Of a DNA stretch of 64,000 nucleotides, positions 1 through 64,000 are shown piece after piece. The stretch covers positions 1 through 64,000 of the IMG/VR virus record IMGVR_UViG_3300042559_002699; one strand, given 5' to 3'. Under the pieces are notes generated by a model. That model saw nothing but the letters and a program-made list of their open reading frames with translations, did no database searches and was not told the origin of the DNA. The DNA comes from a virus. Each line of letters starts with the position of its first letter. Within the stretch, counting starts at the first letter, position 1. A program made the translations under genes and the position numbers.

Positions 1-250
1 ACCAGGTGGAAAAATTTCCTCTCGAGCTATCATATTGGTCTATTTTTAGCCAGACCTTGGCCATTGTGTTTAGGAACGCATCTTCTGCAAGTTCCGAATC
101 TTTTAGGATAGTGTAACAGTGATTTATCACTCCGGGTTTTACCCTTTCAAACAGATCTTTAAAACTTCTTTCGCTACGGAGCTCGATAAAACTGTTAGCA
201 AGTACCTGAATGTTCTTTTCCTTTTTTTCTTTCTTTAATTCTTTTTCCAT
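1..250 (-). CDS. ECF-like RNA polymerase sigma factor, N-terminal part (runs off the window)
   Basis: Reading the minus strand from the ATG at 250 gives 83 open codons up to base 1. After a Lys/Glu-rich start, the protein carries what reads as sigma-70 region 2: a helix with LFERVKPGVINHCY, then LAEDAFLNTMAKVW and IDQYDSSRGNFSTW, matching the usual AED...F...W pattern and the RG(N/S)F.(T/A)W ending of ECF sigma factors. The family binds core RNA polymerase and melts the -10 element. In T4 the late sigma gp55 does this for late genes, so a similar role is likely here. Region 4 would lie outside the window. The family call is fairly firm; the late-gene role is inferred. Confidence 0.62.
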   Translation of the reverse strand, partial: MEKELKKEKKEKNIQVLANSFIELRSERSFKDLFERVKPGVINHCYTILKDSELAEDAFLNTMAKVWLKIDQYDSSRGNFSTW

Positions 251-275
251 GTTTTCTTATATTTCTTTTAATTTT

Positions 276-854
276 TTATTCAATCTCTTTAATTCTAACA
301 ATTTCTATTCCTGCTTCATGGAGGAATTTTATTGAATCTGTCTTTCTATATAACTCCTTAAATACAACTCTCTTAATTCCAGCTTGGATGATTAATTTGG
401 AGCATTCAAAGCAAGGAGAAAGGGTAACATAGATTGTAGCTCCATCTGAGCTGTTGGTACTTTTGGCAAGCTTTGTGATTGCATTTGTCTCCGCATGGAG
501 AACATAGGGGAGTGTAACGTTATTTTCGTCCTCACACTGATTCGGGAATCCTGAAGGACTCCCGTTATAACCATCTGAGATGATAGATTTATTTTTAACA
601 ACTAAGCATCCAACTTGGGTTCTTTTGCAGTGGGAATTTGTGGCCCACATTTCAGACATCTTTAAATAGATTAGATCTGTCTTTAGAGTTTTCTCAGATC
701 TTATAATTTTGATAAGATCTTCTTTATGATCGGAAGAAATAAATGTCCCTTTATTTCCATCTTGCGGAAGTGACCAAAAGGGTAAATCTAATTTTTCCGA
801 ATGATTGGCCAGTACATAGTCGGCTGTTTCCACATTTATTCCATTGTTTAGCAT
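276..854 (-). CDS. cd: Deoxycytidylate (dCMP) deaminase
   Basis: Zinc-dependent deaminase that converts dCMP to dUMP, feeding dTMP synthesis in the infected cell. The zinc motif is clear: HAETNAI with His120 and Glu122, and PCFEC with Cys148 and Cys151. SDGYNGSPSGF upstream is the usual substrate-loop signature of phage and bacterial dCMP deaminases. At 192 residues it is longer than the core because about 60 residues precede the catalytic domain, which starts near MSEMW; the extra N-terminus is not recognised. A promoter-like ACCGTATATT lies 21 nt before the ATG. T4 gene cd is the functional counterpart. Confidence 0.9.
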   Translation of the reverse strand: MLNNGINVETADYVLANHSEKLDLPFWSLPQDGNKGTFISSDHKEDLIKIIRSEKTLKTDLIYLKMSEMWATNSHCKRTQVGCLVVKNKSIISDGYNGSPSGFPNQCEDENNVTLPYVLHAETNAITKLAKSTNSSDGATIYVTLSPCFECSKLIIQAGIKRVVFKELYRKTDSIKFLHEAGIEIVRIKEIE

Positions 855-875
855 AGTTTTTCTTTGTTACAACAG

Positions 876-885
876 AATATACGGT
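876..885 (-). promoter_or_regulatory. Class A promoter-like motif ACCGTATATT
   Basis: Minus-strand ACCGTATATT ending 21 nt before the dCMP deaminase ATG. The same 10-mer recurs exactly at 38797-38806 and 39273-39282, with one change at 18274-18283, always just upstream of a start codon. Upstream there is a TTTG about 21 nt away, so TTTG / TATATTCTG could also be read as a degenerate Bacteroidota TTTG / TAnnTTTG promoter. Promoter function is inferred from recurrence and position. Confidence 0.5.
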
Positions 886-921
886 CGCCCAATTATCTAA
901 TCCAAAGAAATTTAAAAAAAA

Positions 922-2295
922 TTATTCCAAAATATGGGAATGTGGTCTATATGGCTTATTGTCCCTTATATTCAAAGGTCCATTTAAGGCTGAATTCATA
1001 GAAGCAAGAAGAGCTTTTATATCAGCTATGTCCTGAGCAGTAATTTCTGTTGACTTGTCCTTGCTAGATTCATTCTTTTTTTCTCCAGCTTTAGATGCAC
1101 TAATTTTCTCTGGCTCCTTAGATTCCATCGGTTTTTTCTCATCTGACGGGGTTGTGGTTTCCTTATTTACAGGGGTTTCTGTTTTTTCCTTAGCAGGTGA
1201 CTCTTTTTTCTTTCCTCTTATCTTAGCTTTTAATTCAGTCCCGGCTTTTTCTATTTTAGCTTTAACAGATAATTTTTCAGGTTTATTTTCAACAGAAGCC
1301 GGAGAGGTAGAGGAATCCTCGGCTTTTTTCTTTTTTATAGCATCGGAAACCCCCTTAATTGTAGACCCTAAAGTAGTTTTCTGAAAAATCCTCTTCGACA
1401 TCTCTTTTAGATCGATATTTTTCTCTGCATTTTTTTCAGGGGTTATCCCAGGAGTAAGAGATTTTAAAGAAGGAGGTTCTTTTTTCTCCTGAACCCCAGC
1501 TACCGATGAATCTAAAGCTGAATCTTTCTGTACGATTTTTTCCTTCGACAGATCAGAAAGAGTGCCTTCCTTATTTGTATCTTTCCCCGATATTTTTTCT
1601 CTCAGCCTGCTAAGAAGACCTTTTCTTTCCGTTTTTTCTTCCGCAGTTTTTTCTTTCTCCGCCTCTATTTTTTCTTCCTTAGATTTCTTTTTAATGTTGA
1701 GTTTTTCTAGTATAGATTTCTTCTCTTTCTTTTCAGCTTCTTTAGATTTCTTTTCTGCAGATTCTTTTTCTGCCACTGCCGCTTCTTCTTTCTTAGCTTT
1801 TTCTTTTTCCTTAAGACCTTCTGTACTAGTAACCCCTTCAACTATAGTAGAATTTTTTTCTTCTTTTTTTCTTCTAATTGACTCTACTATACTACCGGCA
1901 CTAGACTTTAAAACTCCGGAAATACCTGCTTTAGCAGCATCCTTCAAAGACTTTGTTTCCAGTAAAGTTTTTCCAGCATTTCTTATCCCTGATAATCCAG
2001 CTTTTTTGATCTCATTATTTCCTGCTTCTGAATTTTTCTTGAAAGTTTCAAGAAATTTAGAAAACATGTTATCTTGGCTTTTTTTAGTTTCTGCTATTAC
2101 CTTTTGGGGATCCGAGGTTGATGATTTATTCTCGGTTTTATCAGGTGCAGCTTCTTTTTTCTCAACAGATTTAACAACAGCATCCTGGACCGATGAAGTC
2201 GTTTTGTTCATTGCTCTTATTTCTTTTACCAGAACATCTAGATTTCTGGTAAGGTCAGAAAGCTCTTTAAGTATTTTTTGGGAAGAATCTGCCAC
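922..2295 (-). CDS. Lys/Glu/Ser-rich low-complexity protein, probably virion-associated
   Basis: 457 residues with no recognised fold. The first 35 residues are a plausible amphipathic helix (ILKELSDLTRNLDVLVKEIR). The rest is very rich in Lys, Glu, Ser and Ala with repeated KEK, EKK and KKKS stretches, so it should be disordered or coiled-coil. GTG is chosen as start because it sits 18 nt downstream of a class B promoter motif and no ATG occurs before residue 29. The gene closes the virion block after the gp26-like hub gene, suggesting a structural or assembly role, but composition alone cannot show this. Confidence 0.6.
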   Translation of the reverse strand: MADSSQKILKELSDLTRNLDVLVKEIRAMNKTTSSVQDAVVKSVEKKEAAPDKTENKSSTSDPQKVIAETKKSQDNMFSKFLETFKKNSEAGNNEIKKAGLSGIRNAGKTLLETKSLKDAAKAGISGVLKSSAGSIVESIRRKKEEKNSTIVEGVTSTEGLKEKEKAKKEEAAVAEKESAEKKSKEAEKKEKKSILEKLNIKKKSKEEKIEAEKEKTAEEKTERKGLLSRLREKISGKDTNKEGTLSDLSKEKIVQKDSALDSSVAGVQEKKEPPSLKSLTPGITPEKNAEKNIDLKEMSKRIFQKTTLGSTIKGVSDAIKKKKAEDSSTSPASVENKPEKLSVKAKIEKAGTELKAKIRGKKKESPAKEKTETPVNKETTTPSDEKKPMESKEPEKISASKAGEKKNESSKDKSTEITAQDIADIKALLASMNSALNGPLNIRDNKPYRPHSHILE

Positions 2296-2312
2296 TAAAA
2301 AAGTATTTTTCT

Positions 2313-2322
2313 TTTATATATC
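2313..2322 (-). promoter_or_regulatory. Class B (putative late) promoter motif
   Basis: Minus-strand GATATATAAA, 17 nt before the GTG start of the Lys/Glu-rich gene. It belongs to a recurring GATATATA(A/C/G) set found before virion-type genes in this window and resembles, but is not identical to, the T4 late promoter TATAAATA. Confidence 0.45.
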
Positions 2323-2328
2323 AGAATT

Positions 2329-2490
2329 TTACTGCTTAGACAAATTGAATATCTCCTTCTTACCAGACTCTTCTGCTATTTCTCTATTTTCCTCCTCAAC
2401 AGCAAGATTCAATTTATCCAGCCAAATTTGGTATTCGTAATAAGGAATAGACTCAACCCAAACCGGATCAAGACCATGTTCCTTCCACAT
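2329..2490 (-). CDS. Small baseplate-region protein, unknown
   Basis: 53 residues from the ATG at 2490 (MWKEHGLDPVWVESIPYYEY...), located 13 nt after the stop of the gp26-like gene. An in-frame TTG at 2520 would add 10 residues and overlap that gene by 17 bp. Small acidic helical proteins with a W-x-E-H-G-x-D start followed by a Y/W-x-x-W-L motif often follow hub genes in contractile-tail modules, but no family can be named. Probably translated together with the upstream gene. Confidence 0.55.
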   Translation of the reverse strand: MWKEHGLDPVWVESIPYYEYQIWLDKLNLAVEEENREIAEESGKKEIFNLSKQ

Positions 2491-2503
2491 TCTGAACTTC
2501 AGA

Positions 2504-3589
2504 TCAAAGAAGTTCTCCAAAGATATTTGAAATAACGAAAAGAGATTTGAACCCGAAGGGAAACGTTATTGGTGCGGCGACCTCAGCACCGCAGGTTGGA
2601 CAATTTAGTTTAATATCTAACTTTGTTCCGATTTTAATAGCTTCTGAAAGTTCGTAATACAAAGAAAATTCCTCTTTAGACCAAGAATCCGATTCTTTCA
2701 TTTTTTCGCTTATTGTTCTGTAATTAAGACCTCTCCATTCTTCGAAAATAAAAGGAGCAATCTTGATAAAGCTTTCGTCAACTTCAACACCTTTTCTTTC
2801 TGATTCTACAACAAAAGAAGTAATCTCGTCCATGATTCCTATGGAAGGAACAGACATTCTAATTTCTTTTCCCAATTTCTTTACAGGTAAAATAAAGAGT
2901 CTATCCATCGGGGAATAGTATTTCATAATTTTTGAGTCTATCTCATAATCGGATAAAATACCAGTTCTTAGCTCTATTCCGTTTGATAGGGGACAAACGT
3001 TTTTATCTTCACAATTTGTATCTGGAGTTATAATTATTCTATTCTCACCTTGAACAAAAGTTAAATCCCGAATTGCCATAATCAAGAAGAATCTATCTTC
3101 CTGTTTTAAATCCTTGAACGAAACTACTCCTTCTCCTGGATAATGTATGGTACAGCATTTACTTAATATGAAATTAAGTTTCTCGTTTAAATCTATTAGA
3201 TCATCCTCATCTATAGTCGAATAATGTCTAATCTCTTTAACTTCTGCTGCTCTAATAGCAATCTTTGTTCCGTCTGGATAAAACCATCCTTTGGAAGGAA
3301 GAATATTAAGAGGTAAATTTTTCCATCCAAAATCAAGACCTGGACTGAATTGAGGTTCTGGGTCAGGCCTACGAATTCTATTTTCTACTCTTCCTAGACT
3401 AATTGGTTCTTCCTGATAAACAGAGACTGGATCCATTGTATTTTGTGATTCCAAAGGCTCTTTAGGCTCTGACGGAGGGGCAGGTTCCAAAACAGGATCA
3501 TCATAAACGATTCCACCTTCTCTTTCTTTCATAGAAAGTATTTCTTCTGGAGATAATCCTCCTAAAATTCCTTGATCTTCTAGTCCCAT
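2504..3589 (-). CDS. Baseplate hub protein, T4 gp26-like
   Basis: 361 residues. The N-terminal ~80 residues are Pro/Glu-rich and probably unstructured. The rest reads as the T4_baseplate (gp26-type) family: LPSKGWFYPDG, the acidic VKEIRHYSTIDEDD stretch, GVVSFKDLKQEDRFFLIMAIRDLTF, then a C-terminal CPTCGAEV zinc-like pair and FPFGF. Cys pairs at 'CEDKNVC' and 'CPTC' may bind a metal. The family forms the central baseplate hub that docks to the tail tube. It is preceded by a strong minus-strand terminator and a TATATAAAA promoter-like site, so it probably starts its own transcript. Confidence 0.6.
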   Translation of the reverse strand: MGLEDQGILGGLSPEEILSMKEREGGIVYDDPVLEPAPPSEPKEPLESQNTMDPVSVYQEEPISLGRVENRIRRPDPEPQFSPGLDFGWKNLPLNILPSKGWFYPDGTKIAIRAAEVKEIRHYSTIDEDDLIDLNEKLNFILSKCCTIHYPGEGVVSFKDLKQEDRFFLIMAIRDLTFVQGENRIIITPDTNCEDKNVCPLSNGIELRTGILSDYEIDSKIMKYYSPMDRLFILPVKKLGKEIRMSVPSIGIMDEITSFVVESERKGVEVDESFIKIAPFIFEEWRGLNYRTISEKMKESDSWSKEEFSLYYELSEAIKIGTKLDIKLNCPTCGAEVAAPITFPFGFKSLFVISNIFGELL

Positions 3590-3606
3590 ATTAAATTATT
3601 CTTTAT

Positions 3607-3618
3607 ATTTTATATACC
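3607..3618 (-). promoter_or_regulatory. Class B-like promoter motif before the gp26-like gene
   Basis: Minus-strand GGTATATAAAAT-type element about 18 nt before the ATG of the hub gene and just after a terminator hairpin. It differs from the GATATATA set by one base at the left edge. Confidence 0.35.
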
Positions 3619-3627
3619 CACATACAA

Positions 3628-3662
3628 TAAAAAATGGATATTCTATATTTTAGAATATCCAT
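3628..3662 (-). terminator. Rho-independent terminator after the tail tube genes
   Basis: A perfect 12-bp stem (3634-3645 with 3651-3662) with a 5-base loop, followed on the minus strand by six T residues (3633-3628). It sits after the second tail tube gene and would end the sheath/tube transcript. Confidence 0.8.
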
Positions 3663-3690
3663 CTCGAAAAAGTTTCGGTTTATGAAATTA

Positions 3691-4269
3691 TTATAAGAAT
3701 TGATCTTGCCAGTAATCTGCTTTCCAAGAAGTGTTTAATTCATATAAGGTTTCCCCCGCACCATAATTTAAAGCCATTTCATTTATTGATTCAGTTAAGA
3801 AGCAATTGTTAAGACTAATTCTTCTGAATACGTCCCCTTGCTTATTGAAGATTGAAACTACCATAGATCCAACGTAGTCTTTCTTCAGACCCATCGCACC
3901 AGTTAATGGATTGTAAATTAAATCCGCCCATTGTCTCATGATCTTATAGATGATCATCGAATTTTGTTCATTTAAATTTACTTCAAAATCTACGGAAAAA
4001 GTAACTGAAGTATCTCCAGGAGCTCCTCCTGCATATCTTCTTTCAGCAAATTTGTAATTCTGAACAGCTGCACCTGATGGTTGTATGTCTACTGCTAATC
4101 CTGATATTTTCTTTACCTGTTGGGTTAATATTCCCTCTCCTTTGAACCTTGTATTGGCCAAAGTAACAGCAGCAGGAGGGGTAATGATAACCTCGAACTG
4201 GTTTAAATAAACTGGTTCGTAAAGTTTAATACCTGCTGCGGAATTCGTAAAATGTGGTAGTCCTGCCAT
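3691..4269 (-). CDS. Tail tube protein, T4 gp19-like (copy 2)
   Basis: 192 residues of the phage tail tube family (T4_gp19). Family features: a YLNQFEV beta strand near the N-terminus, a central RQWADLIYNPLTGAMGLK segment, and a C-terminal VVSIFNKQGDVFRRISLNNCF strand pair followed by ELNTSWKADYW. Such proteins stack as hexameric rings to form the inner tube through which DNA passes. It is a clear paralog of the gene just upstream (183 residues), sharing the MAGLPH start and most of the central motifs. A strong terminator follows. Confidence 0.78.
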   Translation of the reverse strand: MAGLPHFTNSAAGIKLYEPVYLNQFEVIITPPAAVTLANTRFKGEGILTQQVKKISGLAVDIQPSGAAVQNYKFAERRYAGGAPGDTSVTFSVDFEVNLNEQNSMIIYKIMRQWADLIYNPLTGAMGLKKDYVGSMVVSIFNKQGDVFRRISLNNCFLTESINEMALNYGAGETLYELNTSWKADYWQDQFL

Positions 4270-4284
4270 TTATTTTTATTTATT

Positions 4285-4836
4285 TTATAAGAACAGATCG
4301 TCCCAATAGTCTACTGCCCAAGTCATATTGATAGCGTATAGTTCAGTTGAAGTATAATCTAATTCCATAGCATCTATACCTTTCAAAGGAAAACAATCTC
4401 TACAAGTTATTCTTCTAAATACATCCCCTTGCTTATTGAAAACTGAGATGACAATAGTTCCTGTGTAGTCTCTTTTTAAACCCATTGCTCCTGTTATAGG
4501 ATTGTAAATCAAATCTGTCCATTGTCTTAGGGTTTTAAAAACATACATAGAATTTGCATCATTCAAGTTAACCGAAAATGAAATTCCCAAGTCAAATGTT
4601 GTAGTATCGGGTTTTGCTCCTGAATAGTTTCTAGTTGCAAATTTATACTTCTGTTCTACAGGAGCCGGAGTTTTATCAACTGCCATCCCGTTTATATTTG
4701 TTACTTGCTCTAGTAGAATATTACCACCCAGAACTGGTCCAGGAGGGGTAATTAAAACCTCAAACTGGTTGAGGTAAACAGGTTCGTATTTGTTTATCCC
4801 AAACAGTGAATTTTGATAATGTGGTAATCCAGCCAT
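4285..4836 (-). CDS. Tail tube protein, T4 gp19-like (copy 1)
   Basis: 183 residues, same family and architecture as the following gene: MAGLPH start, YEPVYLNQFEV, RQWTDLIYNPITGAMGLK, ISVFNKQGDVFRRI and a final TWAVDYW strand. It directly follows the sheath gene, the place of gene 19 in T4, so this copy is the better candidate for the main tube protein. The paralog differs mostly in the loop after ITPP, which is about 10 residues longer there. One copy may instead form a tube-end ring. Confidence 0.78.
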   Translation of the reverse strand: MAGLPHYQNSLFGINKYEPVYLNQFEVLITPPGPVLGGNILLEQVTNINGMAVDKTPAPVEQKYKFATRNYSGAKPDTTTFDLGISFSVNLNDANSMYVFKTLRQWTDLIYNPITGAMGLKRDYTGTIVISVFNKQGDVFRRITCRDCFPLKGIDAMELDYTSTELYAINMTWAVDYWDDLFL

Positions 4837-4895
4837 TCAGTTTTTTCTTATTTTCTATATTTATCCAACTTCTTTAATCTTTCAAAATTTTCAGA

Positions 4896-7800
4896 TTATG
4901 CGAACTGAATAAATCCTCCTGCTGCGATTCCTCCGGTTCTAGTAACAGTGATTCTGTTAATGAACTTCTGGATTCCTCTTGCTGGCTCAAGGATAACGTC
5001 TATAATACCGATGTTTTGATCAATTACTGAAGGTGGATTGTTTGAAGCATCCATGATTACTTGGTAAGCATAGATTCCGCCTCCTGATCTAACTCCATCA
5101 AGGTAATTGTCTACCAATGTTTTAATTTCAAGTCTGATAGAATCTTCGTTGAAGTCAAACAGGTAGTTGGAAAGAATTTGTTCTACATCATTCTCAACAC
5201 TGATTAAAAGGTCCCTAACGTGCACTAGGCTGAACGCTGAGTTAACTGTTTGATATCCGGTTTGGTTACCGAAGATAACAACGCCTAGGCCTCTCTTTTT
5301 GATTATAGGGTTGATACCGAAAGGCTCCAGATAAGATCTATCTTCTAAAGTGAAGTCATATTCAAGTCCTACTAAGTTTGTTCCTGCAATAGTTCCTCTC
5401 TTTTGTCCTGCTACGATTGCGTAAGGTTCTCCGTTTGCAAATTTAGCAACGAAATTGTTGGAAACAAATGCTGCTGGTGGAACGTTCACGTTTCTGTTGT
5501 TCTCTCTTAAAGTAACATAAGGAGCATAGAATGCTGCGAATGAAGCTCCTAAAGCTTGAGTTGGTAAAGAGAAAGTATATGATGGGTTCAGAGCTAAGTT
5601 ACCTCCGTCTGCAATATATTGGGTTTGTAGTGCTGGATATGGATCAGCTGCAGTAGGTGCTGCTGTAAATCTAGGATCTACAGATTCTTGGAACTGAGCC
5701 ATTGAAGGTGCATTAATAAATGCAAGTGCTTGTCCTCTCATCATTGCCAATTTACTCAATTGGTATTTAGAGTTCGGAAGAATCACTCCACTAAATGTAT
5801 CTACGATGTACCTGAATGAAATAACGTCTTTAGTTGCAAGAGTTGCTGCAATGTTAGTGTTGTACATAACATCTAAAATTTCAGTTATTCTAGCATCTTG
5901 ACCATTAGGTCTGTGGAAGTCACTCAATTGAAATCCTTCAAGGTATGTGAAGTCAAATGAAGTTGTGAATTGAGGAATTGATTGGAATTTCTGTACTTGT
6001 AATCCTGTATTTCCACCTGAGTAGAAGTAGATAGGTCTTGCAGTAGTTACTGTTACTATACCAGAAAGAGATGTTGTAGCTACCGAGGTAACTTTGGTCA
6101 ACCTTTGTTGTCTGTTAGCATTTCCAACTTGGCAAAGATCTAAGTCAGTAGAAACTAATAGATCTCCAACTGAAACGGTGTAAAGGTTGCTGTCCAAACT
6201 AAAAGAAGTAACGCTAAGTTTTCCGTTTATCCCTCCTTGTACATCGATGTATTCGTTAATACTTCCGATGGAAGATATAATATCCAATTTATTAGTAGCT
6301 GGATATCCTGCGATTTGTCCTGTACTTACAGAAGCATAAGACGCTCCAAAATTAACCAAAGGTTCTAAACTATTTGAAGATCTGGAAATGTTGCTATATC
6401 CAAAAGCATAGGTGATAGCATATTGATCTCTGTCTACGTCTTGTTTATAAGCTAAATATTGAGGAGAAGATCCAGATGCATTATCATAGATGGTATCCCC
6501 GTCCTGAAGCTCTGCATACAGAACATTCTGATAGAAGGGAGTTGTGATTTGACCTAATAAAGCATTAGCGAATCCAGTAGGAGCTTGAGGGCCAGTAGCT
6601 GACGTTCCTCCTGGTCCTAGAGTAAATTGGATTCCTAAAGCATCGGAAGCACCGAATTGATAGGATGCTGTACCCCCTAAGATTGCTCCTGTTATTCCAT
6701 AAGGTGAATATGTTGATCCAGCAAAATCATCTGCTAAAGGTGTTACCGAGATTCCTAAAGCTCTATATTTAGAAATATCCAAAGGATGACTGAATGCAAT
6801 TCTTAAACTTCCACTTACTTGTGCAACATTTGCAACTTTTAATTTTACAAGATCCCCATTTGAGAATTGGTCGATTATAGAATCACTTCCAGTAAGTCCT
6901 GAAATTTGTCCTACTACGTAAGGATTTGAAGTAGAAGATGGGGTTAAGAAAGTTTGAAGATCTAATAGATCTGCTGCACTTAGTCCCGCAAAAGATCCTG
7001 AAGCTCCGGTTACTGCTGTTAAGAAGTGTAATCCTCCAACATAAGCATTAGGATCGTAAGTATTAAATCCTAGTACATTAACACCAGCAGTACCACCCCA
7101 AGTTGTTGTAGCAGCTACGGAAGGTAAACAATATAAAGTACCTACATTAATAGCTCCGGTTGCTCCAGTGATACCTGCGTTATCTTGAAGATTAGAATAG
7201 TTTCTTGTGTACAAATAATCTTGTAAAAGATTCTGATCATAACTTAAGAAATTAAGCTTTGCATCTTCAATATCTCTATCTCCAGAAAGTTCGTCGATTA
7301 AGTGATTACCCACTAAGTCAACCTTATAAGGATTAGTACAAAGATTTTCTAAAGCATCTTCATCAATCGCACAGAATAAACCGTTTGAAGGGGTATTGTT
7401 GTTAATAAGAGTTTGGATGTATTCATTGTTGCCGTTTAGGTTAACAAAGTCAATAATTAAACATCCGGTAGTAACTGATACAATTTCAACGTCTTGCTGA
7501 TTCAAGAAATTATTCATTTGGCTCTTAATGAATCCATTTGCAGTAAAGAAACTACTCCATTTTGGATCTTGAGAAAGAGCTGCATAATCTGTCCAATCCC
7601 CAGAAACTGCTATCACATCGATAAACCAGTCCGAGATATAGTCATAAGGGTTAACATAAGAAGGAACGTTTCCTGCACCATACCAATCAATAGCAAAAAT
7701 GTCATAACCTAATAAAGGAGGATTAGCATCTGTAGATTTTCTAACAATCACAGACATTGCATCTGAACCTAGATTTACTAGGTTGAAGATTCTTCCTTGG

Positions 7801-8267
7801 TCAATTATTGATCTAGTAGCTAGAAAATACTTTGTATCTGCATACCAGAATCTCTCTTTGTTATAATAAGAAGCATAAAGTCTCTCAGTAAGAACCCCGT
7901 TCTTCTGCTCTGTATCTACGGAATATCCAAAATAAGGAGTTTTATCTGCAGTTGGACTATCTACATCATTATTCAATCTTAATAAATTAAGAGCGAATAC
8001 TGGTCCTGCGTTTAAGCAGGTAAAGATAGATCTTTGAAAATAAGATCCTTTTGCTTCTAGAGTTTTATCTATGTCTCCAAAAATAGCTAACGCGGTAGTA
8101 ACGTCTGGAATATAGACTGGTGCGTTGAATGGTCCTTTATTAGAAAATCCAACTACCAGACGAATAGTCTGAGATGTTAAGATAACGTTTGCAGACGCAT
8201 CGAATTCCAGGGTATAAACTCCAGATGCTTTAAATTGGGATAAATCAAGTTTGACTTTTTGTGCCAT
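4896..8267 (-). CDS. Tail sheath protein, T4 gp18-like, unusually long
   Basis: 1123 residues, against about 660 for T4 gp18. The N-terminal ~110 residues (RLVVGFSNKGPFNAPVYI..., the acidic IFGDIDKTLE and CLNAGPVFALNLLRL) and the C-terminal ~200 residues (KKRGLGVVIFGNQTGYQT..., LISVENDVEQILSNYLFD, GIYAYQVIMDASNNPP, EPARGIQKFINRITV) match the conserved sheath core that interlocks and contracts. Roughly 400 extra residues in the middle, rich in Gly, Ser, Thr and Ala, form insertion domains expected on the outer tail surface. The first copy of the tube gene follows. Confidence 0.85.
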   Translation of the reverse strand: MAQKVKLDLSQFKASGVYTLEFDASANVILTSQTIRLVVGFSNKGPFNAPVYIPDVTTALAIFGDIDKTLEAKGSYFQRSIFTCLNAGPVFALNLLRLNNDVDSPTADKTPYFGYSVDTEQKNGVLTERLYASYYNKERFWYADTKYFLATRSIIDQGRIFNLVNLGSDAMSVIVRKSTDANPPLLGYDIFAIDWYGAGNVPSYVNPYDYISDWFIDVIAVSGDWTDYAALSQDPKWSSFFTANGFIKSQMNNFLNQQDVEIVSVTTGCLIIDFVNLNGNNEYIQTLINNNTPSNGLFCAIDEDALENLCTNPYKVDLVGNHLIDELSGDRDIEDAKLNFLSYDQNLLQDYLYTRNYSNLQDNAGITGATGAINVGTLYCLPSVAATTTWGGTAGVNVLGFNTYDPNAYVGGLHFLTAVTGASGSFAGLSAADLLDLQTFLTPSSTSNPYVVGQISGLTGSDSIIDQFSNGDLVKLKVANVAQVSGSLRIAFSHPLDISKYRALGISVTPLADDFAGSTYSPYGITGAILGGTASYQFGASDALGIQFTLGPGGTSATGPQAPTGFANALLGQITTPFYQNVLYAELQDGDTIYDNASGSSPQYLAYKQDVDRDQYAITYAFGYSNISRSSNSLEPLVNFGASYASVSTGQIAGYPATNKLDIISSIGSINEYIDVQGGINGKLSVTSFSLDSNLYTVSVGDLLVSTDLDLCQVGNANRQQRLTKVTSVATTSLSGIVTVTTARPIYFYSGGNTGLQVQKFQSIPQFTTSFDFTYLEGFQLSDFHRPNGQDARITEILDVMYNTNIAATLATKDVISFRYIVDTFSGVILPNSKYQLSKLAMMRGQALAFINAPSMAQFQESVDPRFTAAPTAADPYPALQTQYIADGGNLALNPSYTFSLPTQALGASFAAFYAPYVTLRENNRNVNVPPAAFVSNNFVAKFANGEPYAIVAGQKRGTIAGTNLVGLEYDFTLEDRSYLEPFGINPIIKKRGLGVVIFGNQTGYQTVNSAFSLVHVRDLLISVENDVEQILSNYLFDFNEDSIRLEIKTLVDNYLDGVRSGGGIYAYQVIMDASNNPPSVIDQNIGIIDVILEPARGIQKFINRITVTRTGGIAAGGFIQFA

Positions 8268-8290
8268 TATTCAGTGGTATTTTTTGCTTT

Positions 8291-8299
8291 GTATATATC
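8291..8299 (-). promoter_or_regulatory. Class B promoter motif before the sheath gene
   Basis: Minus-strand GATATATAC, 23 nt before the sheath ATG. A second copy, GATATATAAA, lies further upstream at 8338-8347. Confidence 0.45.
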
Positions 8300-8337
8300 T
8301 AACTAACTCTATACAAATTAGAGCTTACTAGTTTTGA

Positions 8338-8347
8338 TTTATATATC
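8338..8347 (-). promoter_or_regulatory. Second class B promoter motif before the sheath gene
   Basis: Minus-strand GATATATAAA in the gap after the large terminase gene, 70 nt before the sheath ATG. Two such sites in tandem would suit a highly expressed virion gene. Confidence 0.4.
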
Positions 8348-8364
8348 CGATAAAGAAATCATTT

Positions 8365-10167
8365 TTAGAGAAGAGAATTGAACGAATCATAAAATCCTCC
8401 ATCTTTAGTTTTCATCTTGCTATTATTTTCAGGGGAATTTCCTCCCACTAGTTTTTTTTCTATAATATTTCTATAGGAGGAATCAATTTCGTCATAAAGA
8501 TCTTCAATTAAGTCAGAAAAATCACTAGAATCAAATAGAGCTGAGAGATTAACTAGGGTCATGGCAACATCATCGTGACCAGATTGGGAGGAGTATGTCC
8601 CCCTTCCATTCATTCCAAAAGAAAATAGCTCAGAGATTGTCCATTTTTTCTCATTTATAATTGCCCGATTAACCCGAATAATTTGTCTTAGGGATTCACA
8701 ATACTTTAATTTGTTATTTCCACTGTATTTTATTCCTGGTTTTTTAACTCTAGCAGTTTCGCTATGCTTAGTGTACACAAATACTTCTTCAGAAATACTA
8801 TCGTTTGCTAGGATCTTATCCATCAAGAGCTCCCCTTTATAGTTTAATTCGAGAAGTATTTTAACTCTATCAACACCAAACATGGTTATTAGGGTTTCTG
8901 GGATTTTTTTAAAGTCCTCAAGCTGAACCTCATTGTCTCTGTAAACCCCAACTTGAAGCAAACCAAAGAAATCTGATTCATCTTCGAAGTCTTCTAGTTC
9001 TTCTATAACTTTTTTAGGGAGAGGAACAACTTTAAACACATTCAGAACTGTAAAATCTCCTCCACCTCCTCCAGCAAGATCTATTGAAAGAACATATTTT
9101 TTTCCTGTCGGATCGACTACATTTGGATCAAATTTAGGATGCCATCTGAAATTTTTATAGTTTATTCCTAGATTATCAAACTCTTCAACTTCTTTCCAAA
9201 CATATTCAGTTTCATTGCTCTTAATTTTTTGTAGCTCTTTTGATCCTAAAAGTAAAGTAGATGAACTTAAAAACTGATTTCCGTATTCTTGATTGAAAAG
9301 TTCTTCACTTCCCAAGTTGGCAATCTCATCTTTTTTCCACGCTTCGTCTCTTCCGGGAACTTGCCACCAGTCAACCCTAATTGGATTAAAAGTATTATCT
9401 CCATTCAAAGCTCCTTGATAAATTTCCCAGAATTTATTCTGCCCGTTTGGGGTAGAAGTGATAATAATTCTTGAAACTTTTGAAGAAGAAACTGTGGGGT
9501 ATGTTGATCTAAAGAAAGATTCTATGAAGTTCGGATGAATGTGAGCAAACTCATCCATGTATAAAAAGTGAATTGTAAAACCAATCGCTGAAGTTTTTGT
9601 TGTTGTTTTACCGATTGCTCTACATCCATTATCGAATTTAAGAGACATTACATTATTAACAACTATCCCTGGTTTTAAAAACCAAGGAAGACCTCTGACA
9701 ATTTCTTTCAATTTGGACATTAATTCTTCCGCTGTAGATCCAACGTTTGCAAGAATCATTGCATTTTTCTCATGATTGAACACAAGATACCAAACTAAAA
9801 TAATAGCTGACGTGATGGATTTACCAACCTGACGAGGTGCTAGAAAAACATTAAATCTGTGGCTTTGGTATTCTTTTAAAACCGAAGCTTGGTAATCTCT
9901 AAGCTTGATGTAATCTAGACCGTGGTCCATCATTACTTGGCAGTATTTAGCGAAGTAAGTTACATCTTTAGCACATCTTTCAATCTCTAGGATTTCTTCT
10001 TGGGTATATTCCCAAAGTATATTCGCCCTTTTTAATTCAGGATCTCCGTCGTGAAACGGGTTATCAACTTCTTTATAGTCCAGTCCTTGTTCTTCAATCT
10101 TCCAAAGAAGTTCGTTTACTCTATCGGTGGACCAATAATTACTTTCATTCTCTTCTATTTCTGGCAT
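8365..10167 (-). CDS. Terminase large subunit, T4 gp17-like
   Basis: 600-residue DNA-packaging motor. ATPase domain: Walker A APRQVGKS at residues 110-117, Walker B FLYMDEF at 201-207, and the coupling motif ITSTPNG near 236-242. Nuclease domain: an RNase H-like strand SIDLAGGGGGDFT near 361-373 with Asp363 as a metal ligand, and a distal GHDDVAMT that supplies the last acidic residues. It pumps DNA into proheads and makes the headful cut. The gene starts 5 bp after the small subunit gene. Confidence 0.95.
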   Translation of the reverse strand: MPEIEENESNYWSTDRVNELLWKIEEQGLDYKEVDNPFHDGDPELKRANILWEYTQEEILEIERCAKDVTYFAKYCQVMMDHGLDYIKLRDYQASVLKEYQSHRFNVFLAPRQVGKSITSAIILVWYLVFNHEKNAMILANVGSTAEELMSKLKEIVRGLPWFLKPGIVVNNVMSLKFDNGCRAIGKTTTKTSAIGFTIHFLYMDEFAHIHPNFIESFFRSTYPTVSSSKVSRIIITSTPNGQNKFWEIYQGALNGDNTFNPIRVDWWQVPGRDEAWKKDEIANLGSEELFNQEYGNQFLSSSTLLLGSKELQKIKSNETEYVWKEVEEFDNLGINYKNFRWHPKFDPNVVDPTGKKYVLSIDLAGGGGGDFTVLNVFKVVPLPKKVIEELEDFEDESDFFGLLQVGVYRDNEVQLEDFKKIPETLITMFGVDRVKILLELNYKGELLMDKILANDSISEEVFVYTKHSETARVKKPGIKYSGNNKLKYCESLRQIIRVNRAIINEKKWTISELFSFGMNGRGTYSSQSGHDDVAMTLVNLSALFDSSDFSDLIEDLYDEIDSSYRNIIEKKLVGGNSPENNSKMKTKDGGFYDSFNSLL

Positions 10168-10172
10168 AAATT

Positions 10173-10955
10173 TTAATTAAATAGACTGTCGTCTATTTCT
10201 AGTGTATTGTCCCCGTCCATAGTTATGTCATTTCGGGTAATTCCAAGTTCCTCTTTTCTTTTTGCATTGACTATAGAATTTTCATTTGTTTCATCTATAA
10301 TAGCATCTTCGATTTCAGTTCCTAGAATATCCCTAAGTCCCTCCATTAGGCCTTTAGTTCCTCTAACTTTAATTCCCTCCTGTCTGTGAGAATGAATTCC
10401 TCCTTCTACCGAAGGGGATCCAGTTTGGGAATTGTAATCCATTGGCATTGCTCCAGCATAGGCTTTTTGTTCTCCCTCAGCTCTAAGTCTGATGTAGCTG
10501 TCTTCCATTTTATTCATGTAGTGCTGATAATCTTTCGGCATCTGCATTATCTGGGATTGCAATTGGGCTAAAACTTCAAACATTCTAGGGTTAGCATTCC
10601 CTAGATCTATTTCTTCCAAAAGTTTTGTAATAGCGTGCTGAGCAGTTCTAAGCTGAAGCATCATAGAAGACAAATTCATTGCATCTATCTTTTGCTTGTA
10701 AGCTACATAGTCCGTTTTTTCAATTAGATTCTCCTTTAAATAGAAATCAACAATTGAAGCCATGAGCATTCTCGCATCCGCACCCGTGTCCGACTTCGCA
10801 GAAGCAAAGTCCATAATGTCTGTTGTTTTTAATCTAGGAAGGTCCAAAGGATTAACTCCTTCATATTCTAGATTTTCCTCCATTAAAATTGAGTCAAGGG
10901 CATTTTTAATATTGTCCTGTACAACTTTTTCTGGTTTTGGTTTTCTTCTTGGCAT
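10173..10955 (-). CDS. Terminase small subunit, T4 gp16-like
   Basis: 260 residues lying directly before the large terminase gene, as gene 16 does in T4. The central helical part holds the signature of the T4 family: two long helices around residues 90-150 with NPRMFEVLAQLQSQIMQMP, matching the 'dPR.fEVlA.Li' segment of gp16 proteins. The family forms rings that help the motor recognise DNA for packaging. The C-terminal half is polar, with an acidic tail. Position and the helical motif support the call; overall similarity to T4 looks low. Confidence 0.72.
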   Translation of the reverse strand: MPRRKPKPEKVVQDNIKNALDSILMEENLEYEGVNPLDLPRLKTTDIMDFASAKSDTGADARMLMASIVDFYLKENLIEKTDYVAYKQKIDAMNLSSMMLQLRTAQHAITKLLEEIDLGNANPRMFEVLAQLQSQIMQMPKDYQHYMNKMEDSYIRLRAEGEQKAYAGAMPMDYNSQTGSPSVEGGIHSHRQEGIKVRGTKGLMEGLRDILGTEIEDAIIDETNENSIVNAKRKEELGITRNDITMDGDNTLEIDDSLFN

Positions 10956-10975
10956 ATATTTTTATGTTTAAGAAA

Positions 10976-13531
10976 TTACTTTCTGTTAGCAAATTTAGGC
11001 AATTTAAGTTTAGGCTGTGCGTTATCTATAATGTGTGCAAGCTGTGCATCTCTAACAATAGACTGGTTCAGAACTATAGATTGCTTATCTATATCTATCA
11101 TTTGTTTGAATAGTCTTATATTACTTAATAATAAAGGAGATGTAATAATCTTGTAGGAATTGTTATCAGTTCCATAGTAAGGAGAATTTAGATCTTGATT
11201 TAAATCAGGTTCTGCTGCAAATGTATAGGTTGTAGAGAGAGATTTAACATACTCGTGAATATTTTTCAGATTGCTCGACTGATCCTGTGGATTTGTTGGA
11301 TCATAAGACATCTCCCAGAAATTAATAGCAACTTGTTTATATTTGTTCGAAACGTTAACCACCACAGCATACCATTCCCCATAAATTGCTTTAAATTGGA
11401 GAGGAGAGTTAATTACCAAATCGTTCAAAACTACCTCGATACTTCCAACTCCTAGATAACTAGAATTTGAAGGCTCGTCGGATCCGGAATGAATAATGTC
11501 GATTCTTGTTCCTTTTACGTCTCCGCTAGAAGCAAGGAAAAGACCGTCTAGTAAATTTCTAGCTTGTGCTTTTTGCATTCTCCAAGAACTTCTGTCGGAT
11601 TCCATCGGAGTATTTGGATTTGCAACAGAGAATTGATAATCGTCTATTACATTTTTAACTCTAAATCCACCGGTGTGATTAGCATCGGCAAGAATAGAAA
11701 CATAACCTTCTGGATTCTGTGAATATGATATCCATCTCTGAAGGTTGTGTTTGTAAGGATATGTTGTGTAAATTATTTCAGTAGCAGAAGAGGAAACAAC
11801 ACTTATAGCAAGTGAAGGGTATGCTCTCTTAGTAAGCTTGGATTGATCAAAATAATTTCTAATAGTAAACCAAGCAGTGTATGCTATCTCGCTAGTTGCT
11901 GTTAAAATAGGAAGGGTCTTATATCTGACTGCTTGTCTATATTCATTTGGATCGTAGATGAACTCTGGGTCATATCTAAACGCTTCGTCCATATCGTAAT
12001 AGTGATTGAATACTATTGTCCAGTTGTTGTTTAAATCGTATCCTACGATTGGTAAGCCGGAATATAAATATGATCTGATAGGATCTGGTGATCTATCTTG
12101 AGTGCTAGTAGAGTACTGCTGAGGTTTGGTCAATTGTTTTTCTTGATCGTTTATTTCAGCTCCAAATAGAGTTTGTGAATTTAAAGCAATACCATCAAGT
12201 TCCTCTTTGTAAGCAGGGTCCTTGTAGTAGGTATTTGATTTTGGTTGATATTTTTTTAACTCGATTTTAAAATAAACCGGAGCATACATAAAATCTCTGA
12301 ACAAATACATGGAATTTATCTCGTAAATTCTATTAGTTAGAGGAAAATAAATTATATCTCTTTTTCTAGGTTGTGCTCCTCTGCCAAAGAAAGATTCAAA
12401 ATAAATCTTGTCAATGTGAATCTCAAAAGGTTCTTCAAATTGAAGTCCGAACGGATCGTAATTGATCTTGTTGTCGGGAAATTGGTTATTTGGAACCATT
12501 ACCTTAACACACTTTTCATCAACCACATCATACAAAGTGTATTCTTTTAGAACAACGTCTTTGGATCTGGATTGTGCTTGGACTGAATAGTAATTAACTT
12601 CCCATCCAAATAATTTATTAACGGAAAGACTTAGATCTTGATAAAGATTTAAAGCTGTATTAACTGCATAAGGATTGAAAGTTATAACTCCGCAGTCGTT
12701 ATTAAAAACTACCGGTCTATTACTTTTTTCTTCCGAGCAGGTTGGAACTGGAGCTCTTATAATGTCATTGGTTGGATCGTAAACAGAATTATAGGTTAGA
12801 TCTAAATCAAAATTAACAATCGCAATCGTAGGAGAAATTGGTTCATTACCTGAATATGCTATAGATCCGTCGTTATTCTTTGCTGTAGAAGTAAATCTAA
12901 ACTCCGGATAAAATGGATTAGTTGGATCTAAAGTAATTGAGAAAGGAATTGCTCTGTCATTTGAAGTTGTGCTTTGGGATATTCCCGTTAAAGCAGTTCC
13001 AACGTTTGTCCATAGAGACCAGGTTTCTCCGTCTATGCTATATCTGAAATCAATCACAATATCTTGTGCATCGAGATCAACAGGATTGGTCGAGGTGTTA
13101 ACAGAATCAATTATCCATCCATTGACAGAAGAAACGTTAGTGTATGGTTTATCCCAGCTTAAAACCCTGTAACTTCCAATATAGGTAAAATTAAGGGCGG
13201 AATCTATTTGCTCTTGTCTTAGAGCTAACCACTCTTCCCCTGTAATATTAATGATATTGTCACCACAAGGGGAATAGAAATAAGCAGTTCCTCCATTGGG
13301 ATCGGCAACCCCTTTGGTGTGATAACCATTACATCCTATCTGAGCAGCTCTCGCTAAAGCTCCTTCCGGTGTAGAAAAAAGATTATTTGTGCTCGAAGGT
13401 CCCGGTTTTGCTGTGTTAGCAAGACCATCCTGATACGCATATCTCGGGTCCGAGACGTCGTACTGTTCGCCGTTACCATTGTAAACTGGCTGTCCTTCTT
13501 TAGGAAATCTATTTTCTGGATAAAATGTCAT
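10976..13531 (-). CDS. Neck protein, T4 gp14-like, with added domains
   Basis: 851 residues. The core at about 300-430 matches the T4 neck protein family: LYDVVDEKCVKVMVPNN, an FGLQFEEPFEIHIDKIYF strand region, and PRKRDIIYFPLTNRIYEINS followed by YAPVYFKIELKKYQP. gp14 helps close the packaged head and joins it to the tail. It is over three times the T4 length. An N-terminal part (residues ~110-250) resembles a fibronectin-like beta domain (DFRYSIDGETWSLW). The C-terminal ~300 residues look like a concanavalin/LamG-type jelly roll ending NIRLFKQMIDIDKQ. In transcription order it precedes genes 16 and 17, as in T4. Confidence 0.65.
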   Translation of the reverse strand: MTFYPENRFPKEGQPVYNGNGEQYDVSDPRYAYQDGLANTAKPGPSSTNNLFSTPEGALARAAQIGCNGYHTKGVADPNGGTAYFYSPCGDNIINITGEEWLALRQEQIDSALNFTYIGSYRVLSWDKPYTNVSSVNGWIIDSVNTSTNPVDLDAQDIVIDFRYSIDGETWSLWTNVGTALTGISQSTTSNDRAIPFSITLDPTNPFYPEFRFTSTAKNNDGSIAYSGNEPISPTIAIVNFDLDLTYNSVYDPTNDIIRAPVPTCSEEKSNRPVVFNNDCGVITFNPYAVNTALNLYQDLSLSVNKLFGWEVNYYSVQAQSRSKDVVLKEYTLYDVVDEKCVKVMVPNNQFPDNKINYDPFGLQFEEPFEIHIDKIYFESFFGRGAQPRKRDIIYFPLTNRIYEINSMYLFRDFMYAPVYFKIELKKYQPKSNTYYKDPAYKEELDGIALNSQTLFGAEINDQEKQLTKPQQYSTSTQDRSPDPIRSYLYSGLPIVGYDLNNNWTIVFNHYYDMDEAFRYDPEFIYDPNEYRQAVRYKTLPILTATSEIAYTAWFTIRNYFDQSKLTKRAYPSLAISVVSSSATEIIYTTYPYKHNLQRWISYSQNPEGYVSILADANHTGGFRVKNVIDDYQFSVANPNTPMESDRSSWRMQKAQARNLLDGLFLASSGDVKGTRIDIIHSGSDEPSNSSYLGVGSIEVVLNDLVINSPLQFKAIYGEWYAVVVNVSNKYKQVAINFWEMSYDPTNPQDQSSNLKNIHEYVKSLSTTYTFAAEPDLNQDLNSPYYGTDNNSYKIITSPLLLSNIRLFKQMIDIDKQSIVLNQSIVRDAQLAHIIDNAQPKLKLPKFANRK

Positions 13532-13549
13532 TTAATCTAACAATATATT

Positions 13550-13563
13550 GAGGGTTTCCCCTC
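13550..13563 (-). other. GAAA-tetraloop hairpin in the leader of the neck gene
   Basis: Minus-strand GAGGG-GAAA-CCCTC, a 5-bp stem with a GNRA loop, between a class B promoter motif and the neck gene ATG. It would lie at or near the 5' end of the mRNA and may stabilise it. No T-run follows, so it is not a terminator. Confidence 0.4.
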
Positions 13564-13572
13564 TTATATATC
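13563..13572 (-). promoter_or_regulatory. Class B promoter motif before the neck gene
   Basis: Minus-strand GATATATAAG, 31 nt before the ATG of the gp14-like gene and directly followed by a small hairpin. Confidence 0.45.
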
Positions 13573-13583
13573 GTCAGAATAAA

Positions 13584-16500
13584 TTATCTTAGTAGGGTTA
13601 CCGTTCCTTCGTAATAATATACTTTACCATCATAAGCAGAAACCTTTACTCTCCAAACATAAACGTCTTGTTGTGAGTCTTCTCTTTTGTAGGTACCGTC
13701 CCAACCTTCATTTTTATCTTTAGTTTTCCATAGAATTTCTCCCCATCTATTAAACAACATAGCTTCGAATGTTTTTTCTCCGCTAACTGTAATGTAGAAT
13801 TTATTATTTCTATCAGGTCCTGTTCTTTCAGGACTAAACGCTGTTGGAGCAAAAACAATAACATCAGGACCTATAGTTAGTATATTTGAGGTTGAATCTA
13901 AACAAGTAACATCTTCATATGTAAAACTTGAAGTTAAGTTTACCCAATATCCTGAAGTGTCTGCTAGATAATTTTTAATTGGATTGATTTGAGTTGAAGT
14001 GTCTTCAGTATCAGGAAAGTCAAAAGACCATAAGTATTTAACACTATCTAATCCCCATCGAATCTGAGTTTGATTGATAAATTTAAATTTAGGAAATGCT
14101 ACTGTTGTAAAATTAGGTTCATTAATAAACTGAGCATCAGGTACAGGTAGTATTTTTATATAATCTTCTTTTGTTAATACACTCTGACAAACACCTCCAC
14201 CCCAATCATTTGTTACTATTAAAGTTACATCATACCAATTTCTATTAGCAGTATCATATTTAATATTAATTGGATTAGCTATGGTTGATATACCGTTATT
14301 ACCAAACTCCCATTCATATTTTATATTACTTAATGGTTTTCTAACTATTGAAGTAAAATCAACTCTACCTGGTTCACACTGAATTAATGGATTACCAATA
14401 AAATTAAATTGTGGTAACGGTTCTATAATTAATTGAATATCATCTTTAGCTGAAGGACAAACACCTTCTTCAACACTTTCCAAAGTAATTAAAACTCTAC
14501 CATTTCTAACATCTAATGATGTATCACCGATTCCATAATTATATAGTTGAATCAAATCATTACCTTGTCTTACAAATGATCCATCACCATTAGTTTTCCA
14601 AATAATATCTTTAACCCATTTTTTATCACCATTTAATATAAATTGTTTATCTTCACATTGTTGGTATGGATTAGAATTTAGTATATCAATCTGTGGTTGA
14701 GTTTGTATTAATATAAGATCTGCTGTAGTATCTGTACATTTGGTTATTGGGTTTGTATATTCAAATTTAACTCTATATTTTCCTTCATATTGTTTTGATT
14801 TAGGAGAAATACTTGGATCAAATTCATTTCCAACAACTCCTTCACCTGACCATTTACCTACATTTCCTCCGGGTTGTATACTTGTTAATTCTAATGTAGA
14901 TAAACTTGAACAAATAGTGTCAGGCAAATCTATTTTAACAATAGGTAAACCATTAACTACTACCTCTATACTATCCTCAACTAAACAACCACTTGAATTA
15001 TCAAATAATTTTATTAAATACTGTCCTGCTCCAGCAACTGATGGGTTGAATTTGTTTAATTTTATTGAGTTGTTTAAAGCATTTGATATAGTAGGATTTG
15101 ATTTATCTCTTGAATTTCTAAACTCAACAGTAGACCAAATTCCATCTACTAAAAACTTATCTGTGTTTCTATCTTTAGCATAGTTATTTAAATCTAACTC
15201 AGGAAAGTTAATACATTGACTAGGTATAAATTCAAATTGTATTTCAGGTAATTTAATAACGTCAATTATTACTGAATCACATGATTTACAACCTGAAACT
15301 GCATCTTGGAAACAATACTCTATTTCGTATTTACCTGTTTTTTGAGGTTCTTCAGGAGATCCGGGATCAAATAATGGCTTTGCAGGGATTGAATTATCCC
15401 AAAATATAATAAGATCGGGATTAACACCTGAACCATCAGGAACAGATAAACATCTAAATGTTTCTATACCACCAATTCTAGAGAACGGAGACACTATTAA
15501 AACGCTAAGATCTACTAAACTTTCTCCATATTGAGACCCTGATGTATTACCAGACCCATTTGTTGGGAGATAGGGTTTTTGACAAAATGATCTTTCTCTT
15601 AATTTAACTACAGGATTAGGATTTAATCTAATTGAATGACTACCTCTATTATAACATCCTTTTTTATCTCTATAATCATAACTAATTACATCAGTTAAAC
15701 CTGCTTTAGGTACTTGAGCGTTAGTAATGTAAATTGGAAAATTCCAAACAAAAGTATTTCTACCTACAGGACCACCTGTAATCCAACTTGGTGTTTTAGT
15801 TTGAAAGAATCTAATCGAGTCAGCAGGAATTGTTTTATTATTTGCAGTAGCAAAGTTAGCTAAATTTAAATTAATAGCACCATCTTGATAACATCTAGGT
15901 GGTAGTATTGTTGGAGTAAAGGCAGGTAATGGATTAACAGTTAAAGTAAATGTGTCTAAGTCTTCACAGATAACTCCTTTTTGATTAACTCTTAAAAGCA
16001 TTTCATATTTACGAGTCGCAAGTGTGGATATTCTTAAACTGAAAGCGCTATCAGTTGCCATAGTTGTACCAGAAATAATATCTCTCCAAGTAATTTGACG
16101 AGTGTATCCCAATGGCTTACGTTTAGATGTAACTTTTAAGGTATCAAAAATACAAATTTCTCTATCCCCTCCAGAAAGAGCTATAACTGTGTCATTGACA
16201 AATACCTCTATTGTATCAGTATCAAAACATTTGTAAACACTATCTAATACCTTAACTGAATACTTTTGAGAAGGGAATATTTTTTCGTATAAATTTACTA
16301 CAAGGGTACTTGATCCAATAATCGTAACTCCATTCGAACTCCATTCATACATTAGAGTATCTGCATTTTGAGCATCTAATGTAGCAAAATCATAAGTACA
16401 TATTCTTCGGTCAGGACCAAGGTCAACGATAGGATTTTTAATGTATTTAATCAAAATGGTATCAGAGTCTACACATTTATTTTTATCGGTAAGTCTAAGT

Positions 16501-18257
16501 GCAATCCGAGTCGTCTGAGTTGGTGTAATGGTAATTTTATTTAAAGTATCTGCAGGATTATGAGTTCCAACAGGCACTTCCCATCTAAATTTATAAGGAG
16601 CAAAACCATAAGCTACAATTGGTTCTACTGTTAATGAATTACCTGCACATATAAATGTGTCTTTACCAAAGGATAACTCAACATCTAATACAGGTGGTAT
16701 AATAATAGTATCTGAATAAATGGTTGGGCAATTGAACGGAGGATTATTGATTTCGTGTTCAATGATATATTTTCCACCACGTTTAAATTTAAAACTATCA
16801 GTTCTGTTAAAAGTCATAAAAAACGGAACACCGCTGTTTGTTGAATCTCTAATTACATATTTGTATCTATAGTTTTTAGGATTGTAGTTAACTGTATCTT
16901 TAGGAGTGGCTGTAAACTTTAATTTACCACAATCTAAAACGGTATACTTACGGGTATCTACAGCTCTAGGTGCAACAGTAATATTATAACCTCTATTAGC
17001 TGATGCTGGTTTGGGACAATTATCATCTTTGACTGTAACTGTAAATGAATAAGGATTAGGTCTAGCATCTCCAATTTTAGTAGTCCAACAAAATTCTGCT
17101 TCTCTTTCCCTAACATTTAAATTTACTATATTAAAAGTAGCACCTGGAATACCGTTGTTCCAAGTTAAAGTAGTAGTGTCTGCTCTTGTTTGATTAGGTA
17201 AAAACGGATCATCTTTTGTTTTAATTCTAAAACATATTTTTTCTCCTTCACATACAGAGTATTTGTTTTTAGAGTCAGGAAATGAAGGTGGGTTGTTATC
17301 AGGACATTGTTTAACAATAAGTTGCATATCCCGTCTTGTAAAACCGATTAGTATCCATTTATTAGTTGTAGAATCCTTTCTCCATTCATTAATTTGAATT
17401 ACTATAACTCCTACTTCATCACATTTTGTAGGTGTAAAAACAATATCACCTGTTTCTTTATCAAAATAAATACCTCTTGGTGGATTAGCATTAGGTAATG
17501 GTCTGCAATTAATAATTCCTGGATTTGGAGGACAATAAGGAGTCATTGGAATTTGAGAATTAAACCCACCAGCATAGTTTTCATTAGTGTTATGAGCGCT
17601 TAATGGAGTTGAAAGTTCATAAGATAAACTATCACCATCAGTAACTTCACGAACACCATTATTATATCTAAATGGTTGGTTACAACAAATATAAGCAACA
17701 GGAGGTATAGATAATTGAGGAGAAGTGTTACATTTTTTTTTAGTTTTAGCAATGTTACAGATGTTAATCATTGCATCAGTAAAGAAATTTCCGGGATTGA
17801 TAGTATTTATAGCATCGTTTCTACAACACTGTTCTACTTTAATTCTAATTTCACAACAACCTGCATCCTTTAAAGCTTTAAAAGGATCTGTATTAAAATC
17901 CATGATAGCTTCAAAAACATGTTCTTCAATACCTTCAGAAGTTACTGTAGTGTTTTCAGGATTACATGGCGCAGTACCTGAAGAACAATTTGGTGTAATG
18001 TCATTGATAGCTGTTCTTGTATATGTTATAGGAGTATTATTAGTAATACCACCATTTCCATCAACACAATAAGCACTAATTGTTGGGTTGTTAAATGAAA
18101 TACCTCTACAATCCCTATAGATTTTTATGAATAATTTATACTTACCTGGTGAAATACATTCATAGGAAATGTCTCCACCCATCATATGGGTAGCACTAGC
18201 TTTTGCAGGTAAGAACAAGAGCAAAGAAAGAAGCAGAAGTTTAAATAAGTTTTTCAT
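13584..18257 (-). CDS. Giant secreted PKD-type protein with gliding-motility (CHU_C/type IX secretion) C-terminal domain
   Basis: 1557 residues. Residues 1-22 are a classic signal peptide (K-rich start, Leu-rich core, ASA end). Next comes THMMGGDISYECI...YKLFIKIYRDCRG, the opening typical of large Bacteroidota surface proteins. The middle holds repeated Ig/PKD-like beta units with paired Cys. The last ~90 residues fit the CHU_C domain (TIGR04131-type): FAPTAFSPERTGPDRNN, FNRWGEILWKTKD, GWDGTY, VYVWRVK and GTVTLLR. In Bacteroidota this tail directs export by type IX secretion and surface attachment. Nothing marks it as a virion protein; display on the infected host or export from it is more likely. 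It lies between virion genes and a SET gene, under its own class A promoter. Confidence 0.88.
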   Translation of the reverse strand: MKNLFKLLLLSLLLFLPAKASATHMMGGDISYECISPGKYKLFIKIYRDCRGISFNNPTISAYCVDGNGGITNNTPITYTRTAINDITPNCSSGTAPCNPENTTVTSEGIEEHVFEAIMDFNTDPFKALKDAGCCEIRIKVEQCCRNDAINTINPGNFFTDAMINICNIAKTKKKCNTSPQLSIPPVAYICCNQPFRYNNGVREVTDGDSLSYELSTPLSAHNTNENYAGGFNSQIPMTPYCPPNPGIINCRPLPNANPPRGIYFDKETGDIVFTPTKCDEVGVIVIQINEWRKDSTTNKWILIGFTRRDMQLIVKQCPDNNPPSFPDSKNKYSVCEGEKICFRIKTKDDPFLPNQTRADTTTLTWNNGIPGATFNIVNLNVREREAEFCWTTKIGDARPNPYSFTVTVKDDNCPKPASANRGYNITVAPRAVDTRKYTVLDCGKLKFTATPKDTVNYNPKNYRYKYVIRDSTNSGVPFFMTFNRTDSFKFKRGGKYIIEHEINNPPFNCPTIYSDTIIIPPVLDVELSFGKDTFICAGNSLTVEPIVAYGFAPYKFRWEVPVGTHNPADTLNKITITPTQTTRIALRLTDKNKCVDSDTILIKYIKNPIVDLGPDRRICTYDFATLDAQNADTLMYEWSSNGVTIIGSSTLVVNLYEKIFPSQKYSVKVLDSVYKCFDTDTIEVFVNDTVIALSGGDREICIFDTLKVTSKRKPLGYTRQITWRDIISGTTMATDSAFSLRISTLATRKYEMLLRVNQKGVICEDLDTFTLTVNPLPAFTPTILPPRCYQDGAINLNLANFATANNKTIPADSIRFFQTKTPSWITGGPVGRNTFVWNFPIYITNAQVPKAGLTDVISYDYRDKKGCYNRGSHSIRLNPNPVVKLRERSFCQKPYLPTNGSGNTSGSQYGESLVDLSVLIVSPFSRIGGIETFRCLSVPDGSGVNPDLIIFWDNSIPAKPLFDPGSPEEPQKTGKYEIEYCFQDAVSGCKSCDSVIIDVIKLPEIQFEFIPSQCINFPELDLNNYAKDRNTDKFLVDGIWSTVEFRNSRDKSNPTISNALNNSIKLNKFNPSVAGAGQYLIKLFDNSSGCLVEDSIEVVVNGLPIVKIDLPDTICSSLSTLELTSIQPGGNVGKWSGEGVVGNEFDPSISPKSKQYEGKYRVKFEYTNPITKCTDTTADLILIQTQPQIDILNSNPYQQCEDKQFILNGDKKWVKDIIWKTNGDGSFVRQGNDLIQLYNYGIGDTSLDVRNGRVLITLESVEEGVCPSAKDDIQLIIEPLPQFNFIGNPLIQCEPGRVDFTSIVRKPLSNIKYEWEFGNNGISTIANPINIKYDTANRNWYDVTLIVTNDWGGGVCQSVLTKEDYIKILPVPDAQFINEPNFTTVAFPKFKFINQTQIRWGLDSVKYLWSFDFPDTEDTSTQINPIKNYLADTSGYWVNLTSSFTYEDVTCLDSTSNILTIGPDVIVFAPTAFSPERTGPDRNNKFYITVSGEKTFEAMLFNRWGEILWKTKDKNEGWDGTYKREDSQQDVYVWRVKVSAYDGKVYYYEGTVTLLR

Positions 18258-18273
18258 AGGATTCTTTTTTTTT

Positions 18274-18283
18274 AATATACGAT
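18274..18283 (-). promoter_or_regulatory. Class A promoter-like motif (ATCGTATATT) before the giant secreted protein
   Basis: Minus-strand ATCGTATATT, 16 nt before the ATG; one base differs from the three exact ACCGTATATT copies. A TATATAAATA run lies just upstream, so a T4-late-like site overlaps here too. ATAGGAT / ATCCTAT (inverted, 7 bp) brackets the element. Confidence 0.45.
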
Positions 18284-18303
18284 CCTATTTATATATTAAA
18301 AAA

Positions 18304-18693
18304 CTATATCACTTCCGTGTGAGTTCTCCCGTCGTTCCAATACCCTATGTCTCCATACCAGATGAAAATTTCCTCCCCTGGAAAAATGTCCCTGTGTGCA
18401 ATAAATTCAAAAGTTTTGTTTTCAATATTGGATCTCCAATAAGAATTTGCATCATTTCTATGGTTATACAACCCACCAAAACCGAAAGAGAAAACTTGTT
18501 CTTCCCATTCATTTCCCTGTGGCCAGTTGAATCTATAGTCTATTAAAAGAGAACTGGATTCTCCTTTATTGATGGGGAGTGTGATAACAGGACAAACCTC
18601 GAATATTTCTCCTTCCTTTATATGCTCTTTGGCAAAAACCCCCCAACCATGGATCGGACTTTTATCTATGTAAATTTTTGGATTGTATATCAT
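18304..18693 (-). CDS. Small SET-domain protein (putative protein lysine methyltransferase)
   Basis: 129 residues, the size of a minimal viral SET domain. Motifs: GWGVFAKEHIKEGE at 16-29 (SAM-binding start), GLYNHRNDANSYW at 74-86 (the NHxxxxN active-site knot) and FPGEEIFIWYGD at 104-115 (GEE...Y). SET enzymes move a methyl group from SAM to lysine; the target is unknown and could be a virion, host or phage regulatory protein. No pre- or post-SET zinc clusters are present. It is followed by the giant secreted protein gene and preceded by glycan island A. Confidence 0.8.
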   Translation of the reverse strand: MIYNPKIYIDKSPIHGWGVFAKEHIKEGEIFEVCPVITLPINKGESSSLLIDYRFNWPQGNEWEEQVFSFGFGGLYNHRNDANSYWRSNIENKTFEFIAHRDIFPGEEIFIWYGDIGYWNDGRTHTEVI

Positions 18694-18721
18694 ATTTTTA
18701 ATTAATATTTAAGTTAGTCTT

Positions 18722-19702
18722 CTAATGTCCTAAGTAAATTAAATTTCTATCAATTTCTTTATAGATAGTAGAGTAATCATACTCACCATAAGTGTCAATT
18801 AATTTTATATTTTTTATTGTATTTGAATCTACTTCAAACTCAAAAATTTCATTTTCACTTAATTCTCTCTCATAAAGAACTTCATCTAAATTGAATGTTA
18901 ATTTTTGAGGTTCTTTGATGTCATAAATATAAAATCTAAGGTTAGAGGATATTGGTTTTTCAATATTAACATCGTCTTCAGAAATCCAACAGGTTGTTGG
19001 TGTATTTTTACTAATAAATAATTTATATTTTGGGTTCATTGAGTAATCAAAAAATCCCCTGTCACCCCAATAATAAATTTTATCTCTTACTGGTGTTTTT
19101 GAAATTTGGATTGGGAATAATTTAGTCCATAATAACGCTTGTCCTTCGGCAACACCATCCAGCTTCAAATAATCATCAAGATTTATTACATCAACAATTT
19201 TACCCATTATTTCCCTATCAAATATCATAAAATGCAGAGTACAATCCCACCAATCATCATTATTATTAGGATTAATTCTTGGATGTACTAAGTTAGTTAT
19301 ATTAGAATTTATAGTATCAATAACGTATTCATCAATTTCCAAATCATATATTATGTGATAAAAATAATCGTAATCATAACTTAATGCAATTTGACTCATT
19401 TTTTTTATTTGGTATAAACCAGCCCATCCATATTCCGCAACATTTCTGTGCATGGTCATCCAACCATCTTTAGAAAAATTTGTTTCCCAAAAAGTAAATC
19501 CACGAACCGGCCAATTTAGCAAAGGATTTTCTTTTGTAAAAAAAACAAAATCAGATAGTTCTATTATGTCTTCAGGTAATGTGATTGGACTTATTACTAA
19601 CGTATCTAAATCTAACCCCTTTAATATTTTTATATTGTCGTATAAAATATCAATTTTTTCCTGAGTATCGCAATATGAACTTATTAAAACTATTTTTCTC
19701 AT
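18722..19702 (-). CDS. Putative glycosyltransferase, phage WcaK/GT-A-like family (paralog of 22335-23324)
   Basis: 326 residues. It opens with a beta strand, KIVLISSYC, and has a candidate metal-binding YDLEID motif near residue 130 preceded by YDYDYFYHI, as in GT-A enzymes. The start (LISSYCDTQEKIDIL) resembles that of the gene at 22335-23324, which has YDCEIN at the same place, so the two look like diverged copies. Donor and acceptor cannot be told. It ends an operon-like run in which genes overlap by 4 bp (ATGA). Confidence 0.55.
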   Translation of the reverse strand: MRKIVLISSYCDTQEKIDILYDNIKILKGLDLDTLVISPITLPEDIIELSDFVFFTKENPLLNWPVRGFTFWETNFSKDGWMTMHRNVAEYGWAGLYQIKKMSQIALSYDYDYFYHIIYDLEIDEYVIDTINSNITNLVHPRINPNNNDDWWDCTLHFMIFDREIMGKIVDVINLDDYLKLDGVAEGQALLWTKLFPIQISKTPVRDKIYYWGDRGFFDYSMNPKYKLFISKNTPTTCWISEDDVNIEKPISSNLRFYIYDIKEPQKLTFNLDEVLYERELSENEIFEFEVDSNTIKNIKLIDTYGEYDYSTIYKEIDRNLIYLGH

Positions 19703-20274
19703 ACTTCTACAACAAAACTTGAATCAGGGAATGATGTTATCATATAATCGTAACAAAAAATATCATTAACAGCTTCATATACACCGATGTTTTCATCAAA
19801 TCTAAAATCATGTCCTCCGATATATCCTCCCTTTTTAACCTTTGGTAACCAAGTTAAAATATCCTGCCTTACACTTTCATAGTCATGTGCCGCATCAATA
19901 TAAACAAAATCTAAAGAGTTATCATCAAATTGTTTTGCCGCTTCGACACTACTATTTTTAATTTTTACTATATTGTTATAATTTTTAGACATCTTATCAA
20001 AAGAATACTCCGCAAATTCTACTTTTTGTTTATCTGTTATTTCCCAATATGGGTCCCATAAGTCAACACAATATATTTTTTTACAGTGTAGTGAGAATAA
20101 TTCACTACTAACCCCAGCAAAAGAACCTATTTCAACCATGGTCATATTATCATCAATAAATTTATCTATCAGCATTTTTAAACCTTTCAATTGATTATAT
20201 CTAGGTTTAAAATCACTATAAAACATTCTTGGTGTAAGTAGTAATTCTTCAATTTTTTCTTCTTTATTTTTCAT
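19699..20274 (-). CDS. Class I SAM-dependent methyltransferase
   Basis: 191 residues of the Methyltransf_24 type. Motif I is MVEIGSFAGVSS, the acidic end of strand 2 is IYCVDLWDPYW, and the strand-4 motif is FVYIDAAHDYESV, followed by GGYIGGHDF. In glycan clusters this family often methylates sugar hydroxyls or processes sugar-linked groups. Overlaps both neighbours by 4 bp, so it is translated with the glycosyltransferase genes. Substrate unknown. Confidence 0.8.
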   Translation of the reverse strand: MKNKEEKIEELLLTPRMFYSDFKPRYNQLKGLKMLIDKFIDDNMTMVEIGSFAGVSSELFSLHCKKIYCVDLWDPYWEITDKQKVEFAEYSFDKMSKNYNNIVKIKNSSVEAAKQFDDNSLDFVYIDAAHDYESVRQDILTWLPKVKKGGYIGGHDFRFDENIGVYEAVNDIFCYDYMITSFPDSSFVVEV

Positions 20275-21791
20275 AACATATTTTTAAATCTATATTCTTG
20301 TTTATTTTCTTCAATTTCATCAGATGTCATTTTAGTTAAAATTATACAATTTTTGAAAAAAGTTAGTGACGAGATTGATTTATGATTTTTCATATTACTA
20401 AATTCCGAGTTTATTTTGTGCGGTAAAGACTGAAAATAGTCCACAATATTATAGTCACCTATTTGGTAATCGTAAATCATATTTCTTGGATTCCAATAAT
20501 TACACTCAATATCCTCAATAATATAAATCCCACCATTTTCTAGCATGTTTTCAAAAAGATAATTAAATGTTTCTATTTGGTGTTGCGGTACATGACTTCC
20601 GTCATCAATTATTATATCACACTTACCAATTATTTCGACCATTCTATTTAGATCTTCTTCTTTGGTTTGGTCCCCTTTATAAACTATGCCTCTATCTGTT
20701 TCAATTTCTTCATTAATGTCCATAGAAAATATCATCCCGCTTGGAAAATATTCTTTCCACATGTTAAATGATGCATAATCAGAACCACATCCAACTTCAA
20801 AAAGTTTTATCGGTGAGTTTTTTAATCGATCTAAAAATAAAGGATAAATCCTATCATATCTATGATGTACTATTTTATCCGTTTGGTGTTTTATCCCTAA
20901 ATCATACATTATATTATTCTGTATATTATTTTTATCACACAATACAATATCTATTAAATCATCTATCGCTTGTTTATATTTGCTATAAGGTCTACAACAA
21001 TTTACGTCAATATAATAACCATCTCTAAGTTTTTTTTCATCGTAAATACCATATTTTTTTTGGAATTCAATTTCACCATCCCACTCTAATTTAACAGGGA
21101 AATTTCCTCTATCAATTCTTCTATCAGCAATCCAAGGAGAAATGTATCCTCTTTTAAGTTTATGAACTTCAATACCGTGATTTTTATTATTTACACAATC
21201 CGCAAAATAAAACTCATCAATCATCCACATAAAATGATATCCTGGTTTATAATTTCCGTGACGATTAGTAAACTCTTCAAAAGTACAATTAGTGTCTAAA
21301 ATTTTGTCAAATACTCTACCTTTAGCCGCATTATATGGATAGTTATACATTTCTTGGGTAAAAGGAAATGGTTGATTTTTAAACAGCTCAATCGCTTCTG
21401 GTCTATTTAAATCATACGCATCACTTGAATAAATAACTAAACTATCATTATCATATTTTTCAATTTGATTAACGAAATAATCTTTATTAATCATTAGCAT
21501 ATCTAAATCGCAAGTAAGACACACCTCATCTGGAAAATATTTCGTGCCATACATTCGTACAATACAAGCAAGTAATCCAGAATTTATTACATTACCATTT
21601 TGAGTGTTTTTTACTTTTTTAATTTTCTTAACTAAACCGTTCCCATCATTATAGAAGTCGCTATCCTCATCACAAATATAAAATAGAACAGGTTCTATGT
21701 TTAATAACTCTTTACAAATCCTAGCTTGTATAGGCCAAAATTCTAAAAAGTAAGAATCATCAACACCAAAAATTGCTTTATTAATTTTCAT
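20271..21791 (-). CDS. Fusion: GT-A-like glycosyltransferase plus SAM methyltransferase
   Basis: 506 residues. The first ~240 residues look like a GT-A domain with CLTCDLDMLMINKDYF (DLD metal motif near residue 95) and a later WMIDEFYFAD. From about residue 295 a class I methyltransferase begins: KLFEVGCGSDYASF (motif I), GMIFSMDINEE, CDIIIDDGSHVPQHQ and GGIYIIEDIE, close to the cephalosporin-hydroxylase/macrocin O-methyltransferase-like group. The join suggests that a sugar is transferred and then, or elsewhere on the chain, methylated. Overlaps the preceding gene by 11 bp and the next by 4 bp. Confidence 0.7.
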   Translation of the reverse strand: MKINKAIFGVDDSYFLEFWPIQARICKELLNIEPVLFYICDEDSDFYNDGNGLVKKIKKVKNTQNGNVINSGLLACIVRMYGTKYFPDEVCLTCDLDMLMINKDYFVNQIEKYDNDSLVIYSSDAYDLNRPEAIELFKNQPFPFTQEMYNYPYNAAKGRVFDKILDTNCTFEEFTNRHGNYKPGYHFMWMIDEFYFADCVNNKNHGIEVHKLKRGYISPWIADRRIDRGNFPVKLEWDGEIEFQKKYGIYDEKKLRDGYYIDVNCCRPYSKYKQAIDDLIDIVLCDKNNIQNNIMYDLGIKHQTDKIVHHRYDRIYPLFLDRLKNSPIKLFEVGCGSDYASFNMWKEYFPSGMIFSMDINEEIETDRGIVYKGDQTKEEDLNRMVEIIGKCDIIIDDGSHVPQHQIETFNYLFENMLENGGIYIIEDIECNYWNPRNMIYDYQIGDYNIVDYFQSLPHKINSEFSNMKNHKSISSLTFFKNCIILTKMTSDEIEENKQEYRFKNML

Positions 21792-22332
21792 AAAATTTAT
21801 TTATAAATTCATCTATATTATCTGACCACATAGTCATCGAGTTATCTCTAATTTTTTGTTCGTCCCAGTTCCACCAAGCAATAGTTAATAACTTTTCAAT
21901 TTGTTCCTCAGTAAACCTGGATTTAACTATCTTAGCCGGATTGCCGGCAACAATTGCATACGGGGGAACATCCTTAGTTACCACGGATCCAGCTCCAACG
22001 ATAGATCCGTTAGATATTTTAACCCCGGACATTATAGTAGACTTTGCTCCGATCCAAACATCATTTTGAATTATAATATCACCCTTACATGAGGGATGTC
22101 CCATTTGCATGTGCATTTGAGCAATTTCGTCCGTAACAGGTCCTAACAATTGGGAAGATGTCGTTACCCAATCTGGTCTATGGTTTGCATGCAGGAAAAA
22201 GTTACAATCTCTACCAATTGAATTATATCGGCCTAATCTGATTTGATATTGGTCACTCCACGAAATTATATTCACATTTCGATCAAAATAAGTTCCTCTG
22301 TCAGCATGCCATAAATGTATATTTTCAATCAT
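21781..22332 (-). CDS. Hexapeptide-repeat O-acetyltransferase, CatB-like
   Basis: 183 residues with the left-handed beta-helix pattern: GRYNSIGRDCNFF, IIIQNDVWIGAKSTIMSG, VKISNGSIVGAGSVVTKDVPPYAIVAGNPAKIV, then the helical tail IEKLLTIAWWNWDEQKI typical of CatB/LbH xenobiotic or polysaccharide acetyltransferases. HANHRPD contains the probable catalytic His. Acts as a trimer on acetyl-CoA; in this setting it probably acetylates a sugar. Confidence 0.88.
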   Translation of the reverse strand: MIENIHLWHADRGTYFDRNVNIISWSDQYQIRLGRYNSIGRDCNFFLHANHRPDWVTTSSQLLGPVTDEIAQMHMQMGHPSCKGDIIIQNDVWIGAKSTIMSGVKISNGSIVGAGSVVTKDVPPYAIVAGNPAKIVKSRFTEEQIEKLLTIAWWNWDEQKIRDNSMTMWSDNIDEFINKFYEN

Positions 22333-22334
22333 TA

Positions 22335-23324
22335 TTAATCTTCTACTACTCTATAGCTCATTTTTTTAAATAATTCCCTGTCTGATTCTGAATTCAGGTA
22401 AAAAGTATCTCTAATTATTTCATTTTCTAGAACTATAATAGAATTAATTTCTTCTATTTTTCCCAGAGACCTAATTGTCCAGCAATCAATATAAACTTTA
22501 GGGATGTAAACTAAATTGGTATTATTTATTATTATCTTATATTCTATGCCTTCTTTGTTTGATGTGTTCCAGGAAATAAAATCGACTGTTTCTGTTAAGT
22601 AGTCATAATAAGGAACTGACCAAGGATTTTTATTAATCGATTGGCTATTAATTATTCCAAATCTATTTCCTTTTTTTTTCAAAACGTCTCTGTTCTTGAC
22701 AACAACATTACCACTTTCATCTATTAGTTGTTTTAAAAGACCCTCTGGAGACTTAGAGATAGCATGTCTTATTAAATCTTTAATTTTTTCTTCATTAAGA
22801 TTAACAAGTAATTCGTGGATTTTTGGAATAAAGTAAGATTGAAAACTTCCAAACATTACAGGGGATATTCTTTCTTGAATATCCATATAGACAACACTAT
22901 TATTCTCATTTAACAATCTGCTATTTTCTAGAAATTCACTAATTTCATTTATCTCACAATCATATTCTATATGATGGACTTTTGAGAATCCTAAATTTTT
23001 GGCATTTGAAAATCCCAGTATCATTAGCCTCCAGATTGCTAAATGTGTATTTTTTTTGCTAAGGAAAGAAGATTGAATTCTTCTTCCCCCGCTAGGGATA
23101 AACCAAGGTTGATTTAGGAGATCCCAATCGGTCAGGATTTCATTCTTTTTATCATAAAAGCAGAATTCAACTTTTTTTTGAATGTCTAAAGAAATTGGGG
23201 TATGACTTACGACCATAACCTCAAAATTACTTTTGTATTTTTCTAAAGAATAAACTAAATTTCTCAGTATATTTTCTCTATGGTCATCGGGACAATATGA
23301 GGTTATTAATATTAGATCTTTCAT
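22335..23324 (-). CDS. Putative glycosyltransferase (paralog of 18722-19702)
   Basis: 329 residues. The start KDLILITSYCPDDHRENIL and a YDCEINEISEF segment (candidate D-x-x metal motif) resemble the gene at 18722-19702; beyond this the pair have drifted far. Glycosyltransferase is the most likely role given the two neighbouring acetyltransferases and the DxD-like motif, but no CAZy family is evident. Overlaps the PglD-like gene by 4 bp. Confidence 0.5.
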   Translation of the reverse strand: MKDLILITSYCPDDHRENILRNLVYSLEKYKSNFEVMVVSHTPISLDIQKKVEFCFYDKKNEILTDWDLLNQPWFIPSGGRRIQSSFLSKKNTHLAIWRLMILGFSNAKNLGFSKVHHIEYDCEINEISEFLENSRLLNENNSVVYMDIQERISPVMFGSFQSYFIPKIHELLVNLNEEKIKDLIRHAISKSPEGLLKQLIDESGNVVVKNRDVLKKKGNRFGIINSQSINKNPWSVPYYDYLTETVDFISWNTSNKEGIEYKIIINNTNLVYIPKVYIDCWTIRSLGKIEEINSIIVLENEIIRDTFYLNSESDRELFKKMSYRVVED

Positions 23325-23899
23325 TTTAAAATTTTTCTAGCAGGAGATCCAGCATAAATACCAGGTTCTTTTATATCTCTTATAACTACACTATTTGCAC
23401 CTATTTTGATATTGTGTGCTAAGTATTTTTTTTCTATTATGGAGGAATTTGTTCCTAAATAAACCATATTTCCTATATGAACGTTTCCTGAAACTATAGA
23501 TCCGGGCATTGCACTGAAATAATTTCCTATAATACAGTCGTGGCCAATGTGGTTACCCCTATTTAAGATTGAATGACTTCCAACTTTAATATTTGTAGTT
23601 AGAATAGAATAAGCACCGATAAAGCTACCTTCTCCGATTTCTATTTTCCCCATCAGTAAAGCAGTTGGATGTATCCAGGTAAAATATTTAGTTTCTTTTG
23701 GAAGTTTCTGTATAATATTATGTCTGTCTATCGGGTCTGCAACTGCAACCATCAAAGAGTATTCTTTCGGATCAAATTCAGATAATGGTTTTGTTCCGGT
23801 GATCAAATATTTGTCGTCTACAAAACAAGTAATATTTAACCCCATTTGTGCCATCACTTCTTTGGCATGTCCACCATATCCGACTAATGCTTTTTTCAT
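23321..23899 (-). CDS. PglD/NeuD-type sugar N/O-acyltransferase
   Basis: 192 residues with the two-part PglD/NeuD layout: an N-terminal Rossmann-like part (KKALVGYGGHAKEVM..., then FVDD) and a C-terminal hexapeptide beta-helix (HPTALLMGKIEIGEGSFIG, NRGNHIGHDCIIGNYF with the catalytic His in the GHDC stretch, and KIGANSVVIRDIKEPGIYAGSPAR). The family transfers acetyl to an amino-sugar nucleotide. The neighbour downstream in transcription is a glycosyltransferase and upstream is an aminotransferase-like gene, which fits. Confidence 0.87.
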   Translation of the reverse strand: MKKALVGYGGHAKEVMAQMGLNITCFVDDKYLITGTKPLSEFDPKEYSLMVAVADPIDRHNIIQKLPKETKYFTWIHPTALLMGKIEIGEGSFIGAYSILTTNIKVGSHSILNRGNHIGHDCIIGNYFSAMPGSIVSGNVHIGNMVYLGTNSSIIEKKYLAHNIKIGANSVVIRDIKEPGIYAGSPARKILK

Positions 23900-24540
23900 T
23901 GTTTATAAATTTCAAATTTTGATAAATCAGGATATGGTAGTTCTAGATCTTCGTTGTATTTTTTTGACCCGTCCATGTTATAAAACTGAGTCATCATCAA
24001 AAGTCCTCTTGCTGAGAGTTCCGGCATCATGTAAAAATTCCATCCTAGCATATCAAAGTTATCATCGTGATATGAGCATTCTCTTCTCCCACTAAATCTA
24101 GCTCTTTTGAACCATAACATTGCTTGATAGTCATCGGTTAATATTGCTCCTCCCTTGCTCAGCTTCAGTGTTTTATATGGTCCAGTAAAGGATAAGCACA
24201 TATGGGTTTTTGGGATATACATATCAGCGCTAAATCTTAAAGCGGAATCCCAGACGTTGCTTGGAAAAAGCTGATAAGCTCCTTTTATGGTATCCCCTTC
24301 CACTGGGGTAAAATTAACCTTCAGACCTGCGTGAATTATTTCACACGGAACGGAAGGATAAGTTCTAGCAGGGCAATCGACAGTTCCAGCCTTAATACTT
24401 TTCTTTATATTTTTTTCGTAGTAAAGGGCTAAAAATAAAGCATTGCTCATATTATCTAATGCAACTGCATAAGGCGATCCGGTATAATCGCATAGTGATT
24501 TTTCAAAATCCTCCGTAATTTTATGTACTCCTTGTGCCAT
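23896..24540 (-). CDS. Shortened DegT/DnrJ/EryC1-type sugar aminotransferase homolog
   Basis: 214 residues against about 370 for the family. The fold type I core is recognisable: YAVALDNMSNALFLALY near the start, CPARTYPSVPCEIIHAG, then SFTGPYKTLKLSKGGAILTDD, where the Lys in KTLKLSKGG is the likely PLP lysine, followed by RARFSGRR and a MMPELSARG segment matching the MsdlqAa.G pattern. The C-terminal small domain is missing, so it may be inactive, a half-length enzyme or a regulator. No frameshift is visible; it ends cleanly and overlaps the next start by 4 bp. Confidence 0.7.
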   Translation of the reverse strand: MAQGVHKITEDFEKSLCDYTGSPYAVALDNMSNALFLALYYEKNIKKSIKAGTVDCPARTYPSVPCEIIHAGLKVNFTPVEGDTIKGAYQLFPSNVWDSALRFSADMYIPKTHMCLSFTGPYKTLKLSKGGAILTDDYQAMLWFKRARFSGRRECSYHDDNFDMLGWNFYMMPELSARGLLMMTQFYNMDGSKKYNEDLELPYPDLSKFEIYKQ

Positions 24541-24542
24541 TT

Positions 24543-25265
24543 TTATCTATTGTCAATGTGAATTATAATTTCGGTATAATATTCAATGAAGTGTTCATTC
24601 CACAAATCCCAGGTAATGTCAATCCCGTCTACAGAAAAAATTATAACTTTATTGAAGTTTGGTAATATATGATCTCTAAAATTTCTAAATTTAGTCTTAA
24701 GTTCATCTGTACTAAGATGCCATTCTCCAACTATTTTTTTTACGTTCTCTTTTATATATGGAAGATTTCCACTAGTGAAAATATCATATTCCCCTCCTTC
24801 GCAGTCGGTTTTAAGGAAATCTATTTTATCAATTCCAAATAAGTCAATAAAAGATTTAAATGTAATAGATTCCATTTCGGATTCTCCACCAAAGAGCATA
24901 TCAGATTCCGATATCCCATTCTTATCAGAAATTCCTTTAAAGATAGGAGTTACCTGATATCCCATGGTATTTTTAACTAACACTTTAAATTCTCTGTAGC
25001 TTGGTTCAAAACAGAATACATGCTTTGGATTTTTGTGTAAAATAGACCTGGTGAAAGGACCTAGGCTAGCTCCTACATCAAGAACAATATCATTTTCCTC
25101 CACTTCAAAAAATAATTCATATATGCTTTCCCCCTCAAAAATTTCTTTAATGATGGAATCCTTATGATAAAGTCCCATTGGTTTGTGTGTCCCATCTGAC
25201 ATGATTTGATAAGTTTCACAAGGCTCGTCCATCCAACCCCAATCAAAATTACTAATGTCTATCAT
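24543..25265 (-). CDS. FkbM-family SAM methyltransferase
   Basis: 240 residues. IVLDVGASLGPFTRSIL is motif I, HVFCFEPSYREFKVL the SAM ribose strand, and IDKIDFLKTDCEGGEYDIF the FkbM hallmark (D-x-E-G-x-E). These enzymes O-methylate sugars or polyketide-linked hydroxyls and are common in capsule and glycan clusters. It overlaps the bifunctional glycosyltransferase gene before it by 4 bp. Confidence 0.88.
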   Translation of the reverse strand: MIDISNFDWGWMDEPCETYQIMSDGTHKPMGLYHKDSIIKEIFEGESIYELFFEVEENDIVLDVGASLGPFTRSILHKNPKHVFCFEPSYREFKVLVKNTMGYQVTPIFKGISDKNGISESDMLFGGESEMESITFKSFIDLFGIDKIDFLKTDCEGGEYDIFTSGNLPYIKENVKKIVGEWHLSTDELKTKFRNFRDHILPNFNKVIIFSVDGIDITWDLWNEHFIEYYTEIIIHIDNR

Positions 25266-27577
25266 TTTTTTATCTCTGGTAATAAATTAAATACTGTTAT
25301 TGGTGATATAGATTTTGAGCAAATGTGTTGTTTATCTGTTCCCTTCCAGACTGGACACCAATCCCAGTCTCCAGTATCAAAAATAAAATTTGTATTTTCC
25401 CAACAAGAATTACAAGCATTTGAATTTTGTATTCTAGTTATATTAGTTTTAAATTCGTGATCCTTAGCAGTAAATCCACTAATCATAACTGTGTGTTTTT
25501 TTAGCGACCAATTAATCCAGGAAAGACCTGAACTCAGTCCGATCAAATATTCGGAGTGATACAGTATATTAATAGATTCTTCCAAATTTTTGCCATGTAT
25601 ACAACGGGCTCCTTTAATAAAATATGGTTTTTGAGTTAAACAAATTACCTGAATCCCAGTTTCAGTTAGCATCTTTGTTAGAATTTCCCATCCTTCTCTA
25701 GTCCATTCTTTACATCCTGCGGTAGACTCCGGGGCAATTACAACATATTTTTCAGTCATAGGATTTTTTCTCGGAGTAAAATTAATTCCATAATTTCTTT
25801 CCTCAAATTCTAATCCCAAAATATCAGAAGATGTCTTTTGGAGAGGCTGTGAATTTAATGGATTTGGGTATGAATTAAAATCGTCCCATCTACCTCCATT
25901 AGATCTAAACCATCCAATTCTATAAACAACATAACAATTTGTGTTACTTCCGGGGGATATAAATTCAAAATTAGAGTATTCTTTAACCCCCTTAAACCAG
26001 TCATTATGAAATGTAGATAATATAATCTTGCATTTGTGTTTTTTTTCGAAGTCTACTACATAAGGAGCCCATGCAATTGTATCCCCAATAGATTTAGACT
26101 CAAAAGAAATTAAAACTCTTTTACCCTCAAGTCCAAAAGTGTCAACAACTTTACCGTTGATCTTAATTACCCAATCTGTGTAATATTTTCTTGAACAAAC
26201 ACACCACATATTATTAGTTATTGTTTCCGAATGAATGATCTTCTCGGTTTTAGAATCAATAAACTCTATATGATACGAAGACTCAAAATCTCCAGTAATC
26301 TCAACCTTTGGTCCATCTAAATAAGAAATATGAATTGAATTAGTGTCTTTGTTCTTATTGTATCCGGGCTGATTTACTTTTACGACAAAATCTTCTATTG
26401 TTGATTTTCCTATTTTAGCAATCTCTTCCCAAGAAAAATTTCTTCTTAACTCGACACTTTCTTCTACAGCTTTACTTTTGTGAAATTCATAATTTTCATA
26501 GGCATCTCTCATAACTCTAGAAAGATCAATAAAATCCGGTTCATAGTAATTACCTGGGAGATCACCCATACTGTATCTGCCGTAGGTGTTTTGATTTGCA
26601 GGCTTTTCCCCTATTATTTTAACAGGTAATCCTTTACCTTCTGCAAATTCCATCTGAGCGCAACACTCAGAATAGATAGAAGGTGTTCCACAGGCCATGG
26701 CCTCAATCAAAGGTAAATTCCATCCTTCAGATCTAGCACACGAAAGAAAGACATGTCCGGTTTTAAGGTATTTTATGTAATCCTCTCTTTTTGGAAAGTG
26801 TATTATTTTAATTCTAGGATCCAAAAGTCCATAGTTTTTTAGTCTTTCCTCTGTGGTTTTAAATCCATCCATTTCTTCTCCCCACATGTTATCAATTGAG
26901 ACAACAATATCTATGGGTTCCTCCGGTGAAAATGTTTTTAGAAAAGTTTCTATAATTTCTTTAGTAGATTTTCTATAGTCCCATCTTCCCATTAAAAGAA
27001 ATTTAAATCTTTTATCCTTGTACTCGTCAAGCAAATCAACAGATTCTGGATAAAAAGTATCAACATCCACTCCTTCAGGAACAACTTTAACTTGGTCTGG
27101 ATTTGCTCCTTGATCTATAGTACAATCTCTTTGCCATTTACTAGGAACCCATATCTCATCAAATAATATTAATTTTTTAAAAAATTCTTCAGTCTGTCTG
27201 GTTGATTCCCAAACATTATATGCTATTTTGGGTCCTGAATATTTTTCGTAATATAAATAATGATTTGATTCATTTAGAACTATATTAAGATCGGCTCCAA
27301 ATTCTTTTTCTGAAGAAGGATATATTTTAAAATCCTCCATTCGACCTTCCCCTACCCACAATCTTTGACTGTATAATAAATTTTTATCTAAGTCATCTAG
27401 ATAATCTTCTTCGTCATGCGGGGTTTCGCTTAGACCTTTCCAAGAATCACCTACAGTAAAATTTCTAAATTTGATCGGAAAATATTTAGAAAGAGATCTA
27501 AAAAAATCTCGTGTATGGTGATTGTACCCGGTATTTCCTATGTACGACCCATGTGCATAAATTTTTATTTTACTCAC
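25262..27577 (-). CDS. Bifunctional GT4 glycosyltransferase fused to a TibC/BAHT-like protein O-glycosyltransferase
   Basis: 771 residues from a GTG start. Residues ~1-400 form a GT-B enzyme of the GT4 type: VWESTRQTEEFF, VPSKWQRD, VPEGVDVDTFYP, FLLMGRWDYRK and SCARSEGWNLPLIEAMACGTP. Residues ~480-771 resemble bacterial autotransporter heptosyltransferases (BAHT, TibC group): VLISFESKSIGDTIAWAPY, VIAPESTAGCKEW, YHSEYLIGLSSGLSWINW and a C-terminal finger with Cys722, Cys725, Cys741 and Cys753 (CNSC...WCP...C). In TibC-type enzymes four such Cys hold Fe(III) and the enzyme puts heptose on Ser of surface adhesins. A protein-glycosylation role is therefore likely, though sugar and target are unknown. 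Confidence 0.82.
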   Translation of the reverse strand: MSKIKIYAHGSYIGNTGYNHHTRDFFRSLSKYFPIKFRNFTVGDSWKGLSETPHDEEDYLDDLDKNLLYSQRLWVGEGRMEDFKIYPSSEKEFGADLNIVLNESNHYLYYEKYSGPKIAYNVWESTRQTEEFFKKLILFDEIWVPSKWQRDCTIDQGANPDQVKVVPEGVDVDTFYPESVDLLDEYKDKRFKFLLMGRWDYRKSTKEIIETFLKTFSPEEPIDIVVSIDNMWGEEMDGFKTTEERLKNYGLLDPRIKIIHFPKREDYIKYLKTGHVFLSCARSEGWNLPLIEAMACGTPSIYSECCAQMEFAEGKGLPVKIIGEKPANQNTYGRYSMGDLPGNYYEPDFIDLSRVMRDAYENYEFHKSKAVEESVELRRNFSWEEIAKIGKSTIEDFVVKVNQPGYNKNKDTNSIHISYLDGPKVEITGDFESSYHIEFIDSKTEKIIHSETITNNMWCVCSRKYYTDWVIKINGKVVDTFGLEGKRVLISFESKSIGDTIAWAPYVVDFEKKHKCKIILSTFHNDWFKGVKEYSNFEFISPGSNTNCYVVYRIGWFRSNGGRWDDFNSYPNPLNSQPLQKTSSDILGLEFEERNYGINFTPRKNPMTEKYVVIAPESTAGCKEWTREGWEILTKMLTETGIQVICLTQKPYFIKGARCIHGKNLEESINILYHSEYLIGLSSGLSWINWSLKKHTVMISGFTAKDHEFKTNITRIQNSNACNSCWENTNFIFDTGDWDWCPVWKGTDKQHICSKSISPITVFNLLPEIKK

Positions 27578-27596
27578 AAATTGGTTGTTAGAAAAA

Positions 27597-27872
27597 TTAA
27601 GATCTTGGAGTGTAGATACCTGTAGTGAAGTCTAAATCACCATCACCATATTTCGCTATGATAGAATCAACAATTTTAGATTCCTGTCTACTCAATTCTT
27701 CTGTTTCTAGATATTCCGTATCTATATCCATTTTAATCAAATTCAACTCGGTCTCTGTAAAGTGTCTTTTGATGTTAAGTCTTCCGATTTTTTCAACGTT
27801 AGATCTTATTTTTTCTCTTAGATCTTTAATTGAATCTAATTCTTCTTGAGATAATTTTATTGGTTCTGACAT
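27597..27872 (-). CDS. Small coiled-coil protein, unknown
   Basis: 91 residues, mostly charged helix (LSQEELDSIKDLREKIRSNVEKIGRL) with a short polar tail ending YTPRS. No family recognised. It stands between a terminator (27923-27947) and the GT4/BAHT gene, 19 bp from the latter, so it may head the island A transcript. Confidence 0.6.
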   Translation of the reverse strand: MSEPIKLSQEELDSIKDLREKIRSNVEKIGRLNIKRHFTETELNLIKMDIDTEYLETEELSRQESKIVDSIIAKYGDGDLDFTTGIYTPRS

Positions 27873-27922
27873 AATTCTATAATTTATTATCTATTATAGT
27901 TTACTGCTAAGAATTGTTTCAC

Positions 27923-27947
27923 AAAAAAGCCCCAATAAAGGGCTTTT
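27923..27947 (-). terminator. Rho-independent terminator after the fibre gene
   Basis: An 8-bp stem (27925-27932 with 27940-27947), 7-base loop, and a run of six Ts on the minus strand (27928-27923, partly within the stem). It would end the 28-30 kb tail transcript and isolate glycan island A. Confidence 0.75.
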
Positions 27948-27967
27948 AAATATTCATTATTAAAAAA

Positions 27968-28330
27968 TTACCAGCCTGTTATCTGGGTTCTTTTCCAAGT
28001 ATTTGTTCCAACACAAACGTAAAGATAGTTTGTATCCAGAGCTAATTCTCCGGTTGTTCCGGTAGCACCCGACGATCCAGGAGCTAGAGAAGAAACAGAA
28101 GGTCCAGTTGATCCGGTTACACCAGTTGAACCAGTTGGTCCAGTTGAACCAGTTGGTCCAGTTGGACCTGTTCCTCCAAAATAAGTTAATTGATCCCATG
28201 TAGAGGATCCGTCACCAATTTTAGCAAATCCGGTATCAAGTTCATAGCCAAACTCTCCTTGTAAAAGGATAGGATTGTTACTATCCCAGTTTGTAGATGT
28301 ATCTCTTCTAAATTGTATTCTATAAGCCAT
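27968..28330 (-). CDS. Short tail fibre-like protein with collagen-like repeat
   Basis: 120 residues. The first ~50 residues ([24 protein letters not shown] followed by a [12 protein letters not shown] segment) are the common phage fibre head domain seen in Mtd-like and many tail fibre proteins. Residues 55-78 are eight Gly-x-y triplets, mostly GPT or GST, i.e. a collagen-like trimer stem. A short C-terminal beta region ends [12 protein letters not shown]...TWKRTQI. Small for a full fibre, so it may be a tip or adaptor. The Thr-rich triplets are possible O-glycan sites. Confidence 0.75.
28097..28168 (-). repeat. Tandem Gly-x-Thr codon repeat (collagen-like)
   Basis: Eight 9-bp units coding Gly-Pro-Thr, Gly-Ser-Thr or Gly-Val-Thr inside the fibre gene; units such as GGTCCAGTT recur on the plus strand. 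Such tracts can gain or lose units by slippage and so vary fibre length. Confidence 0.8.
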
Positions 28331-28336
28331 TTTCTT

Positions 28337-28651
28337 TTATATGTTGTTTAATAATCTTGTTTGTGTTGGGAATTCCCCTCCTATGATTGGACCGAAGAAC
28401 TGTGCTGTTCCTGGTGCAGAATCTCCCCCGTCTAGAATATCCCTAAAATTACTCTCCACTGAAATCTGCTTAGTCCAGAAGTTTCCAAATGTTGAATAGT
28501 TAATAGTCTCGCTTTTAGCAGATTTTTTAACATAGTTATTCGAGGTTCCTACAAAATATAGGGTATCAAAAGTTTGACTAGTGGAACCATCGATAATTCT
28601 AACACTAAGACCTGGTTCTAAAATCGGATTATTTGGAGAATTTACGGACAC
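28337..28651 (-). CDS. Small tail-region protein, unknown
   Basis: 104 residues from a GTG start; the start is supported by a class B motif 18 nt upstream, inside the end of the preceding gene. Sequence is polar with beta-type segments (GLSVRIIDGSTSQTFDTLYFVG). No family recognised. It is 6 bp before the fibre gene, so probably virion or assembly related. Confidence 0.6.
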   Translation of the reverse strand: MSVNSPNNPILEPGLSVRIIDGSTSQTFDTLYFVGTSNNYVKKSAKSETINYSTFGNFWTKQISVESNFRDILDGGDSAPGTAQFFGPIIGGEFPTQTRLLNNI

Positions 28652-28665
28652 ATCTAAAAATTATT

Positions 28666-29793
28666 TTAAGTATATATCCCGGTAAAATAAAAATCTACCC
28701 CAGATACGCTGGATTCAAAAGTAATTGTTGATCCGGAAACATTGGTAGCTATCACATTACCCGCTAAAGAAGAACAAGAAACAGTGATGAATAAATTTAT
28801 CCCTAAAACCTTATTGGAAATATCCAAAGGTGTCATATCTATGTAAGTTATGTAAGGAGCAGTTACCGGAATTACCCCGGCTCCTGTGAACATCTGAAGG
28901 GAAGCAAATTGAGCATTCACAGAATCTTCACTAATGTAATATCCCGAGATTTGATTTAAAGTTATTCCTGTTGAGCTAGCTGGAACAGAAACAGTAGGTA
29001 AGTTTGAAGTTGGGCTAGGAAGGCCAGGGGTACTAGAATTAGCAGGAGTTGTAAATAAACTTGAACTTCCAATTACAGTATCCCCTATAGAAAGTTTAAG
29101 TTTAATTCCAGCTTGCATTAGATTTCCTCTAAATCTCTCAGTTGCAATGTCCTTCTGAGGATAATAAGTTTCAACTTGAATGGAAAAATTGGTTTCGATC
29201 CACTTTTGTGTATTTGAATAGGTAAATTCTAATTGCTTGTCATTTTGATATTGCTCAGGAAATCCAACTTGAACCGGAACCCTCATTCCTCCAAACTCAA
29301 CATTAAAACTATAAACTTTATAGAAAGTTTGAATTACAGATTGGAAAATTTTAAATGTATCTAATAAAGTATCTGCTCTCAGTTTTATATCAAAGGTCAT
29401 ACTAAGAGGAATAGAAGACGTATAAGCAGAAAATGCTTTCATCTGTCCCTCTACCGTTTCAATGTTATAAGTTGCCCTTACAAATCCATTTGTTATTGAA
29501 GCTGTATCTATATTAACCCCAGTAAAAGTTACTACTCCTCTAGGAATAATATCATAGTTACCCTCTGCAAAAGGAGAATTTCCGTCACAATCTAAATAGT
29601 CTAAATAGAAGTCCTGTAAAAAAGATTCGTCTCCAGACATTGAATAGAAAAAAGGAATGTAAACTTCCAATATTTCTTGTTGTTCATTAATCTGAGTGTA
29701 GGTTACTTTTTCATTTAAGCTTCTGAGAAGTCCAACGATAATTCCCCTTAGGAATACCTCGTCTATATTATATTTTTCTAAAAATCCCGACAT
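28666..29793 (-). CDS. Tail completion/sheath stabiliser protein, T4 gp15-like
   Basis: 375 residues. The N-terminal two thirds read like the gp15 family that caps the tail and stabilises the sheath: FLRGIIVGLLRSLNEKVTY, EVYIPFFYSMSGD, IPRGVVTFTGVNID, IPLSMTFDIKLRADTLLDTFKIFQSVIQTF, then VPVQVGFPE and FSIQVETYYPQKD. This order (strand, PR.., iP..l.f.l.i.....d....i.eqi...f) is that of gp15. The last ~120 residues are a Ser/Thr/Pro linker and an added beta domain. It is 15 kb from the gp14-like gene with the glycan island between them. Confidence 0.55.
   Translation of the reverse strand: MSGFLEKYNIDEVFLRGIIVGLLRSLNEKVTYTQINEQQEILEVYIPFFYSMSGDESFLQDFYLDYLDCDGNSPFAEGNYDIIPRGVVTFTGVNIDTASITNGFVRATYNIETVEGQMKAFSAYTSSIPLSMTFDIKLRADTLLDTFKIFQSVIQTFYKVYSFNVEFGGMRVPVQVGFPEQYQNDKQLEFTYSNTQKWIETNFSIQVETYYPQKDIATERFRGNLMQAGIKLKLSIGDTVIGSSSLFTTPANSSTPGLPSPTSNLPTVSVPASSTGITLNQISGYYISEDSVNAQFASLQMFTGAGVIPVTAPYITYIDMTPLDISNKVLGINLFITVSCSSLAGNVIATNVSGSTITFESSVSGVDFYFTGIYT
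28670..28678 (-). promoter_or_regulatory. Class B promoter motif inside the end of the gp15-like gene
   Basis: Minus-strand GATATATAC, 18 nt before the GTG start of the 104-residue gene, overlapping the last codons of the gp15-like gene. Confidence 0.4.
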
Positions 29794-29794
29794 T

Positions 29795-30661
29795 TTATGA
29801 TACGATTACAAAGTTTTGTTTAGTTATTGATTTGGATCCATAGGCATTATAAGCGGTTAGAGTTACGCTAAAGCTTCCAGTAGATCCATAAGTTACCGAA
29901 CTTGGATTTTGTGCGGTACTTCCTGTAGGGGAAGCAGATGGTCCAAAGTTCCAATTCCATGCGGTAGGCTGAACTGTAGTAGGAACCATTAGAGAAGCAT
30001 CTCTAAATCCAACAGTTCCTCCGGCAGAAATTGCAGTTCCCCCAGTTTGACCAAAAGAGGTAACAAAATCTGGGTATGGTGGTTGAGGTAGCATTCCAAG
30101 CTGGCTAGCAATTCTGTTAGGAGTTAGTGGGAAATTAGGTGCACCAATAGGAACATTATCAAGCCTTCCTGGAACAGTTTGAAGCATAACAGGAATATCT
30201 GTATAATTAAAAGTTAATGGTTCTTTATTTTGATTGAGATAAACTGGATGTTGAAAAGTTCCAGCCTCATATTCACTAAGGGTTAACCCATAAACATTAG
30301 ATTGTTTCATTCCAAGTTGTTTTGCACAATCACTTGAGGTAATAGGATTTAGTGTTCTTACTGCAACAAAGGAATATAATTTTTCATCTCCTTCCGGAAT
30401 ATAAGTGTTCTCATATTGAGCAAAAAATATGGAATAAGTCTGAACTGTAGTTTTCGAATAAACGGGATTTCCTTTAGAATTGGTTACTGCTTGGTAATCA
30501 GTAGGAACATCAGGAAGAGGTTTTAAATACCCAATCCCCAATAAACCGAGACCTTGAGTATTAGGCTCGATCATAGTCGCTTGAACAGAAGTGAGACCTA
30601 ATTTGGCTAGTTCTGTTTTAGTAACTTTTAAATTTTGTGATCTACTGTATAAAGGCTTCAA
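29795..30661 (-). CDS. Tail-region protein with C-terminal PKD domain
   Basis: 288 residues from a TTG start; the next in-frame ATG is 29 codons on. The first ~190 residues are not recognised. The last ~90 residues form a PKD/Ig-like domain: TAWNWNFGPSASPTGST, NPSSVTYGSTGSFSVTLTAYNAYGS and KQNFVIVS, with the W-x-F and TVTLTAxN signatures of PKD. No signal peptide, so it is probably a virion surface protein. Its start lies inside an inverted repeat that also holds a class B motif. Confidence 0.65.
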   Translation of the reverse strand: MKPLYSRSQNLKVTKTELAKLGLTSVQATMIEPNTQGLGLLGIGYLKPLPDVPTDYQAVTNSKGNPVYSKTTVQTYSIFFAQYENTYIPEGDEKLYSFVAVRTLNPITSSDCAKQLGMKQSNVYGLTLSEYEAGTFQHPVYLNQNKEPLTFNYTDIPVMLQTVPGRLDNVPIGAPNFPLTPNRIASQLGMLPQPPYPDFVTSFGQTGGTAISAGGTVGFRDASLMVPTTVQPTAWNWNFGPSASPTGSTAQNPSSVTYGSTGSFSVTLTAYNAYGSKSITKQNFVIVS

Positions 30662-30697
30662 AATTCCAGATTTATTTAGACTATATATCTGGAATTT
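30661..30697 (-). other. Inverted repeat enclosing a class B promoter motif
   Basis: A 10-bp perfect inverted repeat (30661-30670 with 30688-30697) around a 17-base loop that contains minus-strand GATATATAG (30681-30689, edge overlap). The right arm ends at the TTG start of the PKD protein gene. It could be a weak terminator after gp46, or hide the start in read-through mRNA while leaving it free in mRNA begun at the inner promoter. Confidence 0.45.
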
Positions 30698-30711
30698 TTA
30701 AAGGCTTCTAA

Positions 30712-32376
30712 TTAAAATTTATCTATTGAAATAGAGGAGAAATTATTTGCTTTTGAAACTTCTAATTTCCAGTCAAATATTTCATGAGGCATTGGAGCGT
30801 GATTGATAACAAAAATGTTAAGTCCTAGCTCTTTACAAACTGATCTTAAAATTCTAAGAATGGAATGTACTCCATCAGGGTCAACCGAACTGAATAGCTC
30901 GTCTAAGAACAGAAGATTAATGCTGCTGAATTTCATTTTCATTAGCTTCATAATAGCTATTAGAACTACGAAATCGACCTTTTTCATTTCTCCAGTGCTT
31001 AAAGTCTGGGTTGCTATCTCTACCCCCATGTGGTAAATAGTAGCATTAAATTCCTCGTCAAATACTACTTGATAATCCAAGTGCATTTTAGAAAGAAGAT
31101 CCAGGATCTCGGAATTTAAAGATGGAAGAATGGTTCTAATTGCCATTTGTTTCACCCCTTTCTCGCCCAGGATTTCATCTAGAGTTTTAAGCCAGTTATT
31201 CTTTTCCTGATTTTTAAAAGACTCGGTAGACATTTTATCCTTTTCAATTGATAAATTGTCAACAATTCTCTGTAAAGACTGAAGTTGTTTGTCACCTGTA
31301 TTTTCTTCCAGATGTTTTAGATCTCTTCTAATCTCAGAAATTTTGATTTCTATTTTTCTTCCTTTGTCTAAGATATCTGTTTTAATAGAAAAAACTTCTT
31401 TTTCTTTTTCTCTTAGATCTGACATAGTTTTAGCTAGCTCATCTAGCTGTAAAGTGGAAGAAGCTTGTTCAGCAATCAGTCCATCCTTTATGCAATGGTG
31501 GAATTCACTATCCAAAGATGACTGACAAGTTGGACACTGATCCAATTCATATAGCTTTATTTTCCTCTGCGTGTCTTGGATTTTAGTTCTAGACTCTATT
31601 ATTAAACGATTGGTATTGGAAATTTCAATTGATAAATTGTTCTCATTCTCCCTAAATTCTTCAGTTTTCTTAGAATGAATAGATTGGAGATTCTCAAACG
31701 TTTCTAAAGACTTTTGAAGCTGACCTTTCTTATCAGTAGATTCCTGTTTTAATTGATTTGCTAAATTGTCCATCTCATTTAGAGAACTTCCAATAGTGGA
31801 TTCTAATGAGGATAATTTACCAGCAATATTGTCTAGAGTTTCTTTTATTTTTCTATTCTCATCCCTCAAAAGATCCCTCATTTGATTCAGAACATGAAAT
31901 CCAAATATCTTGTCTATGATACTTCTTTTGTCCTGTGAGGACATTTTGATGAAAGATTTGAAATCATTGATAGAGAGGGAGATAGTGTTGTTAAACACAT
32001 AGTAGGGGATTCCTAGGATGTCTTCTGATAGATAATCCTGAACAGATCTAACCCCAGCTTGATCATACTCAGTCCCATTAATATAGAGTTTGAATAAATT
32101 AGGTTCAAGCCCTCTTTCAACTACAACTTCAGATCCATTGCATTCTAGGGTTATCCTAACCCAAGCATTACCATTGATTCTATTTGGAATGTCCTTTAAT
32201 TTTTTTCCTTCAAGCTTACCATAAAGTCCAAAAGTTATAACTCCAGAGATGGAAGATTTACCTGCACCATTCTCTCCAACTACTTGATATAAGGATGCTT
32301 CATCTCCAAATTCAATCTCTTGCTTTCTGTTTCCGTAAGAGGAAAAATTTCTCCATTCAATTTTCTTAATTCTCAT
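30712..32376 (-). CDS. Recombination endonuclease subunit, T4 gp46 (SbcC/Rad50-like)
   Basis: 554 residues. N-terminal ABC ATPase with Walker A GENGAGKS at 34-41. Coiled-coil arms span ~170-400, with a zinc hook CPTC at 281-284 and a nearby HHC. The C-terminal ATPase half has TLSTGEMKKVDF (signature) and LLFLDELFSSVD (Walker B). With gp47 it resects DNA ends for recombination-dependent replication and host DNA breakdown. Shorter than cellular SbcC, as is usual in T4-like phages. Overlaps the gp47 gene by 4 bp. Confidence 0.93.
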   Translation of the reverse strand: MRIKKIEWRNFSSYGNRKQEIEFGDEASLYQVVGENGAGKSSISGVITFGLYGKLEGKKLKDIPNRINGNAWVRITLECNGSEVVVERGLEPNLFKLYINGTEYDQAGVRSVQDYLSEDILGIPYYVFNNTISLSINDFKSFIKMSSQDKRSIIDKIFGFHVLNQMRDLLRDENRKIKETLDNIAGKLSSLESTIGSSLNEMDNLANQLKQESTDKKGQLQKSLETFENLQSIHSKKTEEFRENENNLSIEISNTNRLIIESRTKIQDTQRKIKLYELDQCPTCQSSLDSEFHHCIKDGLIAEQASSTLQLDELAKTMSDLREKEKEVFSIKTDILDKGRKIEIKISEIRRDLKHLEENTGDKQLQSLQRIVDNLSIEKDKMSTESFKNQEKNNWLKTLDEILGEKGVKQMAIRTILPSLNSEILDLLSKMHLDYQVVFDEEFNATIYHMGVEIATQTLSTGEMKKVDFVVLIAIMKLMKMKFSSINLLFLDELFSSVDPDGVHSILRILRSVCKELGLNIFVINHAPMPHEIFDWKLEVSKANNFSSISIDKF

Positions 32377-33473
32377 ATTCTCGTCTCTTGATCTTGGTCT
32401 ACTGTAATCTTATAAAGTTTCTCTACGCTTGCTATTAATCTCTCCTTGGTCGAATCATCATAATTCATTGTGTTGATGTATTCCTTAACAAAATCCATTA
32501 CACTAAATTGCCTTCCGTCTGTATCATAGATTTGAGCAGATAATTTGTTCGCTTGATTTGGGTCGTATGGATGGAATCCTAATTTTCTTTGGGATCCTAT
32601 ACTATCGGTCAGGATATTCAAAGGAGCTTTCAAAGCCATCTTTGGATCTATCATAATGTCCACAAAGTTGTTTCTAAATTCAGGTTCTAGATCATCAATA
32701 GTCATTTCTAGAATTTGATCAAATAAAAACTTCTTGAACTTAGGAGAAAAGTCATTTACAAATTTCTGCTCTTCACCTGTTGTCAAATCCAATAAGGTAA
32801 CAGACTTTGTATTTCCCATATCAGATCTAGTTAACTCATAAGGGGATCCTAACATGTGGATATTTTTAACTACCTGAGCATAGTGAATATGGCCCGAATA
32901 TACAGTTTTAAATTTTTCAAACTTCTGAGAATCTGCTCCTTCTTCAACGTTCACATAACGGTTAAACTTTAGACCTCTAATATCAGCATGACAGCAAAGG
33001 TAATCATGTGGTTTAGAAGCATCCAAAAATTCCTCTTCTGTTGCATGATCTTTTCTCCAAGGCATCATTAAGAATTTCTTCTTGCCAAGAACTAGGGTTT
33101 CTGGTTCTTCTAAAATATTAACATTCGGAACCCATTTGATTGACTTCAATGAGTTAATTTCATTTGTAGTCTTTCCCCAAAGATCGTGATTCCCTGCTAT
33201 AACATAAATTCCATCTTTGAAAATATCGGATAGAGATTCAAAAATATCAATTCCAAGATTTAGAACTTTGATATTTATGCTCTGTCTAGAATCATAAACG
33301 TCTCCGAGATGGATTAATACATCACCAGGACGATAATTTTCTTTTACCAGAGGAATAAACCAACCGTGAAAATATTCTCTCATTATATCAATCCACTCGT
33401 TAGAGGAATTTCTAACTCCCAAGTGAGTGTCTGTTATAAAAAATACTCTTTTTGCGTTCTTATTCTCTATCAT
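32373..33473 (-). CDS. Recombination endonuclease subunit, T4 gp47 (SbcD/Mre11-like)
   Basis: 366 residues. Metallophosphoesterase motifs in order: FFITDTHLG, HLGDVYDSRQS, IAGNHDLWG, CCHADIRG and YSGHIHYAQ, which together form the two-manganese nuclease centre. Partner of gp46. The start follows the 161-residue gene by 3 bp. Confidence 0.93.
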   Translation of the reverse strand: MIENKNAKRVFFITDTHLGVRNSSNEWIDIMREYFHGWFIPLVKENYRPGDVLIHLGDVYDSRQSINIKVLNLGIDIFESLSDIFKDGIYVIAGNHDLWGKTTNEINSLKSIKWVPNVNILEEPETLVLGKKKFLMMPWRKDHATEEEFLDASKPHDYLCCHADIRGLKFNRYVNVEEGADSQKFEKFKTVYSGHIHYAQVVKNIHMLGSPYELTRSDMGNTKSVTLLDLTTGEEQKFVNDFSPKFKKFLFDQILEMTIDDLEPEFRNNFVDIMIDPKMALKAPLNILTDSIGSQRKLGFHPYDPNQANKLSAQIYDTDGRQFSVMDFVKEYINTMNYDDSTKERLIASVEKLYKITVDQDQETRI

Positions 33474-33476
33474 TGC

Positions 33477-33962
33477 TTAAAATAATTTTCTTATCTTTCT
33501 TTTAGATAAAATGCTAAATTTAGCTTCTAACTCATTGATGATAATTTCTTTATATTTTACTGGTATTTGCTCATAAGCCTTCGCATAGGGGATAGAAACA
33601 AAGTCACAAATGACCACAAACTTCTCAGAAAAACTAAATTCACTATTTTCTAGCTTTTCCAGTACATCTTGAAAAAGATGAGGAACTAGATCCTTAGGAA
33701 TTTTTTTCTTATAAGAAAGGGGATACCATCTAGAAGACTGAAATGCAGCATAAACAGTTTCCTCCAATTTCTTTCTGTGCAGGTATTCTTCTTCGTCATA
33801 ACTGTCCTCTAGAATTCTATTACCCGTATCTAGCTCGAAGCTTTCTTTATATTCATTAGTAGAATTAGAGTTGTTGTGAGCTCCAAATATTTTATCACCT
33901 AGTTGAATTTTCTTTTCTTCAACTTCCTGAGGTTCTTCTGTTTTTTTCTTGTTATTCCACAT
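33477..33962 (-). CDS. Unknown protein between gp41 and gp47
   Basis: 161 residues. A polar, acidic N-terminus (~60 residues) is followed by a compact helical domain (SSRWYPLSYKKKIPKDLVPHLFQDVLEKLE...) and a basic end (SILSKRKIRKLF). No family recognised. It overlaps the end of the helicase gene by 11 bp and sits in a replication operon, so a helicase-loading or replication accessory role is possible but not shown. Confidence 0.65.
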   Translation of the reverse strand: MWNNKKKTEEPQEVEEKKIQLGDKIFGAHNNSNSTNEYKESFELDTGNRILEDSYDEEEYLHRKKLEETVYAAFQSSRWYPLSYKKKIPKDLVPHLFQDVLEKLENSEFSFSEKFVVICDFVSIPYAKAYEQIPVKYKEIIINELEAKFSILSKRKIRKLF

Positions 33963-35247
33963 GTATTGGTTCGCTTCCTTCTGTTATTCTCATATAGTTA
34001 TAGTCGACATTAAATACCTTGTGGGAATTTTTATATCCGTCATCTCTATTTGCGATTAGTTTTAGTTTATATTCTCTGTTAGCATACATAATCGGATCCT
34101 GGATAATACCAAATAATCCGTCCACAGTAGCAACTAGTCCTGAGGATTCAGCTGCTGAAGTAATTGTTAAGTCAGTGGAGTCAAAATCCCCCTGCTTAGT
34201 CTGAGTTGCTGTTAAGATTGACCATTCGTTTGACATTGCCATACCTCTTAAATCCTCTGCAATCTGTTTGATCTTCATGTAGGTGTTTTCAGAGTTTGGA
34301 TTTCTCCAGTTCTTTAGAATATTGATATAGTCAATTACAACAACTTTAAATTTAATTCCTTTTTGTTCTTCTACTTTTCTTAAGTATCTTTCAATATCCA
34401 AGCTTGAAGCTTGAGAAGTTGGAAATTCCTTAATCCAAATTTGGCCTGGAACTTTTAAATTGTCATACTGAACTGAGCTGATTTTCTTCTTAATAGTAGG
34501 GGAATCGTTGGCTGCTGTGTTATAATCACCAATTGGTATGTTTAACATATTAGCACCTATCCTCTTAGCATATTTTCTGTCGTTCATCTCGAGGGTAATA
34601 ATTGCCACATTATTTCCCATCTTAGATGCTTGAGTTGCCAAATTACCCAGCCACAGAGACTTTCCGACTTTGGGCATTCCCATAAAGACGTATAAAGACT
34701 TAGCAGAAAATCCTCCACCCAATACGGTATCGATAAATGAATAACCGGATTTAAATGTGTTATGGCTTAACTGTTTATGACTCTCAGGGTTGAAGAAATC
34801 TAGACCTTCATCAAAAGAGAAGTCTAAATTGTTTCTTTCTACGACGATATTCTTAAAGGTATTAATAACCTCTTTGATGTTCTCCGCTGTGACTGGGGTT
34901 TTTTGGATATATTGAACTGCATCGACTGCAGATTTAGTTAGGTTTTTATACTCGATGAAACACTCCGTAGTTTCCTTCAACCAATCCTCCTGGTAATCTT
35001 TTAACTGAATGTCGTAGATTGCATCTATCTCAGATAGCTCTAATTTACCTCGATTCTCAATTTTAGCAGATTCTTTAGTTTGCTCTCTAGATGGAATTTC
35101 GTTGTATTGATCCCAAAATTTCTTTGAGAGTCTAAGAATTTCCCCGAAAGAATCATTTTTAAAGAACTCAGATTTAGCATTTTCTAAATATGCAGGGGTG
35201 TTGATTATGTTTCTAAGTATTATATTTTCTGAATAGGATAATTCCAT
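33952..35247 (-). CDS. Replicative DNA helicase, T4 gp41 (DnaB-like)
   Basis: 431 residues. The N-terminal ~140 residues are helical, as in DnaB. The RecA-like domain has Walker A GMPKVGKS at 190-197, then NVAIITLEMNDRKYAKR, KVVVIDYINIL (Walker B) and SILTATQTKQGDFD (H4/arginine-finger region), with a final NRDDGY region. Hexameric 5'-3' helicase of the replication fork. Overlaps the upstream 98-residue gene by one base. Confidence 0.92.
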   Translation of the reverse strand: MELSYSENIILRNIINTPAYLENAKSEFFKNDSFGEILRLSKKFWDQYNEIPSREQTKESAKIENRGKLELSEIDAIYDIQLKDYQEDWLKETTECFIEYKNLTKSAVDAVQYIQKTPVTAENIKEVINTFKNIVVERNNLDFSFDEGLDFFNPESHKQLSHNTFKSGYSFIDTVLGGGFSAKSLYVFMGMPKVGKSLWLGNLATQASKMGNNVAIITLEMNDRKYAKRIGANMLNIPIGDYNTAANDSPTIKKKISSVQYDNLKVPGQIWIKEFPTSQASSLDIERYLRKVEEQKGIKFKVVVIDYINILKNWRNPNSENTYMKIKQIAEDLRGMAMSNEWSILTATQTKQGDFDSTDLTITSAAESSGLVATVDGLFGIIQDPIMYANREYKLKLIANRDDGYKNSHKVFNVDYNYMRITEGSEPIHVE

Positions 35248-35543
35248 TACTGATAATAGGGGTTGTTTTTAATTTTATACCATGTTTTAGAAGAAACTTT
35301 TTTAGAATCGACCTCGAGTTCTCCTGTCTCGATCATTTCGTCGATAATCTGTTTATACTTAGTGTTTTCCCAGTCAGGACCGAATGGAGCTTTCAGTGTT
35401 TGTTCTGAAAAGCTTCCATTTGGTCTACCGTCTTTTACTAGATAAACATTTAATTCATAAATCGCATCCTCTTTAGTAGGATAGTTTGGCATTGTTCGCC
35501 AAAGATTCATGAGGTACTTAAATTTAATCTTGTTCCTCTGCAT
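35247..35543 (-). CDS. Small protein between uvsX and gp41, unknown
   Basis: 98 residues from the ATG at 35543, which overlaps uvsX by 20 bp. A second ATG at 35510, 13 nt beyond the uvsX stop, would give 87 residues and is equally credible. The content (YPTKEDAIYELNVYLVKDG..., then KYKQIIDEMIETGELEV...KTWYKI) suggests a winged-helix-like fold. T4 has the small gene 40 in this place, but no similarity can be claimed. Confidence 0.65.
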   Translation of the reverse strand: MQRNKIKFKYLMNLWRTMPNYPTKEDAIYELNVYLVKDGRPNGSFSEQTLKAPFGPDWENTKYKQIIDEMIETGELEVDSKKVSSKTWYKIKNNPYYQ

Positions 35544-36717
35544 TACCTAAATTATCAAAATCTGAACCAATCTCTGCTTCCAGAGCATTTGTAATTTCCT
35601 CGTTAGTTCCCATTGTAGGAAGAAGAAAGTGCTGTTTGATAACTTTTTCGTTTAGAGATTCTAGAACTTCCTGTGTGAAAATATCTCCGCTAAATAACTG
35701 AGAAGACGTAACCGTTTTTCCTAGATGTTTAACTGCCCATCTGGTTGACGATGCATTAGGGGTGAAAACTAATTCTTTTTTACCTTCTTTATTTTTAACT
35801 TCTTCTAATTTTCCTCTTTCTATTCCACATGCTTCCCATGTAACGAAGTCTTGAAGACCAACATAAGGATTCATACCATTAGCAAATGAGATGTGAAATT
35901 TAACAGGTTCTGGAATTGTGAATCTACTCTTTTTAAGATTAGATGTTACGATAATACCAGTCTTTGTCGTGCTACCATTCTCTTTTAATTGAGCTTTAGA
36001 AAGGAAAGAAATAACAGACATTGCGAAGATTGGACCGTCACCGCCAGAAGATTCTTTTGTTGGCATAAATCCACCACCTGTATAAACGTGGTTCGTACAG
36101 ATCAAAGGAATTTTAGCTGCAGTTAAATCCAAAGTGATAACCCTAAACAACTTACGAAGTTCTTTTGCTTTAGCCCCCATGTCCGCTGCATTTTTTCCAA
36201 TCATTGCATCGTTTAGCTCTTTATCTGTACTTAACATACCCAAAGAATCTAGAATTAAAAGGATTTTTGGGGATGCACCATTCTCCTTAGCTTTCTTTAC
36301 AATTGCAAGAAGGTTAGAAACGAATGTTTGAAATTCAGTAACGGTCTTGATTGGTTGGTATCTGATTTTATCTGTGTTAATACCAAAATTGATAGCAGTT
36401 GATTTATCAATTGCACCCTCGGTATCACAATACATAACGTCATAACCTTTCTTTTGAGCTTCTCTAACAACATTTAGACAAACGAAAGATTTACCTGTTC
36501 CGGGATCTCCCATTAGACCTAAAGATCTTGTGTTAGGAATACCTCCAAATAAGGATCCTGATAGTTGAGCATTTAGTAGATAATTACCGGTAGGAATCCA
36601 GTCGTCAACTTCGCTGAATGTATTTTCTGTTAGAATAGATCCGGTTTCAAACCCGGCGATCTTAGATAATTCTTTATCTAGATCAAGAAATGAGAATTCT
36701 GATTTTTGTTTAGCCAT
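35524..36717 (-). CDS. uvsX: RecA-like recombinase, T4 UvsX
   Basis: 397 residues. Walker A GDPGTGKS at 70-77, then DVMYCDTEGAID, LLILDSLGML (Walker B) and ICTNHVYTGGGF. Strand-exchange protein for recombination-dependent replication and repair. It heads the uvsX - small gene - gp41 - small gene - gp47 - gp46 operon, close to the T4 gene content. The divergent gap to the plus-strand gene (36718-36840) should hold both promoters; TATATAAC lies about 20 nt before this ATG. Confidence 0.93.
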   Translation of the reverse strand: MAKQKSEFSFLDLDKELSKIAGFETGSILTENTFSEVDDWIPTGNYLLNAQLSGSLFGGIPNTRSLGLMGDPGTGKSFVCLNVVREAQKKGYDVMYCDTEGAIDKSTAINFGINTDKIRYQPIKTVTEFQTFVSNLLAIVKKAKENGASPKILLILDSLGMLSTDKELNDAMIGKNAADMGAKAKELRKLFRVITLDLTAAKIPLICTNHVYTGGGFMPTKESSGGDGPIFAMSVISFLSKAQLKENGSTTKTGIIVTSNLKKSRFTIPEPVKFHISFANGMNPYVGLQDFVTWEACGIERGKLEEVKNKEGKKELVFTPNASSTRWAVKHLGKTVTSSQLFSGDIFTQEVLESLNEKVIKQHFLLPTMGTNEEITNALEAEIGSDFDNLGNAEEQD

Positions 36718-36804
36718 AAACTTTTTATTTTCTTAAGTTATATAGTTTTTAAGATGGATTGTTTCTAACTACATTTAGATTTGAAGAATATAATAAAGGA
36801 AATG

Positions 36805-36813
36805 GATATATAC
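36805..36813 (+). promoter_or_regulatory. Class B promoter motif on the plus strand
   Basis: Plus-strand GATATATAC, 27 nt before the ATG at 36841. It argues for that ATG over the in-frame ATGs at 36802 and 36814, which fall inside or right against the motif. Confidence 0.4.
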
Positions 36814-36840
36814 ATGAAATTAATAAACATAAAGAAAATG

Positions 36841-38199
36841 AGCAAAAAATTTGTTTTAGAATCTTTCCAAGCTTATCTTGATTTCGAGCTAAATATAATA
36901 AAAGAAGCAAAATCTGATGAAGGAAAAACCAAATTCACACCATCAAGGGAATTTGTAATTCAATTTGTTGAAAAACTATTGGAGAAGCAAATAGAGCTAG
37001 GAAATATTTTTCGTCCTACTTATGCTAAAGATGAAAATCCTTACGAGTCTTGGCTAGCTAAGTGGAAGAAGAAAAATCCAGGTAAGGATTTCCCAACAGA
37101 TAAGGCTACTACAGATGGGGCTTATGCAGCTCCATACTTATGGGAAAAATTGTCAGAAGATCAGAAAAATTCCGTCTATGACCAGTTATCTGATTTAATG
37201 GAAGCTAGTGGATTTGAATCAGAGAAAGAAGTAAACAATACAATTAAGGGAAAAACTAGTGTAAGAACAAATCCTTTCATTTCAATAACACCTTCTTCTG
37301 TAGAGATTGAGAAAAAAGGAGAAAAAGAAGAAATAAAAAAAATTGAAATAGTTGGGTTATCTGCAGAAGAGGAGAATAAATTATTCAAAGACAATAGATG
37401 GGGTTCAGGGGAAGATTCGCAAGGAGGAAAAGTAAACCCTGATGCATTTAATGACCCAAATGTTTTAGAGGAAATTAAAAAAACTATCGATACTTTTATA
37501 AAGGAATATGCATCGAATGATAAATTAACTTTAACCTCTTTAGAAATTCAATCATCTGCTAGCAGATATAGAAATACAAATGACAACGGAGGTAAAGCAG
37601 AAAAAATATCCTGGGGTGAATTGTCCTACAATAGAGCAAATACCATAATAGATCTTTTTAGAGAATCTGCAGCTGAAAATAATTTATCAGAAGAGAAAAA
37701 GAAAATAATACAATCCAAAATAATTATCAATTCCAAAGGATCTAATGGGGACGGAACAAGTGGACCAAATCCACCAACCCCTCTTAAATTTGGATATTAT
37801 GACGAAAAGGGAAACTTCATTTTAAACAATGGAACTTTTGGGAAAGGAAAAGACGAGGAAATGAATAGAAAGACGATTGTTATAGCAGAACTTGGTGAGG
37901 GGGGAAAACCAAATGGAAAATATACAACAGCAGAAATTGCCCCTCTAGGAGGACCAAATGAATACACACAATTTAGGTATGTCAATTTTATTATAAAAGC
38001 TGAATCTGTAATAACTGATACAGAAATTAAAGTAATAGATCCGAAAGTTAAATCTTCAGTTAATTATGTTCCCGCTGTAGGATTTCCAAAGAAATCCAAA
38101 TCAGAAGGAGGAGGAAAAATTAAGATAAAATTCCCAGGAATTAGACAAAAAGGCGGTCCAGGAGTAGGACAGAAACCTTTTATATGTAACGAATTTTAA
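36841..38199 (+). CDS. Putative virion/internal protein with OmpA-like domain and targeting-type leader
   Basis: 452 residues from the ATG at 36841; in-frame TTG 36781, ATG 36802 and ATG 36814 would add up to 20 residues. The start SKKFVLESFQAYLD resembles the short F-x-x-F/E leaders of other proteins here. About residues 215-300 contain TLTSLEIQSSASRYRNTN...LSYNRANTIIDLF, which reads like the OmpA C-terminal fold (strand, then LS..RA..v). The rest is Lys/Glu/Gly-rich, ending in a Gly-rich tail. One of only three plus-strand genes. The OmpA link suggests peptidoglycan contact; function not shown. Confidence 0.6.
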   Translation, partial: SKKFVLESFQAYLDFELNIIKEAKSDEGKTKFTPSREFVIQFVEKLLEKQIELGNIFRPTYAKDENPYESWLAKWKKKNPGKDFPTDKATTDGAYAAPYLWEKLSEDQKNSVYDQLSDLMEASGFESEKEVNNTIKGKTSVRTNPFISITPSSVEIEKKGEKEEIKKIEIVGLSAEEENKLFKDNRWGSGEDSQGGKVNPDAFNDPNVLEEIKKTIDTFIKEYASNDKLTLTSLEIQSSASRYRNTNDNGGKAEKISWGELSYNRANTIIDLFRESAAENNLSEEKKKIIQSKIIINSKGSNGDGTSGPNPPTPLKFGYYDEKGNFILNNGTFGKGKDEEMNRKTIVIAELGEGGKPNGKYTTAEIAPLGGPNEYTQFRYVNFIIKAESVITDTEIKVIDPKVKSSVNYVPAVGFPKKSKSEGGGKIKIKFPGIRQKGGPGVGQKPFICNEF

Positions 38200-38206
38200 A
38201 ACACAC

Positions 38207-38238
38207 AAAAAAGTCTTAAATAAATTTAAGACTTTTTT
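38207..38238. terminator. Bidirectional rho-independent terminator
   Basis: A perfect 14-bp stem (38207-38220 with 38225-38238), 4-base loop, A-run on the left and T-run on the right, so it works in both directions. It lies between the converging OmpA-like gene and CAP gene. Confidence 0.88.
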
Positions 38239-38245
38239 TATTGGA

Positions 38246-38773
38246 TTAACTACCGAATGTGATGACGCAAAATAATCTAATTTTAACATCGCTACCTTCT
38301 ATTATTTCTTCCCTGAATATAGAAATTCCAACTTTATGAGCGTTAGGGTTTAACATTATTTCATCGTGGCTTGAACAAGATTTATAAGAATCAATAATGT
38401 ATTTTTCTACCTCCTTATAAGAGTATTTTTGTTTAACGAGGCTTAAACTTCCGAAGTTTTTAGTACCCATTGTTATCTCGGTTCCACCTATTGGAGCTTC
38501 TAGATCAGAAAATTCTTTAATTCTATCTTCAGCTTGAGGAATCTCTTTGAACCCAGGAAGATCTGTATATTGGTAATGGGTTACACTATCAATTAAGGAT
38601 TCGTATTTAACTTGGTATTCAGCAGCTTTGTTTAATCCTGTATCTATAGTTAAAGGTTTAAGATTGTTAGCAACTCTATATTCATTTAGAAGCTGAATCA
38701 CTTTAATTTCTCTAGCACTTTGAGACTTTAAGATTGTAGGAATTAGGATAAGGATTAAAGCTAATTTTTTCAT
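38246..38773 (-). CDS. Secreted CAP (SCP/PR1-like) domain protein
   Basis: 175 residues. Residues 1-19 are a signal peptide (KKLALILILIPTILKSQS) with a Bacteroidota-type cleavage region. The rest is a CAP domain: IKVIQLLNEYRVANNLKPLTID, LNKAAEYQ, VTHYQY, and later CSSHDEIMLNPNAHKVGISIF, which holds the family's helix-then-H-x-x-hydrophobic strand. The tail ends FCVITFGS. CAP proteins act outside the cytoplasm; their role in phages is not settled. Own class A promoter 23 nt upstream. Confidence 0.82.
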   Translation of the reverse strand: MKKLALILILIPTILKSQSAREIKVIQLLNEYRVANNLKPLTIDTGLNKAAEYQVKYESLIDSVTHYQYTDLPGFKEIPQAEDRIKEFSDLEAPIGGTEITMGTKNFGSLSLVKQKYSYKEVEKYIIDSYKSCSSHDEIMLNPNAHKVGISIFREEIIEGSDVKIRLFCVITFGS

Positions 38774-38796
38774 GATGTATGATTGTTATTCATATA

Positions 38797-38806
38797 AATA
38801 TACGGT
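38797..38806 (-). promoter_or_regulatory. Class A promoter-like motif before the CAP gene
   Basis: Exact minus-strand ACCGTATATT, 23 nt before the ATG. Confidence 0.5.
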
Positions 38807-38813
38807 CCCAGTA

Positions 38814-39254
38814 CTAAAAATTGTATTCGGAACGAAAATAAATTGCAGAATATTTATTTTTTGGACCAATAAAATAAACTACAACATAATATCCAATATC
38901 ATCATAGGTTATCTTTACATTGATTTCACCCCCGCACGAATTCACTGCATAGAGGGATTTTAAATAGAAATTTTCATCATAGATATCAGTCTCTTTGATT
39001 GTGAATTTATTAACTATATTCACCTTAGTTTTTGAAAATATAAAAGTAGAATCAGTTATATTAACATGGTAGTGGTCATACTCCCAAGTTGTCTTCTTAG
39101 AAGGTTTCCTGATAGTTTCACTTTCCAGATCCTTTTCAAATTGTCTTCTATTTCTAAATTCATATTTGTAAACAGAATCAGCTTCTAGATTTTGCCCATT
39201 TAATTCACTCATTCCGAAAAGGAGAAGAACCCCCGCAATAAATTTTAATTTCAT
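38814..39254 (-). CDS. Small secreted protein, unknown
   Basis: 146 residues with a clear signal peptide (KLKFIAGVLLLFGMSELNG, then QNLEAD, the Gln after the cut being typical of Bacteroidota). The mature part is a mixed beta protein with YHVNITDSTFIFSK and one CGG. No family recognised. It shares the class A promoter type and secretion signal with the next gene (CAP), suggesting a joint role at the host envelope. Confidence 0.7.
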   Translation of the reverse strand: MKLKFIAGVLLLFGMSELNGQNLEADSVYKYEFRNRRQFEKDLESETIRKPSKKTTWEYDHYHVNITDSTFIFSKTKVNIVNKFTIKETDIYDENFYLKSLYAVNSCGGEINVKITYDDIGYYVVVYFIGPKNKYSAIYFRSEYNF

Positions 39255-39272
39255 GATTTATATCTTTACCTT

Positions 39273-39282
39273 AATATACGGT
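39273..39282 (-). promoter_or_regulatory. Class A promoter-like motif before the small secreted protein
   Basis: Exact minus-strand ACCGTATATT, 18 nt before the ATG; it touches the stop codon of the gene upstream. Confidence 0.5.
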
Positions 39283-39488
39283 TAGATATCTGATAGATTA
39301 GGATTCTTTCCTATACTTTTTAGATAATTCATAGAAGCTTGTCCCTGCCAATCCATCACATCAAAAGATTTAGGTTCACCCCAAACCTGTCCTTGTTCTG
39401 GTCTGATAGATGGGTCTACTCCTGCTACTTTATTCATAGCATCTAGTTTTCTTTTGATAGCTTCTAGGTATTCTTGATTTGGGATCAT
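39282..39488 (-). CDS. Small protein, unknown
   Basis: 68 residues (IPNQEYLEAIKRKLDAMNK... ending NPNLSDI). Soluble, helical start, no family recognised. The 147-bp gap between it and the next gene upstream (39489-39635) shows no terminator or ORF, only a weak TAAATAG just before this ATG. Confidence 0.55.
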   Translation of the reverse strand: MIPNQEYLEAIKRKLDAMNKVAGVDPSIRPEQGQVWGEPKSFDVMDWQGQASMNYLKSIGKNPNLSDI

Positions 39489-39635
39489 AGTCTATTTATC
39501 TATCTGAGATTTGGGGTTTGGATTTACCCGAGGATAACTGAGATTAGGTGGGCCTATATAGATTCTTCTCCTGGGAATATAAGTAATTCTTTTAGATGGT
39601 TTTCGGAGAAAAAGTTTCTTTCGGAGGAAAAAAAT

Positions 39636-40328
39636 TTAAGATTTGTATTTCTTTGCTAAATATGCAGAAATATCATCTATATTTTTCTTCTTCTTTAATG
39701 CAGCTGCTTCATCCTTAGTAGGACCAGTGGTACCTGCAGCTCTGGAACCTTTTACAGAATTTAGATCTGTAGTTCCTGCTATAATATCCCCTCTTTTTTT
39801 ATTTCTGATATTTTGCTCTGCTTGTTTTTCGATGCCAGCTCTAACCTTATCTATAATAGCTTTTACTGCATCTTCGTAAGATTTAGTAGCATCGGATGCC
39901 TGATATGCTGAATTAACAGAAGCTTTAATCCCTTCGGATTTTTTTTCAATCTCAGATACTTCTTTCTCAAATTCCTTTAATTTTAAAAGAAGATCTAGAG
40001 TTGCTTTATCTTTTACGGTATTAACCAAATATCCAAGATCTTTATATGCAGAAGTGTCTCCTCTGTATTTAGAAACAGATACAGTTTCTAGTTTTGGTAT
40101 TTCTGTTTGAATAATGGACTTTATCTTGTCATTAAGAGGTAAGATGGAAGAATCTATAAAAGATGTATATTTAGAAGAATCCTGTGGATATGCAACTTTG
40201 ATATTTTCAATTTCATTGTAAACATTCATCAGCCTTGTCCCTATTGCGTCTGCTATGGTTATTAAATCCATAGAAGATGGTGGCATATACTGATCTTTCT
40301 CTGTTATATGATATACGTTTTTCCCCAT
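39636..40328 (-). CDS. Coiled-coil protein, unknown, of the 36.8-43 kb virion-like cluster
   Basis: 230 residues, mostly helical with Lys/Glu/Ser/Ala-rich coiled coil (LLLKLKEFEKEVSEIEKKSEGI) and a basic C-terminal tail (DISAYLAKKYKS). It follows the 177-residue gene by 4 bp. Size, composition and place suggest a virion internal or scaffold-like protein, but no homology is apparent. Confidence 0.55.
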   Translation of the reverse strand: MGKNVYHITEKDQYMPPSSMDLITIADAIGTRLMNVYNEIENIKVAYPQDSSKYTSFIDSSILPLNDKIKSIIQTEIPKLETVSVSKYRGDTSAYKDLGYLVNTVKDKATLDLLLKLKEFEKEVSEIEKKSEGIKASVNSAYQASDATKSYEDAVKAIIDKVRAGIEKQAEQNIRNKKRGDIIAGTTDLNSVKGSRAAGTTGPTKDEAAALKKKKNIDDISAYLAKKYKS

Positions 40329-40332
40329 TTTT

Positions 40333-40866
40333 TTATTCGAGACTTAATGCTTTAGTACCTGATATGATACTATTTAAAATTGTTATTGATTTTTTCTGCT
40401 CTTCTGGATTGAAAGTTTTGAAAATCGCATCATGTGCATTCTTTAACAATTTAGCTGCTGTAGGAAGCTGAGATGTTTCCTGTTCGTAACTATATTGTCC
40501 TAGATGTCCAAATTCTCCTTTTGAAGGGAGGATCTCAGGAGAGGAAACTTTATTTTGAAATTCAGATACTGTGTCTATTATTTTTTTCCACTTTTCAGTT
40601 GGATCCGTAATTTTTACTATATCTGAAGTGTATTTTTTCCATTGGTCTGGCTTCATGAATCCAGGTTTTTGAGCGAAGAAAAATCCATATAGGCCAAAAA
40701 TTTCAGAAAGCTTATATGCTATGCTTCTGTAGGATTCTTCCTTACCTTTTTTAACCGGACTTGGAACTACGTCTTCGTTAACAGAAAAAGTCCCACTCAG
40801 GGGACTCTTTTCTGTTTCCATTAAATGGAAAGATTTAAAATCTTGTATGTTTAGAAGTCTTCCCAT
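40333..40866 (-). CDS. Unknown protein with F-x-x-F leader
   Basis: 177 residues. The start GRLLNIQDFKSFHLMETE resembles the short N-terminal targeting tags of T4 internal head proteins (F-rich, ending in acidic residues). The body is helical (YRSIAYKLSEIFGLYGFFFAQKPGF, WKKIIDTVSEFQNK). It lies between two cluster genes with 4- and 7-bp gaps, so it is co-transcribed. No family recognised. Confidence 0.55.
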   Translation of the reverse strand: MGRLLNIQDFKSFHLMETEKSPLSGTFSVNEDVVPSPVKKGKEESYRSIAYKLSEIFGLYGFFFAQKPGFMKPDQWKKYTSDIVKITDPTEKWKKIIDTVSEFQNKVSSPEILPSKGEFGHLGQYSYEQETSQLPTAAKLLKNAHDAIFKTFNPEEQKKSITILNSIISGTKALSLE

Positions 40867-40873
40867 CGAGGTT

Positions 40874-42982
40874 TTATTTTCCTAACAATTTAAGAATTTC
40901 CTCTTTAATAAGATCTCCTTTAACTGACATAGTTTTGGTTCCTACGCTTTCAACGTCTTCTCTTAGATCTTCTCCTTCGTCCATTTTATATAACTTCTTA
41001 AATCTTTCAATTGCAGAAGTTCCATCCTTCATTTTCTTACCAGATAGAGCTTTAACAATAGTTAAAACATAAGCAAGATCAGATTCTTTTACAAACCCAT
41101 CAAGAGCGTCTACTACTCCTTTAACTCCGTTTCTTCTATCTTTAAGAGCGTCTATGGAAGTTCCTAATACAGCTGCCGGTATTCCTGCAATTCCTAGAAA
41201 TGCTGCATACTTAGCTGCTGGAAGTATAGTATTAATAAAGGAAGATAGTCCTGAAGTTTCCCCTAATATATCTTCATCTGTCAAGGTTCCTTCTTCTTTA
41301 GCTTTACCTTTAGTTTCTGTATAAACTTCTTTTAGAAGATCCGCTAATATCTTATAAGACCATGGTCCTCTTACAGCTTTTGCATCATTTAATTTAGTTT
41401 GTTTTTTTGACTCACCTCTAGTGTCGTAAAGTCCTATTAAAGTATCTTCCCCTACAATCCCGTCCACGTTGAATCTATTAAGTTTTTGGAATTCCTTAAC
41501 TCTTGCTACAGTATCATCTGTGTATTTCTTTTCGTCTTCTTTTTGACCTACTATTCTATTGATCGCAACAACAACGTTACCAGTGTCTCCTTTCTTGTAT
41601 AGAAATTTTCCTCCGCTTTTACTTCCCCCACTTTTACTTCCTCCACCTGAAGTATTTTTAGAAGCAGATTTAGTTGCTGCTTCAACGTTAAATCCTTCGT
41701 TAATTCCTGCAAATCCTTCAAAAGTAAGTATTCTAGATTCTTTGATTTCTTCATTTTTCTTTAGCTCTGCAAAAAGTTCACCTGTAATATCAGAAGAATC
41801 TGAATCTTTAAGTCCGTAACCATCTTTTAGAATTTTTACCATTGATGCAGTAGCTGGACCAAATTTACCAGACGTTCCCATATTTTTGAATTGAGAAAGA
41901 CCTGAAATTCCTTTAACGTCCTTAAATTTGTCCATTACAAGCTTTTGGAATTCCATAACTTTAGGATTAGCTTCACCAGCTTTATCTTTATCGTATTTGA
42001 CGAAGGATGCTGCTTTTTCTTTTTGTAAAGCTTCTTCTTTTTTACCGAGATAAACAACTTCTTTATCTTTAGCTTCATCAACTAAACCTAATGCTTGAAC
42101 TAGGATTGCTGCTGCTTCTTTATTAGTAGTATCTTGCTTAAGCATTTTTTCTGCTGCTTGATCTGCTTCAGTTGGTATTTCTGCAAGTCTTGCCGCCGCT
42201 TTTTTGATATCGTCTTTACTAATTTCGCTATTCTTCTTCGCTAAAAGAGCTCCCATATCTGCTGAGATTTTAGTTACTTCGCTTTGAAGTCTCTTAACAT
42301 CAGCTTCCATTCCTGGAGTTTGTAAAAGGGATGCAAGCTTAGCATTAACTAGAGTTATCTGTTTAGAGATATCCCCGATCATTCCTTTTTTTCCTTCTAG
42401 AATTCCTTCGAAAATAAAATCAGATCCTTCATAGGAATTAGATTCATTTGCTAGTTTAGTTAAAGCTCCCTTAAGAGTATTAGCCTTAGATGAATCTTGA
42501 ATCCCTTTCAAGTAAGCATCAAGGCGGGCATTAACAAAATCGTTAATGTGTTTAAGCTCTTCTGGCTTGTCTTTATACTGATCAATCATTTTGCTAAGAG
42601 CTTCAGTTGCTTTTGTTCCTGCAGCAACCCAAGCATCTACTGCTTCTTTTGCTCCTTCTAAAGTGTTATCTGCTGAAGCAGCTTTAACTTTTTCCATGAT
42701 CTTTACCAGAGCTGCTGGTTTTTCTGTCGCTCCTACAGCTTTTACAGATGCAATGTCAGCATCTATATTCTGATCATAAGGTTTACTAGGAAATGATAAT
42801 TCTGAACTGTAAGAATTTAAAGCTGTGGTTATGATAAGACCTAACGTCTTGTCATAAAGTTTACTAGCCTCTGTTGCAGCTGGTGCTCCTGCTGCTGCCG
42901 GAGCTGCTTCTGCTTTTGGAGCTGCTGCAGCTTCTGCTTCGTAAATGAAGTTGAATGTGGAGAAGTCGTATACTTTTCTCAT
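40874..42982 (-). CDS. Large Ala/Lys-rich protein with peptidoglycan-binding domains
   Basis: 702 residues. The start RKVYDFSTFNFIYEAEAAA is leader-like, followed by an Ala/Pro linker. Residues ~40-330 are long helices rich in Ala, Lys and Glu. Two PG_binding_1-like regions follow: a weak one (VMEFQKLVMD...GKFGPATASMV) and a clear one at about 465-530 (KKGDTGNVVVAINRIV, DDTVARVKEFQKLNRFNVDGIVGEDTLIGLYDTRG), joined by a Gly/Ser/Lys linker. A hydrophobic segment (PAAKYAAFLGIAGIPAAVLG) lies near 600. This fits a virion protein that touches cell wall during entry. No catalytic lysozyme motif is visible. Confidence 0.7.
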   Translation of the reverse strand: MRKVYDFSTFNFIYEAEAAAAPKAEAAPAAAGAPAATEASKLYDKTLGLIITTALNSYSSELSFPSKPYDQNIDADIASVKAVGATEKPAALVKIMEKVKAASADNTLEGAKEAVDAWVAAGTKATEALSKMIDQYKDKPEELKHINDFVNARLDAYLKGIQDSSKANTLKGALTKLANESNSYEGSDFIFEGILEGKKGMIGDISKQITLVNAKLASLLQTPGMEADVKRLQSEVTKISADMGALLAKKNSEISKDDIKKAAARLAEIPTEADQAAEKMLKQDTTNKEAAAILVQALGLVDEAKDKEVVYLGKKEEALQKEKAASFVKYDKDKAGEANPKVMEFQKLVMDKFKDVKGISGLSQFKNMGTSGKFGPATASMVKILKDGYGLKDSDSSDITGELFAELKKNEEIKESRILTFEGFAGINEGFNVEAATKSASKNTSGGGSKSGGSKSGGKFLYKKGDTGNVVVAINRIVGQKEDEKKYTDDTVARVKEFQKLNRFNVDGIVGEDTLIGLYDTRGESKKQTKLNDAKAVRGPWSYKILADLLKEVYTETKGKAKEEGTLTDEDILGETSGLSSFINTILPAAKYAAFLGIAGIPAAVLGTSIDALKDRRNGVKGVVDALDGFVKESDLAYVLTIVKALSGKKMKDGTSAIERFKKLYKMDEGEDLREDVESVGTKTMSVKGDLIKEEILKLLGK

Positions 42983-43006
42983 GTTGATTTTATTTTTATA
43001 TTTTTA

Positions 43007-43015
43007 CTATATATC
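43007..43015 (-). promoter_or_regulatory. Class B promoter motif before the peptidoglycan-binding gene
   Basis: Minus-strand GATATATAG, 24 nt before the ATG; a second copy lies 4 nt further upstream. Confidence 0.42.
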
Positions 43016-43018
43016 TTC

Positions 43019-43028
43019 CTTATATATC
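43019..43028 (-). promoter_or_regulatory. Second class B promoter motif before the peptidoglycan-binding gene
   Basis: Minus-strand GATATATAAG, 36 nt before the ATG, in tandem with the site at 43007-43015. Confidence 0.42.
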
Positions 43029-43090
43029 GATTTTCGATTCTTAAAAAATTAAAAACTTTTCCTTCATTTATTTTAAATTTCTTAATTTGA

Positions 43091-43100
43091 TTTATATATC
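43091..43100 (-). promoter_or_regulatory. Third class B motif, between the tRNA and the peptidoglycan-binding gene
   Basis: Minus-strand GATATATAAA, 108 nt before the ATG at 42982. The 272-bp gap between that gene and the tRNA (42983-43254) holds three such motifs, a hairpin and no ORF. Confidence 0.38.
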
Positions 43101-43214
43101 ACTCGAAAATAAAATGCAAAGAAAAGGATCAATCCTCTAATATCTTGCTATGGATTGATAATCTCTTTGCTGCTTAGTTCAATTTGAATTTATAAGGTAT
43201 CAGATTACACAGAA

Positions 43215-43238
43215 ATAGGATCCAGTTACGGATCCTAT
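43215..43238 (-). terminator. Hairpin downstream of the tRNA gene
   Basis: A perfect 9-bp stem (43215-43223 with 43230-43238), 6-base loop, 17 bp after the tRNA 3' end. On the minus strand only a short TTT follows, so it is a weak terminator or a processing structure. Confidence 0.45.
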
Positions 43239-43254
43239 ATTAGTTTTTAAAGAG

Positions 43255-43339
43255 CGGAGAGGGAGGGATTCGAACCCCCGGAAGTGTGACCTTCAACAGT
43301 TTTCAAGACTGCCGCATTAGACCGCTCTGCCACCTCTCC
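43255..43339 (-). tRNA. tRNA-Ser (anticodon TGA)
   Basis: Minus-strand 85-nt cloverleaf: acceptor GGAGAGG (43339-43333) pairs with CCTCTCC (43262-43256), discriminator G; D arm GCAGAGCGG...; anticodon loop CTTGAAA with anticodon TGA; a long variable arm (GAAGGTCACACTTCC), as expected for serine; T loop TTCGAAT. No CCA is encoded. It reads UCA (and UCN by wobble), codons common in an AT-rich genome. Confidence 0.95.
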
Positions 43340-43342
43340 TTA

Positions 43343-44041
43343 TTATATACCATCATCTAGGAATTTATTCATTTTCGATAAATCCATGGTTAGATTAATT
43401 GGTGTCGTTGGATCAAATAAATCCATAGTTGCAACTACTTTATCGTTTGTCTGTAGAGCTAGATCGTACATAGACTTTTTATCTGTCCCCACATTATAAA
43501 TTCCAGTAGCACCAGATTCTATCAGTCTTATTATCAAATCTCCTATCTTATCAACATAGTCAAAATTTCCTACTTGATTTATGTATGCCTTTGGATAAGT
43601 AAATGGGGTTTTTTTCTGTGTAGTCCTTATGACTAGATAATTTTTAGATCTCAATAAAACGTACCCCTCTCCAAGTAATTTAGTGTATCCATACCAATTT
43701 CTGGAATGGACAGGAACGTCATTTTCTGAAGCGTTATCTTTTGAAAAGGTATAGATATAATCTGTAGAGATATGAATTATTTTTTTATTTGAAGAGTTGC
43801 AAAAATCAATTAAATTTGCAACGCCTTCGTAGTTGATTTCCCAATGCAAATTCCTATCTTCTGAATAAGTGTCGGTATTTGCAATACAATTAACAACAAC
43901 ATCATATTCTTCCAATTTAGAAGAATATGAATCTAGATTAGAAAAATCGATTCCGTCTTTTTTCCTGCTTATAAAATCCCATTGGGTTTTATCTCTTAGA
44001 TAGCTTCCCAATAGACCATCGCCTAGAATAACTACTCTCAT
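43343..44041 (-). CDS. RmlD-like NAD(P)-dependent sugar reductase
   Basis: 232 residues, short-chain reductase of the dTDP-4-dehydrorhamnose reductase type. RVVILGDGLLGSYL is the Rossmann start, VVVNCIANTDTYSEDRN replaces the usual 'viNaaAyT.vd.aE', IIHISTDYIYTFSK is the catalytic STDYVF region and YGYTKLLGEGYV carries the Y-x-x-x-K pair. Shorter than RmlD (~290), with little of the C-terminal substrate domain. It overlaps the RfbH-like gene by 4 bp, so both probably act on the same deoxysugar nucleotide. Confidence 0.82.
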   Translation of the reverse strand: MRVVILGDGLLGSYLRDKTQWDFISRKKDGIDFSNLDSYSSKLEEYDVVVNCIANTDTYSEDRNLHWEINYEGVANLIDFCNSSNKKIIHISTDYIYTFSKDNASENDVPVHSRNWYGYTKLLGEGYVLLRSKNYLVIRTTQKKTPFTYPKAYINQVGNFDYVDKIGDLIIRLIESGATGIYNVGTDKKSMYDLALQTNDKVVATMDLFDPTTPINLTMDLSKMNKFLDDGI

Positions 44042-45324
44042 TTAAAATTTTTAACAACCTCTTCAATGTAATCGAAAACTACCTCTGTATAGTGGGGAGC
44101 TGCTCCTATGAAGAAAACCTTATCAAGAACTTTATTTGCCTCTGGGTAGTTATTAAAATCATCTAGGAATTTGTAACCAGGATGAAGTAAAATATTACCA
44201 GCAAAATAATTTCTGGTTTGAATTTTATTGGCTTCTAAGTAATCAACAAGTCTGTGTTTTAGTCCTTCTTCTTCGCAAATAAACGGGGTACCGAACCAAC
44301 AAACATCTGATTTTGCATGAGTTTGAACCGGTTTTATCCCCTTAATATTGGAGATGAAAATTTCTTCTATTCGGCTCTTAGATTTTTTCCTGTTTTCTTC
44401 TATTTCGTCTATCTTCTCAAGTTGAACTTGTCCTATAGCACCTTGAAGATCTAAAGGCTTTAGATTGTATCCCATATTAGAAAAGACATATTTGTGATCC
44501 ACAATTCCGTCATAAGATTCTAACCAGTTGTCAAATCTCTTTCCACAAGTCCCACAAGAAAGTAGATTAGCAGATCCAACACAATAGCAGTCTCTGCCCC
44601 ACCATGAAATACTAACAAGAAGCTTTTTAATTTCCTCGTCATTTGTGCAGATCATTCCACCTTCTCCAGTAGAAATATGGTGTGCCGGGTAGAAAGAATT
44701 TGAGAAAGCAACATAGTATTCATTTAGGTATTTTCCATCCCACTTACTTCCTAAAGAATCACAATTGTCGCCTATAATTTTAAGATTATGTTTCTCTGCA
44801 ATTCTTAGAATTTCATCCATGTCTGGAGGATTACCCAGAACAGGAGAAACGAAAATTCCCTTTGTTTTTGGAGTGATTTTTTCCTCGATTCTGCTGACAT
44901 CAAAATTTAAGGTTTCCCATTCGATATCAACAAATACAGGTTTTAATCTATTCTGGTGCAAAACAGAAATGGTTGTTGGAAATCCAACTGGGGAAACTAT
45001 AATTTCGTCATCGTCTTCCCAGCCAAATCTAGTCTTCAAAGCAGTTATCATAACAAGATTTGCAGAACTGCCTGAATTTACCATGTGAGAATGCTGTACA
45101 TTAAATCTTTTGCTGAACTTTCTTTCAAACAAAAAGACTTTTTCCCCTGCTGTTATCCATCTTCCATTAAGCAAAGAGTCTATAGCTGCTTCTGCTTCTC
45201 TATTGTCCCAATATGGACCTGAATAATAGATGGGGGTTTTTCCGGGCTTGAACTCTTTGGAGTTGTATATGTAGGGGGAAACGTGATTTCCCACCAGACT
45301 TTTAATACTTTCTTGGTTTATCAT
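44038..45324 (-). CDS. RfbH/DdhC-like 3-dehydrase (iron-sulfur, PMP-dependent)
   Basis: 428 residues, fold type I aminotransferase superfamily. Instead of the PLP lysine it has FYPAHHISTGEGG (His215-216), the hallmark of CDP-4-keto-6-deoxyglucose 3-dehydrase (E1). Cysteines fitting the [2Fe-2S] site are present: Cys188 in DNCDSLGS, then CYC (246, 248) and CGTC (257, 260), followed by GKRFDNW. The enzyme removes the C3 hydroxyl on the way to 3,6-dideoxyhexoses. Partner reductase E3 is not seen in the window and may come from the host. Confidence 0.88.
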   Translation of the reverse strand: MINQESIKSLVGNHVSPYIYNSKEFKPGKTPIYYSGPYWDNREAEAAIDSLLNGRWITAGEKVFLFERKFSKRFNVQHSHMVNSGSSANLVMITALKTRFGWEDDDEIIVSPVGFPTTISVLHQNRLKPVFVDIEWETLNFDVSRIEEKITPKTKGIFVSPVLGNPPDMDEILRIAEKHNLKIIGDNCDSLGSKWDGKYLNEYYVAFSNSFYPAHHISTGEGGMICTNDEEIKKLLVSISWWGRDCYCVGSANLLSCGTCGKRFDNWLESYDGIVDHKYVFSNMGYNLKPLDLQGAIGQVQLEKIDEIEENRKKSKSRIEEIFISNIKGIKPVQTHAKSDVCWFGTPFICEEEGLKHRLVDYLEANKIQTRNYFAGNILLHPGYKFLDDFNNYPEANKVLDKVFFIGAAPHYTEVVFDYIEEVVKNFK

Positions 45325-45383
45325 TTTTTTGAATTTGTATAGATTATCTTAGATAAAATTTCAGGAATAATTTCAGGAAATTA

Positions 45384-46247
45384 TTATTTTTTTATCATGT
45401 GATTAAATTTAGGTAGATTTTCGGTAATATATGAAGGGTATGATGAATCTATCCACACTGTCGAAAGAGTACTTCGAAAGAAAGGATCTATATTATTATT
45501 TATATTGTTCTCTATAGATTGTAATACATTTGCATTTAGCATTTCCTGAGCGGAATAGGATGTTATCTTAGTTCTTACTTTTTCTGGACCTCCCATAAAA
45601 CTAAAATGCCATCCTCCATTTTCAATTTCTTGATTTTTCTGAGCCCTTAATTGATTAAGAGAAAATTCCTTTAATCTTTTAAAAGACCCCATAGAAGATC
45701 CTCTCCAGTTTTTTTCCTTGAGAACATTTAAATAATAATAATAAGTAGTCTGTAAAAAATCATAGAACAAATCTGGGTTATAAAAGGTCTTTAAAGATTT
45801 TAGAATTTCAGGATTTGGAATTTCGTCGCAATCTGAAAAAATTATAATATCATCGTCTTCGCAGAACTCAAATCCTCTTCTGACACATTCTTTTTGGTAA
45901 AAATCCCTCCCATAATGAATCTCGTGGTTTATATTAAAACAACTTTGATTTTTTATAAATCCACTTATCCTATTAACTTCTAGAGAATCAAAATCAGAAC
46001 CTAATAAATCTTCTCCCAGATCAGTGAAATTATTAGGGGTATCTTCTATTTTCAAATGTATGATTTTTGGTAGAAATTTTTTGAATCTTTCTTTATTTTC
46101 TTCAAAATAATAGGGTTTAGGATTTCCAGTGTGTGTTACGGAGGATTCTACTATTATAAAATAATCAACATGGGGATCCAGGGTATTTAATCTAATTTCT
46201 AGTATGTCAAGCTCGTTAAAGAAACAAAATCCGTCAAAAATTCTCAT
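45384..46247 (-). CDS. Glycosyltransferase family 17-like
   Basis: 287 residues. It opens RIFDGFCFFNELDILEIRLNTLDPHVDYFIIVESSVTHTG, broken here by the family's E-x-x-x-L-x-x-R pattern, then YFEENKERF, DDIIIFSDCDEIPNP (metal motif) and WHFSFMGG. This is the signature of GT17, known from animal beta-1,4-mannosyl-glycoprotein GlcNAc-transferase and found in some giant viruses and phages. Probably adds GlcNAc-type sugar; donor not certain. Overlaps the next fucosyltransferase-like gene by 4 bp. In-frame start ATG. Confidence 0.85.
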   Translation of the reverse strand: MRIFDGFCFFNELDILEIRLNTLDPHVDYFIIVESSVTHTGNPKPYYFEENKERFKKFLPKIIHLKIEDTPNNFTDLGEDLLGSDFDSLEVNRISGFIKNQSCFNINHEIHYGRDFYQKECVRRGFEFCEDDDIIIFSDCDEIPNPEILKSLKTFYNPDLFYDFLQTTYYYYLNVLKEKNWRGSSMGSFKRLKEFSLNQLRAQKNQEIENGGWHFSFMGGPEKVRTKITSYSAQEMLNANVLQSIENNINNNIDPFFRSTLSTVWIDSSYPSYITENLPKFNHMIKK

Positions 46248-47155
46248 ATAATATTTTTTAATTTATAGTAATCTAAAGCTTCTTTTTTACAAGTTTCGTA
46301 GTCAGATAGAGATCCTTCTCTATCAAGATATGTGAATCCTCTGGTATAAGATTCCCCAGTTGCCCAGTACCCATCACTAACATTGTGTCTTGCCCAATAT
46401 TTTGGAGCTATGATTTTTTCTGCCCTGGTGTTTAACCATCCTGCCCACCATCCAAAAGTAGAGTTGGATAAAATTACCCATTTTGATTGATTAACTGTAT
46501 AAAAATCTAATCCAATCTCTCCGTGTACAGTCGGAATGTCAAATGGCATAAACGAGGAAGCGCATCCCGGATCGTCTGTGACAATTACGAATTTCATTTG
46601 AGGATTTAGAGAAAGCATATGATTTATAGAGTCCCTCCAATATTCTCTTCTTAGAATTACATTACTAAGGCCCCTATATTCTCCACCTCTGAAATTTATA
46701 ACACAGGTATTTTCATCAAGAACAATTCCCATTTTTTCCATCTCCAAATCAAACTTATTCTTGTATTCGTTCCTGATGCTGAACCATTTTAATATCTCTT
46801 CCTTCCTTTCTATCAAATAATCTTCACATTGATAAATTCCTCCCAATGCTCCATTATCTCCTATCATTCGAGTCCCATCTGGAATCTGATAAACTCTAGG
46901 ATCTAAAAAAGTGATATTGACATCATCTATGTGTCTATATGTTGTCCATTTTTCATGAAAGTCTACAAATTCACCTTCTGGAAATTTCCCAAAATCCACA
47001 TCCATAAAATACATTTGGTTCATCCCATTGTGATAGTCATGCGAGGGAGAAGGATTTATCCCCCATTCATATCCAAGTTTTTCGGATATGGCTCTACATA
47101 CAGCATATTGCCACATGTGATTTCCTAAGTTACCTGTTAAATTTGTTGTTATCAT
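46244..47155 (-). CDS. GT11-like alpha-1,2-fucosyltransferase homolog
   Basis: 303 residues. LTGNLGNHMWQYAVCRAIS is the GT11 N-terminal motif (G-x-L-G-N-x-x-x-x-Y), VINFRGGEYRG stands in for the H-x-R-x-G-D-Y donor-binding motif, and ILSNSTFGWWAGWLN is the third motif. The change of HVRRGDY to NFRGGEY suggests an altered donor. A second, more canonical GT11 lies at 56701-57549. Start ATG overlaps a possible 22-codon ORF by a TGA/ATG junction. Confidence 0.78.
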   Translation of the reverse strand: MITTNLTGNLGNHMWQYAVCRAISEKLGYEWGINPSPSHDYHNGMNQMYFMDVDFGKFPEGEFVDFHEKWTTYRHIDDVNITFLDPRVYQIPDGTRMIGDNGALGGIYQCEDYLIERKEEILKWFSIRNEYKNKFDLEMEKMGIVLDENTCVINFRGGEYRGLSNVILRREYWRDSINHMLSLNPQMKFVIVTDDPGCASSFMPFDIPTVHGEIGLDFYTVNQSKWVILSNSTFGWWAGWLNTRAEKIIAPKYWARHNVSDGYWATGESYTRGFTYLDREGSLSDYETCKKEALDYYKLKNII

Positions 47156-47220
47156 AAGATCCTATTTTTCCTTAGTAAATTACTTGATCTTTGTCCGTTG
47201 TATATTTCTGTTACTCCCAT
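47152..47220 (-). CDS. Possible 22-residue ORF
   Basis: ATG at 47220 opens 22 codons (start GVTEIYNGQRSSN) ending in a TGA that overlaps the next ATG. The 72-bp gap it fills is otherwise empty. It may be the worn C-terminal end of a lost gene, a leader peptide coupling translation, or chance. Confidence 0.2.
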   Translation of the reverse strand: MGVTEIYNGQRSSNLLRKNRIL

Positions 47221-47227
47221 TATATTA

Positions 47228-48187
47228 TTAGATCACACCGCAAAGCTTTAAGAAATCATGAACTTTCTCTTCGTGCATCACACTGTCATAGGAATTATAA
47301 GAAATCCCCTCTTCTCTAATTATTTCATCTGTAATAAGATAGTTTTCGTGATCTTCAGTACGCAACCACTCTTCGGAAGATATCATTTCCTCGTGTAATT
47401 TTTCACCTTTTCGTATTCCTACAACTTTCAATTTAATGTCTGAATTTGGATGATATTCTGATATTAAAGCATTTGCGATATCTATTATCTTAAATGATTG
47501 TACTTTAGGTATTGCTATCTTACCGTGTGATATGGGACTGTAGTATGCCCATTCTATTAGCTTAGCTGCTGATTCCAGTGTTAATAAAAATCTTGTCATA
47601 CGTAAATCTGTGATGGGTAGTTCTGTTACTCCATCTTTTAATAGCTGCTTAAAGTATGGAATAACAGAACCTGTAGATTCCAAAACGTTTCCATATCGAA
47701 CTAAGCAAACTTTTATATCCGTTTGTTTTTTTGCAAATTCAATATACAATCTTTCAGAGATTGCTTTACACATTCCGTAGATGTTTACCGGTTTACACGC
47801 TTTATCAGATGATACATAAATCAAAGTCTCTATAGTATGCTTACTACGTCTCACAGCCTCTAACAAGTTTTGATGCCCAATTATATTCACGTTAACCGAT
47901 TCGTATGGGTTTATTTCACACACAGGAACGTGCTTCAACGCAGCTGCGTTTATGATTATATCTGGTCTATAATCTTCTATAGCGTTTAGGATACAATCTT
48001 TATCCTTAACGTCTCCGATCATAAAACTAACGTTTTCTTTGTTTACCCAATCTGAAGATATTAAATTGACTTGTTTGTGTTCGTCCCTACTCAATACTTT
48101 GATTTGATTCACGTTTTGATAGAGCCCTATTAGAGTTTTTCCAAGAGCTCCGCTTCCTCCTATTAGGAGTATTTTTTTATTTTTCAT
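47228..48187 (-). CDS. UDP-N-acetylhexosamine 4,6-dehydratase, PseB/CapD-like
   Basis: 319 residues. Rossmann start KILLIGGSGALGKTL; INAAALKHVPVCEINPYE and YVSSDKACKPVNIYGMCKA are the hallmark motifs (dehydratase AALKHVP and the SDKA.kP.n.yG..K catalytic run); RYGNVLESTGSVIP and MTRFLLTLE follow. Size matches single-domain PseB rather than membrane-bound CapD. Makes the 4-keto-6-deoxy intermediate from UDP-GlcNAc (or a relative). Next to an acyltransferase and an aminotransferase, together forming a full amino-dideoxysugar set. Confidence 0.9.
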   Translation of the reverse strand: MKNKKILLIGGSGALGKTLIGLYQNVNQIKVLSRDEHKQVNLISSDWVNKENVSFMIGDVKDKDCILNAIEDYRPDIIINAAALKHVPVCEINPYESVNVNIIGHQNLLEAVRRSKHTIETLIYVSSDKACKPVNIYGMCKAISERLYIEFAKKQTDIKVCLVRYGNVLESTGSVIPYFKQLLKDGVTELPITDLRMTRFLLTLESAAKLIEWAYYSPISHGKIAIPKVQSFKIIDIANALISEYHPNSDIKLKVVGIRKGEKLHEEMISSEEWLRTEDHENYLITDEIIREEGISYNSYDSVMHEEKVHDFLKLCGVI

Positions 48188-48199
48188 GATTTTTTATTT

Positions 48200-49069
48200 T
48201 TATATGATACGAAATCTAGCTTTATTATTATAAATAGATTTATAAAATGTTCTTTCTAAGAGACTATTTTTTTTGGTAAGTGTCTTGTCCAATACATTAA
48301 ATAAACTGACAACATATTCGTTTGGTATCGAAAATCCCCCATTGATAAAAAAAATTAACATCTCTTTATCTTCGGTAGATTTGACGGTAAAGTATCCCGA
48401 TTCGATTTGATTGTCAATTTCGTATTTTTTACCGATACAAAAAATCTCACTCCATTCAAGTAGCATTTTTAATTTATCAACAGGATAGATCTCTTTCCAA
48501 GCTTTTATTTTATCATTAATAGTGGCTGGTGTTCCTGAGTATACCTTTTCGATTTCCGAGTCCTTTGTTACTATGGATCCTATTAAAAAAACTGATTTTT
48601 TTCTTAAACAAACCCCTGGAGAAACTGTACAGCTTCCAACTAACCAAACATCGTCTTCGATGTTTGTCTTACTGTCTCCAAACAATAAGCATCCCTCTAT
48701 TAATTCACCGCTAGCAACGTGTGTCCATATTTGAGAATACATTCCAACTCTAACCCCGTTAGCTATAGAAAGTCCTCCGGATCCATCTAAAATTGTATTT
48801 TGACCGAACCAACAATTATGACCAATGTCAATCTTTTTACCAACCATAACTAGCATGTCGTTATGAAAAACATTCCAATCTCCTATACTCAGTGGATTTT
48901 CCCCTATTAAGATTCTTGTATTATCGTTGATAATGTTATTATCTCCGATTACAACGGATGGCTTGTTATTTTCGTCAAGGTACTTGATTTGTACATTTTT
49001 CCCAACGTGATTAAATTTTCCGAGCTGAATATATGGATCTATGAATGAAGTACTGTGAATGTTATTCAT
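48200..49069 (-). CDS. Hexapeptide-repeat acyltransferase
   Basis: 289 residues. Residues 1-190 are a left-handed beta-helix with many [I/V]G-x-x-x-x-I repeats (VVIGDNNIINDNTRI, DIGHNCWFGQNTILDG, GVRVGMYSQIW, NIEDDVWLVGSCTVSPG) and end GTPATI. The last ~90 residues are an extra helical domain of unknown role. Probably N- or O-acylates the sugar made by the neighbouring dehydratase and aminotransferase. Overlaps the aminotransferase gene by 8 bp. Confidence 0.82.
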   Translation of the reverse strand: MNNIHSTSFIDPYIQLGKFNHVGKNVQIKYLDENNKPSVVIGDNNIINDNTRILIGENPLSIGDWNVFHNDMLVMVGKKIDIGHNCWFGQNTILDGSGGLSIANGVRVGMYSQIWTHVASGELIEGCLLFGDSKTNIEDDVWLVGSCTVSPGVCLRKKSVFLIGSIVTKDSEIEKVYSGTPATINDKIKAWKEIYPVDKLKMLLEWSEIFCIGKKYEIDNQIESGYFTVKSTEDKEMLIFFINGGFSIPNEYVVSLFNVLDKTLTKKNSLLERTFYKSIYNNKARFRII

Positions 49070-50207
49070 TGTGTAGAATTTTAATTAGTGTATTGGTTAT
49101 GAAATTAATATCTTCTGAATTTAACCACCACCCACACGGAAGAGATAGCTGATGCTCGTAAAAATACTTTGTATGTGGTAGGTCTGTTTTACTATCTTCA
49201 AAACACTGATATCCATCACATGGAATATGTACTAACCCTGCAGCTATGCCTTGTTTGTTCATTTTTTCTAAAACATCATTACGATTAATACTTTCATCCA
49301 GTATTACAGTGTATACCCAATATGTCGGTTGTGTATTTTTATTAATTTTTAAAGGTTTTATGTGTGGATTGTCTTTAAATAAATTATCATAAATATTTGC
49401 ATTATCGATGTGAGATTGTATTATGTTATCAATATGGGGAATTTGGGACAATCCAATAGCAGCCGATACGTTATTCATATGAAACTTATATCCAGCTTCC
49501 AATATATTTACTTCCCATCTCTGACCTTTCCACTCACCCTTTTCATTTTTAGTAGCATCTCTATCAATACCAAACCATTTTAATTTTTTAGCCCTTTCAA
49601 AATCCTGTTCAGATTTGCAGATCAAAGCTCCTCCATCCCCGGTAGTTATATGCTTAATAGCTTGAAAACTAAAACAAGTATAGTCTGCATAGTGGCATAT
49701 GGACTCTCCATTATACTTTGCGCCAAAGGAATGTGCTGCATCTTGTATAAGTTTGATGCCATGTTTTTTGCAGATTGCTTGTAGCATTTCCAAATCACAC
49801 GGAATACCAGCCCAATTCACACACAGAATAGCTTTGGTTTTTTTGGTGATTAATGACTCTATCTTCAACGGGTCTATGTTTCCTGTTTTGTAATCAATAT
49901 CACACCAAACTACTTTTGCTGCTAAATTAGATATTGGGGTGACAGTAGCAACACACGTCATCGACGTCGTAATAACTTCATCATTAGGAGAAACCCCAGC
50001 CAATTTTAATGCTAACGTAAGTGCTGATGTACAGCTATTTAATAAAACTACATTTTTATGGTTTAGATAATTATTTAAAAAATCGGTAAATTGTGTTACG
50101 CACTCACCTTCATTCAAAAAACCACTAGTTAATACCGTTTTTAAATTTTCTAAAGCTCCATCTACATCGACATGAACCTTGAATATAGGATAATTTTTTA
50201 CTTCCAT
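49062..50207 (-). CDS. DegT/DnrJ/EryC1-type sugar aminotransferase
   Basis: 381 residues, full length. VVLLNSCTSALTLAL, DEVITTSMTCVATVTPI, IQDAAHSFGAKYNG (Asp binding the PLP ring) and CFSFQAIKHITTGDGGALI, where Lys in AIKH is the Schiff-base lysine, then YKFHMNNVSAAIG. It transaminates a 4-keto (or 3-keto) sugar nucleotide, fitting the 4,6-dehydratase two genes downstream. Differs from the shortened copy at 23896-24540. Confidence 0.9.
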   Translation of the reverse strand: MEVKNYPIFKVHVDVDGALENLKTVLTSGFLNEGECVTQFTDFLNNYLNHKNVVLLNSCTSALTLALKLAGVSPNDEVITTSMTCVATVTPISNLAAKVVWCDIDYKTGNIDPLKIESLITKKTKAILCVNWAGIPCDLEMLQAICKKHGIKLIQDAAHSFGAKYNGESICHYADYTCFSFQAIKHITTGDGGALICKSEQDFERAKKLKWFGIDRDATKNEKGEWKGQRWEVNILEAGYKFHMNNVSAAIGLSQIPHIDNIIQSHIDNANIYDNLFKDNPHIKPLKINKNTQPTYWVYTVILDESINRNDVLEKMNKQGIAAGLVHIPCDGYQCFEDSKTDLPHTKYFYEHQLSLPCGWWLNSEDINFITNTLIKILHNE

Positions 50208-50211
50208 ATTT

Positions 50212-50952
50212 TTATTTTTTAATATCTTTTATTTGTGACCTTTTAACACCTTCGATTCCAACTTCAACAGAATCGGTAGGTCTTGCAACGAATAGAGCTT
50301 TATATCGATCGGTAGAACTATCATTTGCTAAAATAGAGAATGTAATTAACTTTCTTTCTGATTTTACAGTTGGTACACCATGGTAGGAAGTATCGCTGTT
50401 TAAAAAAGCAACAAACCTATTTGAGATAGGTTCAATTTCATGCATACAAGTTGACATATCATCGGACCAGACTTCTAAACAACCGCCATCATTTTCTTTA
50501 TTATAGTTCTCATTCAGATACAATAAACAAGTTACCTCTTTACGCATTCCTGAATTAGGTGATTTTCTAGCATCACTATGAATCAATTGGAATGAATTTG
50601 GAAGCATTGTTCTCATACCTGACCATCTCATATGCTCATCTGGAAATAGGTTTTGTAAATTTAAAAGGTTAGATATCCTTTCTGTAAACTCTTTTGTGTG
50701 GATATAACTCATAACATTGCTAATGAATTCAGGCATTTCCCCTACTTTACTAATTCCTAGCATACCCTGTTCTAATATATTCTTTTTACCGTCTATTTCA
50801 GGGTGTCCAACATACCAAGCATCATTTTCATAAGATGGCCATGCATCTTTAATACCTTTCAAAGTATGTTCTTTTAAAAAATTATCAATAATCCATATAT
50901 CATACGGATCACTAATCTTTTGCACATTCAAATTTGTATTTATAATATCCAT
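50212..50952 (-). CDS. 2-oxoglutarate/Fe(II)-dependent oxygenase
   Basis: 246 residues. The iron triad is His125 and Asp127 (LIHSDARK) and His191 (SYHGVPT), with Arg200 in the position that binds 2-oxoglutarate. LLYLNENYNKENDGGCLEVW is the prolyl-hydroxylase-type strand region, split by D-G-G. The family hydroxylates proteins, sugars or small molecules. Within a glycan island it may hydroxylate a protein acceptor or a sugar; phages often carry such genes without known targets. Confidence 0.87.
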   Translation of the reverse strand: MDIINTNLNVQKISDPYDIWIIDNFLKEHTLKGIKDAWPSYENDAWYVGHPEIDGKKNILEQGMLGISKVGEMPEFISNVMSYIHTKEFTERISNLLNLQNLFPDEHMRWSGMRTMLPNSFQLIHSDARKSPNSGMRKEVTCLLYLNENYNKENDGGCLEVWSDDMSTCMHEIEPISNRFVAFLNSDTSYHGVPTVKSERKLITFSILANDSSTDRYKALFVARPTDSVEVGIEGVKRSQIKDIKK

Positions 50953-50955
50953 AAT

Positions 50956-51771
50956 CTACAAAGTTTGTTGATTTCTAAAAAAGTTTAAAGCATGAAAGTC
51001 TTCTACATCGTTGTGGTTGTGTTCAAAAAAACCTTCAATCGTACTCCTATACTGATCACCCTCTGGACGAGTTCTATTACATTTATTAAGCCATTCTGGT
51101 AGAGTCTTTGTATAATAGTGGTTTAGTTGTGCTGTATCGTATGATACCTTTCTTGAGCAATTCAAAATAGTTGAAGTACCTATGCCTACTACACCATCTA
51201 CATCAATCCATTCTTCATCGTGTACCATATGAACCCCATGCTTATCAAAGTTTTCGTGTAATTTGCATATTGGTCCAACATGATAGTAGGTGTGAGTATA
51301 AGGTTTACCCCATCTTTTAGTAAATCTTTCCAATACACTTGCGTTGTTCGGATCAAACTCGGTATGACCATTATCACCAAATTGTGCTAGATTGATTACA
51401 ACTTGTCTTTGGGGAACGTTGTCAAATTTAGCAATAAACTCTTTGACATCGTTCGTTTGCTTCAATACCAGAAACCCGTCGACATCAATAAAAGCAGCCC
51501 ATTCAAATTGATCGTGATATGTTTTTCCAAAATGAGTGTAAGCCATAGCAATTCTATTTGATAACCATGGGGTGTTATCCATATCACCTGGGGAATCTAT
51601 ATCCCACTCTAAAAGATGAACTCTTTCATCCAAGTCTTCACTATTAAATCTCCAATTGTTTTGATAGATGAATATACTATCAAATCCTAATTTCAAATGA
51701 TAATCGATCCACTCTTGAATATACAAGTCTTCATCTTTTGCCATTGTCACCAATGCTATTTTTTTCTTCAT
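50956..51771 (-). CDS. Glycosyltransferase family 92-like
   Basis: 271 residues. IALVTMAKDEDLYIQEWIDYHLKLGFDSIFIYQNN is the GT92/Glyco_tranf_2_4 N-terminal pattern, AFIDVDGFLVL the metal motif (DVDGF), and LNHYYTKTLPEWLNKCNR the C-terminal H-Y-x-x-K...W motif of the group. Animal members add galactose to fucose or N-glycan cores, while many bacterial members sit in capsule loci. Exact sugar unknown. Confidence 0.83.
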   Translation of the reverse strand: MKKKIALVTMAKDEDLYIQEWIDYHLKLGFDSIFIYQNNWRFNSEDLDERVHLLEWDIDSPGDMDNTPWLSNRIAMAYTHFGKTYHDQFEWAAFIDVDGFLVLKQTNDVKEFIAKFDNVPQRQVVINLAQFGDNGHTEFDPNNASVLERFTKRWGKPYTHTYYHVGPICKLHENFDKHGVHMVHDEEWIDVDGVVGIGTSTILNCSRKVSYDTAQLNHYYTKTLPEWLNKCNRTRPEGDQYRSTIEGFFEHNHNDVEDFHALNFFRNQQTL

Positions 51772-52632
51772 TTAATTATTTTTTAAGTATTTTATTAAGG
51801 AGTCTTTTTTTAGTGTAACATATTGGTCTGTATACCAGGGACACCAATTAGAGGATTTAAAATGAAACATGAAATTAACCCCGTTAATTTCAATCATATC
51901 TACATTGTATGGTACTGGAAATTCATATAATTTCATAATATTTAAAATCCCCAAAATTTTATCATTTAAATTTACCAAGGTTTCTTTATCTGAATAATAT
52001 TCTGGCTTTTCGTTGAATATTATTTCATTGTCCTTTATATAGATTCCACAATCATTATTTAAAGAAGAAATAACAACATTATCCGTTATATTTTGAATAG
52101 AATATAGTTTAAATATTTTTTTAATATATTTGTTATTTTTTGTCAATAATGATGACTGGTCAAACGTGTCTGTTTGTGGTATAACGCTTGGCTTAAAATT
52201 TAATGAGATATCAATTTTTTTCATATTTATCCCAAAAACACCACTCCACATGATTTCCAAGCCCAGAACATAATTTGGTATGTATATCAGGTCTGAAGAT
52301 TCAAAAAGTTCAGTCAGGTTAATATTTGAAATAAAAAACATATCAGAATCAATTTTAAAAACTGATTCTTCTGAAAAATAACTAAAAGCTTCGTTAAGAG
52401 CAGCCCCAGCAATATTTGATGGGTCTAAGTTGTAGTTAACTTGAATTCTAATACATTTGATATCTAATTCTTCACACATTTTTTTATTTTGAATTGCTTG
52501 CAATTCATCAGAAGCATTATTAAAAATAATGTATTCATAATCTCCTTCAACGTGATTTACAATACTCTCATATTGTAATTTAATAAAATCTTCATGTTTA
52601 TCAAAAATAGAAATTATTTGTACTTTACTCAT
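51772..52632 (-). CDS. Putative GT-A glycosyltransferase
   Basis: 286 residues. KVQIISIFDKHEDFIKLQYESI, then YEYIIFNNAS and SVFKIDSDMFFISNINL with a D-x-D metal motif near residue 94, as in GT2/GT8-type phage enzymes. Family not resolved. Overlaps the DUF3431 gene by 4 bp. By eye its base composition is more AT-rich than the flanking RfbH and GT31 genes. Confidence 0.65.
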   Translation of the reverse strand: MSKVQIISIFDKHEDFIKLQYESIVNHVEGDYEYIIFNNASDELQAIQNKKMCEELDIKCIRIQVNYNLDPSNIAGAALNEAFSYFSEESVFKIDSDMFFISNINLTELFESSDLIYIPNYVLGLEIMWSGVFGINMKKIDISLNFKPSVIPQTDTFDQSSLLTKNNKYIKKIFKLYSIQNITDNVVISSLNNDCGIYIKDNEIIFNEKPEYYSDKETLVNLNDKILGILNIMKLYEFPVPYNVDMIEINGVNFMFHFKSSNWCPWYTDQYVTLKKDSLIKYLKNN

Positions 52633-53318
52633 AATTTTGTCTTGTATTTTGAATTAAATATGTAGCATTCAAGTCTTTCAATTAACCACGGGGCTGTTTC
52701 GTTTTCTTCCAATAAAGAAGTCACTTTTATATAAAAATCAAGGGATCTTAAATGAACATGTTCTTTGGATATTCCGAAATGACCCCCTGGTATGAATTCA
52801 TACATATTTGGCCTGGGTTCATCAAATAATAAATCCCAGTACACATCAACGTTGATATTTGGATTGTGGTCATGAGGCATCCCGTTGCTATAACAGGAGA
52901 TTACATTACCTTTCCCGTGATGCTGTGACGGATGCATCGTGTGCATTACCCCCCCTCTTTCTGAGGGAACCTTAATAGTATTAAAGTGATATCCATAATA
53001 CCCACCAATATTCAATGCTGAACGATTTATAAAGGTTTCAATATTACCATTAACAACATAGATTAAATCTTCCCAATGATCAAATGGGTAATCCTGAGCA
53101 AAAAATGTATAATCGGATAAATTGTAATAATTATTTTTAATATGATTGAAAAAACTATGTACGCATCTGCCAATATTTGGTTCAATTAAAATTTCACCAC
53201 TAGACAATGGGAGTGCATTTCCCTTTCGATAAATTGTTTTTTTAACATTATCATCAATTAACGACAACCAATCGATTGGTTTATCATAAGCGGATATCAC
53301 CAATTCTTTATCTTCCAT
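52629..53318 (-). CDS. DUF3431-family protein (glycan-associated)
   Basis: 229 residues from the ATG at 53318; an upstream TTG at 53363 would overlap the previous gene by 56 bp and is less likely. Family signs: VISAYDKPIDWLSLI start, YRKGN, EPNIGRCVHSFFNHIKNNYYNLSDYTFFAQDYPF, then YEFIPGGHFGISKEHVHLR and APWLIERLECYIF. DUF3431 proteins occur with glycosyltransferases in fungi, plants and bacteria and probably have a GT-A-like fold. Function inferred only. Confidence 0.72.
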   Translation of the reverse strand: MEDKELVISAYDKPIDWLSLIDDNVKKTIYRKGNALPLSSGEILIEPNIGRCVHSFFNHIKNNYYNLSDYTFFAQDYPFDHWEDLIYVVNGNIETFINRSALNIGGYYGYHFNTIKVPSERGGVMHTMHPSQHHGKGNVISCYSNGMPHDHNPNINVDVYWDLLFDEPRPNMYEFIPGGHFGISKEHVHLRSLDFYIKVTSLLEENETAPWLIERLECYIFNSKYKTKL

Positions 53319-53973
53319 AATTAGGGTAAATCGAATTGGTACCAAAGTGTCTATGAAATGCAAATGGTTTTATTCCTTCTATTTCTGGTATCATTGTTTC
53401 GTGTGAGAAGTATTTGGCAACATCAATGTCTGCAAATTTACATCCTTCTTCTATATACCTATGCCTATAATGCGCACATATAAATCCGTCTTCATTTGTA
53501 AATCCATAGAAAGACTTCCATTCCAGATTTAATTTATTTGGAATATCTATTAATTTTTTACTTCTTAGAGAAACACTATTTCCCTGGCGAACGATTTCTC
53601 CATTTATATCACGGTACGAATAATCATCTGAAGGTAAAGCCCAAGGAGCTCCTATGTAATCATATTCTAAAAATTCATTCCTCCAAGATTCCGGATTTAC
53701 TATAAAACCATCATCGTGAATGAGAATTGCATAATCTGTTTCTATATGTTTGGATAGATTATAAATTATATTATAATTCCACTCATCAATATTTGAACTT
53801 CTTTCGGTATACTCATGTTTTATGAAAGCAGGTAAATTTTCTGGTTTTATATCGGAAGCTAATTTAACATCTCCAAATTGGATTCCCCTGCAACTATATT
53901 CCAGAGCTTTTATTGTCTGAGGGATTCTAACGCTTGTTAAAGCTATGAGAGTTACGTTTTCTAGTTTAAGCAT
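53308..53973 (-). CDS. DUF5672-like glycosyltransferase
   Basis: 221 residues. NVTLIALTSVRIPQTIKALEYS, YAILIHDDGFIVNPESWRNEFLEYDYIGAPW split around the D-D-G metal site, RQGNSVSLRSKKLIDIP, then TNEDGFICAHYR. These match DUF5672, a GT-A family common in phage and bacterial glycan clusters. Probably transfers a hexose. Confidence 0.78.
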   Translation of the reverse strand: MLKLENVTLIALTSVRIPQTIKALEYSCRGIQFGDVKLASDIKPENLPAFIKHEYTERSSNIDEWNYNIIYNLSKHIETDYAILIHDDGFIVNPESWRNEFLEYDYIGAPWALPSDDYSYRDINGEIVRQGNSVSLRSKKLIDIPNKLNLEWKSFYGFTNEDGFICAHYRHRYIEEGCKFADIDVAKYFSHETMIPEIEGIKPFAFHRHFGTNSIYPNYGR

Positions 53974-53995
53974 ATCTTATTTCGGGGGTTGTTCA

Positions 53996-54559
53996 TTAAA
54001 TCCTAGATAGAATAGTAAGTCCGTTATTGTTTGTAAACCTTTCTCCAATTCTCCATTCTCCTTCAGATAGGAATTCCTCCACTGCTCTCCAGATTCCTTC
54101 TTTTCCTGGGGTTTCTCCTTTGATTGCAAAAGTTTCTGTATCGTGAAGGCCTATGTATTTTTTAACAGAAGGCGAATGGATTCTTAATTCTTCCTTTAGT
54201 TGATCGTAATCATGAAGGGTATCGATGAATAAAAAATCACATTCAATGGGATCCATTTTTAAGGTATCTGACTCTATAAATTCAAATTCAATTTCTCTCT
54301 CTTCTGCAATTTCATAAACCAAATCTAAATTGCATCCAGACGGGTCATGATTGATATAAGTTTTAGGATGAACGATGTCCACAGAGATTAATTTTTTTGG
54401 CTGCCCTAGTAAAAAAGCCCAGGTTGAAACTATGCTTCTAACCCCCATTTCGATAACAACGTCGCATTCTTCTGTGTATCTCCTTAAAGTAGGTAAATGC
54501 TCGTTGATGTCTAATGCAGTAGCGCATTTATTAAGGTAAATTTGTTCTAAATTATTCAT
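53996..54559 (-). CDS. Class I SAM-dependent methyltransferase-like protein
   Basis: 187 residues. DVVIEMGVRSIVSTWAFL is motif I (E-x-G), KKLISVDIVHP the second strand, and CDFLFIDTLHDYDQLKEEL the fourth, followed by KKYIGLHDT. This is the cephalosporin hydroxylase/CmcI-like branch often found beside glycosyltransferases. A sugar or virion protein target is possible. The glycine-poor motif I (EMGVRS) leaves activity less certain. Confidence 0.7.
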   Translation of the reverse strand: MNNLEQIYLNKCATALDINEHLPTLRRYTEECDVVIEMGVRSIVSTWAFLLGQPKKLISVDIVHPKTYINHDPSGCNLDLVYEIAEEREIEFEFIESDTLKMDPIECDFLFIDTLHDYDQLKEELRIHSPSVKKYIGLHDTETFAIKGETPGKEGIWRAVEEFLSEGEWRIGERFTNNNGLTILSRI

Positions 54560-54575
54560 TTTATTTTATATATTA

Positions 54576-55259
54576 TTAGTATTTATGTCTCCCGTATTCT
54601 ATTTCCCATTTTTTTCTTTCCCAAGGGATGTGATTATTATACTGACCTTCCCAAGTTCTGTTAACAACATTAATTCGATTTAAATAGAAAGGATCCCCAT
54701 ATCTCATATAGAGTCTTTTGTACATATCGCAGTCCATTAGCCAGATTAAATTTGAGTCAAACCAAACATCTCCGGTATTTTTAAAACTTAAAACACTCGG
54801 AGAGCTTATTAAATTATTCCCCGTCATAATGTCTTCTGTATATCTTGGATAATAAAATCTCTCGAAGTTAATTCCATCTGTAGTGTGACAAGAAGCTGTT
54901 ACCAGCCAGTCTATATCATTAGAAGAAAAAGAATCTCTTATTTCTTTTAGAGAATTAATGTGATATAGAAAATCGTCCTGGAAAATAATTTTAATTATTT
55001 CACCAGTAGAATTAGAAATTGCATTATTAATATTACTAGAGGAATTCCCCCTATTATTTTCGTTTTTAAAATATTTAACATCCATACCCAATGATGAATA
55101 TTTCTCGCATACAGATTTAATCTCCTCGTTTTGGCTGTGGTCTGAAATTACAACTTCAAAGTCTTGATAGGTCTGTTCTTTAATTTTTTCCAAATTAAAG
55201 TCTAGAAAATCCTTTCCTCTCCCGTGCATCTCGTAACAAGGTATACAAATTGATATCAT
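54576..55259 (-). CDS. Glycosyltransferase family 2
   Basis: 227 residues. ISICIPCYEMHGRGKDFL, YQDFEVVISDHSQNEEI, YFKNENNRGNSSSNINNAI and IIKIIFQDDFLY (QDD metal motif) give a GT2 enzyme. The C-terminal part (VWFDSNLIWLMDCDMYKRLY) holds the acceptor side, with MDCD at the usual E/D-D place. One base separates it from the GT31-like gene upstream. Confidence 0.88.
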   Translation of the reverse strand: MISICIPCYEMHGRGKDFLDFNLEKIKEQTYQDFEVVISDHSQNEEIKSVCEKYSSLGMDVKYFKNENNRGNSSSNINNAISNSTGEIIKIIFQDDFLYHINSLKEIRDSFSSNDIDWLVTASCHTTDGINFERFYYPRYTEDIMTGNNLISSPSVLSFKNTGDVWFDSNLIWLMDCDMYKRLYMRYGDPFYLNRINVVNRTWEGQYNNHIPWERKKWEIEYGRHKY

Positions 55260-55260
55260 C

Positions 55261-55956
55261 TTATCTTATTAACATTGGATTGACTTGAACCTTAGATTCT
55301 GGAGGAGAAGGAGGTACCATATTAGGCCAATCGAATCCATTCTGTCCCATGTGAATAAACGTTGGATAGATTCCAAATGAATTTAAAACGTATCCGGTAG
55401 CTGCGTCTTCAAATACCATGGTGGAATATTTTTCCTTTGATTGGGAAATTTTAGAGATAGATTCTTTACTTAAGTAATATCCTCCACCACCACAATAGGT
55501 ACAAAGAGGAACTCTTACTGGGGTTCTATTCATCTCTGCGGATTCACATTTTCCCATGTGCCAGGTCGATACGTTTTCAGGGTTAGTTATCTGTGTAACT
55601 ATTCCAAAATAATCTTTATCTCCGTGAATAGAAAGGCAAGAATAAATCTTTTCGATATCCAGTTCTATATCATCGTCTGTTTTTATCATTCCTTTAATCG
55701 AGTCGGAATAATTTTCATTCACAAAAGAAACAGCTGCTTGTGTTTTTAAGGGAAGAGATTCGTAGTTATCAGGAACTTTTAGATAGACTATTTTGTTCTC
55801 TTCGTCTACTTTATATTCCGAGTCTAGATTTAAATCTCCTATAAAATAATAGAATATAATATCACCGTTGTTTGTTTCTAGGAGATGTTTTTTTTGTTCA
55901 TCCCTGTGCTTACTTCCCTTATGAGAAAGAATAGCCATAAAAAATTTATCTTTCAT
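55261..55956 (-). CDS. GT31-like (beta-1,3-galactosyltransferase/Fringe-type) glycosyltransferase
   Basis: 231 residues. KFFMAILSHKGSKHRDEQ, YESLPLKTQAAVSFV, GMIKTDDDIELD (the DDD metal motif), YCGGGGYYLS and FEDAATGYVLNSFGI follow the order seen in animal beta-3-GalT/Fringe enzymes (K-x-x, kvDDDv, gy.ls, EDv..G). Most likely moves Gal or GlcNAc in beta-1,3 linkage. No membrane anchor, as expected for a phage enzyme. Confidence 0.85.
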   Translation of the reverse strand: MKDKFFMAILSHKGSKHRDEQKKHLLETNNGDIIFYYFIGDLNLDSEYKVDEENKIVYLKVPDNYESLPLKTQAAVSFVNENYSDSIKGMIKTDDDIELDIEKIYSCLSIHGDKDYFGIVTQITNPENVSTWHMGKCESAEMNRTPVRVPLCTYCGGGGYYLSKESISKISQSKEKYSTMVFEDAATGYVLNSFGIYPTFIHMGQNGFDWPNMVPPSPPESKVQVNPMLIR

Positions 55957-56704
55957 TTAATGTTTCTAATCTGGTGTATTTTTCTTTTGATCTAATGTAT
56001 CTTGCTACCTCTTCTTGTCTATGAACTTTAGTTGCTCCGTCCCTTGTGGGATTAGCTACGTTATAAACATAAAGAATATCAGGAATAAATCTGCTTCTCT
56101 CTTTTGACATCTCCAACATTGGAAGCATAAATGCCTGATCCCCTGTTACGTCAAGCCATTCACCATCGGGTAATTTAAAGTCCTCTTCCTTGATTTTCAA
56201 AAACAATTCTCTTCTATAAGTTCTTAGATGAGAAGCCATCCATCTGTATTCCCTAAATAAATTTCCTTGTATTATATGATCTGGGTAAGCATAATAACTT
56301 CCAGAAACGTCGTTATAAGGATATTCTTCATATCTTCCATAGGTCATCCAGACTTCTCCGGAATTATAGACCTCATTTAGTTTTTTTAGAACCTGGTTGT
56401 TTTTTAAACAATCATCCCCATCGACAGAAACCACTATAGAATTTTCCTTAGAAAGAAGAGTGAGCTCTAGAATATTTCGGACCTGCGAGAATATTTTATT
56501 CTCATTTCTTATAGCTCTTAATTTTCCTGGAAATTCTTTTTGTATCCTGGAGCATATCTCAAAAGTCTTATCGGTTGAAATGTCGTCTATAACGATAACT
56601 TCAAAGTTATCATAATCCTGGTTTAAACAGCTGTATAGACATCCCTCTATCCAATTCTCGTGATTAAAGGTGTTTATCGTTATGGAAAAGAAGTTGTTGC
56701 TCAT
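55946..56704 (-). CDS. Glycosyltransferase family 2
   Basis: 252 residues from the ATG at 56704, whose ATGA overlaps the stop of the fucosyltransferase gene; an in-frame TTG at 56725 is less likely. FFSITINTFNHENWIEGCLYS, YDNFEVIVIDDISTDKTFEIC (first acidic pair) and NSIVVSVDGDDCLKN (DGDD metal motif) define GT2. GEWLDVTGDQAFMLPML is the acceptor/base region. It overlaps the GT31-like gene by 11 bp. Confidence 0.9.
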   Translation of the reverse strand: MSNNFFSITINTFNHENWIEGCLYSCLNQDYDNFEVIVIDDISTDKTFEICSRIQKEFPGKLRAIRNENKIFSQVRNILELTLLSKENSIVVSVDGDDCLKNNQVLKKLNEVYNSGEVWMTYGRYEEYPYNDVSGSYYAYPDHIIQGNLFREYRWMASHLRTYRRELFLKIKEEDFKLPDGEWLDVTGDQAFMLPMLEMSKERSRFIPDILYVYNVANPTRDGATKVHRQEEVARYIRSKEKYTRLETLNER

Positions 56705-57549
56705 ATTATTTCCCATCCCTCGCAATATATGTCACTCGTGTCTTTAGGTAAAGAAGGACCAAACCATCTGGAAGGAGCTATAACTCTCTTGTCCTTAGAT
56801 CTATTTAACCAGGCACCCCACCAGCTAAAAGAAGAGTTTGCAATAATGTGATGGTCACACATTGTCATAATTGCAAGATCCACATATGGATTGTTAGTTT
56901 CTGAAAATATAAAACTGTCTCCTTCAAATTTTTTCTTGCACCATTCGATATCGTCAGAAAAAACTAGAAACACAGAATTTTTTAGATCGAATTTTTCAAT
57001 TGCAGATTTATAATAGTCATCGGAACAAACCGGATGATGGTTTGGATATAGCGTATAATCCCCCCTTCTTACGTGAATAGAAATTACATTCTTATTTGAT
57101 GATAGAGAATGAACCTTCTCTAATAGAAAATTTCTTGCTTCTTCTTCATCTTCTTTTTTAAAAGTAAAGATTTCTAGAATTTCTTCCCTATATTTTTTAA
57201 AATATTCCTCGGTTTGAAAGTATCCAGATAAATCTGTATATGGTTCCAAAGATAGAACCTGAGGATTGAATTTAAAATCCCCCTCGTAGTAAATGTACTG
57301 AGGTTTTACCTCACTGAACGGAATTAAATATTTTGACGGGATATTGAAACAATCTAAAAGATCGCACTTAACATTCGTCTGTAATCCGGTTTTAACGTCA
57401 ATTGGTCCGCTTCCAATTTTTCTGGTGCAATTCTCAATAGGAATTCCGGCACCAAATCCTCTTTCTTTTGCTATTCCTACTGTTGAAGCAAGCTGGAACA
57501 TCTGATTTCCAAGCCTTCCCATGTAGCCGATGCTTCTAAAATAAATCAT
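56701..57549 (-). CDS. GT11 alpha-1,2-fucosyltransferase
   Basis: 282 residues with all canonical motifs: GYMGRLGNQMFQLAS at the N-terminus, ISIHVRRGDYTLYP (GDP-fucose binding), YYKSAIEKF, LVFSDDIEWCKK and ANSSFSWWGAWLN. This is a close match to FUT1/FUT2-type bacterial enzymes that put fucose alpha-1,2 on galactose. It heads a minus-strand run of glycosyltransferases, back to back with the plus-strand GT7 gene; the 77-bp divergent gap (57550-57626) should hold promoters, but no class A or B motif was seen there. Confidence 0.92.
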   Translation of the reverse strand: MIYFRSIGYMGRLGNQMFQLASTVGIAKERGFGAGIPIENCTRKIGSGPIDVKTGLQTNVKCDLLDCFNIPSKYLIPFSEVKPQYIYYEGDFKFNPQVLSLEPYTDLSGYFQTEEYFKKYREEILEIFTFKKEDEEEARNFLLEKVHSLSSNKNVISIHVRRGDYTLYPNHHPVCSDDYYKSAIEKFDLKNSVFLVFSDDIEWCKKKFEGDSFIFSETNNPYVDLAIMTMCDHHIIANSSFSWWGAWLNRSKDKRVIAPSRWFGPSLPKDTSDIYCEGWEII

Positions 57550-57626
57550 AGAATAATTTAAAATTATACCGGGGAAGAAGAATAATGTTTCGGAAACTTT
57601 AACAAAAGTATGAACTAAAATATCTG

Positions 57627-58295
57627 ATGTCTAAAAAATTATCTATCATAGTTCCATATAGGGACAGAGAAGAACATTTAAAAAAATTTGTTCCCCATAT
57701 GGAGAATTCAGAATTCTTAAGGGATTTGGATTACGAGATTGTAATTGTTGAACAGGACGATAAACCTTTCAACAGAGGAAAATTATTAAACGTCGGAGCA
57801 CTTGAATCACCTTCTGCAGATTACTATTGTTTCCATGACGTTGATATGTTACCAATAACATCGGATTATACTTATACCCCGAATCCAACCCATTTAGCAG
57901 CTGAAGCGGAGCAATTTGGATACAAACTCCCTTACCATAAGTATTTCGGAGGGGTTACCATTTTCGATAAGCATTCCTTTATCAAGGCAAATGGATATTC
58001 TAACGATTACTGGGGGTGGGGAGCAGAGGATGACGACGTTATGTTGAGATGCATTTTAAATGGGATCCCAACATCTAGGAAAAATGGAAGATATAGATCG
58101 TTAGCTCACGAAAGAAATATTGTCAAAGATTTATATGACGAGAATCTTAAAAAATATTTCTCATTTAGCTCCCCTGAAGGGCAAAAAAATGCGATGGAAA
58201 AAATAAATTCGGATGGATTAACAACTCTAAAATATGAAATCTTAGAAGAAAGGAAGATCTCAGATAAAACTAGAATCGTAAAAGTTAAAATTTAA
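57627..58295 (+). CDS. GT7-like beta-1,4-galactosyltransferase
   Basis: 222 residues with the full animal-type beta4GalT motif set: SIIVPYRDREEHLKKF, EQDDKPFNRGKLLNVG at 42-57, CFHDVDMLP at 68-76 (DVD metal motif), YFGGVTIFDKHSFIKANGYSND, then YWGWGAEDDDVMLR at 128-141 (the GWGxEDDD acceptor loop). Animal members add Gal (or GalNAc) beta-1,4 to GlcNAc. The catalytic domain stands alone, with no anchor. Product could be the acceptor for the neighbouring fucosyltransferase. Confidence 0.92.
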   Translation: MSKKLSIIVPYRDREEHLKKFVPHMENSEFLRDLDYEIVIVEQDDKPFNRGKLLNVGALESPSADYYCFHDVDMLPITSDYTYTPNPTHLAAEAEQFGYKLPYHKYFGGVTIFDKHSFIKANGYSNDYWGWGAEDDDVMLRCILNGIPTSRKNGRYRSLAHERNIVKDLYDENLKKYFSFSSPEGQKNAMEKINSDGLTTLKYEILEERKISDKTRIVKVKI

Positions 58296-58296
58296 A

Positions 58297-58306
58297 AATA
58301 TATAAG
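58297..58306 (+). promoter_or_regulatory. Class B-like promoter motif with hairpin, before the HAD gene
   Basis: Plus-strand AATATATAAG, 17 nt before the GTG start, followed at once by a small hairpin (GGGA...TCCC, 58306-58318). The layout copies that upstream of the neck gene. Confidence 0.35.
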
Positions 58307-58323
58307 GGAAATTATCCCAAAGA

Positions 58324-58881
58324 GTGATAGAAATTAAAGGAATAGATACCGGTAACAGATTAGTTATTTTTGATTTAGATGATACTATTGTCAGAACTGA
58401 TGCAAAGATAAAAATTGTAGACAGAAAAACCGGGAAAATTATCAAGTCCTTAACCCCTCAGGAATTCAACACATTCGAATCTAAACCATCTAAGCACGTT
58501 CTGGATTTTGGGGATTTTCTAAACCCTGAAATTCTAAGACAGGGAAGATTTATCCATGAGATATTTAACAAGCTCAAAAGCTACTATAAGAGAGGAATCC
58601 CTGTTGCTATTGTGACTGCTAGAAGCTCTAGCAAGCTCGTGAGGGACTTCTTTTTAGAAAATGGGATTGACATACATCCACAACTTGTAATTGCTATAAG
58701 TGATCCTCAGTATGGTTATAAAGGAACCATTGCAGATAGAAAAAAGGAAGCAATAAAAGATTTAATTGATTTAGGATTTAAGCATTTGACTTTCTTTGAT
58801 GATAGCCAAGAAAATTTAACTCTTGCTAAAGAAGCAGAGGGATATAAAGGTGCTACAATTAAACTGATTAAAGTTGATTAA
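58324..58881 (+). CDS. HAD-family phosphatase
   Basis: 185 residues from a GTG start (next ATG far inside). LVIFDLDDTIVRTD is HAD motif I (DxDxT), VAIVTARSSSKLV motif II (T in VTAR), and LTFFDDSQENL motif IV (DD). KGTIADRKKEAIKDLI supplies the motif III lysine. The pattern is close to the 3'-phosphatase half of phage polynucleotide kinases and to small phage nucleotide phosphatases; no kinase domain is attached. Its stop overlaps the convergent 73-residue gene by 4 bp. Confidence 0.85.
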   Translation: MIEIKGIDTGNRLVIFDLDDTIVRTDAKIKIVDRKTGKIIKSLTPQEFNTFESKPSKHVLDFGDFLNPEILRQGRFIHEIFNKLKSYYKRGIPVAIVTARSSSKLVRDFFLENGIDIHPQLVIAISDPQYGYKGTIADRKKEAIKDLIDLGFKHLTFFDDSQENLTLAKEAEGYKGATIKLIKVD

Positions 58882-59099
58882 AGACCAGATCTAAGGTCCT
58901 CTAGAGATCTCGGGATTGTCAATCTCAGATGCTCCAGATTTTTCTCTAGTATTTCAGGACTTACGTTTCTAGTTAAGATTTGAACAGTTTCCAATACACC
59001 AAGGGCAAATCCTAATTTTCCTTTGATGATAGCATTTTCTTTCATGAGCATTTGCTCTCTTCTAGAAAGTTCCCCCTCCTTAATTTTTTTCTTTGGCAT
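58878..59099 (-). CDS. Small helical protein, unknown
   Basis: 73 residues, basic start (PKKKIKEGELSRREQML) then an amphipathic helix; no family recognised. It is convergent with the HAD gene. Small basic helical proteins like this are common as early phage accessory factors. Confidence 0.6.
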   Translation of the reverse strand: MPKKKIKEGELSRREQMLMKENAIIKGKLGFALGVLETVQILTRNVSPEILEKNLEHLRLTIPRSLEDLRSGL

Positions 59100-59136
59100 A
59101 TAAAATATGTATCAAAGATCCAAATTTATTTAGAAT

Positions 59137-59892
59137 TTATTTAGAATTAAGGTAATCTTCCAATCTACGATATCTTTCATTATTAGGAAGACCGTGTACG
59201 TCCATAGGACTGTCGCACAATCTAGTGTACCACATGTGAATTGCTATGTCAGGAGAATCTTTCTCAATCCTTGGATTGGTTGACTTAAATCTGGAATCAA
59301 AGTAAGGGTAAAGATAATGAATTTTTATTTTGTTCTCCTTCATCAGCCAGCAGAAAAGATAAAAAGGTTCGCATTCAGATTCTATATTATCATGAGGCCA
59401 GATTTTATCGTGAGGATATATGAAATCATCCAAATATTCTTTCTTAAAATGAATTCCTAAAGAATTCTTCCAATTTTGTCCATCGTATTTGAAATCGATA
59501 TTTTTAATATCTAAATTGACATGCTGCAAATCTTCAACCCTACCAGCCAAAAAGAAAGAGTTGAAAGCTACTGGATTGTTTCCTCTGAAATGACAATATG
59601 CTTCAGAAATAGCAGAAATCCCAATATCTTCCATTTCCATTTTTTCAAGGAGTTTAATTACTTCAGATTTATTTTCGATGAAGCAATCTTCATCGATATG
59701 GATATACCATTTTTGATTTGTTTTCTTAACCTCATTTATCCAAAGAAACCAGGACTTTGGCCATCCCCCTCTTCCGTCGACGACAATGAAGGAACTTTCA
59801 GGAAAATTTGATTTTAATATACTCTGTTGATAATTTATCCATTTAGTGGATAAAGAAGGGGTAACAAAAACTATGTCTGAATCTTTGATCAT
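59137..59892 (-). CDS. Putative glycosyltransferase
   Basis: 251 residues. DIVFVTPSLSTKWINYQQSIL, SSFIVVDGRGGWPKSWFLW, KWYIHIDEDCFIENK (D-E-D metal motif near residue 68) and PHDNIESECEPFYLFCW give a GT-A pattern; the end HMWYTRLCDSPMDVHGLPNNERY is unlike other local enzymes. Family not resolved. It is the last glycosyltransferase of island B. Confidence 0.65.
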   Translation of the reverse strand: MIKDSDIVFVTPSLSTKWINYQQSILKSNFPESSFIVVDGRGGWPKSWFLWINEVKKTNQKWYIHIDEDCFIENKSEVIKLLEKMEMEDIGISAISEAYCHFRGNNPVAFNSFFLAGRVEDLQHVNLDIKNIDFKYDGQNWKNSLGIHFKKEYLDDFIYPHDKIWPHDNIESECEPFYLFCWLMKENKIKIHYLYPYFDSRFKSTNPRIEKDSPDIAIHMWYTRLCDSPMDVHGLPNNERYRRLEDYLNSK

Positions 59893-59927
59893 ATTTGATT
59901 TATACCAGGAAAAGAAAGATAAGTTTC

Positions 59928-60227
59928 TTAAAAGAGAGATTTGACGTGTCTCAGAGCAACATCAAAAACGGAATTCTTAGGATCATTAGGCCAGTTACCA
60001 ACAAAGGCTAGCATCGAGGTAGCTTTTTTCTGAACCTCTTTTTCTGGAACTATGTTGCTCTTCTTGATTGCTGCAACCAATTCTTCTGCTAATTTCTTAC
60101 CGCTCTTATAAATGTCAGAGATTTTTTTATCTTCTGGAATGTTAAGAAGTTCGTGCATTAGATTCTTTCTTGTTCTTGATTCGTTTAAAGATTCGGTGAA
60201 AGATTCATAGAGTGCTAGATTTTTCAT
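59928..60227 (-). CDS. Small protein with T4-internal-protein-like leader, unknown
   Basis: 99 residues. The start KNLALYESFTESLNESR closely matches the start of the next gene (KNIILYEEFSDGLNRLR) and resembles the capsid-targeting tag of T4 internal proteins, KTYQEFIAEA. The rest is a small helical body (LAEELVAAIKKSNIVPEKEVQKKA...). Possibly a packaged protein injected with DNA. Overlaps the methyltransferase gene by 4 bp. Confidence 0.6.
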   Translation of the reverse strand: MKNLALYESFTESLNESRTRKNLMHELLNIPEDKKISDIYKSGKKLAEELVAAIKKSNIVPEKEVQKKATSMLAFVGNWPNDPKNSVFDVALRHVKSLF

Positions 60228-61090
60228 TTTTCAAAATTTTTATTTTCTATAATCATTTTAGCATGTGTAGTGTGCTTAATGTCTACATCGAAGTCCTTTT
60301 TGACTTCTTTTTTTAGATAGGGAAGAACAAAATTATCTTCAAAAATAATTTCATATCCCGGAGGTATTTTCTTGTATAGAGTTTCAAGAGAAAGAGGAAG
60401 ATAGTTTTCTGCTACTTCTCTAGTCCAGTTATCTGTGAATTTATATTTTAGTAAAAAGTGAGCTAAGAATTTATAGCTGCTTCCAATATCATCCCACTTT
60501 TCTTCGTAAGACTTTAAGTATTTTGGATCTGCCGCAGATTTAACTTTGTCAACATCGTCCTGGAATTCGGATGCTTCTTTTCTACTCATTTCAACAGAAG
60601 GAATCATGTCTCTGATTACTATCCATTTAAAGTCTCCACCAAATACTCTATCCTCCCAGAATTTTTTAACTTCTTTAGGATGAGAATAAGAATAAACTTC
60701 GTGAATTACCGAAGATAATACAAGAGCTGGTTTATCATAAGATTCCAATTCAGATTGAACCTCACTCCAAGAATCGGTTAATAAAACGTCTGGTCCTAGT
60801 TTAGCTCTTGCTTTAGCAAGCATAGCTTTACTAAGATCGTATCCTATCAATTTAACATCTGGATTTTTCTCCTTCATCTTGGAAAGGATCGTTCCGTCTG
60901 CACACCCAAAATCTACGATAACATCCGGATTTATAATATCTAAAAAGAATAATTTATCCGGATAGGATGCTTCCATATTTCGGTTATAAACCTCTATGTT
61001 AGCAATAGGATTTGATTCTAGAGATTCGAAAATCGATCTCAAACGGTTCAATCCGTCGGAAAATTCCTCATATAGAATTATATTTTTCAA
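60224..61090 (-). CDS. SAM-dependent methyltransferase with targeting-type leader
   Basis: 288 residues. After a leader (KNIILYEEFSDGLNRLR, ~25 residues), a class I methyltransferase follows: DVIVDFGCADGTILSKM (motif I), KLIGYDLSKAMLAKARAKLG (motif post-I), ALVLSSVIHEVYSYSHP (motif II) and FKWIVIRDMIP (motif III). Domain order suits a small-molecule, tRNA or protein methylase; the target is unknown. If the leader is a packaging tag, this enzyme would enter the host with the DNA. Confidence 0.82.
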   Translation of the reverse strand: MKNIILYEEFSDGLNRLRSIFESLESNPIANIEVYNRNMEASYPDKLFFLDIINPDVIVDFGCADGTILSKMKEKNPDVKLIGYDLSKAMLAKARAKLGPDVLLTDSWSEVQSELESYDKPALVLSSVIHEVYSYSHPKEVKKFWEDRVFGGDFKWIVIRDMIPSVEMSRKEASEFQDDVDKVKSAADPKYLKSYEEKWDDIGSSYKFLAHFLLKYKFTDNWTREVAENYLPLSLETLYKKIPPGYEIIFEDNFVLPYLKKEVKKDFDVDIKHTTHAKMIIENKNFEK

Positions 61091-61092
61091 AT

Positions 61093-61287
61093 TTAATTTA
61101 TCTCGGACGTACGGATAGATTGCCTATACTTTGCGTCTCTTATTTGATTTCTTCTTCTCACAGATGGTTTGGTGAATTCTCTTCTCTCGTTAAGTTCGTC
61201 TTTTGTCTTACGTTCAGAAAATTTATTTTTTAGCTTCTTTAAAGCTGAATCCAGAGATTTCTCCTTCTTTAAATCTATAAAAATCAT
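61093..61287 (-). CDS. rpsU: Ribosomal protein bS21 homolog
   Basis: 64 residues, the full size of bS21. KSLDSALKKLKNKFSERKTKDEL and FTKPSVRRRNQIRDAKYRQSI reproduce the family pattern (ESLdsALkrfkrk... then kPSv.Rr......), and Tyr54 falls where Bacteroidota bS21 has the tyrosine recalled to contact the 16S rRNA 3' tail. bS21 sits at the mRNA exit channel of the 30S subunit and affects initiation. Phage copies probably replace host bS21 on ribosomes. No Shine-Dalgarno sequence precedes the ATG. Confidence 0.9.
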   Translation of the reverse strand: MIFIDLKKEKSLDSALKKLKNKFSERKTKDELNERREFTKPSVRRRNQIRDAKYRQSIRTSEIN

Positions 61288-61297
61288 GCTCTATATA

Positions 61298-63427
61298 TTA
61301 CTCTTCTGAGCCCTTTTTTGGATTTGTGATTCTTACCTTTACTGGGGGTTCGATCTCAGCATCTTTGGAAGAATCTAGGGATAGAGTAATCTTAGAACCT
61401 GATTCAACTTTCTTTTGGATAAAGAGCTCTGCAATAGTGTCTTCGATATATTTTTGAAGAAGTCTTTTCAGAGGTCTTGCTCCAAATTTGGGGTCATATC
61501 CTCTTTCTGCTATCTTTTCTTTTAGATCCTTAGAGATGACTAATTTAAACCCTAGATCTTCAAATCTCGGAGTCATCTTTTTAATTTCAACGTCTATAAT
61601 CTTAATTAGATCATCTTGAGTTAGAGAATTAAAGTTTATAATTTCATCTATTCTGTTTAGAAATTCCGGAGAGAAAGTTTTTTCCAATTCTTTTCTGATC
61701 GTGATCTTTGATTCTTTTTCCACATTGCTCTTATCTAAAGATTTGAATCCTACACCTCCTCCAAATTCGGCAGCCTTTCTTTGACCAACGTTAGAAGTCA
61801 AGATGATTAAACAATTTTTAAAATTAATCTTTCTTCCTAATCCATCGGTAATCATACCCTCGTCTAGAATTTGTAATAGAGAGTTGAAAATATCCGGATG
61901 GGCCTTTTCAATCTCGTCAAATAGAACTACTGAATATGGCTTTCTTCTAACTTTCTCTGTTAATTGACCACCATCTTCGTGTCCAACATATCCTGGAGGA
62001 GCTCCAATCAATTTGGTTGAATTGAATTTCTCCATGTACTCGGACATATCAACTCTAATCATTGCATCGGCATCACCGAATACCATTTTAGCCAATTCCT
62101 TAGCCAATTGGGTTTTACCAACTCCGGTAGGTCCTAGAAAAACAAATGATCCGATTGGACGATTTGGGTCTTTTAAACCGATTCTATTTCTTAAAATTGC
62201 CTTTGATATTTTTTCAACTGCTTCATTTTGTCCAATAACTCTATCTCTTAAAGCTTCAGCCATTTTAGCAAGTCTTTCGTTTTCGTCCTGACTGATCTTT
62301 TGTAGAGGAATCCCAGTCATCAAAGAAACTACTTCAGCAACTTTTTCACCGTCTACGATTTTCTTCTTCTCTTTTAGCTTTTGCTCCCAGGCTTTAGTTT
62401 CCGATTCGATGCCAGCTTTAATCTTTCTTTCCAGATCTCTATATTTGGCAGCTCCTTCATAGTCCTGTTTGGTAACACACTTCTTTTTCTCCTCTGTAGT
62501 TTTCTCTAGATTCTTCTCTAAATTAACCAATGCATCAGGAACCTTAACTTGGGTTAATTGAGATCTGCTACCCGCTTCGTCTAAAGCATCTAGAGCTTTG
62601 TCTGGGAAGTTTCTGTCGGTAATGTATCTTTCTGTTAACTTAACACAATTGATGATAGCATCGTCAGTGTATTGAACATTATGATGATCCTCGTACTTAG
62701 CCTTGATATTGTTTAGAATTATAATTGTCTCGTCTGCAGTTGGAGCTTCAATGATAACTTTTTGAAATCTTCTTTCTAGTGCTCCGTCTTTCTCGATATA
62801 CTGTCTATATTCATTTAGAGTTGTTGCTCCAACACATTGAAATTCCCCTCTTGCTAGTGCAGGTTTTACCATGTTAGAAGCATCCAAAGATCCTGATGAA
62901 CCACCGGCACCAACTAGAGTGTGCAATTCATCGATGAAAATAATTACATCTGGATTTTTTCTTAGCTCATCCATAATGGACTTCATTCTCTCTTCAAACT
63001 GACCCCTGTATTTAGTTCCGGCAACAATTAGACCCATATCCAAACTAACTACTCTCTTATTTAGTAGATTTCTAGAAACCTTTCTTTGGAAAATTCTAAG
63101 TGCTAGTCCTTCGGCAATTGCTGATTTACCAACCCCGGGTTCCCCTATTAGAACTGGATTGTTCTTTTTCCTACGACCTAGAATTTGAGAAACTCTTTCG
63201 ATCTCAGAATCTCTTCCTACAATTGGATCAAGTTCTCCCTTTGCAGCTAGAGCTGTTAAATCCCTGCTAAAAGAATCTAGGGCAGGAGTGGTTGAAGAGG
63301 TTGGATTAGATTTGTAGCTTGGAACATCATCAATATCATCGTCATCGATAGGTCCCATTGAAATTTTAGGAGGAGTGTATAAGATATCTCCCAATAAGTT
63401 CTCTCCAATTATATTGTTTTCAGTCAT
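61298..63427 (-). CDS. ClpC-like AAA+ unfoldase lacking the N domain
   Basis: 709 residues with two AAA+ modules. D1: GEPGVGKS at 95-102, IIFIDELHTLVG at 162-173, GATTLNEYR. Middle: a short UVR-like coiled segment at ~308-340 (TKQDYEGAAKYRDLE), as in ClpC. D2: GPTGVGKT at 432-439, VLFDEIEKAHPD, ILTSNVG, then ARPLKRLLQKYIE. The N-terminal ~60 residues are not the double Clp_N repeat but a short acidic tail. A GVGF at 558-561 stands at the ClpP-contact loop, so it may use host ClpP. Likely role: remodelling or degrading host or phage proteins. Confidence 0.92.
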   Translation of the reverse strand: MTENNIIGENLLGDILYTPPKISMGPIDDDDIDDVPSYKSNPTSSTTPALDSFSRDLTALAAKGELDPIVGRDSEIERVSQILGRRKKNNPVLIGEPGVGKSAIAEGLALRIFQRKVSRNLLNKRVVSLDMGLIVAGTKYRGQFEERMKSIMDELRKNPDVIIFIDELHTLVGAGGSSGSLDASNMVKPALARGEFQCVGATTLNEYRQYIEKDGALERRFQKVIIEAPTADETIIILNNIKAKYEDHHNVQYTDDAIINCVKLTERYITDRNFPDKALDALDEAGSRSQLTQVKVPDALVNLEKNLEKTTEEKKKCVTKQDYEGAAKYRDLERKIKAGIESETKAWEQKLKEKKKIVDGEKVAEVVSLMTGIPLQKISQDENERLAKMAEALRDRVIGQNEAVEKISKAILRNRIGLKDPNRPIGSFVFLGPTGVGKTQLAKELAKMVFGDADAMIRVDMSEYMEKFNSTKLIGAPPGYVGHEDGGQLTEKVRRKPYSVVLFDEIEKAHPDIFNSLLQILDEGMITDGLGRKINFKNCLIILTSNVGQRKAAEFGGGVGFKSLDKSNVEKESKITIRKELEKTFSPEFLNRIDEIINFNSLTQDDLIKIIDVEIKKMTPRFEDLGFKLVISKDLKEKIAERGYDPKFGARPLKRLLQKYIEDTIAELFIQKKVESGSKITLSLDSSKDAEIEPPVKVRITNPKKGSEE

Positions 63428-63476
63428 AATTATATTTCTTTATTATAGATCAGATGATCCATAATGATTCATTTTA

Positions 63477-63737
63477 TTAGGATCTAATCCAGGAATTTAC
63501 TTCCTCTTGGGTTGGGTATCCAATATCTGCTTGACACAGATCACAAACTTTCTTCACAGAAAAATTATTATTTCCATGGATGTTAAAATTTTTAACCGTG
63601 TAGTCTGGATGAGGACAAGCAGATTGGATAGCTTCTAATTCCTTTTCTAGAGATTTTATATTTGTGATTATTCTATCTGTAGTATTAAAGACTTCTTGCG
63701 GATTGGAAAAATCAAGATCTGGTTTGTTTAATTCCAT
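63477..63737 (-). CDS. Small Cys-containing protein, unknown
   Basis: 86 residues. A helical start (EVFNTTDRIITNIKSLEKELEAIQ) is followed by CPHPDY and KVCDLCQADIGYP, giving a possible zinc ribbon (C...H...C-x-x-C). No family recognised. It lies 32 bp before the next gene on the same strand, between the ClpC-like and RNase H-like genes. Confidence 0.65.
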   Translation of the reverse strand: MELNKPDLDFSNPQEVFNTTDRIITNIKSLEKELEAIQSACPHPDYTVKNFNIHGNNNFSVKKVCDLCQADIGYPTQEEVNSWIRS

Positions 63738-63769
63738 AGTTTTTTAATGGATTTAAACTATATATTCCC

Positions 63770-64000
63770 CTATCTGCAAATTGAGTCAGCAATAGAAATT
63801 GCCCAAGGTGATTTAGATTTCCATCTAGCCTTGATTCCAAGTGATTCCACCATACCAACTGCAGAAGCTAGTAAAGTATTAGATTGGTATCTAGGATCTG
63901 GGTTTAAATCAATATCAATGAAGTCCGGTTTTCCGAATCCCCACATTTCTAACAGATGAGCAGCAGAAACACTGAGTTCAACTTCTTTCCATAATCTCTC
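63770..64000 (-). CDS. YkuK-family RNase H-like protein, C-terminal part (runs off the window)
   Basis: Minus-strand frame open from base 64000 to a TAG at 63770-63772, 76 residues. FIDIDLNPDPRYQSNTLLASAVGMVESLG, split across the D-x-N-P and S-N motif, and KARWKSKSPWAISIADSIC match the YkuK/RNaseH_like family end (hlDiNpd...kS...i.Gyv...Gf...kP.awaas.vAD). The 5' part lies beyond the window. RNase H-like nucleases of this family are widespread in phages; function not established. Confidence 0.65.
   Translation of the reverse strand, partial: ERLWKEVELSVSAAHLLEMWGFGKPDFIDIDLNPDPRYQSNTLLASAVGMVESLGIKARWKSKSPWAISIADSICR

Follow-up and report, generated by a model that had tools for sequence, protein, structure and literature searches.

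A phage-encoded fusion of GT4 and TibC-like glycosyltransferase domains and its co-occurrence with Ser/Thr-rich collagen-like arrays

The autotransporter glycosyltransferases TibC and AAH (BAHT; TIGR04414) are the closest described counterparts of the phage enzyme reported here. The four-Cys finger of TibC binds the protein substrate, according to PMC4358343, from which TibC residue numbering is taken. TibC modified Ser, not Thr, in the peptides tested. The phage enzyme has the fold, the N-terminal barrel, the catalytic Asp, Thr, Lys and Trp and the spacing of the four Cys in common with TibC and AAH. Unlike them, it is fused to a GT4 domain and phage-borne, and autotransporter repeats are absent in the phage case. 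Phage GT4 glycosyltransferases (phrog_2170; Streptomyces and Rhodococcus phages) are alike in the GT4 half, with 22-26% identity over residues ~97-405. However, the matches listed span this half only, and none covers the TibC-like half.

The fusion gene lies at 25262-27577 of the window (the whole 64,000-nt stretch of viral DNA analysed), on the minus strand, and encodes 771 aa from a GTG start. The first-pass annotation had given these positions without a strand, and had described a phage-encoded GT4 enzyme fused to a TibC-like one with a four-Cys finger. Both the ORF and the architecture were confirmed, the latter by PF00534, TIGR04414, the TibC overlay and the Cys alignment. The N-terminal GT4 (GT-B) domain (residues 1-400; 26378-27577, minus strand) matched PF00534 at 40.3 bits (cut-off 26.4) as well as phrog_2170, and model residues 4-399 overlaid a chlorella virus glycosyltransferase (3oy2_A, VIA-align Z 34.0). 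Its E284-x7-E292 glutamates were conserved in every row of alignment A1 covering them (42 and 41 rows). The C-terminal domain (residues 411-771; 25265-26347, minus strand), an N-terminal beta-barrel followed by a GT-B core, matched TIGR04414 hepto_Aah_TibC with 231.8 bits (E 1.2e-68, curated cut-off 200), and the TibC chains 4rap/4rb4 were matched by the fusion protein with E 8e-44. The AlphaFold model overlaid the TibC structure 4rb4_B with Z 36.5 and an rmsd of 2.1 A over 346 aligned residues (model 413-771 to chain 22-390), the N-terminal beta-barrel included. Since the pTM of the model is only 0.58, the relative placement of the two halves is not fixed by it. A plain GT9 heptosyltransferase of the WaaC type, without the finger, was ruled out, as TIGR02193 scored 24 bits (cut-off 185.3) and PF01075 29.3 bits, against the 231.8 bits of TIGR04414.

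The Asp, Thr, Lys and Trp of the TibC active site are retained. D499, T619, K623 and W687 correspond to TibC D110, T226, K230 and W305, and these four were invariant in all 48 covered rows of the fusion group. The motifs ESTAGCKEW (617-625) and GLSSGLSWINW (680-690), both previously pointed out, align with TibC QSTCQAKYW and GLPSGLSWLAW. In the alignment, Cys722, 725, 741 and 753 pair one-to-one with TibC Cys339, 342, 358 and 370, with the spacing C-x2-C-x15-C-x11-C in both, which makes the segment Cys722-Cys753 (25319-25414, minus strand) a candidate iron finger. All four Cys were found in 45 of the 49 covered fusion-group rows, counting the enzyme of Microcystis phage Mel-JY01, an isolated carrier (L080), and the remaining four rows had none of them. 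As in AAH (Ser294), TibC Pro300 is replaced by Ser.

Two features that define TibC are missing. TibC Arg286, which contacts the adenine of the ADP donor, is S668 in the phage enzyme, and its equivalent was kept in 0 of the 48 covered fusion-group rows. The beta-hairpin thumb (TibC 264-272, with Phe265/Val266 needed for the dodecamer) has no counterpart between residues 655 and 656 (25610-25615, minus strand), and it was short in the fusion-group rows shown. Without the thumb, the twelve-membered ring of TibC should not form via the known contact, and without Arg286 the donor need not be ADP-heptose. As judged from the alignments, the C-terminal half is thus a TibC-like variant with a donor that is not necessarily ADP-heptose. 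The strand-loop-strand repeats of TIGR04415 were rejected as a target: none was found in the phage's own record at E<=1, and none scored above cut-off in 23 related records, which may be fragments and gave one weak 14-bit match. The BAHT identity proposed for this half therefore stands as to the TIGR04414 score, the finger and the active site, but not as to the thumb, Arg286 and the TIGR04415 targets.

Contigs of other phages yielded 44 complete ORFs with the same fusion. The fetched loci held 47 complete fusion ORFs, including L080 and three copies of the window phage, and some of the 47 are near-identical copies from different samples. Rows L058-L062 stop short of the GT4 half, and their assignment to the fusion group is based on identity. 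L050 ends upstream of the TibC active site, and L079 was excluded from the alignments on account of a broken frame. For bacterial carriers of the fusion, a first genome scan was empty. Scanning genomes with alignment A1 gave 9 loci, among which L083 alone matched the whole fusion; since L083 has sheath and tube genes it is a phage contig, and the idea that the full fusion arose in bacteria was rejected. L085 and L086 are stand-alone relatives in Methylobacter. No match to named phages was obtained by megablast of the 20-32 kb region of the window. A literature search, which mostly did not reach subscription papers and in which one query was swamped by unrelated papers, found nothing on phage TibC or glycosylated phage collagen.

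In the window the fusion gene belongs to an operon-like sugar island, with all genes on the minus strand. The start of an FkbM-type methyltransferase gene (24543-25265; PF05050, 36.9 bits) overlaps the fusion stop by 4 nt (ATGA). It is followed by a DegT-like aminotransferase relative (23896-24540), which matches only profile positions 26-98 of 360, and a NeuD/PglD-like sugar acetyltransferase (23321-23899; TIGR03570, 157.4 bits, slightly below the 160.8 cut-off). Next come a 329-aa protein with no Pfam or PDB match (22335-23324), a hexapeptide acyltransferase identified by profile matches (21781-22332), a 506-aa protein whose C-terminal part resembles methyltransferases (20271-21791; weak Methyltransf_31), a Methyltransf_24 methyltransferase (19699-20274) and a 326-aa protein (18722-19702). 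Homologues of the 329-aa protein (26.5% identity) and of the 506-aa protein (45% over 211 residues) lie inside the middle region of the Mel-JY01 enzyme, and an FkbM homologue sits between the GT4 and TibC halves in L054, both being Rosetta-type links. Upstream of the fusion gene, and likewise on the minus strand, a 91-aa coiled-coil-like protein (27597-27872) is a homologue of a ~83-aa protein that adjoins the fusion gene in relatives. Beyond it are a small candidate acceptor fibre (27968-28330; Mtd_N, PF18454, 59.8 bits) and a weakly matched T4 gp15-like tail completion protein (28666-29793; PF16724, 17.5 bits, below cut-off) that marks the island edge. Further along, at 43-54 kb, the phage has a second island of sugar genes.

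TibC-like genes co-occur with collagen-like Ser/Thr arrays. Of 59 distinct TibC-like loci, 9 had GSS/GTS-type arrays in the flanks covered. In the set of tail-tube relatives, an array was present in 8 of 27 TibC-positive records, as compared with 1 of 24 TibC-negative ones (one-sided Fisher p 0.019; the records are related and habitat is unmatched). G156, the only TibC-negative record in which an array was seen, stops 2 kb beyond it and may be truncated. It shares identical 50-mers of this array with G100, where a TibC-like gene lies 5.6 kb beyond the array; G156 was nevertheless counted against the collagen link. When viral records of at least 40 kb were picked solely for (G-[ST]-[ST])n, TIGR04414 was detected in 18 of 39 (17 above cut-off), against 1 of 24 G-P-X control records and none of the 25 chosen for G-[DEKN]-X, all of these being phylogenetically non-independent and unmatched for habitat. 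Four of the 24 G-P-X records were 35-39 kb long and the rest at least 40 kb, and since the G-P-X pattern is its own reverse complement, some of its matches may not be genuine collagen frames. L178 and L251, which matched both array patterns, were counted in the Ser/Thr set only, and L361 in the G-P-X set only. The contrast persists among records without a detected sheath (10 of 24 array records with a TibC-like gene, 1 of 38 controls; sheath detection covered 80 of the 88 records, leaving out 8 short controls). For 7 of the 18 records distances are listed: array and TibC-like gene were 0.3 to 6.6 kb apart in five, and 25 and 63 kb apart in the other two. No TibC-like gene was found in 21 of the 39 array records, which are fragments. 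In the window phage strict Ser/Thr-only arrays were absent, and just eight GPT/GST-type triplets (28097-28168; PF01391, 26.5 bits, below the 27.2 cut-off) were found, in the small fibre 0.5 kb upstream of the fusion gene. A tail fibre had been named beforehand as a possible target. The co-occurrence lends this indirect support, although strict arrays are missing from the window phage.

This co-occurrence with relatives of the fusion suggests that phages with long Ser/Thr-rich collagen-like fibres coat their own fibres with sugar. We propose, giving it close to an even chance, that the enzyme is a two-domain protein O-glycosyltransferase whose acceptor is a virion fibre with Ser/Thr-rich collagen-like repeats. 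In the cytoplasm, the TibC-like half would bind a long protein made of repeats and, in the way that TibC acts on autotransporters, attach a first sugar to many of its Ser/Thr side chains; the GT4 half would append a second. A two-step sugar made by a single chain, as originally suggested, is plausible. Trimming of the glycan would then fall to the FkbM methyltransferase and to the island's acetyl-, amino- and methyltransferases. The acceptor would perhaps be a collagen-like Gly-X-Y fibre of the virion rich in Ser/Thr, possibly the GPT/GST fibre in the window phage, and the sugar coat might protect or retune it. More tentatively, aquatic phages in general may use a thumb-less TibC relative with a GT4 domain, sometimes joined by methyltransferase, transferase-like or deacetylase modules, as a dedicated machine that hyperglycosylates their own collagen-like Ser/Thr fibres while these are still inside the host. 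On this view the G-[ST]-[ST] repeats serve as scaffolds for sugar, and the donor would not be ADP-heptose but possibly a UDP-amino sugar supplied via the phages' own PseB/PseC-like genes.

The enzyme could instead alter the host surface (LPS or capsule), blocking superinfection, a reading already published for glycosyltransferases from the variable region of T4-like marine phages. PMC7029224 describes such glycosyltransferases together with tail fibres in a variable host recognition cluster and interprets the glycosyltransferases as modifiers of the O-chain; the amino-, acetyl- and methyltransferases of the island are typical of surface sugars, and the second sugar island points the same way. 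We nonetheless consider this reading unlikely, as the C-terminal half groups with protein O-glycosyltransferases and not with LPS heptosyltransferases, the finger that binds the protein substrate in TibC is kept, and the co-occurrence with Ser/Thr collagen arrays would be left unexplained. If the TibC-like half were a non-enzymatic binding module serving the GT4 half, the disappearance of Arg286 and the thumb across the fusion group and the joint loss of all four Cys in four rows would be accounted for. However, the invariant catalytic residues make this quite improbable.

Other acceptors also have to be weighed. In relatives the tail sheath, rather than a fibre, is the nearest constant neighbour of the fusion gene; it is encoded 1-4 genes downstream in 38 of the 48 distinct loci of the fusion group and in 8 of 10 other TibC-like loci. 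Sheath length ranges from 567 to 889 aa among the complete ones of the tube set and reaches 1123 aa in the window phage (4896-8267, minus strand; phrog_34521, phrog_23), and mycobacteriophage capsid and tail-tube proteins are reported to be glycosylated (Freeman 2023, as cited in PMC12619734). The sheath or another tail protein encoded beside the fusion gene therefore has some small chance of being the acceptor. However, the spot before the sheath (gp17-gp18) is described as a hypervariable insertion site in PMC3037559, and the case from synteny alone is weakened because 16 of 43 sheath loci with at least 3 kb upstream (tube-anchored set) carry other genes in place of the fusion. Moreover, sheath and fusion gene are 17 kb apart in the window phage, and ten TibC-positive array records had no detected phrog_23 sheath. 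The giant T9SS-type secreted protein (13584-18257), also named as a target in the first-pass annotation, is encoded on the same strand 7 kb downstream and has PKD and CHU_C domains. It is a very poor candidate, since none of the loci surrounding related fusion genes has a homologue and its PKD-type chain is neither a repeated beta-helix nor a collagen array.

The preferred reading, glycosylation of a virion fibre, can be set beside other known systems. In pelagimyophages, which are T4-like aquatic phages too, the host recognition cluster is a variable structural region where sugar genes likewise adjoin tail fibres. Unlike the fusion, its glycosyltransferases are described as mainly GT8 and LPS-directed, and 'heptosyl' does not occur in the accessible text (PMC7029224). 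In the exosporium glycoprotein BclA, collagen-like PTG triplets are O-glycosylated on Thr, as stated in PMC6222408. These are comparable with the GPT triplets upstream of the fusion gene by analogy only; BclA is a spore protein. To our knowledge, the enzymes that glycosylate BclA are unrelated to the fusion enzyme. Mimivirus L230, a collagen hydroxylase/glycosyltransferase, is a case of a virus that glycosylates its own collagen, though the glycosylation is hydroxylysine-linked and the enzyme fold is not known to be related to that of the fusion. We know of no explanation for the Ser/Thr-rich composition of collagen-like proteins in environmental phages. If our proposal is correct, these long proteins would gain an enzyme and a function, and protein O-glycosylation of virions would extend far past the examples from mycobacteriophages. 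As natural variants of TibC that lack the thumb and the arginine, the phage enzymes would also allow direct tests of what the dodecamer ring does and of the specificity for ADP-heptose.

The GTG-initiated ORF at 25262-27577 on the minus strand encodes 771 residues, and we regard its product with near certainty as a GT4-TibC fusion glycosyltransferase. Its N-terminal half matched PF00534 (GT4; 40.3 bits, cut-off 26.4) and phrog_2170, and residues 411-765 matched TIGR04414 (hepto_Aah_TibC; 231.8 bits, cut-off 200), the only match to this profile in the 89,451-base virus record. Against solved TibC chains the C-terminal half gave an E value of 8e-44. With both profiles over cut-off in one ORF, the fusion proposed in the first-pass annotation is confirmed, and the search that it suggested, for other phages carrying the same fusion, was positive. 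A scan of viral contigs for relatives recovered 78 loci. Together with Microcystis phage Mel-JY01, these held 47 complete ORFs with both halves (754-777 aa in 44, longer in three), including three copies of the window phage (L002-L004) and some other near-identical ORFs, and 13 complete ORFs with the TibC-like half alone (387-401 aa). The Mel-JY01 enzyme matched at 45% over 96% of the fusion enzyme. Among the matches listed, Mel-JY01 and three huge uncultured phage records were the only named phages covering the TibC-like half; the remaining named-phage matches (best 60 of 123 rows) covered the GT4 half only. Stand-alone TibC-like genes of 432 aa each were also present in Methylobacter genomes (L085, 5965-7263; L086, 5869-7167), 46% identical to the phage stand-alone genes.

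The next gene after the fusion gene encodes an FkbM methyltransferase and overlaps it by 4 bases; in one relative (L054) an FkbM domain lies between the GT4 and TibC halves. The 1226-residue Mel-JY01 enzyme has, between its halves, homologues of two other genes of the surrounding sugar island (20271-21791, 45% over 211; 22335-23324, 26.5% over 166), and L056 has a PIG-L deacetylase domain after the two halves. These fusions support a single pathway that would act on one glycan. The island also holds a DegT aminotransferase relative (23896-24540, minus strand, 214 aa) covering only profile positions 26-98 of 360, which is kept in four related records (L007-L009 and L052).

Of 48 distinct fusion-group loci, 38 have a tail sheath gene one to four genes downstream, as do 8 of 10 other TibC-like loci; relatives usually show the order TibC-like gene, 83-residue protein, tail sheath and tail tube. 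Hypervariability is known for the stretch that precedes gp18 (part of PMC3037559, citing Millard 2009), and in pelagimyophages a variable cluster holds tail fibres together with glycosyltransferases, the latter interpreted as O-chain modifiers (part of PMC7029224). Of the 43 tube-anchored loci in which 3 kb or more precede a complete sheath, 27 had a TibC-like gene (15 of them fused to GT4) and 16 had other genes, a proportion that is not a general rate since these loci had been selected as close to a fusion carrier. In the window phage a weakly matching gp15-like gene (28666-29793) comes first, then a small fibre gene and the fusion gene, with the tail sheath (4896-8267, minus strand, 1123 aa) 17 kb away. 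The best profile match of this sheath covered only its last ~330 residues; its large N-terminal part is extra or divergent.

The fusion enzyme probably acts on a protein, and we put the chance that this is a collagen-like virion fibre at about even. The autotransporter repeat TIGR04415 was not found in the virus record, nor over cut-off in 23 related records. Of 59 distinct TibC-like loci, 11 had collagen-like runs in their flanks, in nine cases of GSS/GTS type. Among tail-tube relatives, (G-[ST]-[ST])n arrays were present in 8/27 TibC-positive versus 1/24 TibC-negative records (one-sided p 0.019). When records were picked by array alone, and all 39 listed records of at least 40 kb were searched, TIGR04414 was detected in 18 (17 over cut-off), mostly in reading frames 675-823 or 1379-1527 codons long. 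It was detected in 1/24 G-P-X control records (p 2.6e-4) and 0/25 G-[DEKN]-X control records (p 1.7e-5). All these p values, that for the tail-tube relatives included, are guides only, as records were not independent and habitats were unmatched. The difference between array and control records appeared at 85 kb and above (11/15 vs 0/8), at 40-85 kb (7/24 vs 1/37), with a phrog_23 sheath (8/15 vs 0/3) and without one (10/24 vs 1/38). Places were listed for seven of the 18 positive records: the array was 0.3, 2.8, 3.8, 5.6 and 6.6 kb from the TibC-like gene in five, and 25 and 63 kb in the other two. Mel-JY01 had two matches to the Ser/Thr collagen pattern. The 735-kb uncultured phage LR756501.1 (L542) had 1,153 such matches and a TibC-like enzyme.

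A pattern search of the window phage returned no strict Ser/Thr-only array. Positions 28097-28168, however, encode a 24-residue stretch of eight GPT/GST-type triplets. It lies in a fibre protein of 120 residues that also has an Mtd_N domain and whose gene ends ~0.4 kb before the start of the fusion gene. Because the Thr of PTG triplets is O-glycosylated in BclA (part of PMC6222408), this protein would be a fair but small acceptor candidate. A second sugar island (43343-53973, minus strand) encodes RmlD-like, RfbH- and PseC-like aminotransferases, GT17, GT11, a PseB-like dehydratase, an acyltransferase, a 2OG-Fe oxygenase, GT2/GT92, DUF3431 and DUF5672; given its PseB- and PseC-like genes, a UDP-amino sugar may be the donor. 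Inside the structural region lies the gene for a giant secreted protein (13584-18257, minus strand, 1557 aa) with a signal-peptide-like start, PKD and a CHU_C/T9SS type B sorting C-terminus (over cut-off for PF13585, under it for TIGR04131). This T9SS-type protein suggests that the host belongs to the Bacteroidota; in named phages, partial matches were confined to two huge uncultured records. A SET-domain gene (18304-18693, minus strand, 129 aa; PF00856, 59.3 bits) sits between the giant protein gene and the sugar island.

An AlphaFold2 model built on a 56-row protein alignment had mean pLDDT 87.7 and a low pTM of 0.58, so it does not fix the placing of the two halves relative to each other. 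Overlay on TibC, a check set beforehand, succeeded: VIA-align placed residues 413-771 on 4rb4_B with Z 36.5 and 2.1 Å over 346 residues, and residues 4-399 on the chlorella virus glycosyltransferase 3oy2_A with Z 34.0, and Foldseek was in accord. Blocks spanning residues 721-760 had pLDDT 75-83, and overlay and alignment together suggest that the four Cys cluster.

Residues were mapped from TibC by pairwise alignment and TibC facts in part of PMC4358343, the source also for TibC and AAH below. The four finger Cys noticed at first pass hold: Cys722, 725, 741 and 753 correspond to TibC Cys339, 342, 358 and 370 with identical spacing. With Mel-JY01 included, all four were present in 45 of 49 covered fusion-group rows and all were missing in four; losing every Cys at once is what would be expected if they form a metal site. 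Those four (L044, L045, L046 and L048) have a different gene context with no sheath close by. TibC Asp110, Thr226, Lys230 and Trp305 are retained as D499, T619, K623 and W687, and in 48/48 covered rows of an alignment with 49 distinct fusion-group rows (fragments L058-L062 being assigned by identity). TibC Arg286, whose contact with adenine N1 underlies ADP preference, is S668 in the fusion enzyme and was present in 0/48 covered fusion-group rows; stand-alone relatives (L063-L074) had Arg in 8/8 distinct rows and a longer insert at the thumb. The beta-hairpin thumb of TibC (264-272, including Phe265 and Val266), whose point mutants are dimeric and inactive on TibA, lacks a counterpart in the fusion enzyme and is short across fusion rows. 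TibC Phe368 is replaced by H751, and Pro300 by S682, as in AAH (Ser294), which takes both heptose stereoisomers. The proposed BAHT-like enzyme thus stands in its catalytic residues and finger Cys and not in its thumb and Arg286; as two defining features were absent when tested, we do not file it as a strict BAHT, but it probably works like one.

Follow-up and report, generated by a model that had tools for sequence, protein, structure and literature searches.

A variable cassette, probably for glycan assembly, centred on a GT7-GT11 pair in a lineage of huge T4-like phages

The virus record IMGVR_UViG_3300042559_002699, of which a stretch of 64,000 nucleotides (the window) was analysed, contained an island encoding about 12 known or putative glycosyltransferases. 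This island was a variable cassette, probably for glycan assembly, of a lineage of huge T4-like phages with records of up to 434 kb, and its source was a large T4-like phage whose bacterial host probably belonged to the Bacteroidota. Since in related phages the GT7-GT11 pair of the cassette lay beside genes for fucose supply and for collagen-like fibres, the virus may well glycosylate its own fibres. Namely, our tentatively preferred reading is a cytosolic pathway that decorates virion proteins, most likely at Thr/Ser of collagen-like Mtd_N fibres, with the activities, linkages, fibre attachment and biological purpose being what we infer. Phage glycan clusters are usually taken as host LPS genes, and this lineage provides a testable alternative.

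Glycosyltransferase families were assigned with Pfam profiles (Table 1; scores are bits/cut-off). The GT17, GT31, GT7, DUF5672 and DUF3431 calls, as well as two GT11 and two GT2 calls, had been made by eye in the initial annotation, and all of them exceeded the Pfam cut-offs. Its GT92-like call was borderline, since the protein barely passed that profile and scored better with GT2_4 (38/27.5 bits); weak homologues of this protein occurred in Prevotella Lak phages. Two more putative glycosyltransferases stayed below the cut-offs. The claim that each enzyme had its metal motif was too strong because GT11 enzymes are metal-independent and the GT7 was without the Met344-type ligand. The other island genes encoded RmlD-like, RfbH-like DegT, PseB-like and PseC-like enzymes, a hexapeptide acyltransferase, a 2OG-Fe(II) oxygenase, a methyltransferase-like protein and a HAD protein.

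Table 1. Features of the cassette, its boundaries and the candidate fibre gene in the window
Feature	Coordinates	Strand	Evidence or remark
Mtd_N + collagen-like Gly-X-Thr repeats, candidate glycan carrier	27968..28330	-	PF18454 2.4e-16, over cut-off
Boundary on the UvsX side: from a peptidoglycan-binding protein (702 aa) to UvsX	35524..42982	-	PF01471, UvsX phrog_97
RmlD-like NAD-dependent sugar-nucleotide reductase	43343..44041	-	PF04321 E 3e-21
DegT1, RfbH-like PLP enzyme with CxxC motif	44038..45324	-	PF01041 3e-72
GT17 glycosyltransferase, MGAT3-type family	45384..46247	-	PF04724 1e-28, 100.9/26 bits
GT11a, divergent GT11	46244..47155	-	PF01531 8.5e-8, 32.2/23.9 bits; phrog_2644 1e-23
PseB/FlaA1-like UDP-GlcNAc 4,6-dehydratase	47228..48187	-	PF02719 1e-79
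Hexapeptide (left-handed beta-helix) sugar acyltransferase	48200..49069	-	PF00132 at cut-off
DegT2, PseC-like UDP-4-keto-sugar aminotransferase	49062..50207	-	PF01041 5.5e-97
2OG-Fe(II) oxygenase, prolyl-hydroxylase superfamily	50212..50952	-	PF13640 2.8e-14
GT2_4/GT92-like glycosyltransferase	50956..51771	-	PF13704 2.5e-9; PF01697 23.4/23 bits, marginal
Putative GT-A glycosyltransferase, sub-threshold GT2	51772..52632	-	PF00535 0.0011, 19.4/23.3 bits
DUF3431 putative glycosyltransferase	52629..53363	-	PF11913 3.6e-9, 37.1/25 bits
DUF5672 putative glycosyltransferase	53308..53973	-	PF18922 2e-11, 44.2/24.4 bits
Methyltransferase-like protein	53996..54559	-	Methyltransf_24 0.038, sub-threshold
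GT2a glycosyltransferase	54576..55259	-	PF00535 7.7e-16, 58.9/23.3 bits
GT31 (Galactosyl_T) glycosyltransferase	55261..55956	-	PF01762 2.6e-15, 57.2/23 bits
GT2b glycosyltransferase	55946..56725	-	PF00535 4e-18, 66.3/23.3 bits
GT11b, alpha-1,2-fucosyltransferase-type	56701..57549	-	PF01531 4.6e-35, 121.7/23.9 bits
GT7, beta-1,4-galactosyltransferase-type	57627..58295	+	PF02709/PF13733; 7C 82.4/23, 7N 64.9/27 bits
HAD phosphatase-like protein	58324..58881	+	Sub-threshold HAD models
Putative GT-A protein without known family	59137..59892	-	DxD-like 'HIDEDC'
ClpA/ClpC-like ATPase, one cassette boundary	61298..63427	-	Conserved neighbour

The RmlD-like reductase was 51% identical to a homologue in the island of the huge phage LR756502, and DegT1 shared 82% identity with its counterpart in L006 and 67% with that in LR756502. 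The DegT1 homologues of L105 (G002) and Synechococcus phage RN05-S were about 58% identical to each other. Similarly, the DUF5672 protein was 83% identical to that of L006, and the homologues of L105 and LR756502 formed a 75% pair. Seven GT17 homologues were present in INPHARED, five of them from Synechococcus phages. DegT1 scored 364 bits with the NCBIfam RfbH model (cut-off 423), and the PseB-like dehydratase (262 bits) and DegT2 (284 bits) were also under the cut-offs of the PseB and PseC models; the latter two matched the PDB entries 2gn4 (1.5e-55) and 2fn6, respectively. The acyltransferase had weak matches to the NeuD/PglB and WcaF families. The putative GT-A protein next to the HAD gene had no match in Pfam or PHROG and had homologues (51-56%) in two other huge-phage records; its AlphaFold model was too low in confidence for use (pLDDT 43).

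The genomic site of the cassette was fixed, with ClpA followed by GT7 divergent to GT11 and the remaining genes towards the UvsX side, and its content was variable. The ClpA/ClpC-like neighbour was also found in G002, G003, G005-G008 and LR756502, and the gene order from the 702-aa protein to UvsX was common to L102, L103 and L105. GT11b and GT7 were divergent neighbours in at least seven phage records (L006, L007, L009-L013), which shared the same tail sheath, and the HAD phosphatase-like gene, oriented like GT7, was kept beside it in L006-L009. When the enzyme set was sought in other phages, as the initial annotation had proposed, the GT11b-GT7 pair recurred but the rest varied and GT31 was rare. 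A similar glycosyltransferase set was seen in the unrelated phage L072, directly after the terminase-portal-capsid genes. The Bacteroidota promoter motif TTTG-N-TANNTTTG occurred 4 times (3.7 expected) and gave no support; a simple pattern for an N-terminal capsid-targeting-like leader matched twice (1.35 expected), and such a leader is not claimed.

The GT7 protein had 222 aa, was soluble and without a membrane anchor, and matched vertebrate beta-1,4-galactosyltransferase-1 (b4GalT1) with an E value of 3e-40 and 37.6% identity across the catalytic domain. The best 30 Foldseek matches of its predicted model were all GT7 enzymes. According to the residue map, GT7 retained the donor, catalytic and most acceptor residues of b4GalT1, including D71-V72-D73, W129-G-W-G-A-E134-D-D-D137, H161 (His347 equivalent) and the equivalents of Trp314 and Tyr289. 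The latter, Y106, occupies a position linked to Gal specificity and, as far as sequence can indicate, is consistent with a Gal donor. The metal ligand Met344 was replaced by Ser158, Ser being frequent among the phage relatives too, and the GlcNAc N-acetyl pocket of b4GalT1 (Arg359/Phe360/Ile363) had no clear alignment. The suggested structure prediction and donor-site comparison favoured the GT7 call, and active-site residues were kept on alignment in GT7 (donor and catalytic) and GT11b (motifs) but not for the Met344-type ligand.

No GT7 match was found among the 50,697 phage records of INPHARED, and GT7N was above the cut-off in 1 of 396 sampled Bacteroidota chromosomes, namely the centre genome itself. 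In the GT7 tree, phage, bacterial and animal sequences were intermixed on deep, weakly supported branches, which lent no support to reading the term "animal-like" as animal origin. A recent transfer of GT7 from animals to phages was unsupported, the human b4GalT1 branch being long and weakly placed.

In GT11b, the motifs HxRRGDY, SDDxxWC and NSSFSWWG were invariant across all seven aligned sequences; its sequence search of the PDB returned nothing relevant. GT11 was frequent in bacteria and cyanophages and occurred in 29 of 297 sampled Bacteroidota chromosomes; GT17 was found in none of the 297. Among the records with the GT11b-GT7 pair, five relatives carried GMD in a cassette that ended in GDP-L-fucose synthesis genes. 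For G003 and G006 the presence of GDP-L-fucose synthase was confirmed, the nearest relative being the human-type enzyme (1e-79), and G007 and G008 had homologues of it. Additionally, G006 carried GT10 and GT25. Neither GMD nor GDP-fucose synthase was found in the window record, which may be a fragment; GDP-Fuc would therefore derive from the host or from an unsequenced part.

The DDD and ED..G motifs of GT31 were present and kept in the G002 homologue. GT31 had no match in INPHARED (50,697 phage records) or in the 297 sampled Bacteroidota chromosomes, where the controls gave no match either. The suggestion that it makes the type 1 chain was not borne out, since the sequence search of the PDB gave no related solved structure and a clear GT31 occurred in 1 of 26 related records, the near-identical G001 aside. 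As for the proposed synthesis of H type 2 by GT7 and GT11, the pairing of the two enzymes was backed by their conserved divergent arrangement, the GDP-fucose genes of the relatives and the Gal donor site, but the specific product, though possible, was unsupported. It is improbable that an H type 2-like chain (Fuc-alpha-1,2-Gal-beta-1,4-GlcNAc, Lewis-like with GT10) is built by the phage's own enzymes on collagen-like tail fibres, which would give the virions a diversifying surface coat of histo-blood-group glycans of the animal type; our literature search found nothing on Lewis-type glycans from phage-encoded enzymes. If true, bacterial viruses would make blood-group-type glycans with the same enzyme kit as animals, which would bear on how phages and hosts recognise each other and on immune recognition of phages, and soluble galactosyl- and fucosyltransferases could be obtained from them.

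The candidate fibre gene of the window had Thr at 9 of the 12 Y positions of its repeats and was slightly under the collagen cut-off (PF01391, 5.5e-6). It was located about 15 kb from the island, beside another sugar cluster (18.7-27.6 kb). In all five relatives with GDP-fucose genes, Mtd_N fibre genes with collagen-like Gly-X-Thr/Ser repeats were no more than about 10 kb away from GT7, and 10 of the 11 Mtd_N genes of G003, G005 and G006 lay within 20 kb of it. A nearest-gene rotation test of Mtd_N against GT7 gave 1e-4, a value not fully independent because the phages are related. The Mtd_N domains of the relatives were over the cut-off, and most had collagen repeats with mainly Thr/Ser at the Y position. 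Against a role of these fibres as glycan carriers, many phage fibres contain collagen-like repeats, and recombinant collagen-like proteins of E. coli prophages were without glycosylation (PMC3368898).

If the fibres are indeed decorated, soluble enzymes in the infected cell would produce activated sugars, with the PseB/PseC/acyltransferase route leading to a 4-(acyl)amino-4,6-dideoxy-HexNAc and the RfbH-like enzyme adding a deoxysugar step. About 12 cytosolic glycosyltransferases would assemble oligosaccharides directly on virion proteins, the likeliest sites being Thr/Ser in the collagen-like Gly-X-Thr/Ser stretches of Mtd_N-type fibres. The constant unit may consist of GT7 and GT11b, which would add Gal followed by alpha-1,2 fucosylation. 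The other cassette genes would be exchanged between phages in the style of O-antigen loci, and the fibre glycans would therefore vary. The analysis could name no protein-O-linked initiating transferase, which counts against this reading.

It is possible, at a lower probability, that the cluster remodels the host surface polysaccharide (LPS O-chain or capsule) in infection, for example to block competing phages. Cyanophage and pelagiphage clusters have been interpreted in this way (PMC7824862, PMC7029224), related GT17-GT11-DegT clusters exist in T4-like cyanophages such as RN05-S, and the RfbH-like and PseB/PseC-like enzymes are of a kind typically encoded by O-antigen loci. However, the Wzx flippase (PF01943) and the initiating phosphoglycosyltransferase (Bac_transf, PF02397) were found in none of eight phage records, three of them of 373-434 kb, in a search that matched 13 of 14 and 9 of 14 controls, respectively. 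Host carriers and flippases could still serve, and because any of the phage records could be a fragment, the absence of a gene carries little weight. Moreover, no transmembrane segments were found in the island proteins, and the cassette adjoined fibre genes in the relatives. It is unlikely that virion glycosylation falls mostly on capsid or tail-tube proteins, as reported for mycobacteriophages (cited in PMC12619734): the L072 set comes after a putative major capsid gene, but the structural genes flanking the cassette in the huge-phage relatives encoded Mtd_N/collagen fibres rather than capsid. Glycosylation of modified DNA bases in T4 fashion is very unlikely, although T4-like phages use base glucosylation and G003 and G006 carried an additional, diverged thymidylate-synthase-like gene that may encode a base hydroxymethylase. 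No thymidylate-synthase-like gene was found in the three fragments G000, G001 and G002, of which G000 and G001 look like overlapping pieces of one phage; the G003 paralogue was far from the cassette (161.6 kb against 348 kb), the island families were of glycan type, and a dozen glycosyltransferases with amino-sugar enzymes were beyond known needs.

Decoration of the phage's own fibres remained our tentatively preferred reading, and the locus can be compared with several known systems. Polysaccharide ("LPS") clusters of T4-like cyanophages (P-SSM2 type, RN05-S, RB11-B) are likewise variable and combine glycosyltransferases with sugar-nucleotide enzymes, and RN05-S shares GT17, GT11, RfbH-like DegT, DUF5672-type and GT2 genes; accordingly, this kind of locus was already known. 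In contrast to these clusters, the present island had GT7 and GT31, neither of which had a match in INPHARED, the site lay between ClpA and UvsX, the relatives' cassettes adjoined collagen-like fibre genes and the host was probably a member of the Bacteroidota. The alternative that this lineage offers is a fixed, fast-swapping cassette by collagen-like fibre genes, centred on GT7-GT11, with GT7 almost absent from the sampled Bacteroidota chromosomes. The phage GT7 has the DVD, Tyr289, Trp314, EDDD and His347 equivalents and, in its model, the fold of vertebrate b4GalT1, which differs by its membrane anchor and by Met344 in place of Ser. As for mycobacteriophages, phage glycosyltransferases are thought to modify virion proteins in work cited in PMC12619734, as proposed here; the present island has a far larger enzyme set, other families and other hosts. 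Finally, mimivirus collagen-like fibrils and BclA of the Bacillus exosporium carry glycans on collagen-like surface proteins, whereas for the phage fibres such attachment is proposed. The enzyme families of both systems differ from those of the island, and mimivirus L230 targets hydroxylysine. On the other hand, BclA with its anthrose resembles the phage set in its Gly-X-Thr repeats and in the 4-amino-4,6-dideoxysugars predicted for the phage (PMC9614988).

The glycosyltransferase (GT) island was confirmed, and Pfam bore out the families that the initial annotation had assigned to it, the GT92 call being marginal; two additional putative GTs had no hit above threshold. Genes for sugar activation and modification were interspersed among the GT genes. 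Namely, the island encoded a PseB-like dehydratase, a PseC-like aminotransferase and a hexapeptide acyltransferase, from which we infer a joint route to UDP-4-(acyl)amino-4,6-dideoxy-HexNAc, together with an RfbH-like PLP enzyme (DegT1), an RmlD-like reductase, a 2OG-Fe(II) oxygenase and a methyltransferase-like protein. Since all these sugar enzymes scored under NCBIfam equivalog cut-offs, the exact sugars could only be inferred.

The GT7 protein (222 aa) matched human and bovine beta-1,4-galactosyltransferase 1 (b4GalT1; 3e-40, 37.6% identity), and the best 30 Foldseek matches of its AlphaFold model (pLDDT 69) were b4GalT1 and b4GalT7 structures only. In bovine b4GalT1 numbering, it conserved P187, R189, R191, F226, R228, D252-V253-D254, F280, Y286, Y289, W314, E317-D319, H347 and R349, with M344 changed to Ser and Q288 to Lys. 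In b4GalT1, Tyr289 favours Gal over GalNAc. Phage, bacterial and animal GT7 sequences formed a deep tree with weakly supported branching order, which gave no sign of a recent animal-to-phage transfer. A few bacterial genomes also had GT7, such as a chromosomal Chitinophagaceae contig, but among the 396 Bacteroidota genomes sampled, 7N was above cut-off in just one, the centre genome. GT7 homologues on other viral contigs (L019-L022, L024, L025, L027-L029) occurred as tandem copies with a ~300-aa insert separating the catalytic motifs from the C-terminal part; the L020 copy matched Laminin_G_3 (concanavalin A-like) over cut-off.

In six related huge-phage records (G002, G003 and G005-G008; up to 434 kb) with one common sheath family, GT7 was located near a ClpA-like ATPase and divergent from GT11b, and variable GT genes came after this pair. 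The far boundary in G002, G003, G006 and G008 was a peptidoglycan-binding-type protein family with UvsX, and the window had the same gene order. Beside ClpA, the 642-kb phage LR756502 encoded DegT1 (67%), RmlD (51%), a DUF5672 gene, GT11a (52%) and GT17 (43%); Synechococcus phage RN05-S had GT17-GT11-DegT-DUF5672-GT2, and an unrelated phage (L072) carried a comparable GT set after its terminase, portal and capsid genes. This sharing makes one part of the island a widespread phage module; what marks the huge-phage lineage is the GT7-GT11b pair.

Five relatives carried GMD at a distance of 6-10 kb from the pair. In G003 and G006, GMD was preceded by a GDP-L-fucose synthase whose nearest match was the human-type enzyme (1e-79); homologues of this synthase were present in G007 and G008. 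Moreover, G006 had GT10 and GT25, and G003 a UDP-galactopyranose mutase. GMD was absent from the window's record, its near-identical counterpart (G000/G001) and G002, where PseB/PseC-type genes (G000/G001) or others (G002) took its place; either host GDP-fucose would then be needed, or the fragment does not extend to these genes. Conservation, the fucose-supply genes and the residue checks strengthened the reading as a Gal-Fuc pair; they did not establish a specific H type 2 or type 1 chain.

Collagen-like fibres were a candidate carrier of the glycan. In G003 and G005-G008, the GT7 side of ClpA contained Mtd_N-domain genes, most of them with Gly-X-Thr/Ser collagen-like repeats. Of the 11 Mtd_N genes in the three largest records, 10 were within 20 kb of GT7, and the nearest distances were matched in one of 10,000 random rotations, a figure to be read with caution since these phages are related to each other. 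The window's own Mtd_N-collagen gene adjoined a second sugar cluster (18.7-27.6 kb). Glycosylation of a collagen-like protein is known for BclA, and viral collagen glycosylation for mimivirus (PMC9614988); stabilisation of collagen by Thr glycosylation is cited in PMC3368898. No island protein had a membrane segment, and neither Wzx nor an initiating phosphoglycosyltransferase was found in eight phage records. Lipid-linked export is thereby less favoured than direct glycosylation of virion proteins in the cytosol, although the phage could still make use of carriers from the host.

The 89,451-base viral record to which the window belongs and a near-identical 89,516-base record from a second metagenome were offset by ~21 kb; the two are thus probably parts of a single larger genome. 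Its tail sheath, neck, T4-type terminase, gp15-like tail protein, UvsX, DnaB-like helicase and SbcC-like protein identify the phage as a T4-like myovirus. The CHU_C type IX secretion domain of a 1557-aa protein and the sheath-nearest named phages, which infect Flavobacterium and Prevotella, suggest a Bacteroidota host; a promoter motif test did not help in placing it. An N-terminal leader common to unrelated proteins (similar to MKNLALYESF..E) resembled the T4 capsid-targeting sequence; as a simple pattern, it was not enriched in the window.

Features of the window (plain coordinates) and of further sequences (L-numbers)
Feature	Coordinates	Strand	Content
1557-aa protein	13584-18257	-	C-terminal CHU_C, PKD domain; adjoins terminase, neck genes
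Second sugar cluster	18722-27577	-	methyltransferases, two hexapeptide acyltransferases (one PglD-like), DegT fragment, FkbM methyltransferase, 771-aa GT4-GT9 fusion
Mtd_N-collagen gene	27968-28330		
702-aa protein and UvsX	35524-42982		
UvsX	35524-36717		no intein-like inserts
DegT1	44038-45324		
GT11a	46244-47155		
GT11b	56701-57549		
GT7	57627-58295		
ClpA	61298-63427		
Leader proteins	59928-60227, 60224-61090, 40874-42982; L003:1608, 2718, 5020		MKNLALYESF..E-like
Right part of phage record	L004:3794-7321		Band_7/SPFH protein adjoining nicotinate phosphoribosyltransferase
UvsX of G002	L105:16954-18862		seemingly interrupted by two intein-like inserts
Diverged thymidylate-synthase-like protein (G003, G006)	L091:425-1204, L092:220-999		possibly a base hydroxymethylase
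631-aa protein, G006 cassette	L102:6028-7923		N-terminal nucleotidyltransferase domain; by eye, HAD and sugar/choline-kinase-like parts

In the literature searched, we found no published account of this GT7/GT31 cassette with its collagen-fibre link. Clusters of this kind have precedents among T4-like phages; what appears to be new is the presence of GT7 and GT31, the fixed placement of the cassette on the ClpA side and its link to collagen-like fibres.

Follow-up and report, generated by a model that had tools for sequence, protein, structure and literature searches.

In the genome of a large myovirus, we identified a divergent homolog of the ribosomal protein bS21 that retains Tyr54, the residue linked to sequestration of the anti-Shine-Dalgarno (anti-SD) sequence in the 3' tail of 16S rRNA, and that is encoded by a gene without a Shine-Dalgarno (SD) sequence of its own. 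We favour, with a probability of roughly 55%, the interpretation, also the most parsimonious one, that this protein is a working paralog that replaces or supplements the bS21 of the host and keeps the ribosomes SD-blind. Under this scenario, the phage bS21 would be made, probably late in the infection of a Bacteroidia host, from an operon that also encodes an unfoldase and a methyltransferase, and would take or share the place of the host protein on the 30S subunit. With Tyr54 and the invariant core of the protein kept, the 16S rRNA tail would stay sequestered, and the ribosomes would remain efficient on the SD-less mRNAs that are common to the host and the phage.

The analysed stretch of DNA (hereafter, the window) comprises 64,000 nucleotides, positions 1-64,000 of IMG/VR record IMGVR_UViG_3300042559_002699, the full length of which is 89,451 bp. 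The record contains tail sheath, T4-type terminase and neck-like genes and thus represents a myovirus; the bS21 gene lies about 51 kb from the terminase gene. The 89-kb record may be part of a larger, jumbo genome. A second, independent IMG/VR record (89,516 bp) matches it with 100% identity across the 7 kb around bS21 that were compared, the bS21 gene included, so this gene is not an artefact of a single assembly. Beside the virion genes, a 1,557-aa protein (13584-18257, minus strand) carries at its C-terminus a CHU_C type IX secretion domain (PF13585, 32.6 bits against a cut-off of 27) and also has a weak PKD match. This sorting domain is of the Bacteroidota type and so points to a host from that phylum, an assignment that the SD-less, A-rich gene starts and the Tyr54-containing bS21 also support. 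The sole tRNA gene in the window is a tRNA-Ser(TGA) gene (43254-43339, minus strand).

The initial annotation placed a phage bS21 at 61093-61287 and a tyrosine at its position 54, and both assignments hold. The open reading frame on the minus strand occupies exactly these positions and encodes a 64-aa rpsU-like product (MIFIDLKKEKSLDSALKKLKNKFSERKTKDELNERREFTKPSVRRRNQIRDAKYRQSIRTSEIN) that scores 41.3 bits for the Pfam family Ribosomal_S21 (PF01165; cut-off, 27) and is the only match to this family in the whole record; an in-frame stop two codons 5' of the ATG makes the start secure. In a phmmer search against PDB sequences, the best match was chain 7jil_z, bS21 of Flavobacterium johnsoniae, aligned without gaps over residues 1-61, so Tyr54 (codon TAT, 61126..61128, minus strand) is in register with the host protein. 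The overall identity to F. johnsoniae bS21 is 39%, and the invariant core residues L16, K20, K22, K40, R46 and A52 are all kept. The AlphaFold2 model consists of two helices (residues 12-36 and 41-63; pLDDT about 94-95 over residues 41-60), as in other bS21 proteins, with residue 54 in the C-terminal one; a Foldseek search with this model gave no useful match, perhaps because the structure is an extended helical pair.

Conservation of position 54

The role of Tyr54 as an anti-SD contact, from which the initial annotation had started, is correct: in F. johnsoniae, Tyr54 of bS21 stacks on A1534, and the Y54A replacement raises translation of a strong-SD reporter, as does C-terminal truncation of bS21 for strong-SD mRNA (McNutt et al. 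2023, PMC9976891). The retention of this residue in phage proteins is already in print and is not new, an aromatic residue, mostly tyrosine, having been found at position 54 in 61 of 61 bS21 proteins of Bacteroidetes phages, along with divergent C-termini and with the stacking on A1534 noted (Chen et al. 2022, PMC9723584). To assess the specificity of this conservation, we used single-protein queries to collect from IMG/VR 109 non-redundant loci that encode a Bacteroidia-type bS21. With identical proteins removed and examples from huge phages and from an SD-pattern scan added, these gave a set of 50 distinct proteins. Position 54 is tyrosine in 44 of these and histidine in 6 (entropy 0.53 bit), and the flanking positions 53 and 55 vary (2.4 and 2.1 bits, respectively), so the conservation is specific. 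In the same set, 49 of 50 proteins retain Q56, and A52 and R46 are invariant. The window protein, with its Tyr54, shares the aromatic residue of the Bacteroidia-type bS21; another group of phage bS21 (L032-L043) has Arg, Ser or Ala at this position. Among hosts, Tyr54 marks the class Bacteroidia: it is present in 43 of 50 hosts drawn evenly from this class (Tyr or His in 46), compared with 31 of 109 distinct host genes in a phylum-level sample, where Arg is dominant. The different C-terminal tail (IRTSEIN) to which the initial annotation had drawn attention is as described but is not special, given that residues 57-64 are variable throughout the phage and host bS21 proteins.

At two other positions, the window protein stands alone: K25E and K51D are charge reversals that are each unique to it among the 50 distinct phage proteins, in which position 25 is Lys in 47 and position 51 is Lys in 46. 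With such replacements at well-kept positions, contacts with rRNA could be changed, which counts against the favoured reading. Phylogenetic analysis of bS21 (87 rows and only 64 columns, so few that the deep order is unsure) paired the window protein with that of a 123-kb IMG/VR record (locus L003) with support of 99/97, and both fell outside the main clade of 40 (99/96). The two proteins are 55-56% identical, and the core residues are kept in the second one as well.

Shine-Dalgarno signals and the control of bS21 synthesis

We measured SD strength as pairing to CACCUCCUUUCU over the last 20-22 nucleotides before the start codon. The 22 nucleotides that precede the bS21 start (61288..61309, minus strand) contain no SD (-3.3 kcal/mol). 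Among the 103 predicted genes of the 89,451-bp record, none has a strong SD (-9 kcal/mol or stronger) and 5 reach -6 kcal/mol or stronger, compared with 3.6% in shuffled upstream sequences; the upstream regions are A-rich. The remark in the initial annotation that few genes have an SD therefore applies to the record as a whole. An alternative anti-SD of the UCUCA type yields no SD either, with TGAGA found within 20 nucleotides upstream in 0 of 103 genes. One locus listed as viral in IMG/VR (L009) is likely host DNA and was excluded: both the bS21 gene and the sequence that precedes it match the bacterial loci L273 and L275, with TGAGA before rpsU.

The initial annotation further proposed that swapping in the phage subunit could alter which mRNAs are read in infected cells. 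At the SD step, the retained Tyr54 argues for the opposite: it predicts a sequestered anti-SD tail, and the swap would thus preserve the SD-blind mode of the host, which suits the SD-less phage mRNAs. We found no sign of altered selectivity in the sequence; if there is any, its source would need to be sought in the divergent N-terminal helix or elsewhere in the protein. This is the essence of the model of Chen et al., in which the N-terminal helix of phage bS21 makes a specialised ribosome that shifts mRNA selection toward phage transcripts, and which, for the window phage, we regard as possible but doubtful. The N-terminal region of phage bS21 diverges from that of hosts, with the divergent positions mapping near the mRNA path (PMC9723584), and the window protein, which carries the two charge reversals, also differs in this region (N21, E25, R26, K27). 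However, with SD strength equal to that in shuffled sequences and with A-rich upstream regions, there is no positive start-site signal for such a ribosome to read, and the window protein retains the host-like F23 and T28, that is, two of the four positions that Chen et al. called divergent. Another alternative is that the phage merely keeps bS21 available after host expression stops, leaving the properties of the ribosome unchanged. The retention of the key residues and the absence of an SD, as in the other genes of the phage, agree with such a supply role, but the strong divergence from every host bS21, together with the private charge changes, suggests more, and we consider this alternative improbable.

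In F. johnsoniae, ribosomes whose bS21 lacks its C-terminus are poor at initiating on SD-less mRNA but do better on rpsU, a gene that is autoregulated via an extended SD (McNutt et al. 2023, PMC9976891). The window gene possesses neither a strong nor an extended SD, so its output would be independent of bS21-deficient ribosomes, unlike that of Flavobacterium rpsU. Under the replacement scenario, if the host has such a feedback loop, the phage copy would stand outside it and would help silence the host rpsU. All 80 Flavobacterium-type host rpsU genes have an SD of -13 kcal/mol or stronger, and 23 of the 31 Tyr54-encoding rpsU genes in the phylum sample have an SD; among the Tyr54-encoding genes drawn evenly from the class Bacteroidia, only 7 of 43 reach -9 kcal/mol or stronger. 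We therefore rejected the general contrast that phage bS21 genes have lost the SD of the host: the absence of the SD is informative only if the host of the window phage belongs to an SD-bearing order, and this host may lack the feedback loop altogether, which counts against the favoured reading.

Not all phage bS21 genes are SD-less. In 12 of the 109 phage loci, AGGAGG (-12.2 kcal/mol) precedes bS21, and all 12 belong to a single nested subclade of the Chen type, which suggests that the SD was gained inside phages. A pattern scan of IMG/VR detected two further AGGAGG-bearing loci (L421 and L434). The SDs of phage bS21 genes, at -11 to -13.5 kcal/mol (for example, L194, L206 and L221), are weaker than those of Flavobacterium rpsU. 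In genome G160 (76.6 kb; L421, L448), bS21 is alone among 95 genes in having an SD of -9 kcal/mol or stronger, and the same holds for G162 (L455; 120 of 166 kb read), with 99 genes; in G161 (L434, L453), the bS21 SD is the strongest among 62 genes, with two more at -9 kcal/mol or stronger, both downstream of bS21. As L421 and L434 came from the pattern scan, only the lack of SDs on their other genes is informative, whereas G162 was found by protein similarity. LR756501 was left out of this comparison because many of its other starts score high, apparently owing to repeated coding sequence. Phage bS21 genes thus exist in two regulatory states: most, including the window gene, are SD-less, and AGGAGG is present in at least two lineages. 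The position of bS21 as the sole strong-SD gene in G160 and G162 resembles that of rpsU in Flavobacterium; in a literature search confined to open papers, we found no earlier report of an SD-bearing phage bS21.

Very tentatively, we propose that phage bS21 is wired into or out of the host feedback loop, such that SD-less copies would bypass the loop and, by restoring bS21 to ribosomes deficient in it, switch off host rpsU, and SD-bearing copies would exploit such deficient ribosomes for on-demand production. The two states would then be predicted to respond oppositely to bS21 depletion in Flavobacterium. If the replacement scenario is true, these phages would take control of a ribosomal switch by which hosts detect a lack of bS21.

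The ClpC-bS21-methyltransferase neighbourhood

The bS21 gene is part of an operon-like run of codirectional genes on the minus strand. The presumed first gene (63477..63737) encodes an 86-aa protein and is followed by the gene for a 709-aa ClpC-type AAA+ unfoldase (61298..63427), recognised by domain matches and alignment with ClpC, which ends 10 nucleotides before bS21. Downstream, a class I methyltransferase (60224..61090; PF08242, 34.5 bits) starts with TTG 2 nucleotides past the bS21 stop, and a 99-aa protein of no family (59928..60227) comes next. The sequence AATATATA (63759..63766, minus strand), 22-29 nucleotides before the start of the 86-aa gene, is a candidate promoter of this operon, given its resemblance to GATATATA. 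The latter motif is recurrent in the record, often 27-46 nucleotides before starts, including those of the tail sheath and neck genes (window copies at 8292-8299, 13565-13572 and 43008-43015, minus strand, and others), and is a possible late promoter. Another motif, ACCGTATA (mostly GACCGTATATT), is present 10 times in the 89 kb, always on the minus strand (window positions 877-886, 38798-38807 and 39274-39283, with seven more between 76107 and 87932 of the record); nine of the 10 sit 26-56 nucleotides before a predicted start, with about none expected in shuffled upstream sequences, and so this motif likely defines a phage-specific promoter class. The Bacteroidota-type promoter pair TTTG-N17-21-TAnnTTTG was not found in the 150-nucleotide upstream regions of the genes in the record.

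The window ClpC contains both AAA+ domains, the M-domain/UVR motif and a VGF loop, which we take to be a ClpP-docking-like loop. A search for the Clp_N domain gave no match, and residue 43 of the phage protein aligns to ClpC residue 156. Compared with ClpC of Staphylococcus and Bacillus (6EM8, 3J3T), the phage protein is alike in the AAA+ domains, the M-domain and the GF loop but starts at about residue 156, with an unrelated 42-residue leader in place of the N-domain.

Conceivably, this unfoldase and the host ClpP could form an exchange machine that removes the host bS21 so that the phage copy moves in; a phage-encoded protease acting against host bS21 has been the subject of speculation (McNutt et al., PMC9976891). 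The gene order and the VGF loop, suggestive of ClpP docking, fit this idea. The same ClpC-bS21 order is found in the L003 record, where the spacing is 39 nucleotides (ClpC 78% and bS21 56% identical), with homologs of the 86-aa protein upstream of Clp and of the 99-aa protein beside bS21. However, among the 80 phage ClpC loci fetched as nearest relatives, none had bS21 within the flank, and the closest sister locus (L326; ClpC 70% identical) has the same flanks with an empty site, so bS21 looks to have been gained in, or lost from, one branch; in addition, three related jumbo phages carry the two genes far apart. We therefore rejected a conserved ClpC-bS21 pairing. The Clp N-domain, which usually recruits substrates, is absent from the window protein; no ClpP gene is present in the window record or in G003; and ribosomes devoid of bS21 would favour SD-bearing mRNA, which the window phage lacks. 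On balance, we consider the exchange machine unlikely.

Chaperone and unfoldase genes adjoin bS21 elsewhere, too. In an unrelated phage group (L033-L043), ClpX abuts or overlaps bS21, with DnaK and/or Hsp20 coming next and, in some cases, a ClpS-like gene, with ClpP present in the three contigs checked; in jumbo phages related through ClpC (L406-L408, L410), a DnaJ-like gene follows bS21 directly or closely. Neighbours of this kind in three phage groups speak for the exchange machine and fit a link to proteostasis, for which the ClpC side failed the conservation check.

The N-termini of the methyltransferase (LKNIILYEEF) and the 99-aa protein (MKNLALYESF) resemble the T4 capsid-targeting sequence, as do those encoded at 40874-42982 of the window (minus strand) and in L321 and L322. 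Under a loose pattern, such starts are found in 11% of the proteins here and 31% in the G003 stretch, compared with 4-6% for one shuffled start, and could mark virion-packaged proteins. We think it very improbable that bS21 itself has a non-ribosomal or virion-borne role or is a decaying passenger gene: the two downstream genes with capsid-targeting-like starts and the sister phage without bS21 are compatible with this, but bS21 has no such N-terminus, and its core residues are intact here and in L003.

Comparison with known bS21 systems

The closest precedent is the huge-phage bS21 described by Chen et al. (PMC9723584), who proposed that it is substituted into Bacteroidetes ribosomes late in infection, in keeping with transcription together with late structural genes in related systems. 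The window bS21 resembles these proteins in family, in the aromatic residue at position 54 (mostly Tyr) and in the divergent C-terminus, and its source, like theirs, is a myovirus of an apparent Bacteroidota host with most genes lacking an SD; taken alone, it mainly adds one more, and more divergent, case to a phenomenon already in print. New here are the clade formed by the window and L003 proteins, the specificity of position 54 over 50 proteins and the two SD states of phage bS21. In contrast to Chen clades a-e, in which bS21 resides in the head-gene region on the opposite strand, the window gene belongs to a codirectional run, and its product lies outside the main clade, paired with L003 instead. 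It is further set apart by K25E and K51D and by F23 and T28, positions occupied by V23 and Q28 in most relatives of the Chen type.

With F. johnsoniae bS21 (7JIL; PMC9976891), the phage protein shares the length of 64 aa, the ungapped alignment, Tyr54 and the conserved core, but not most of the remaining sequence, and the SD of about -19 kcal/mol of the host rpsU contrasts with the weak pairing before the phage gene. The phage-encoded bS21 of Pelagibacter phage HTVC008M, the one viral bS21 tested in this way, has been shown to enter Escherichia coli ribosomes, leaving them about 5% active (PMC6375957), a result that, by analogy, speaks for incorporation of the window protein but against the favoured reading of a working replacement. 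The HTVC008M protein, however, was acquired from a different, alphaproteobacterial host lineage, unlike the window bS21.
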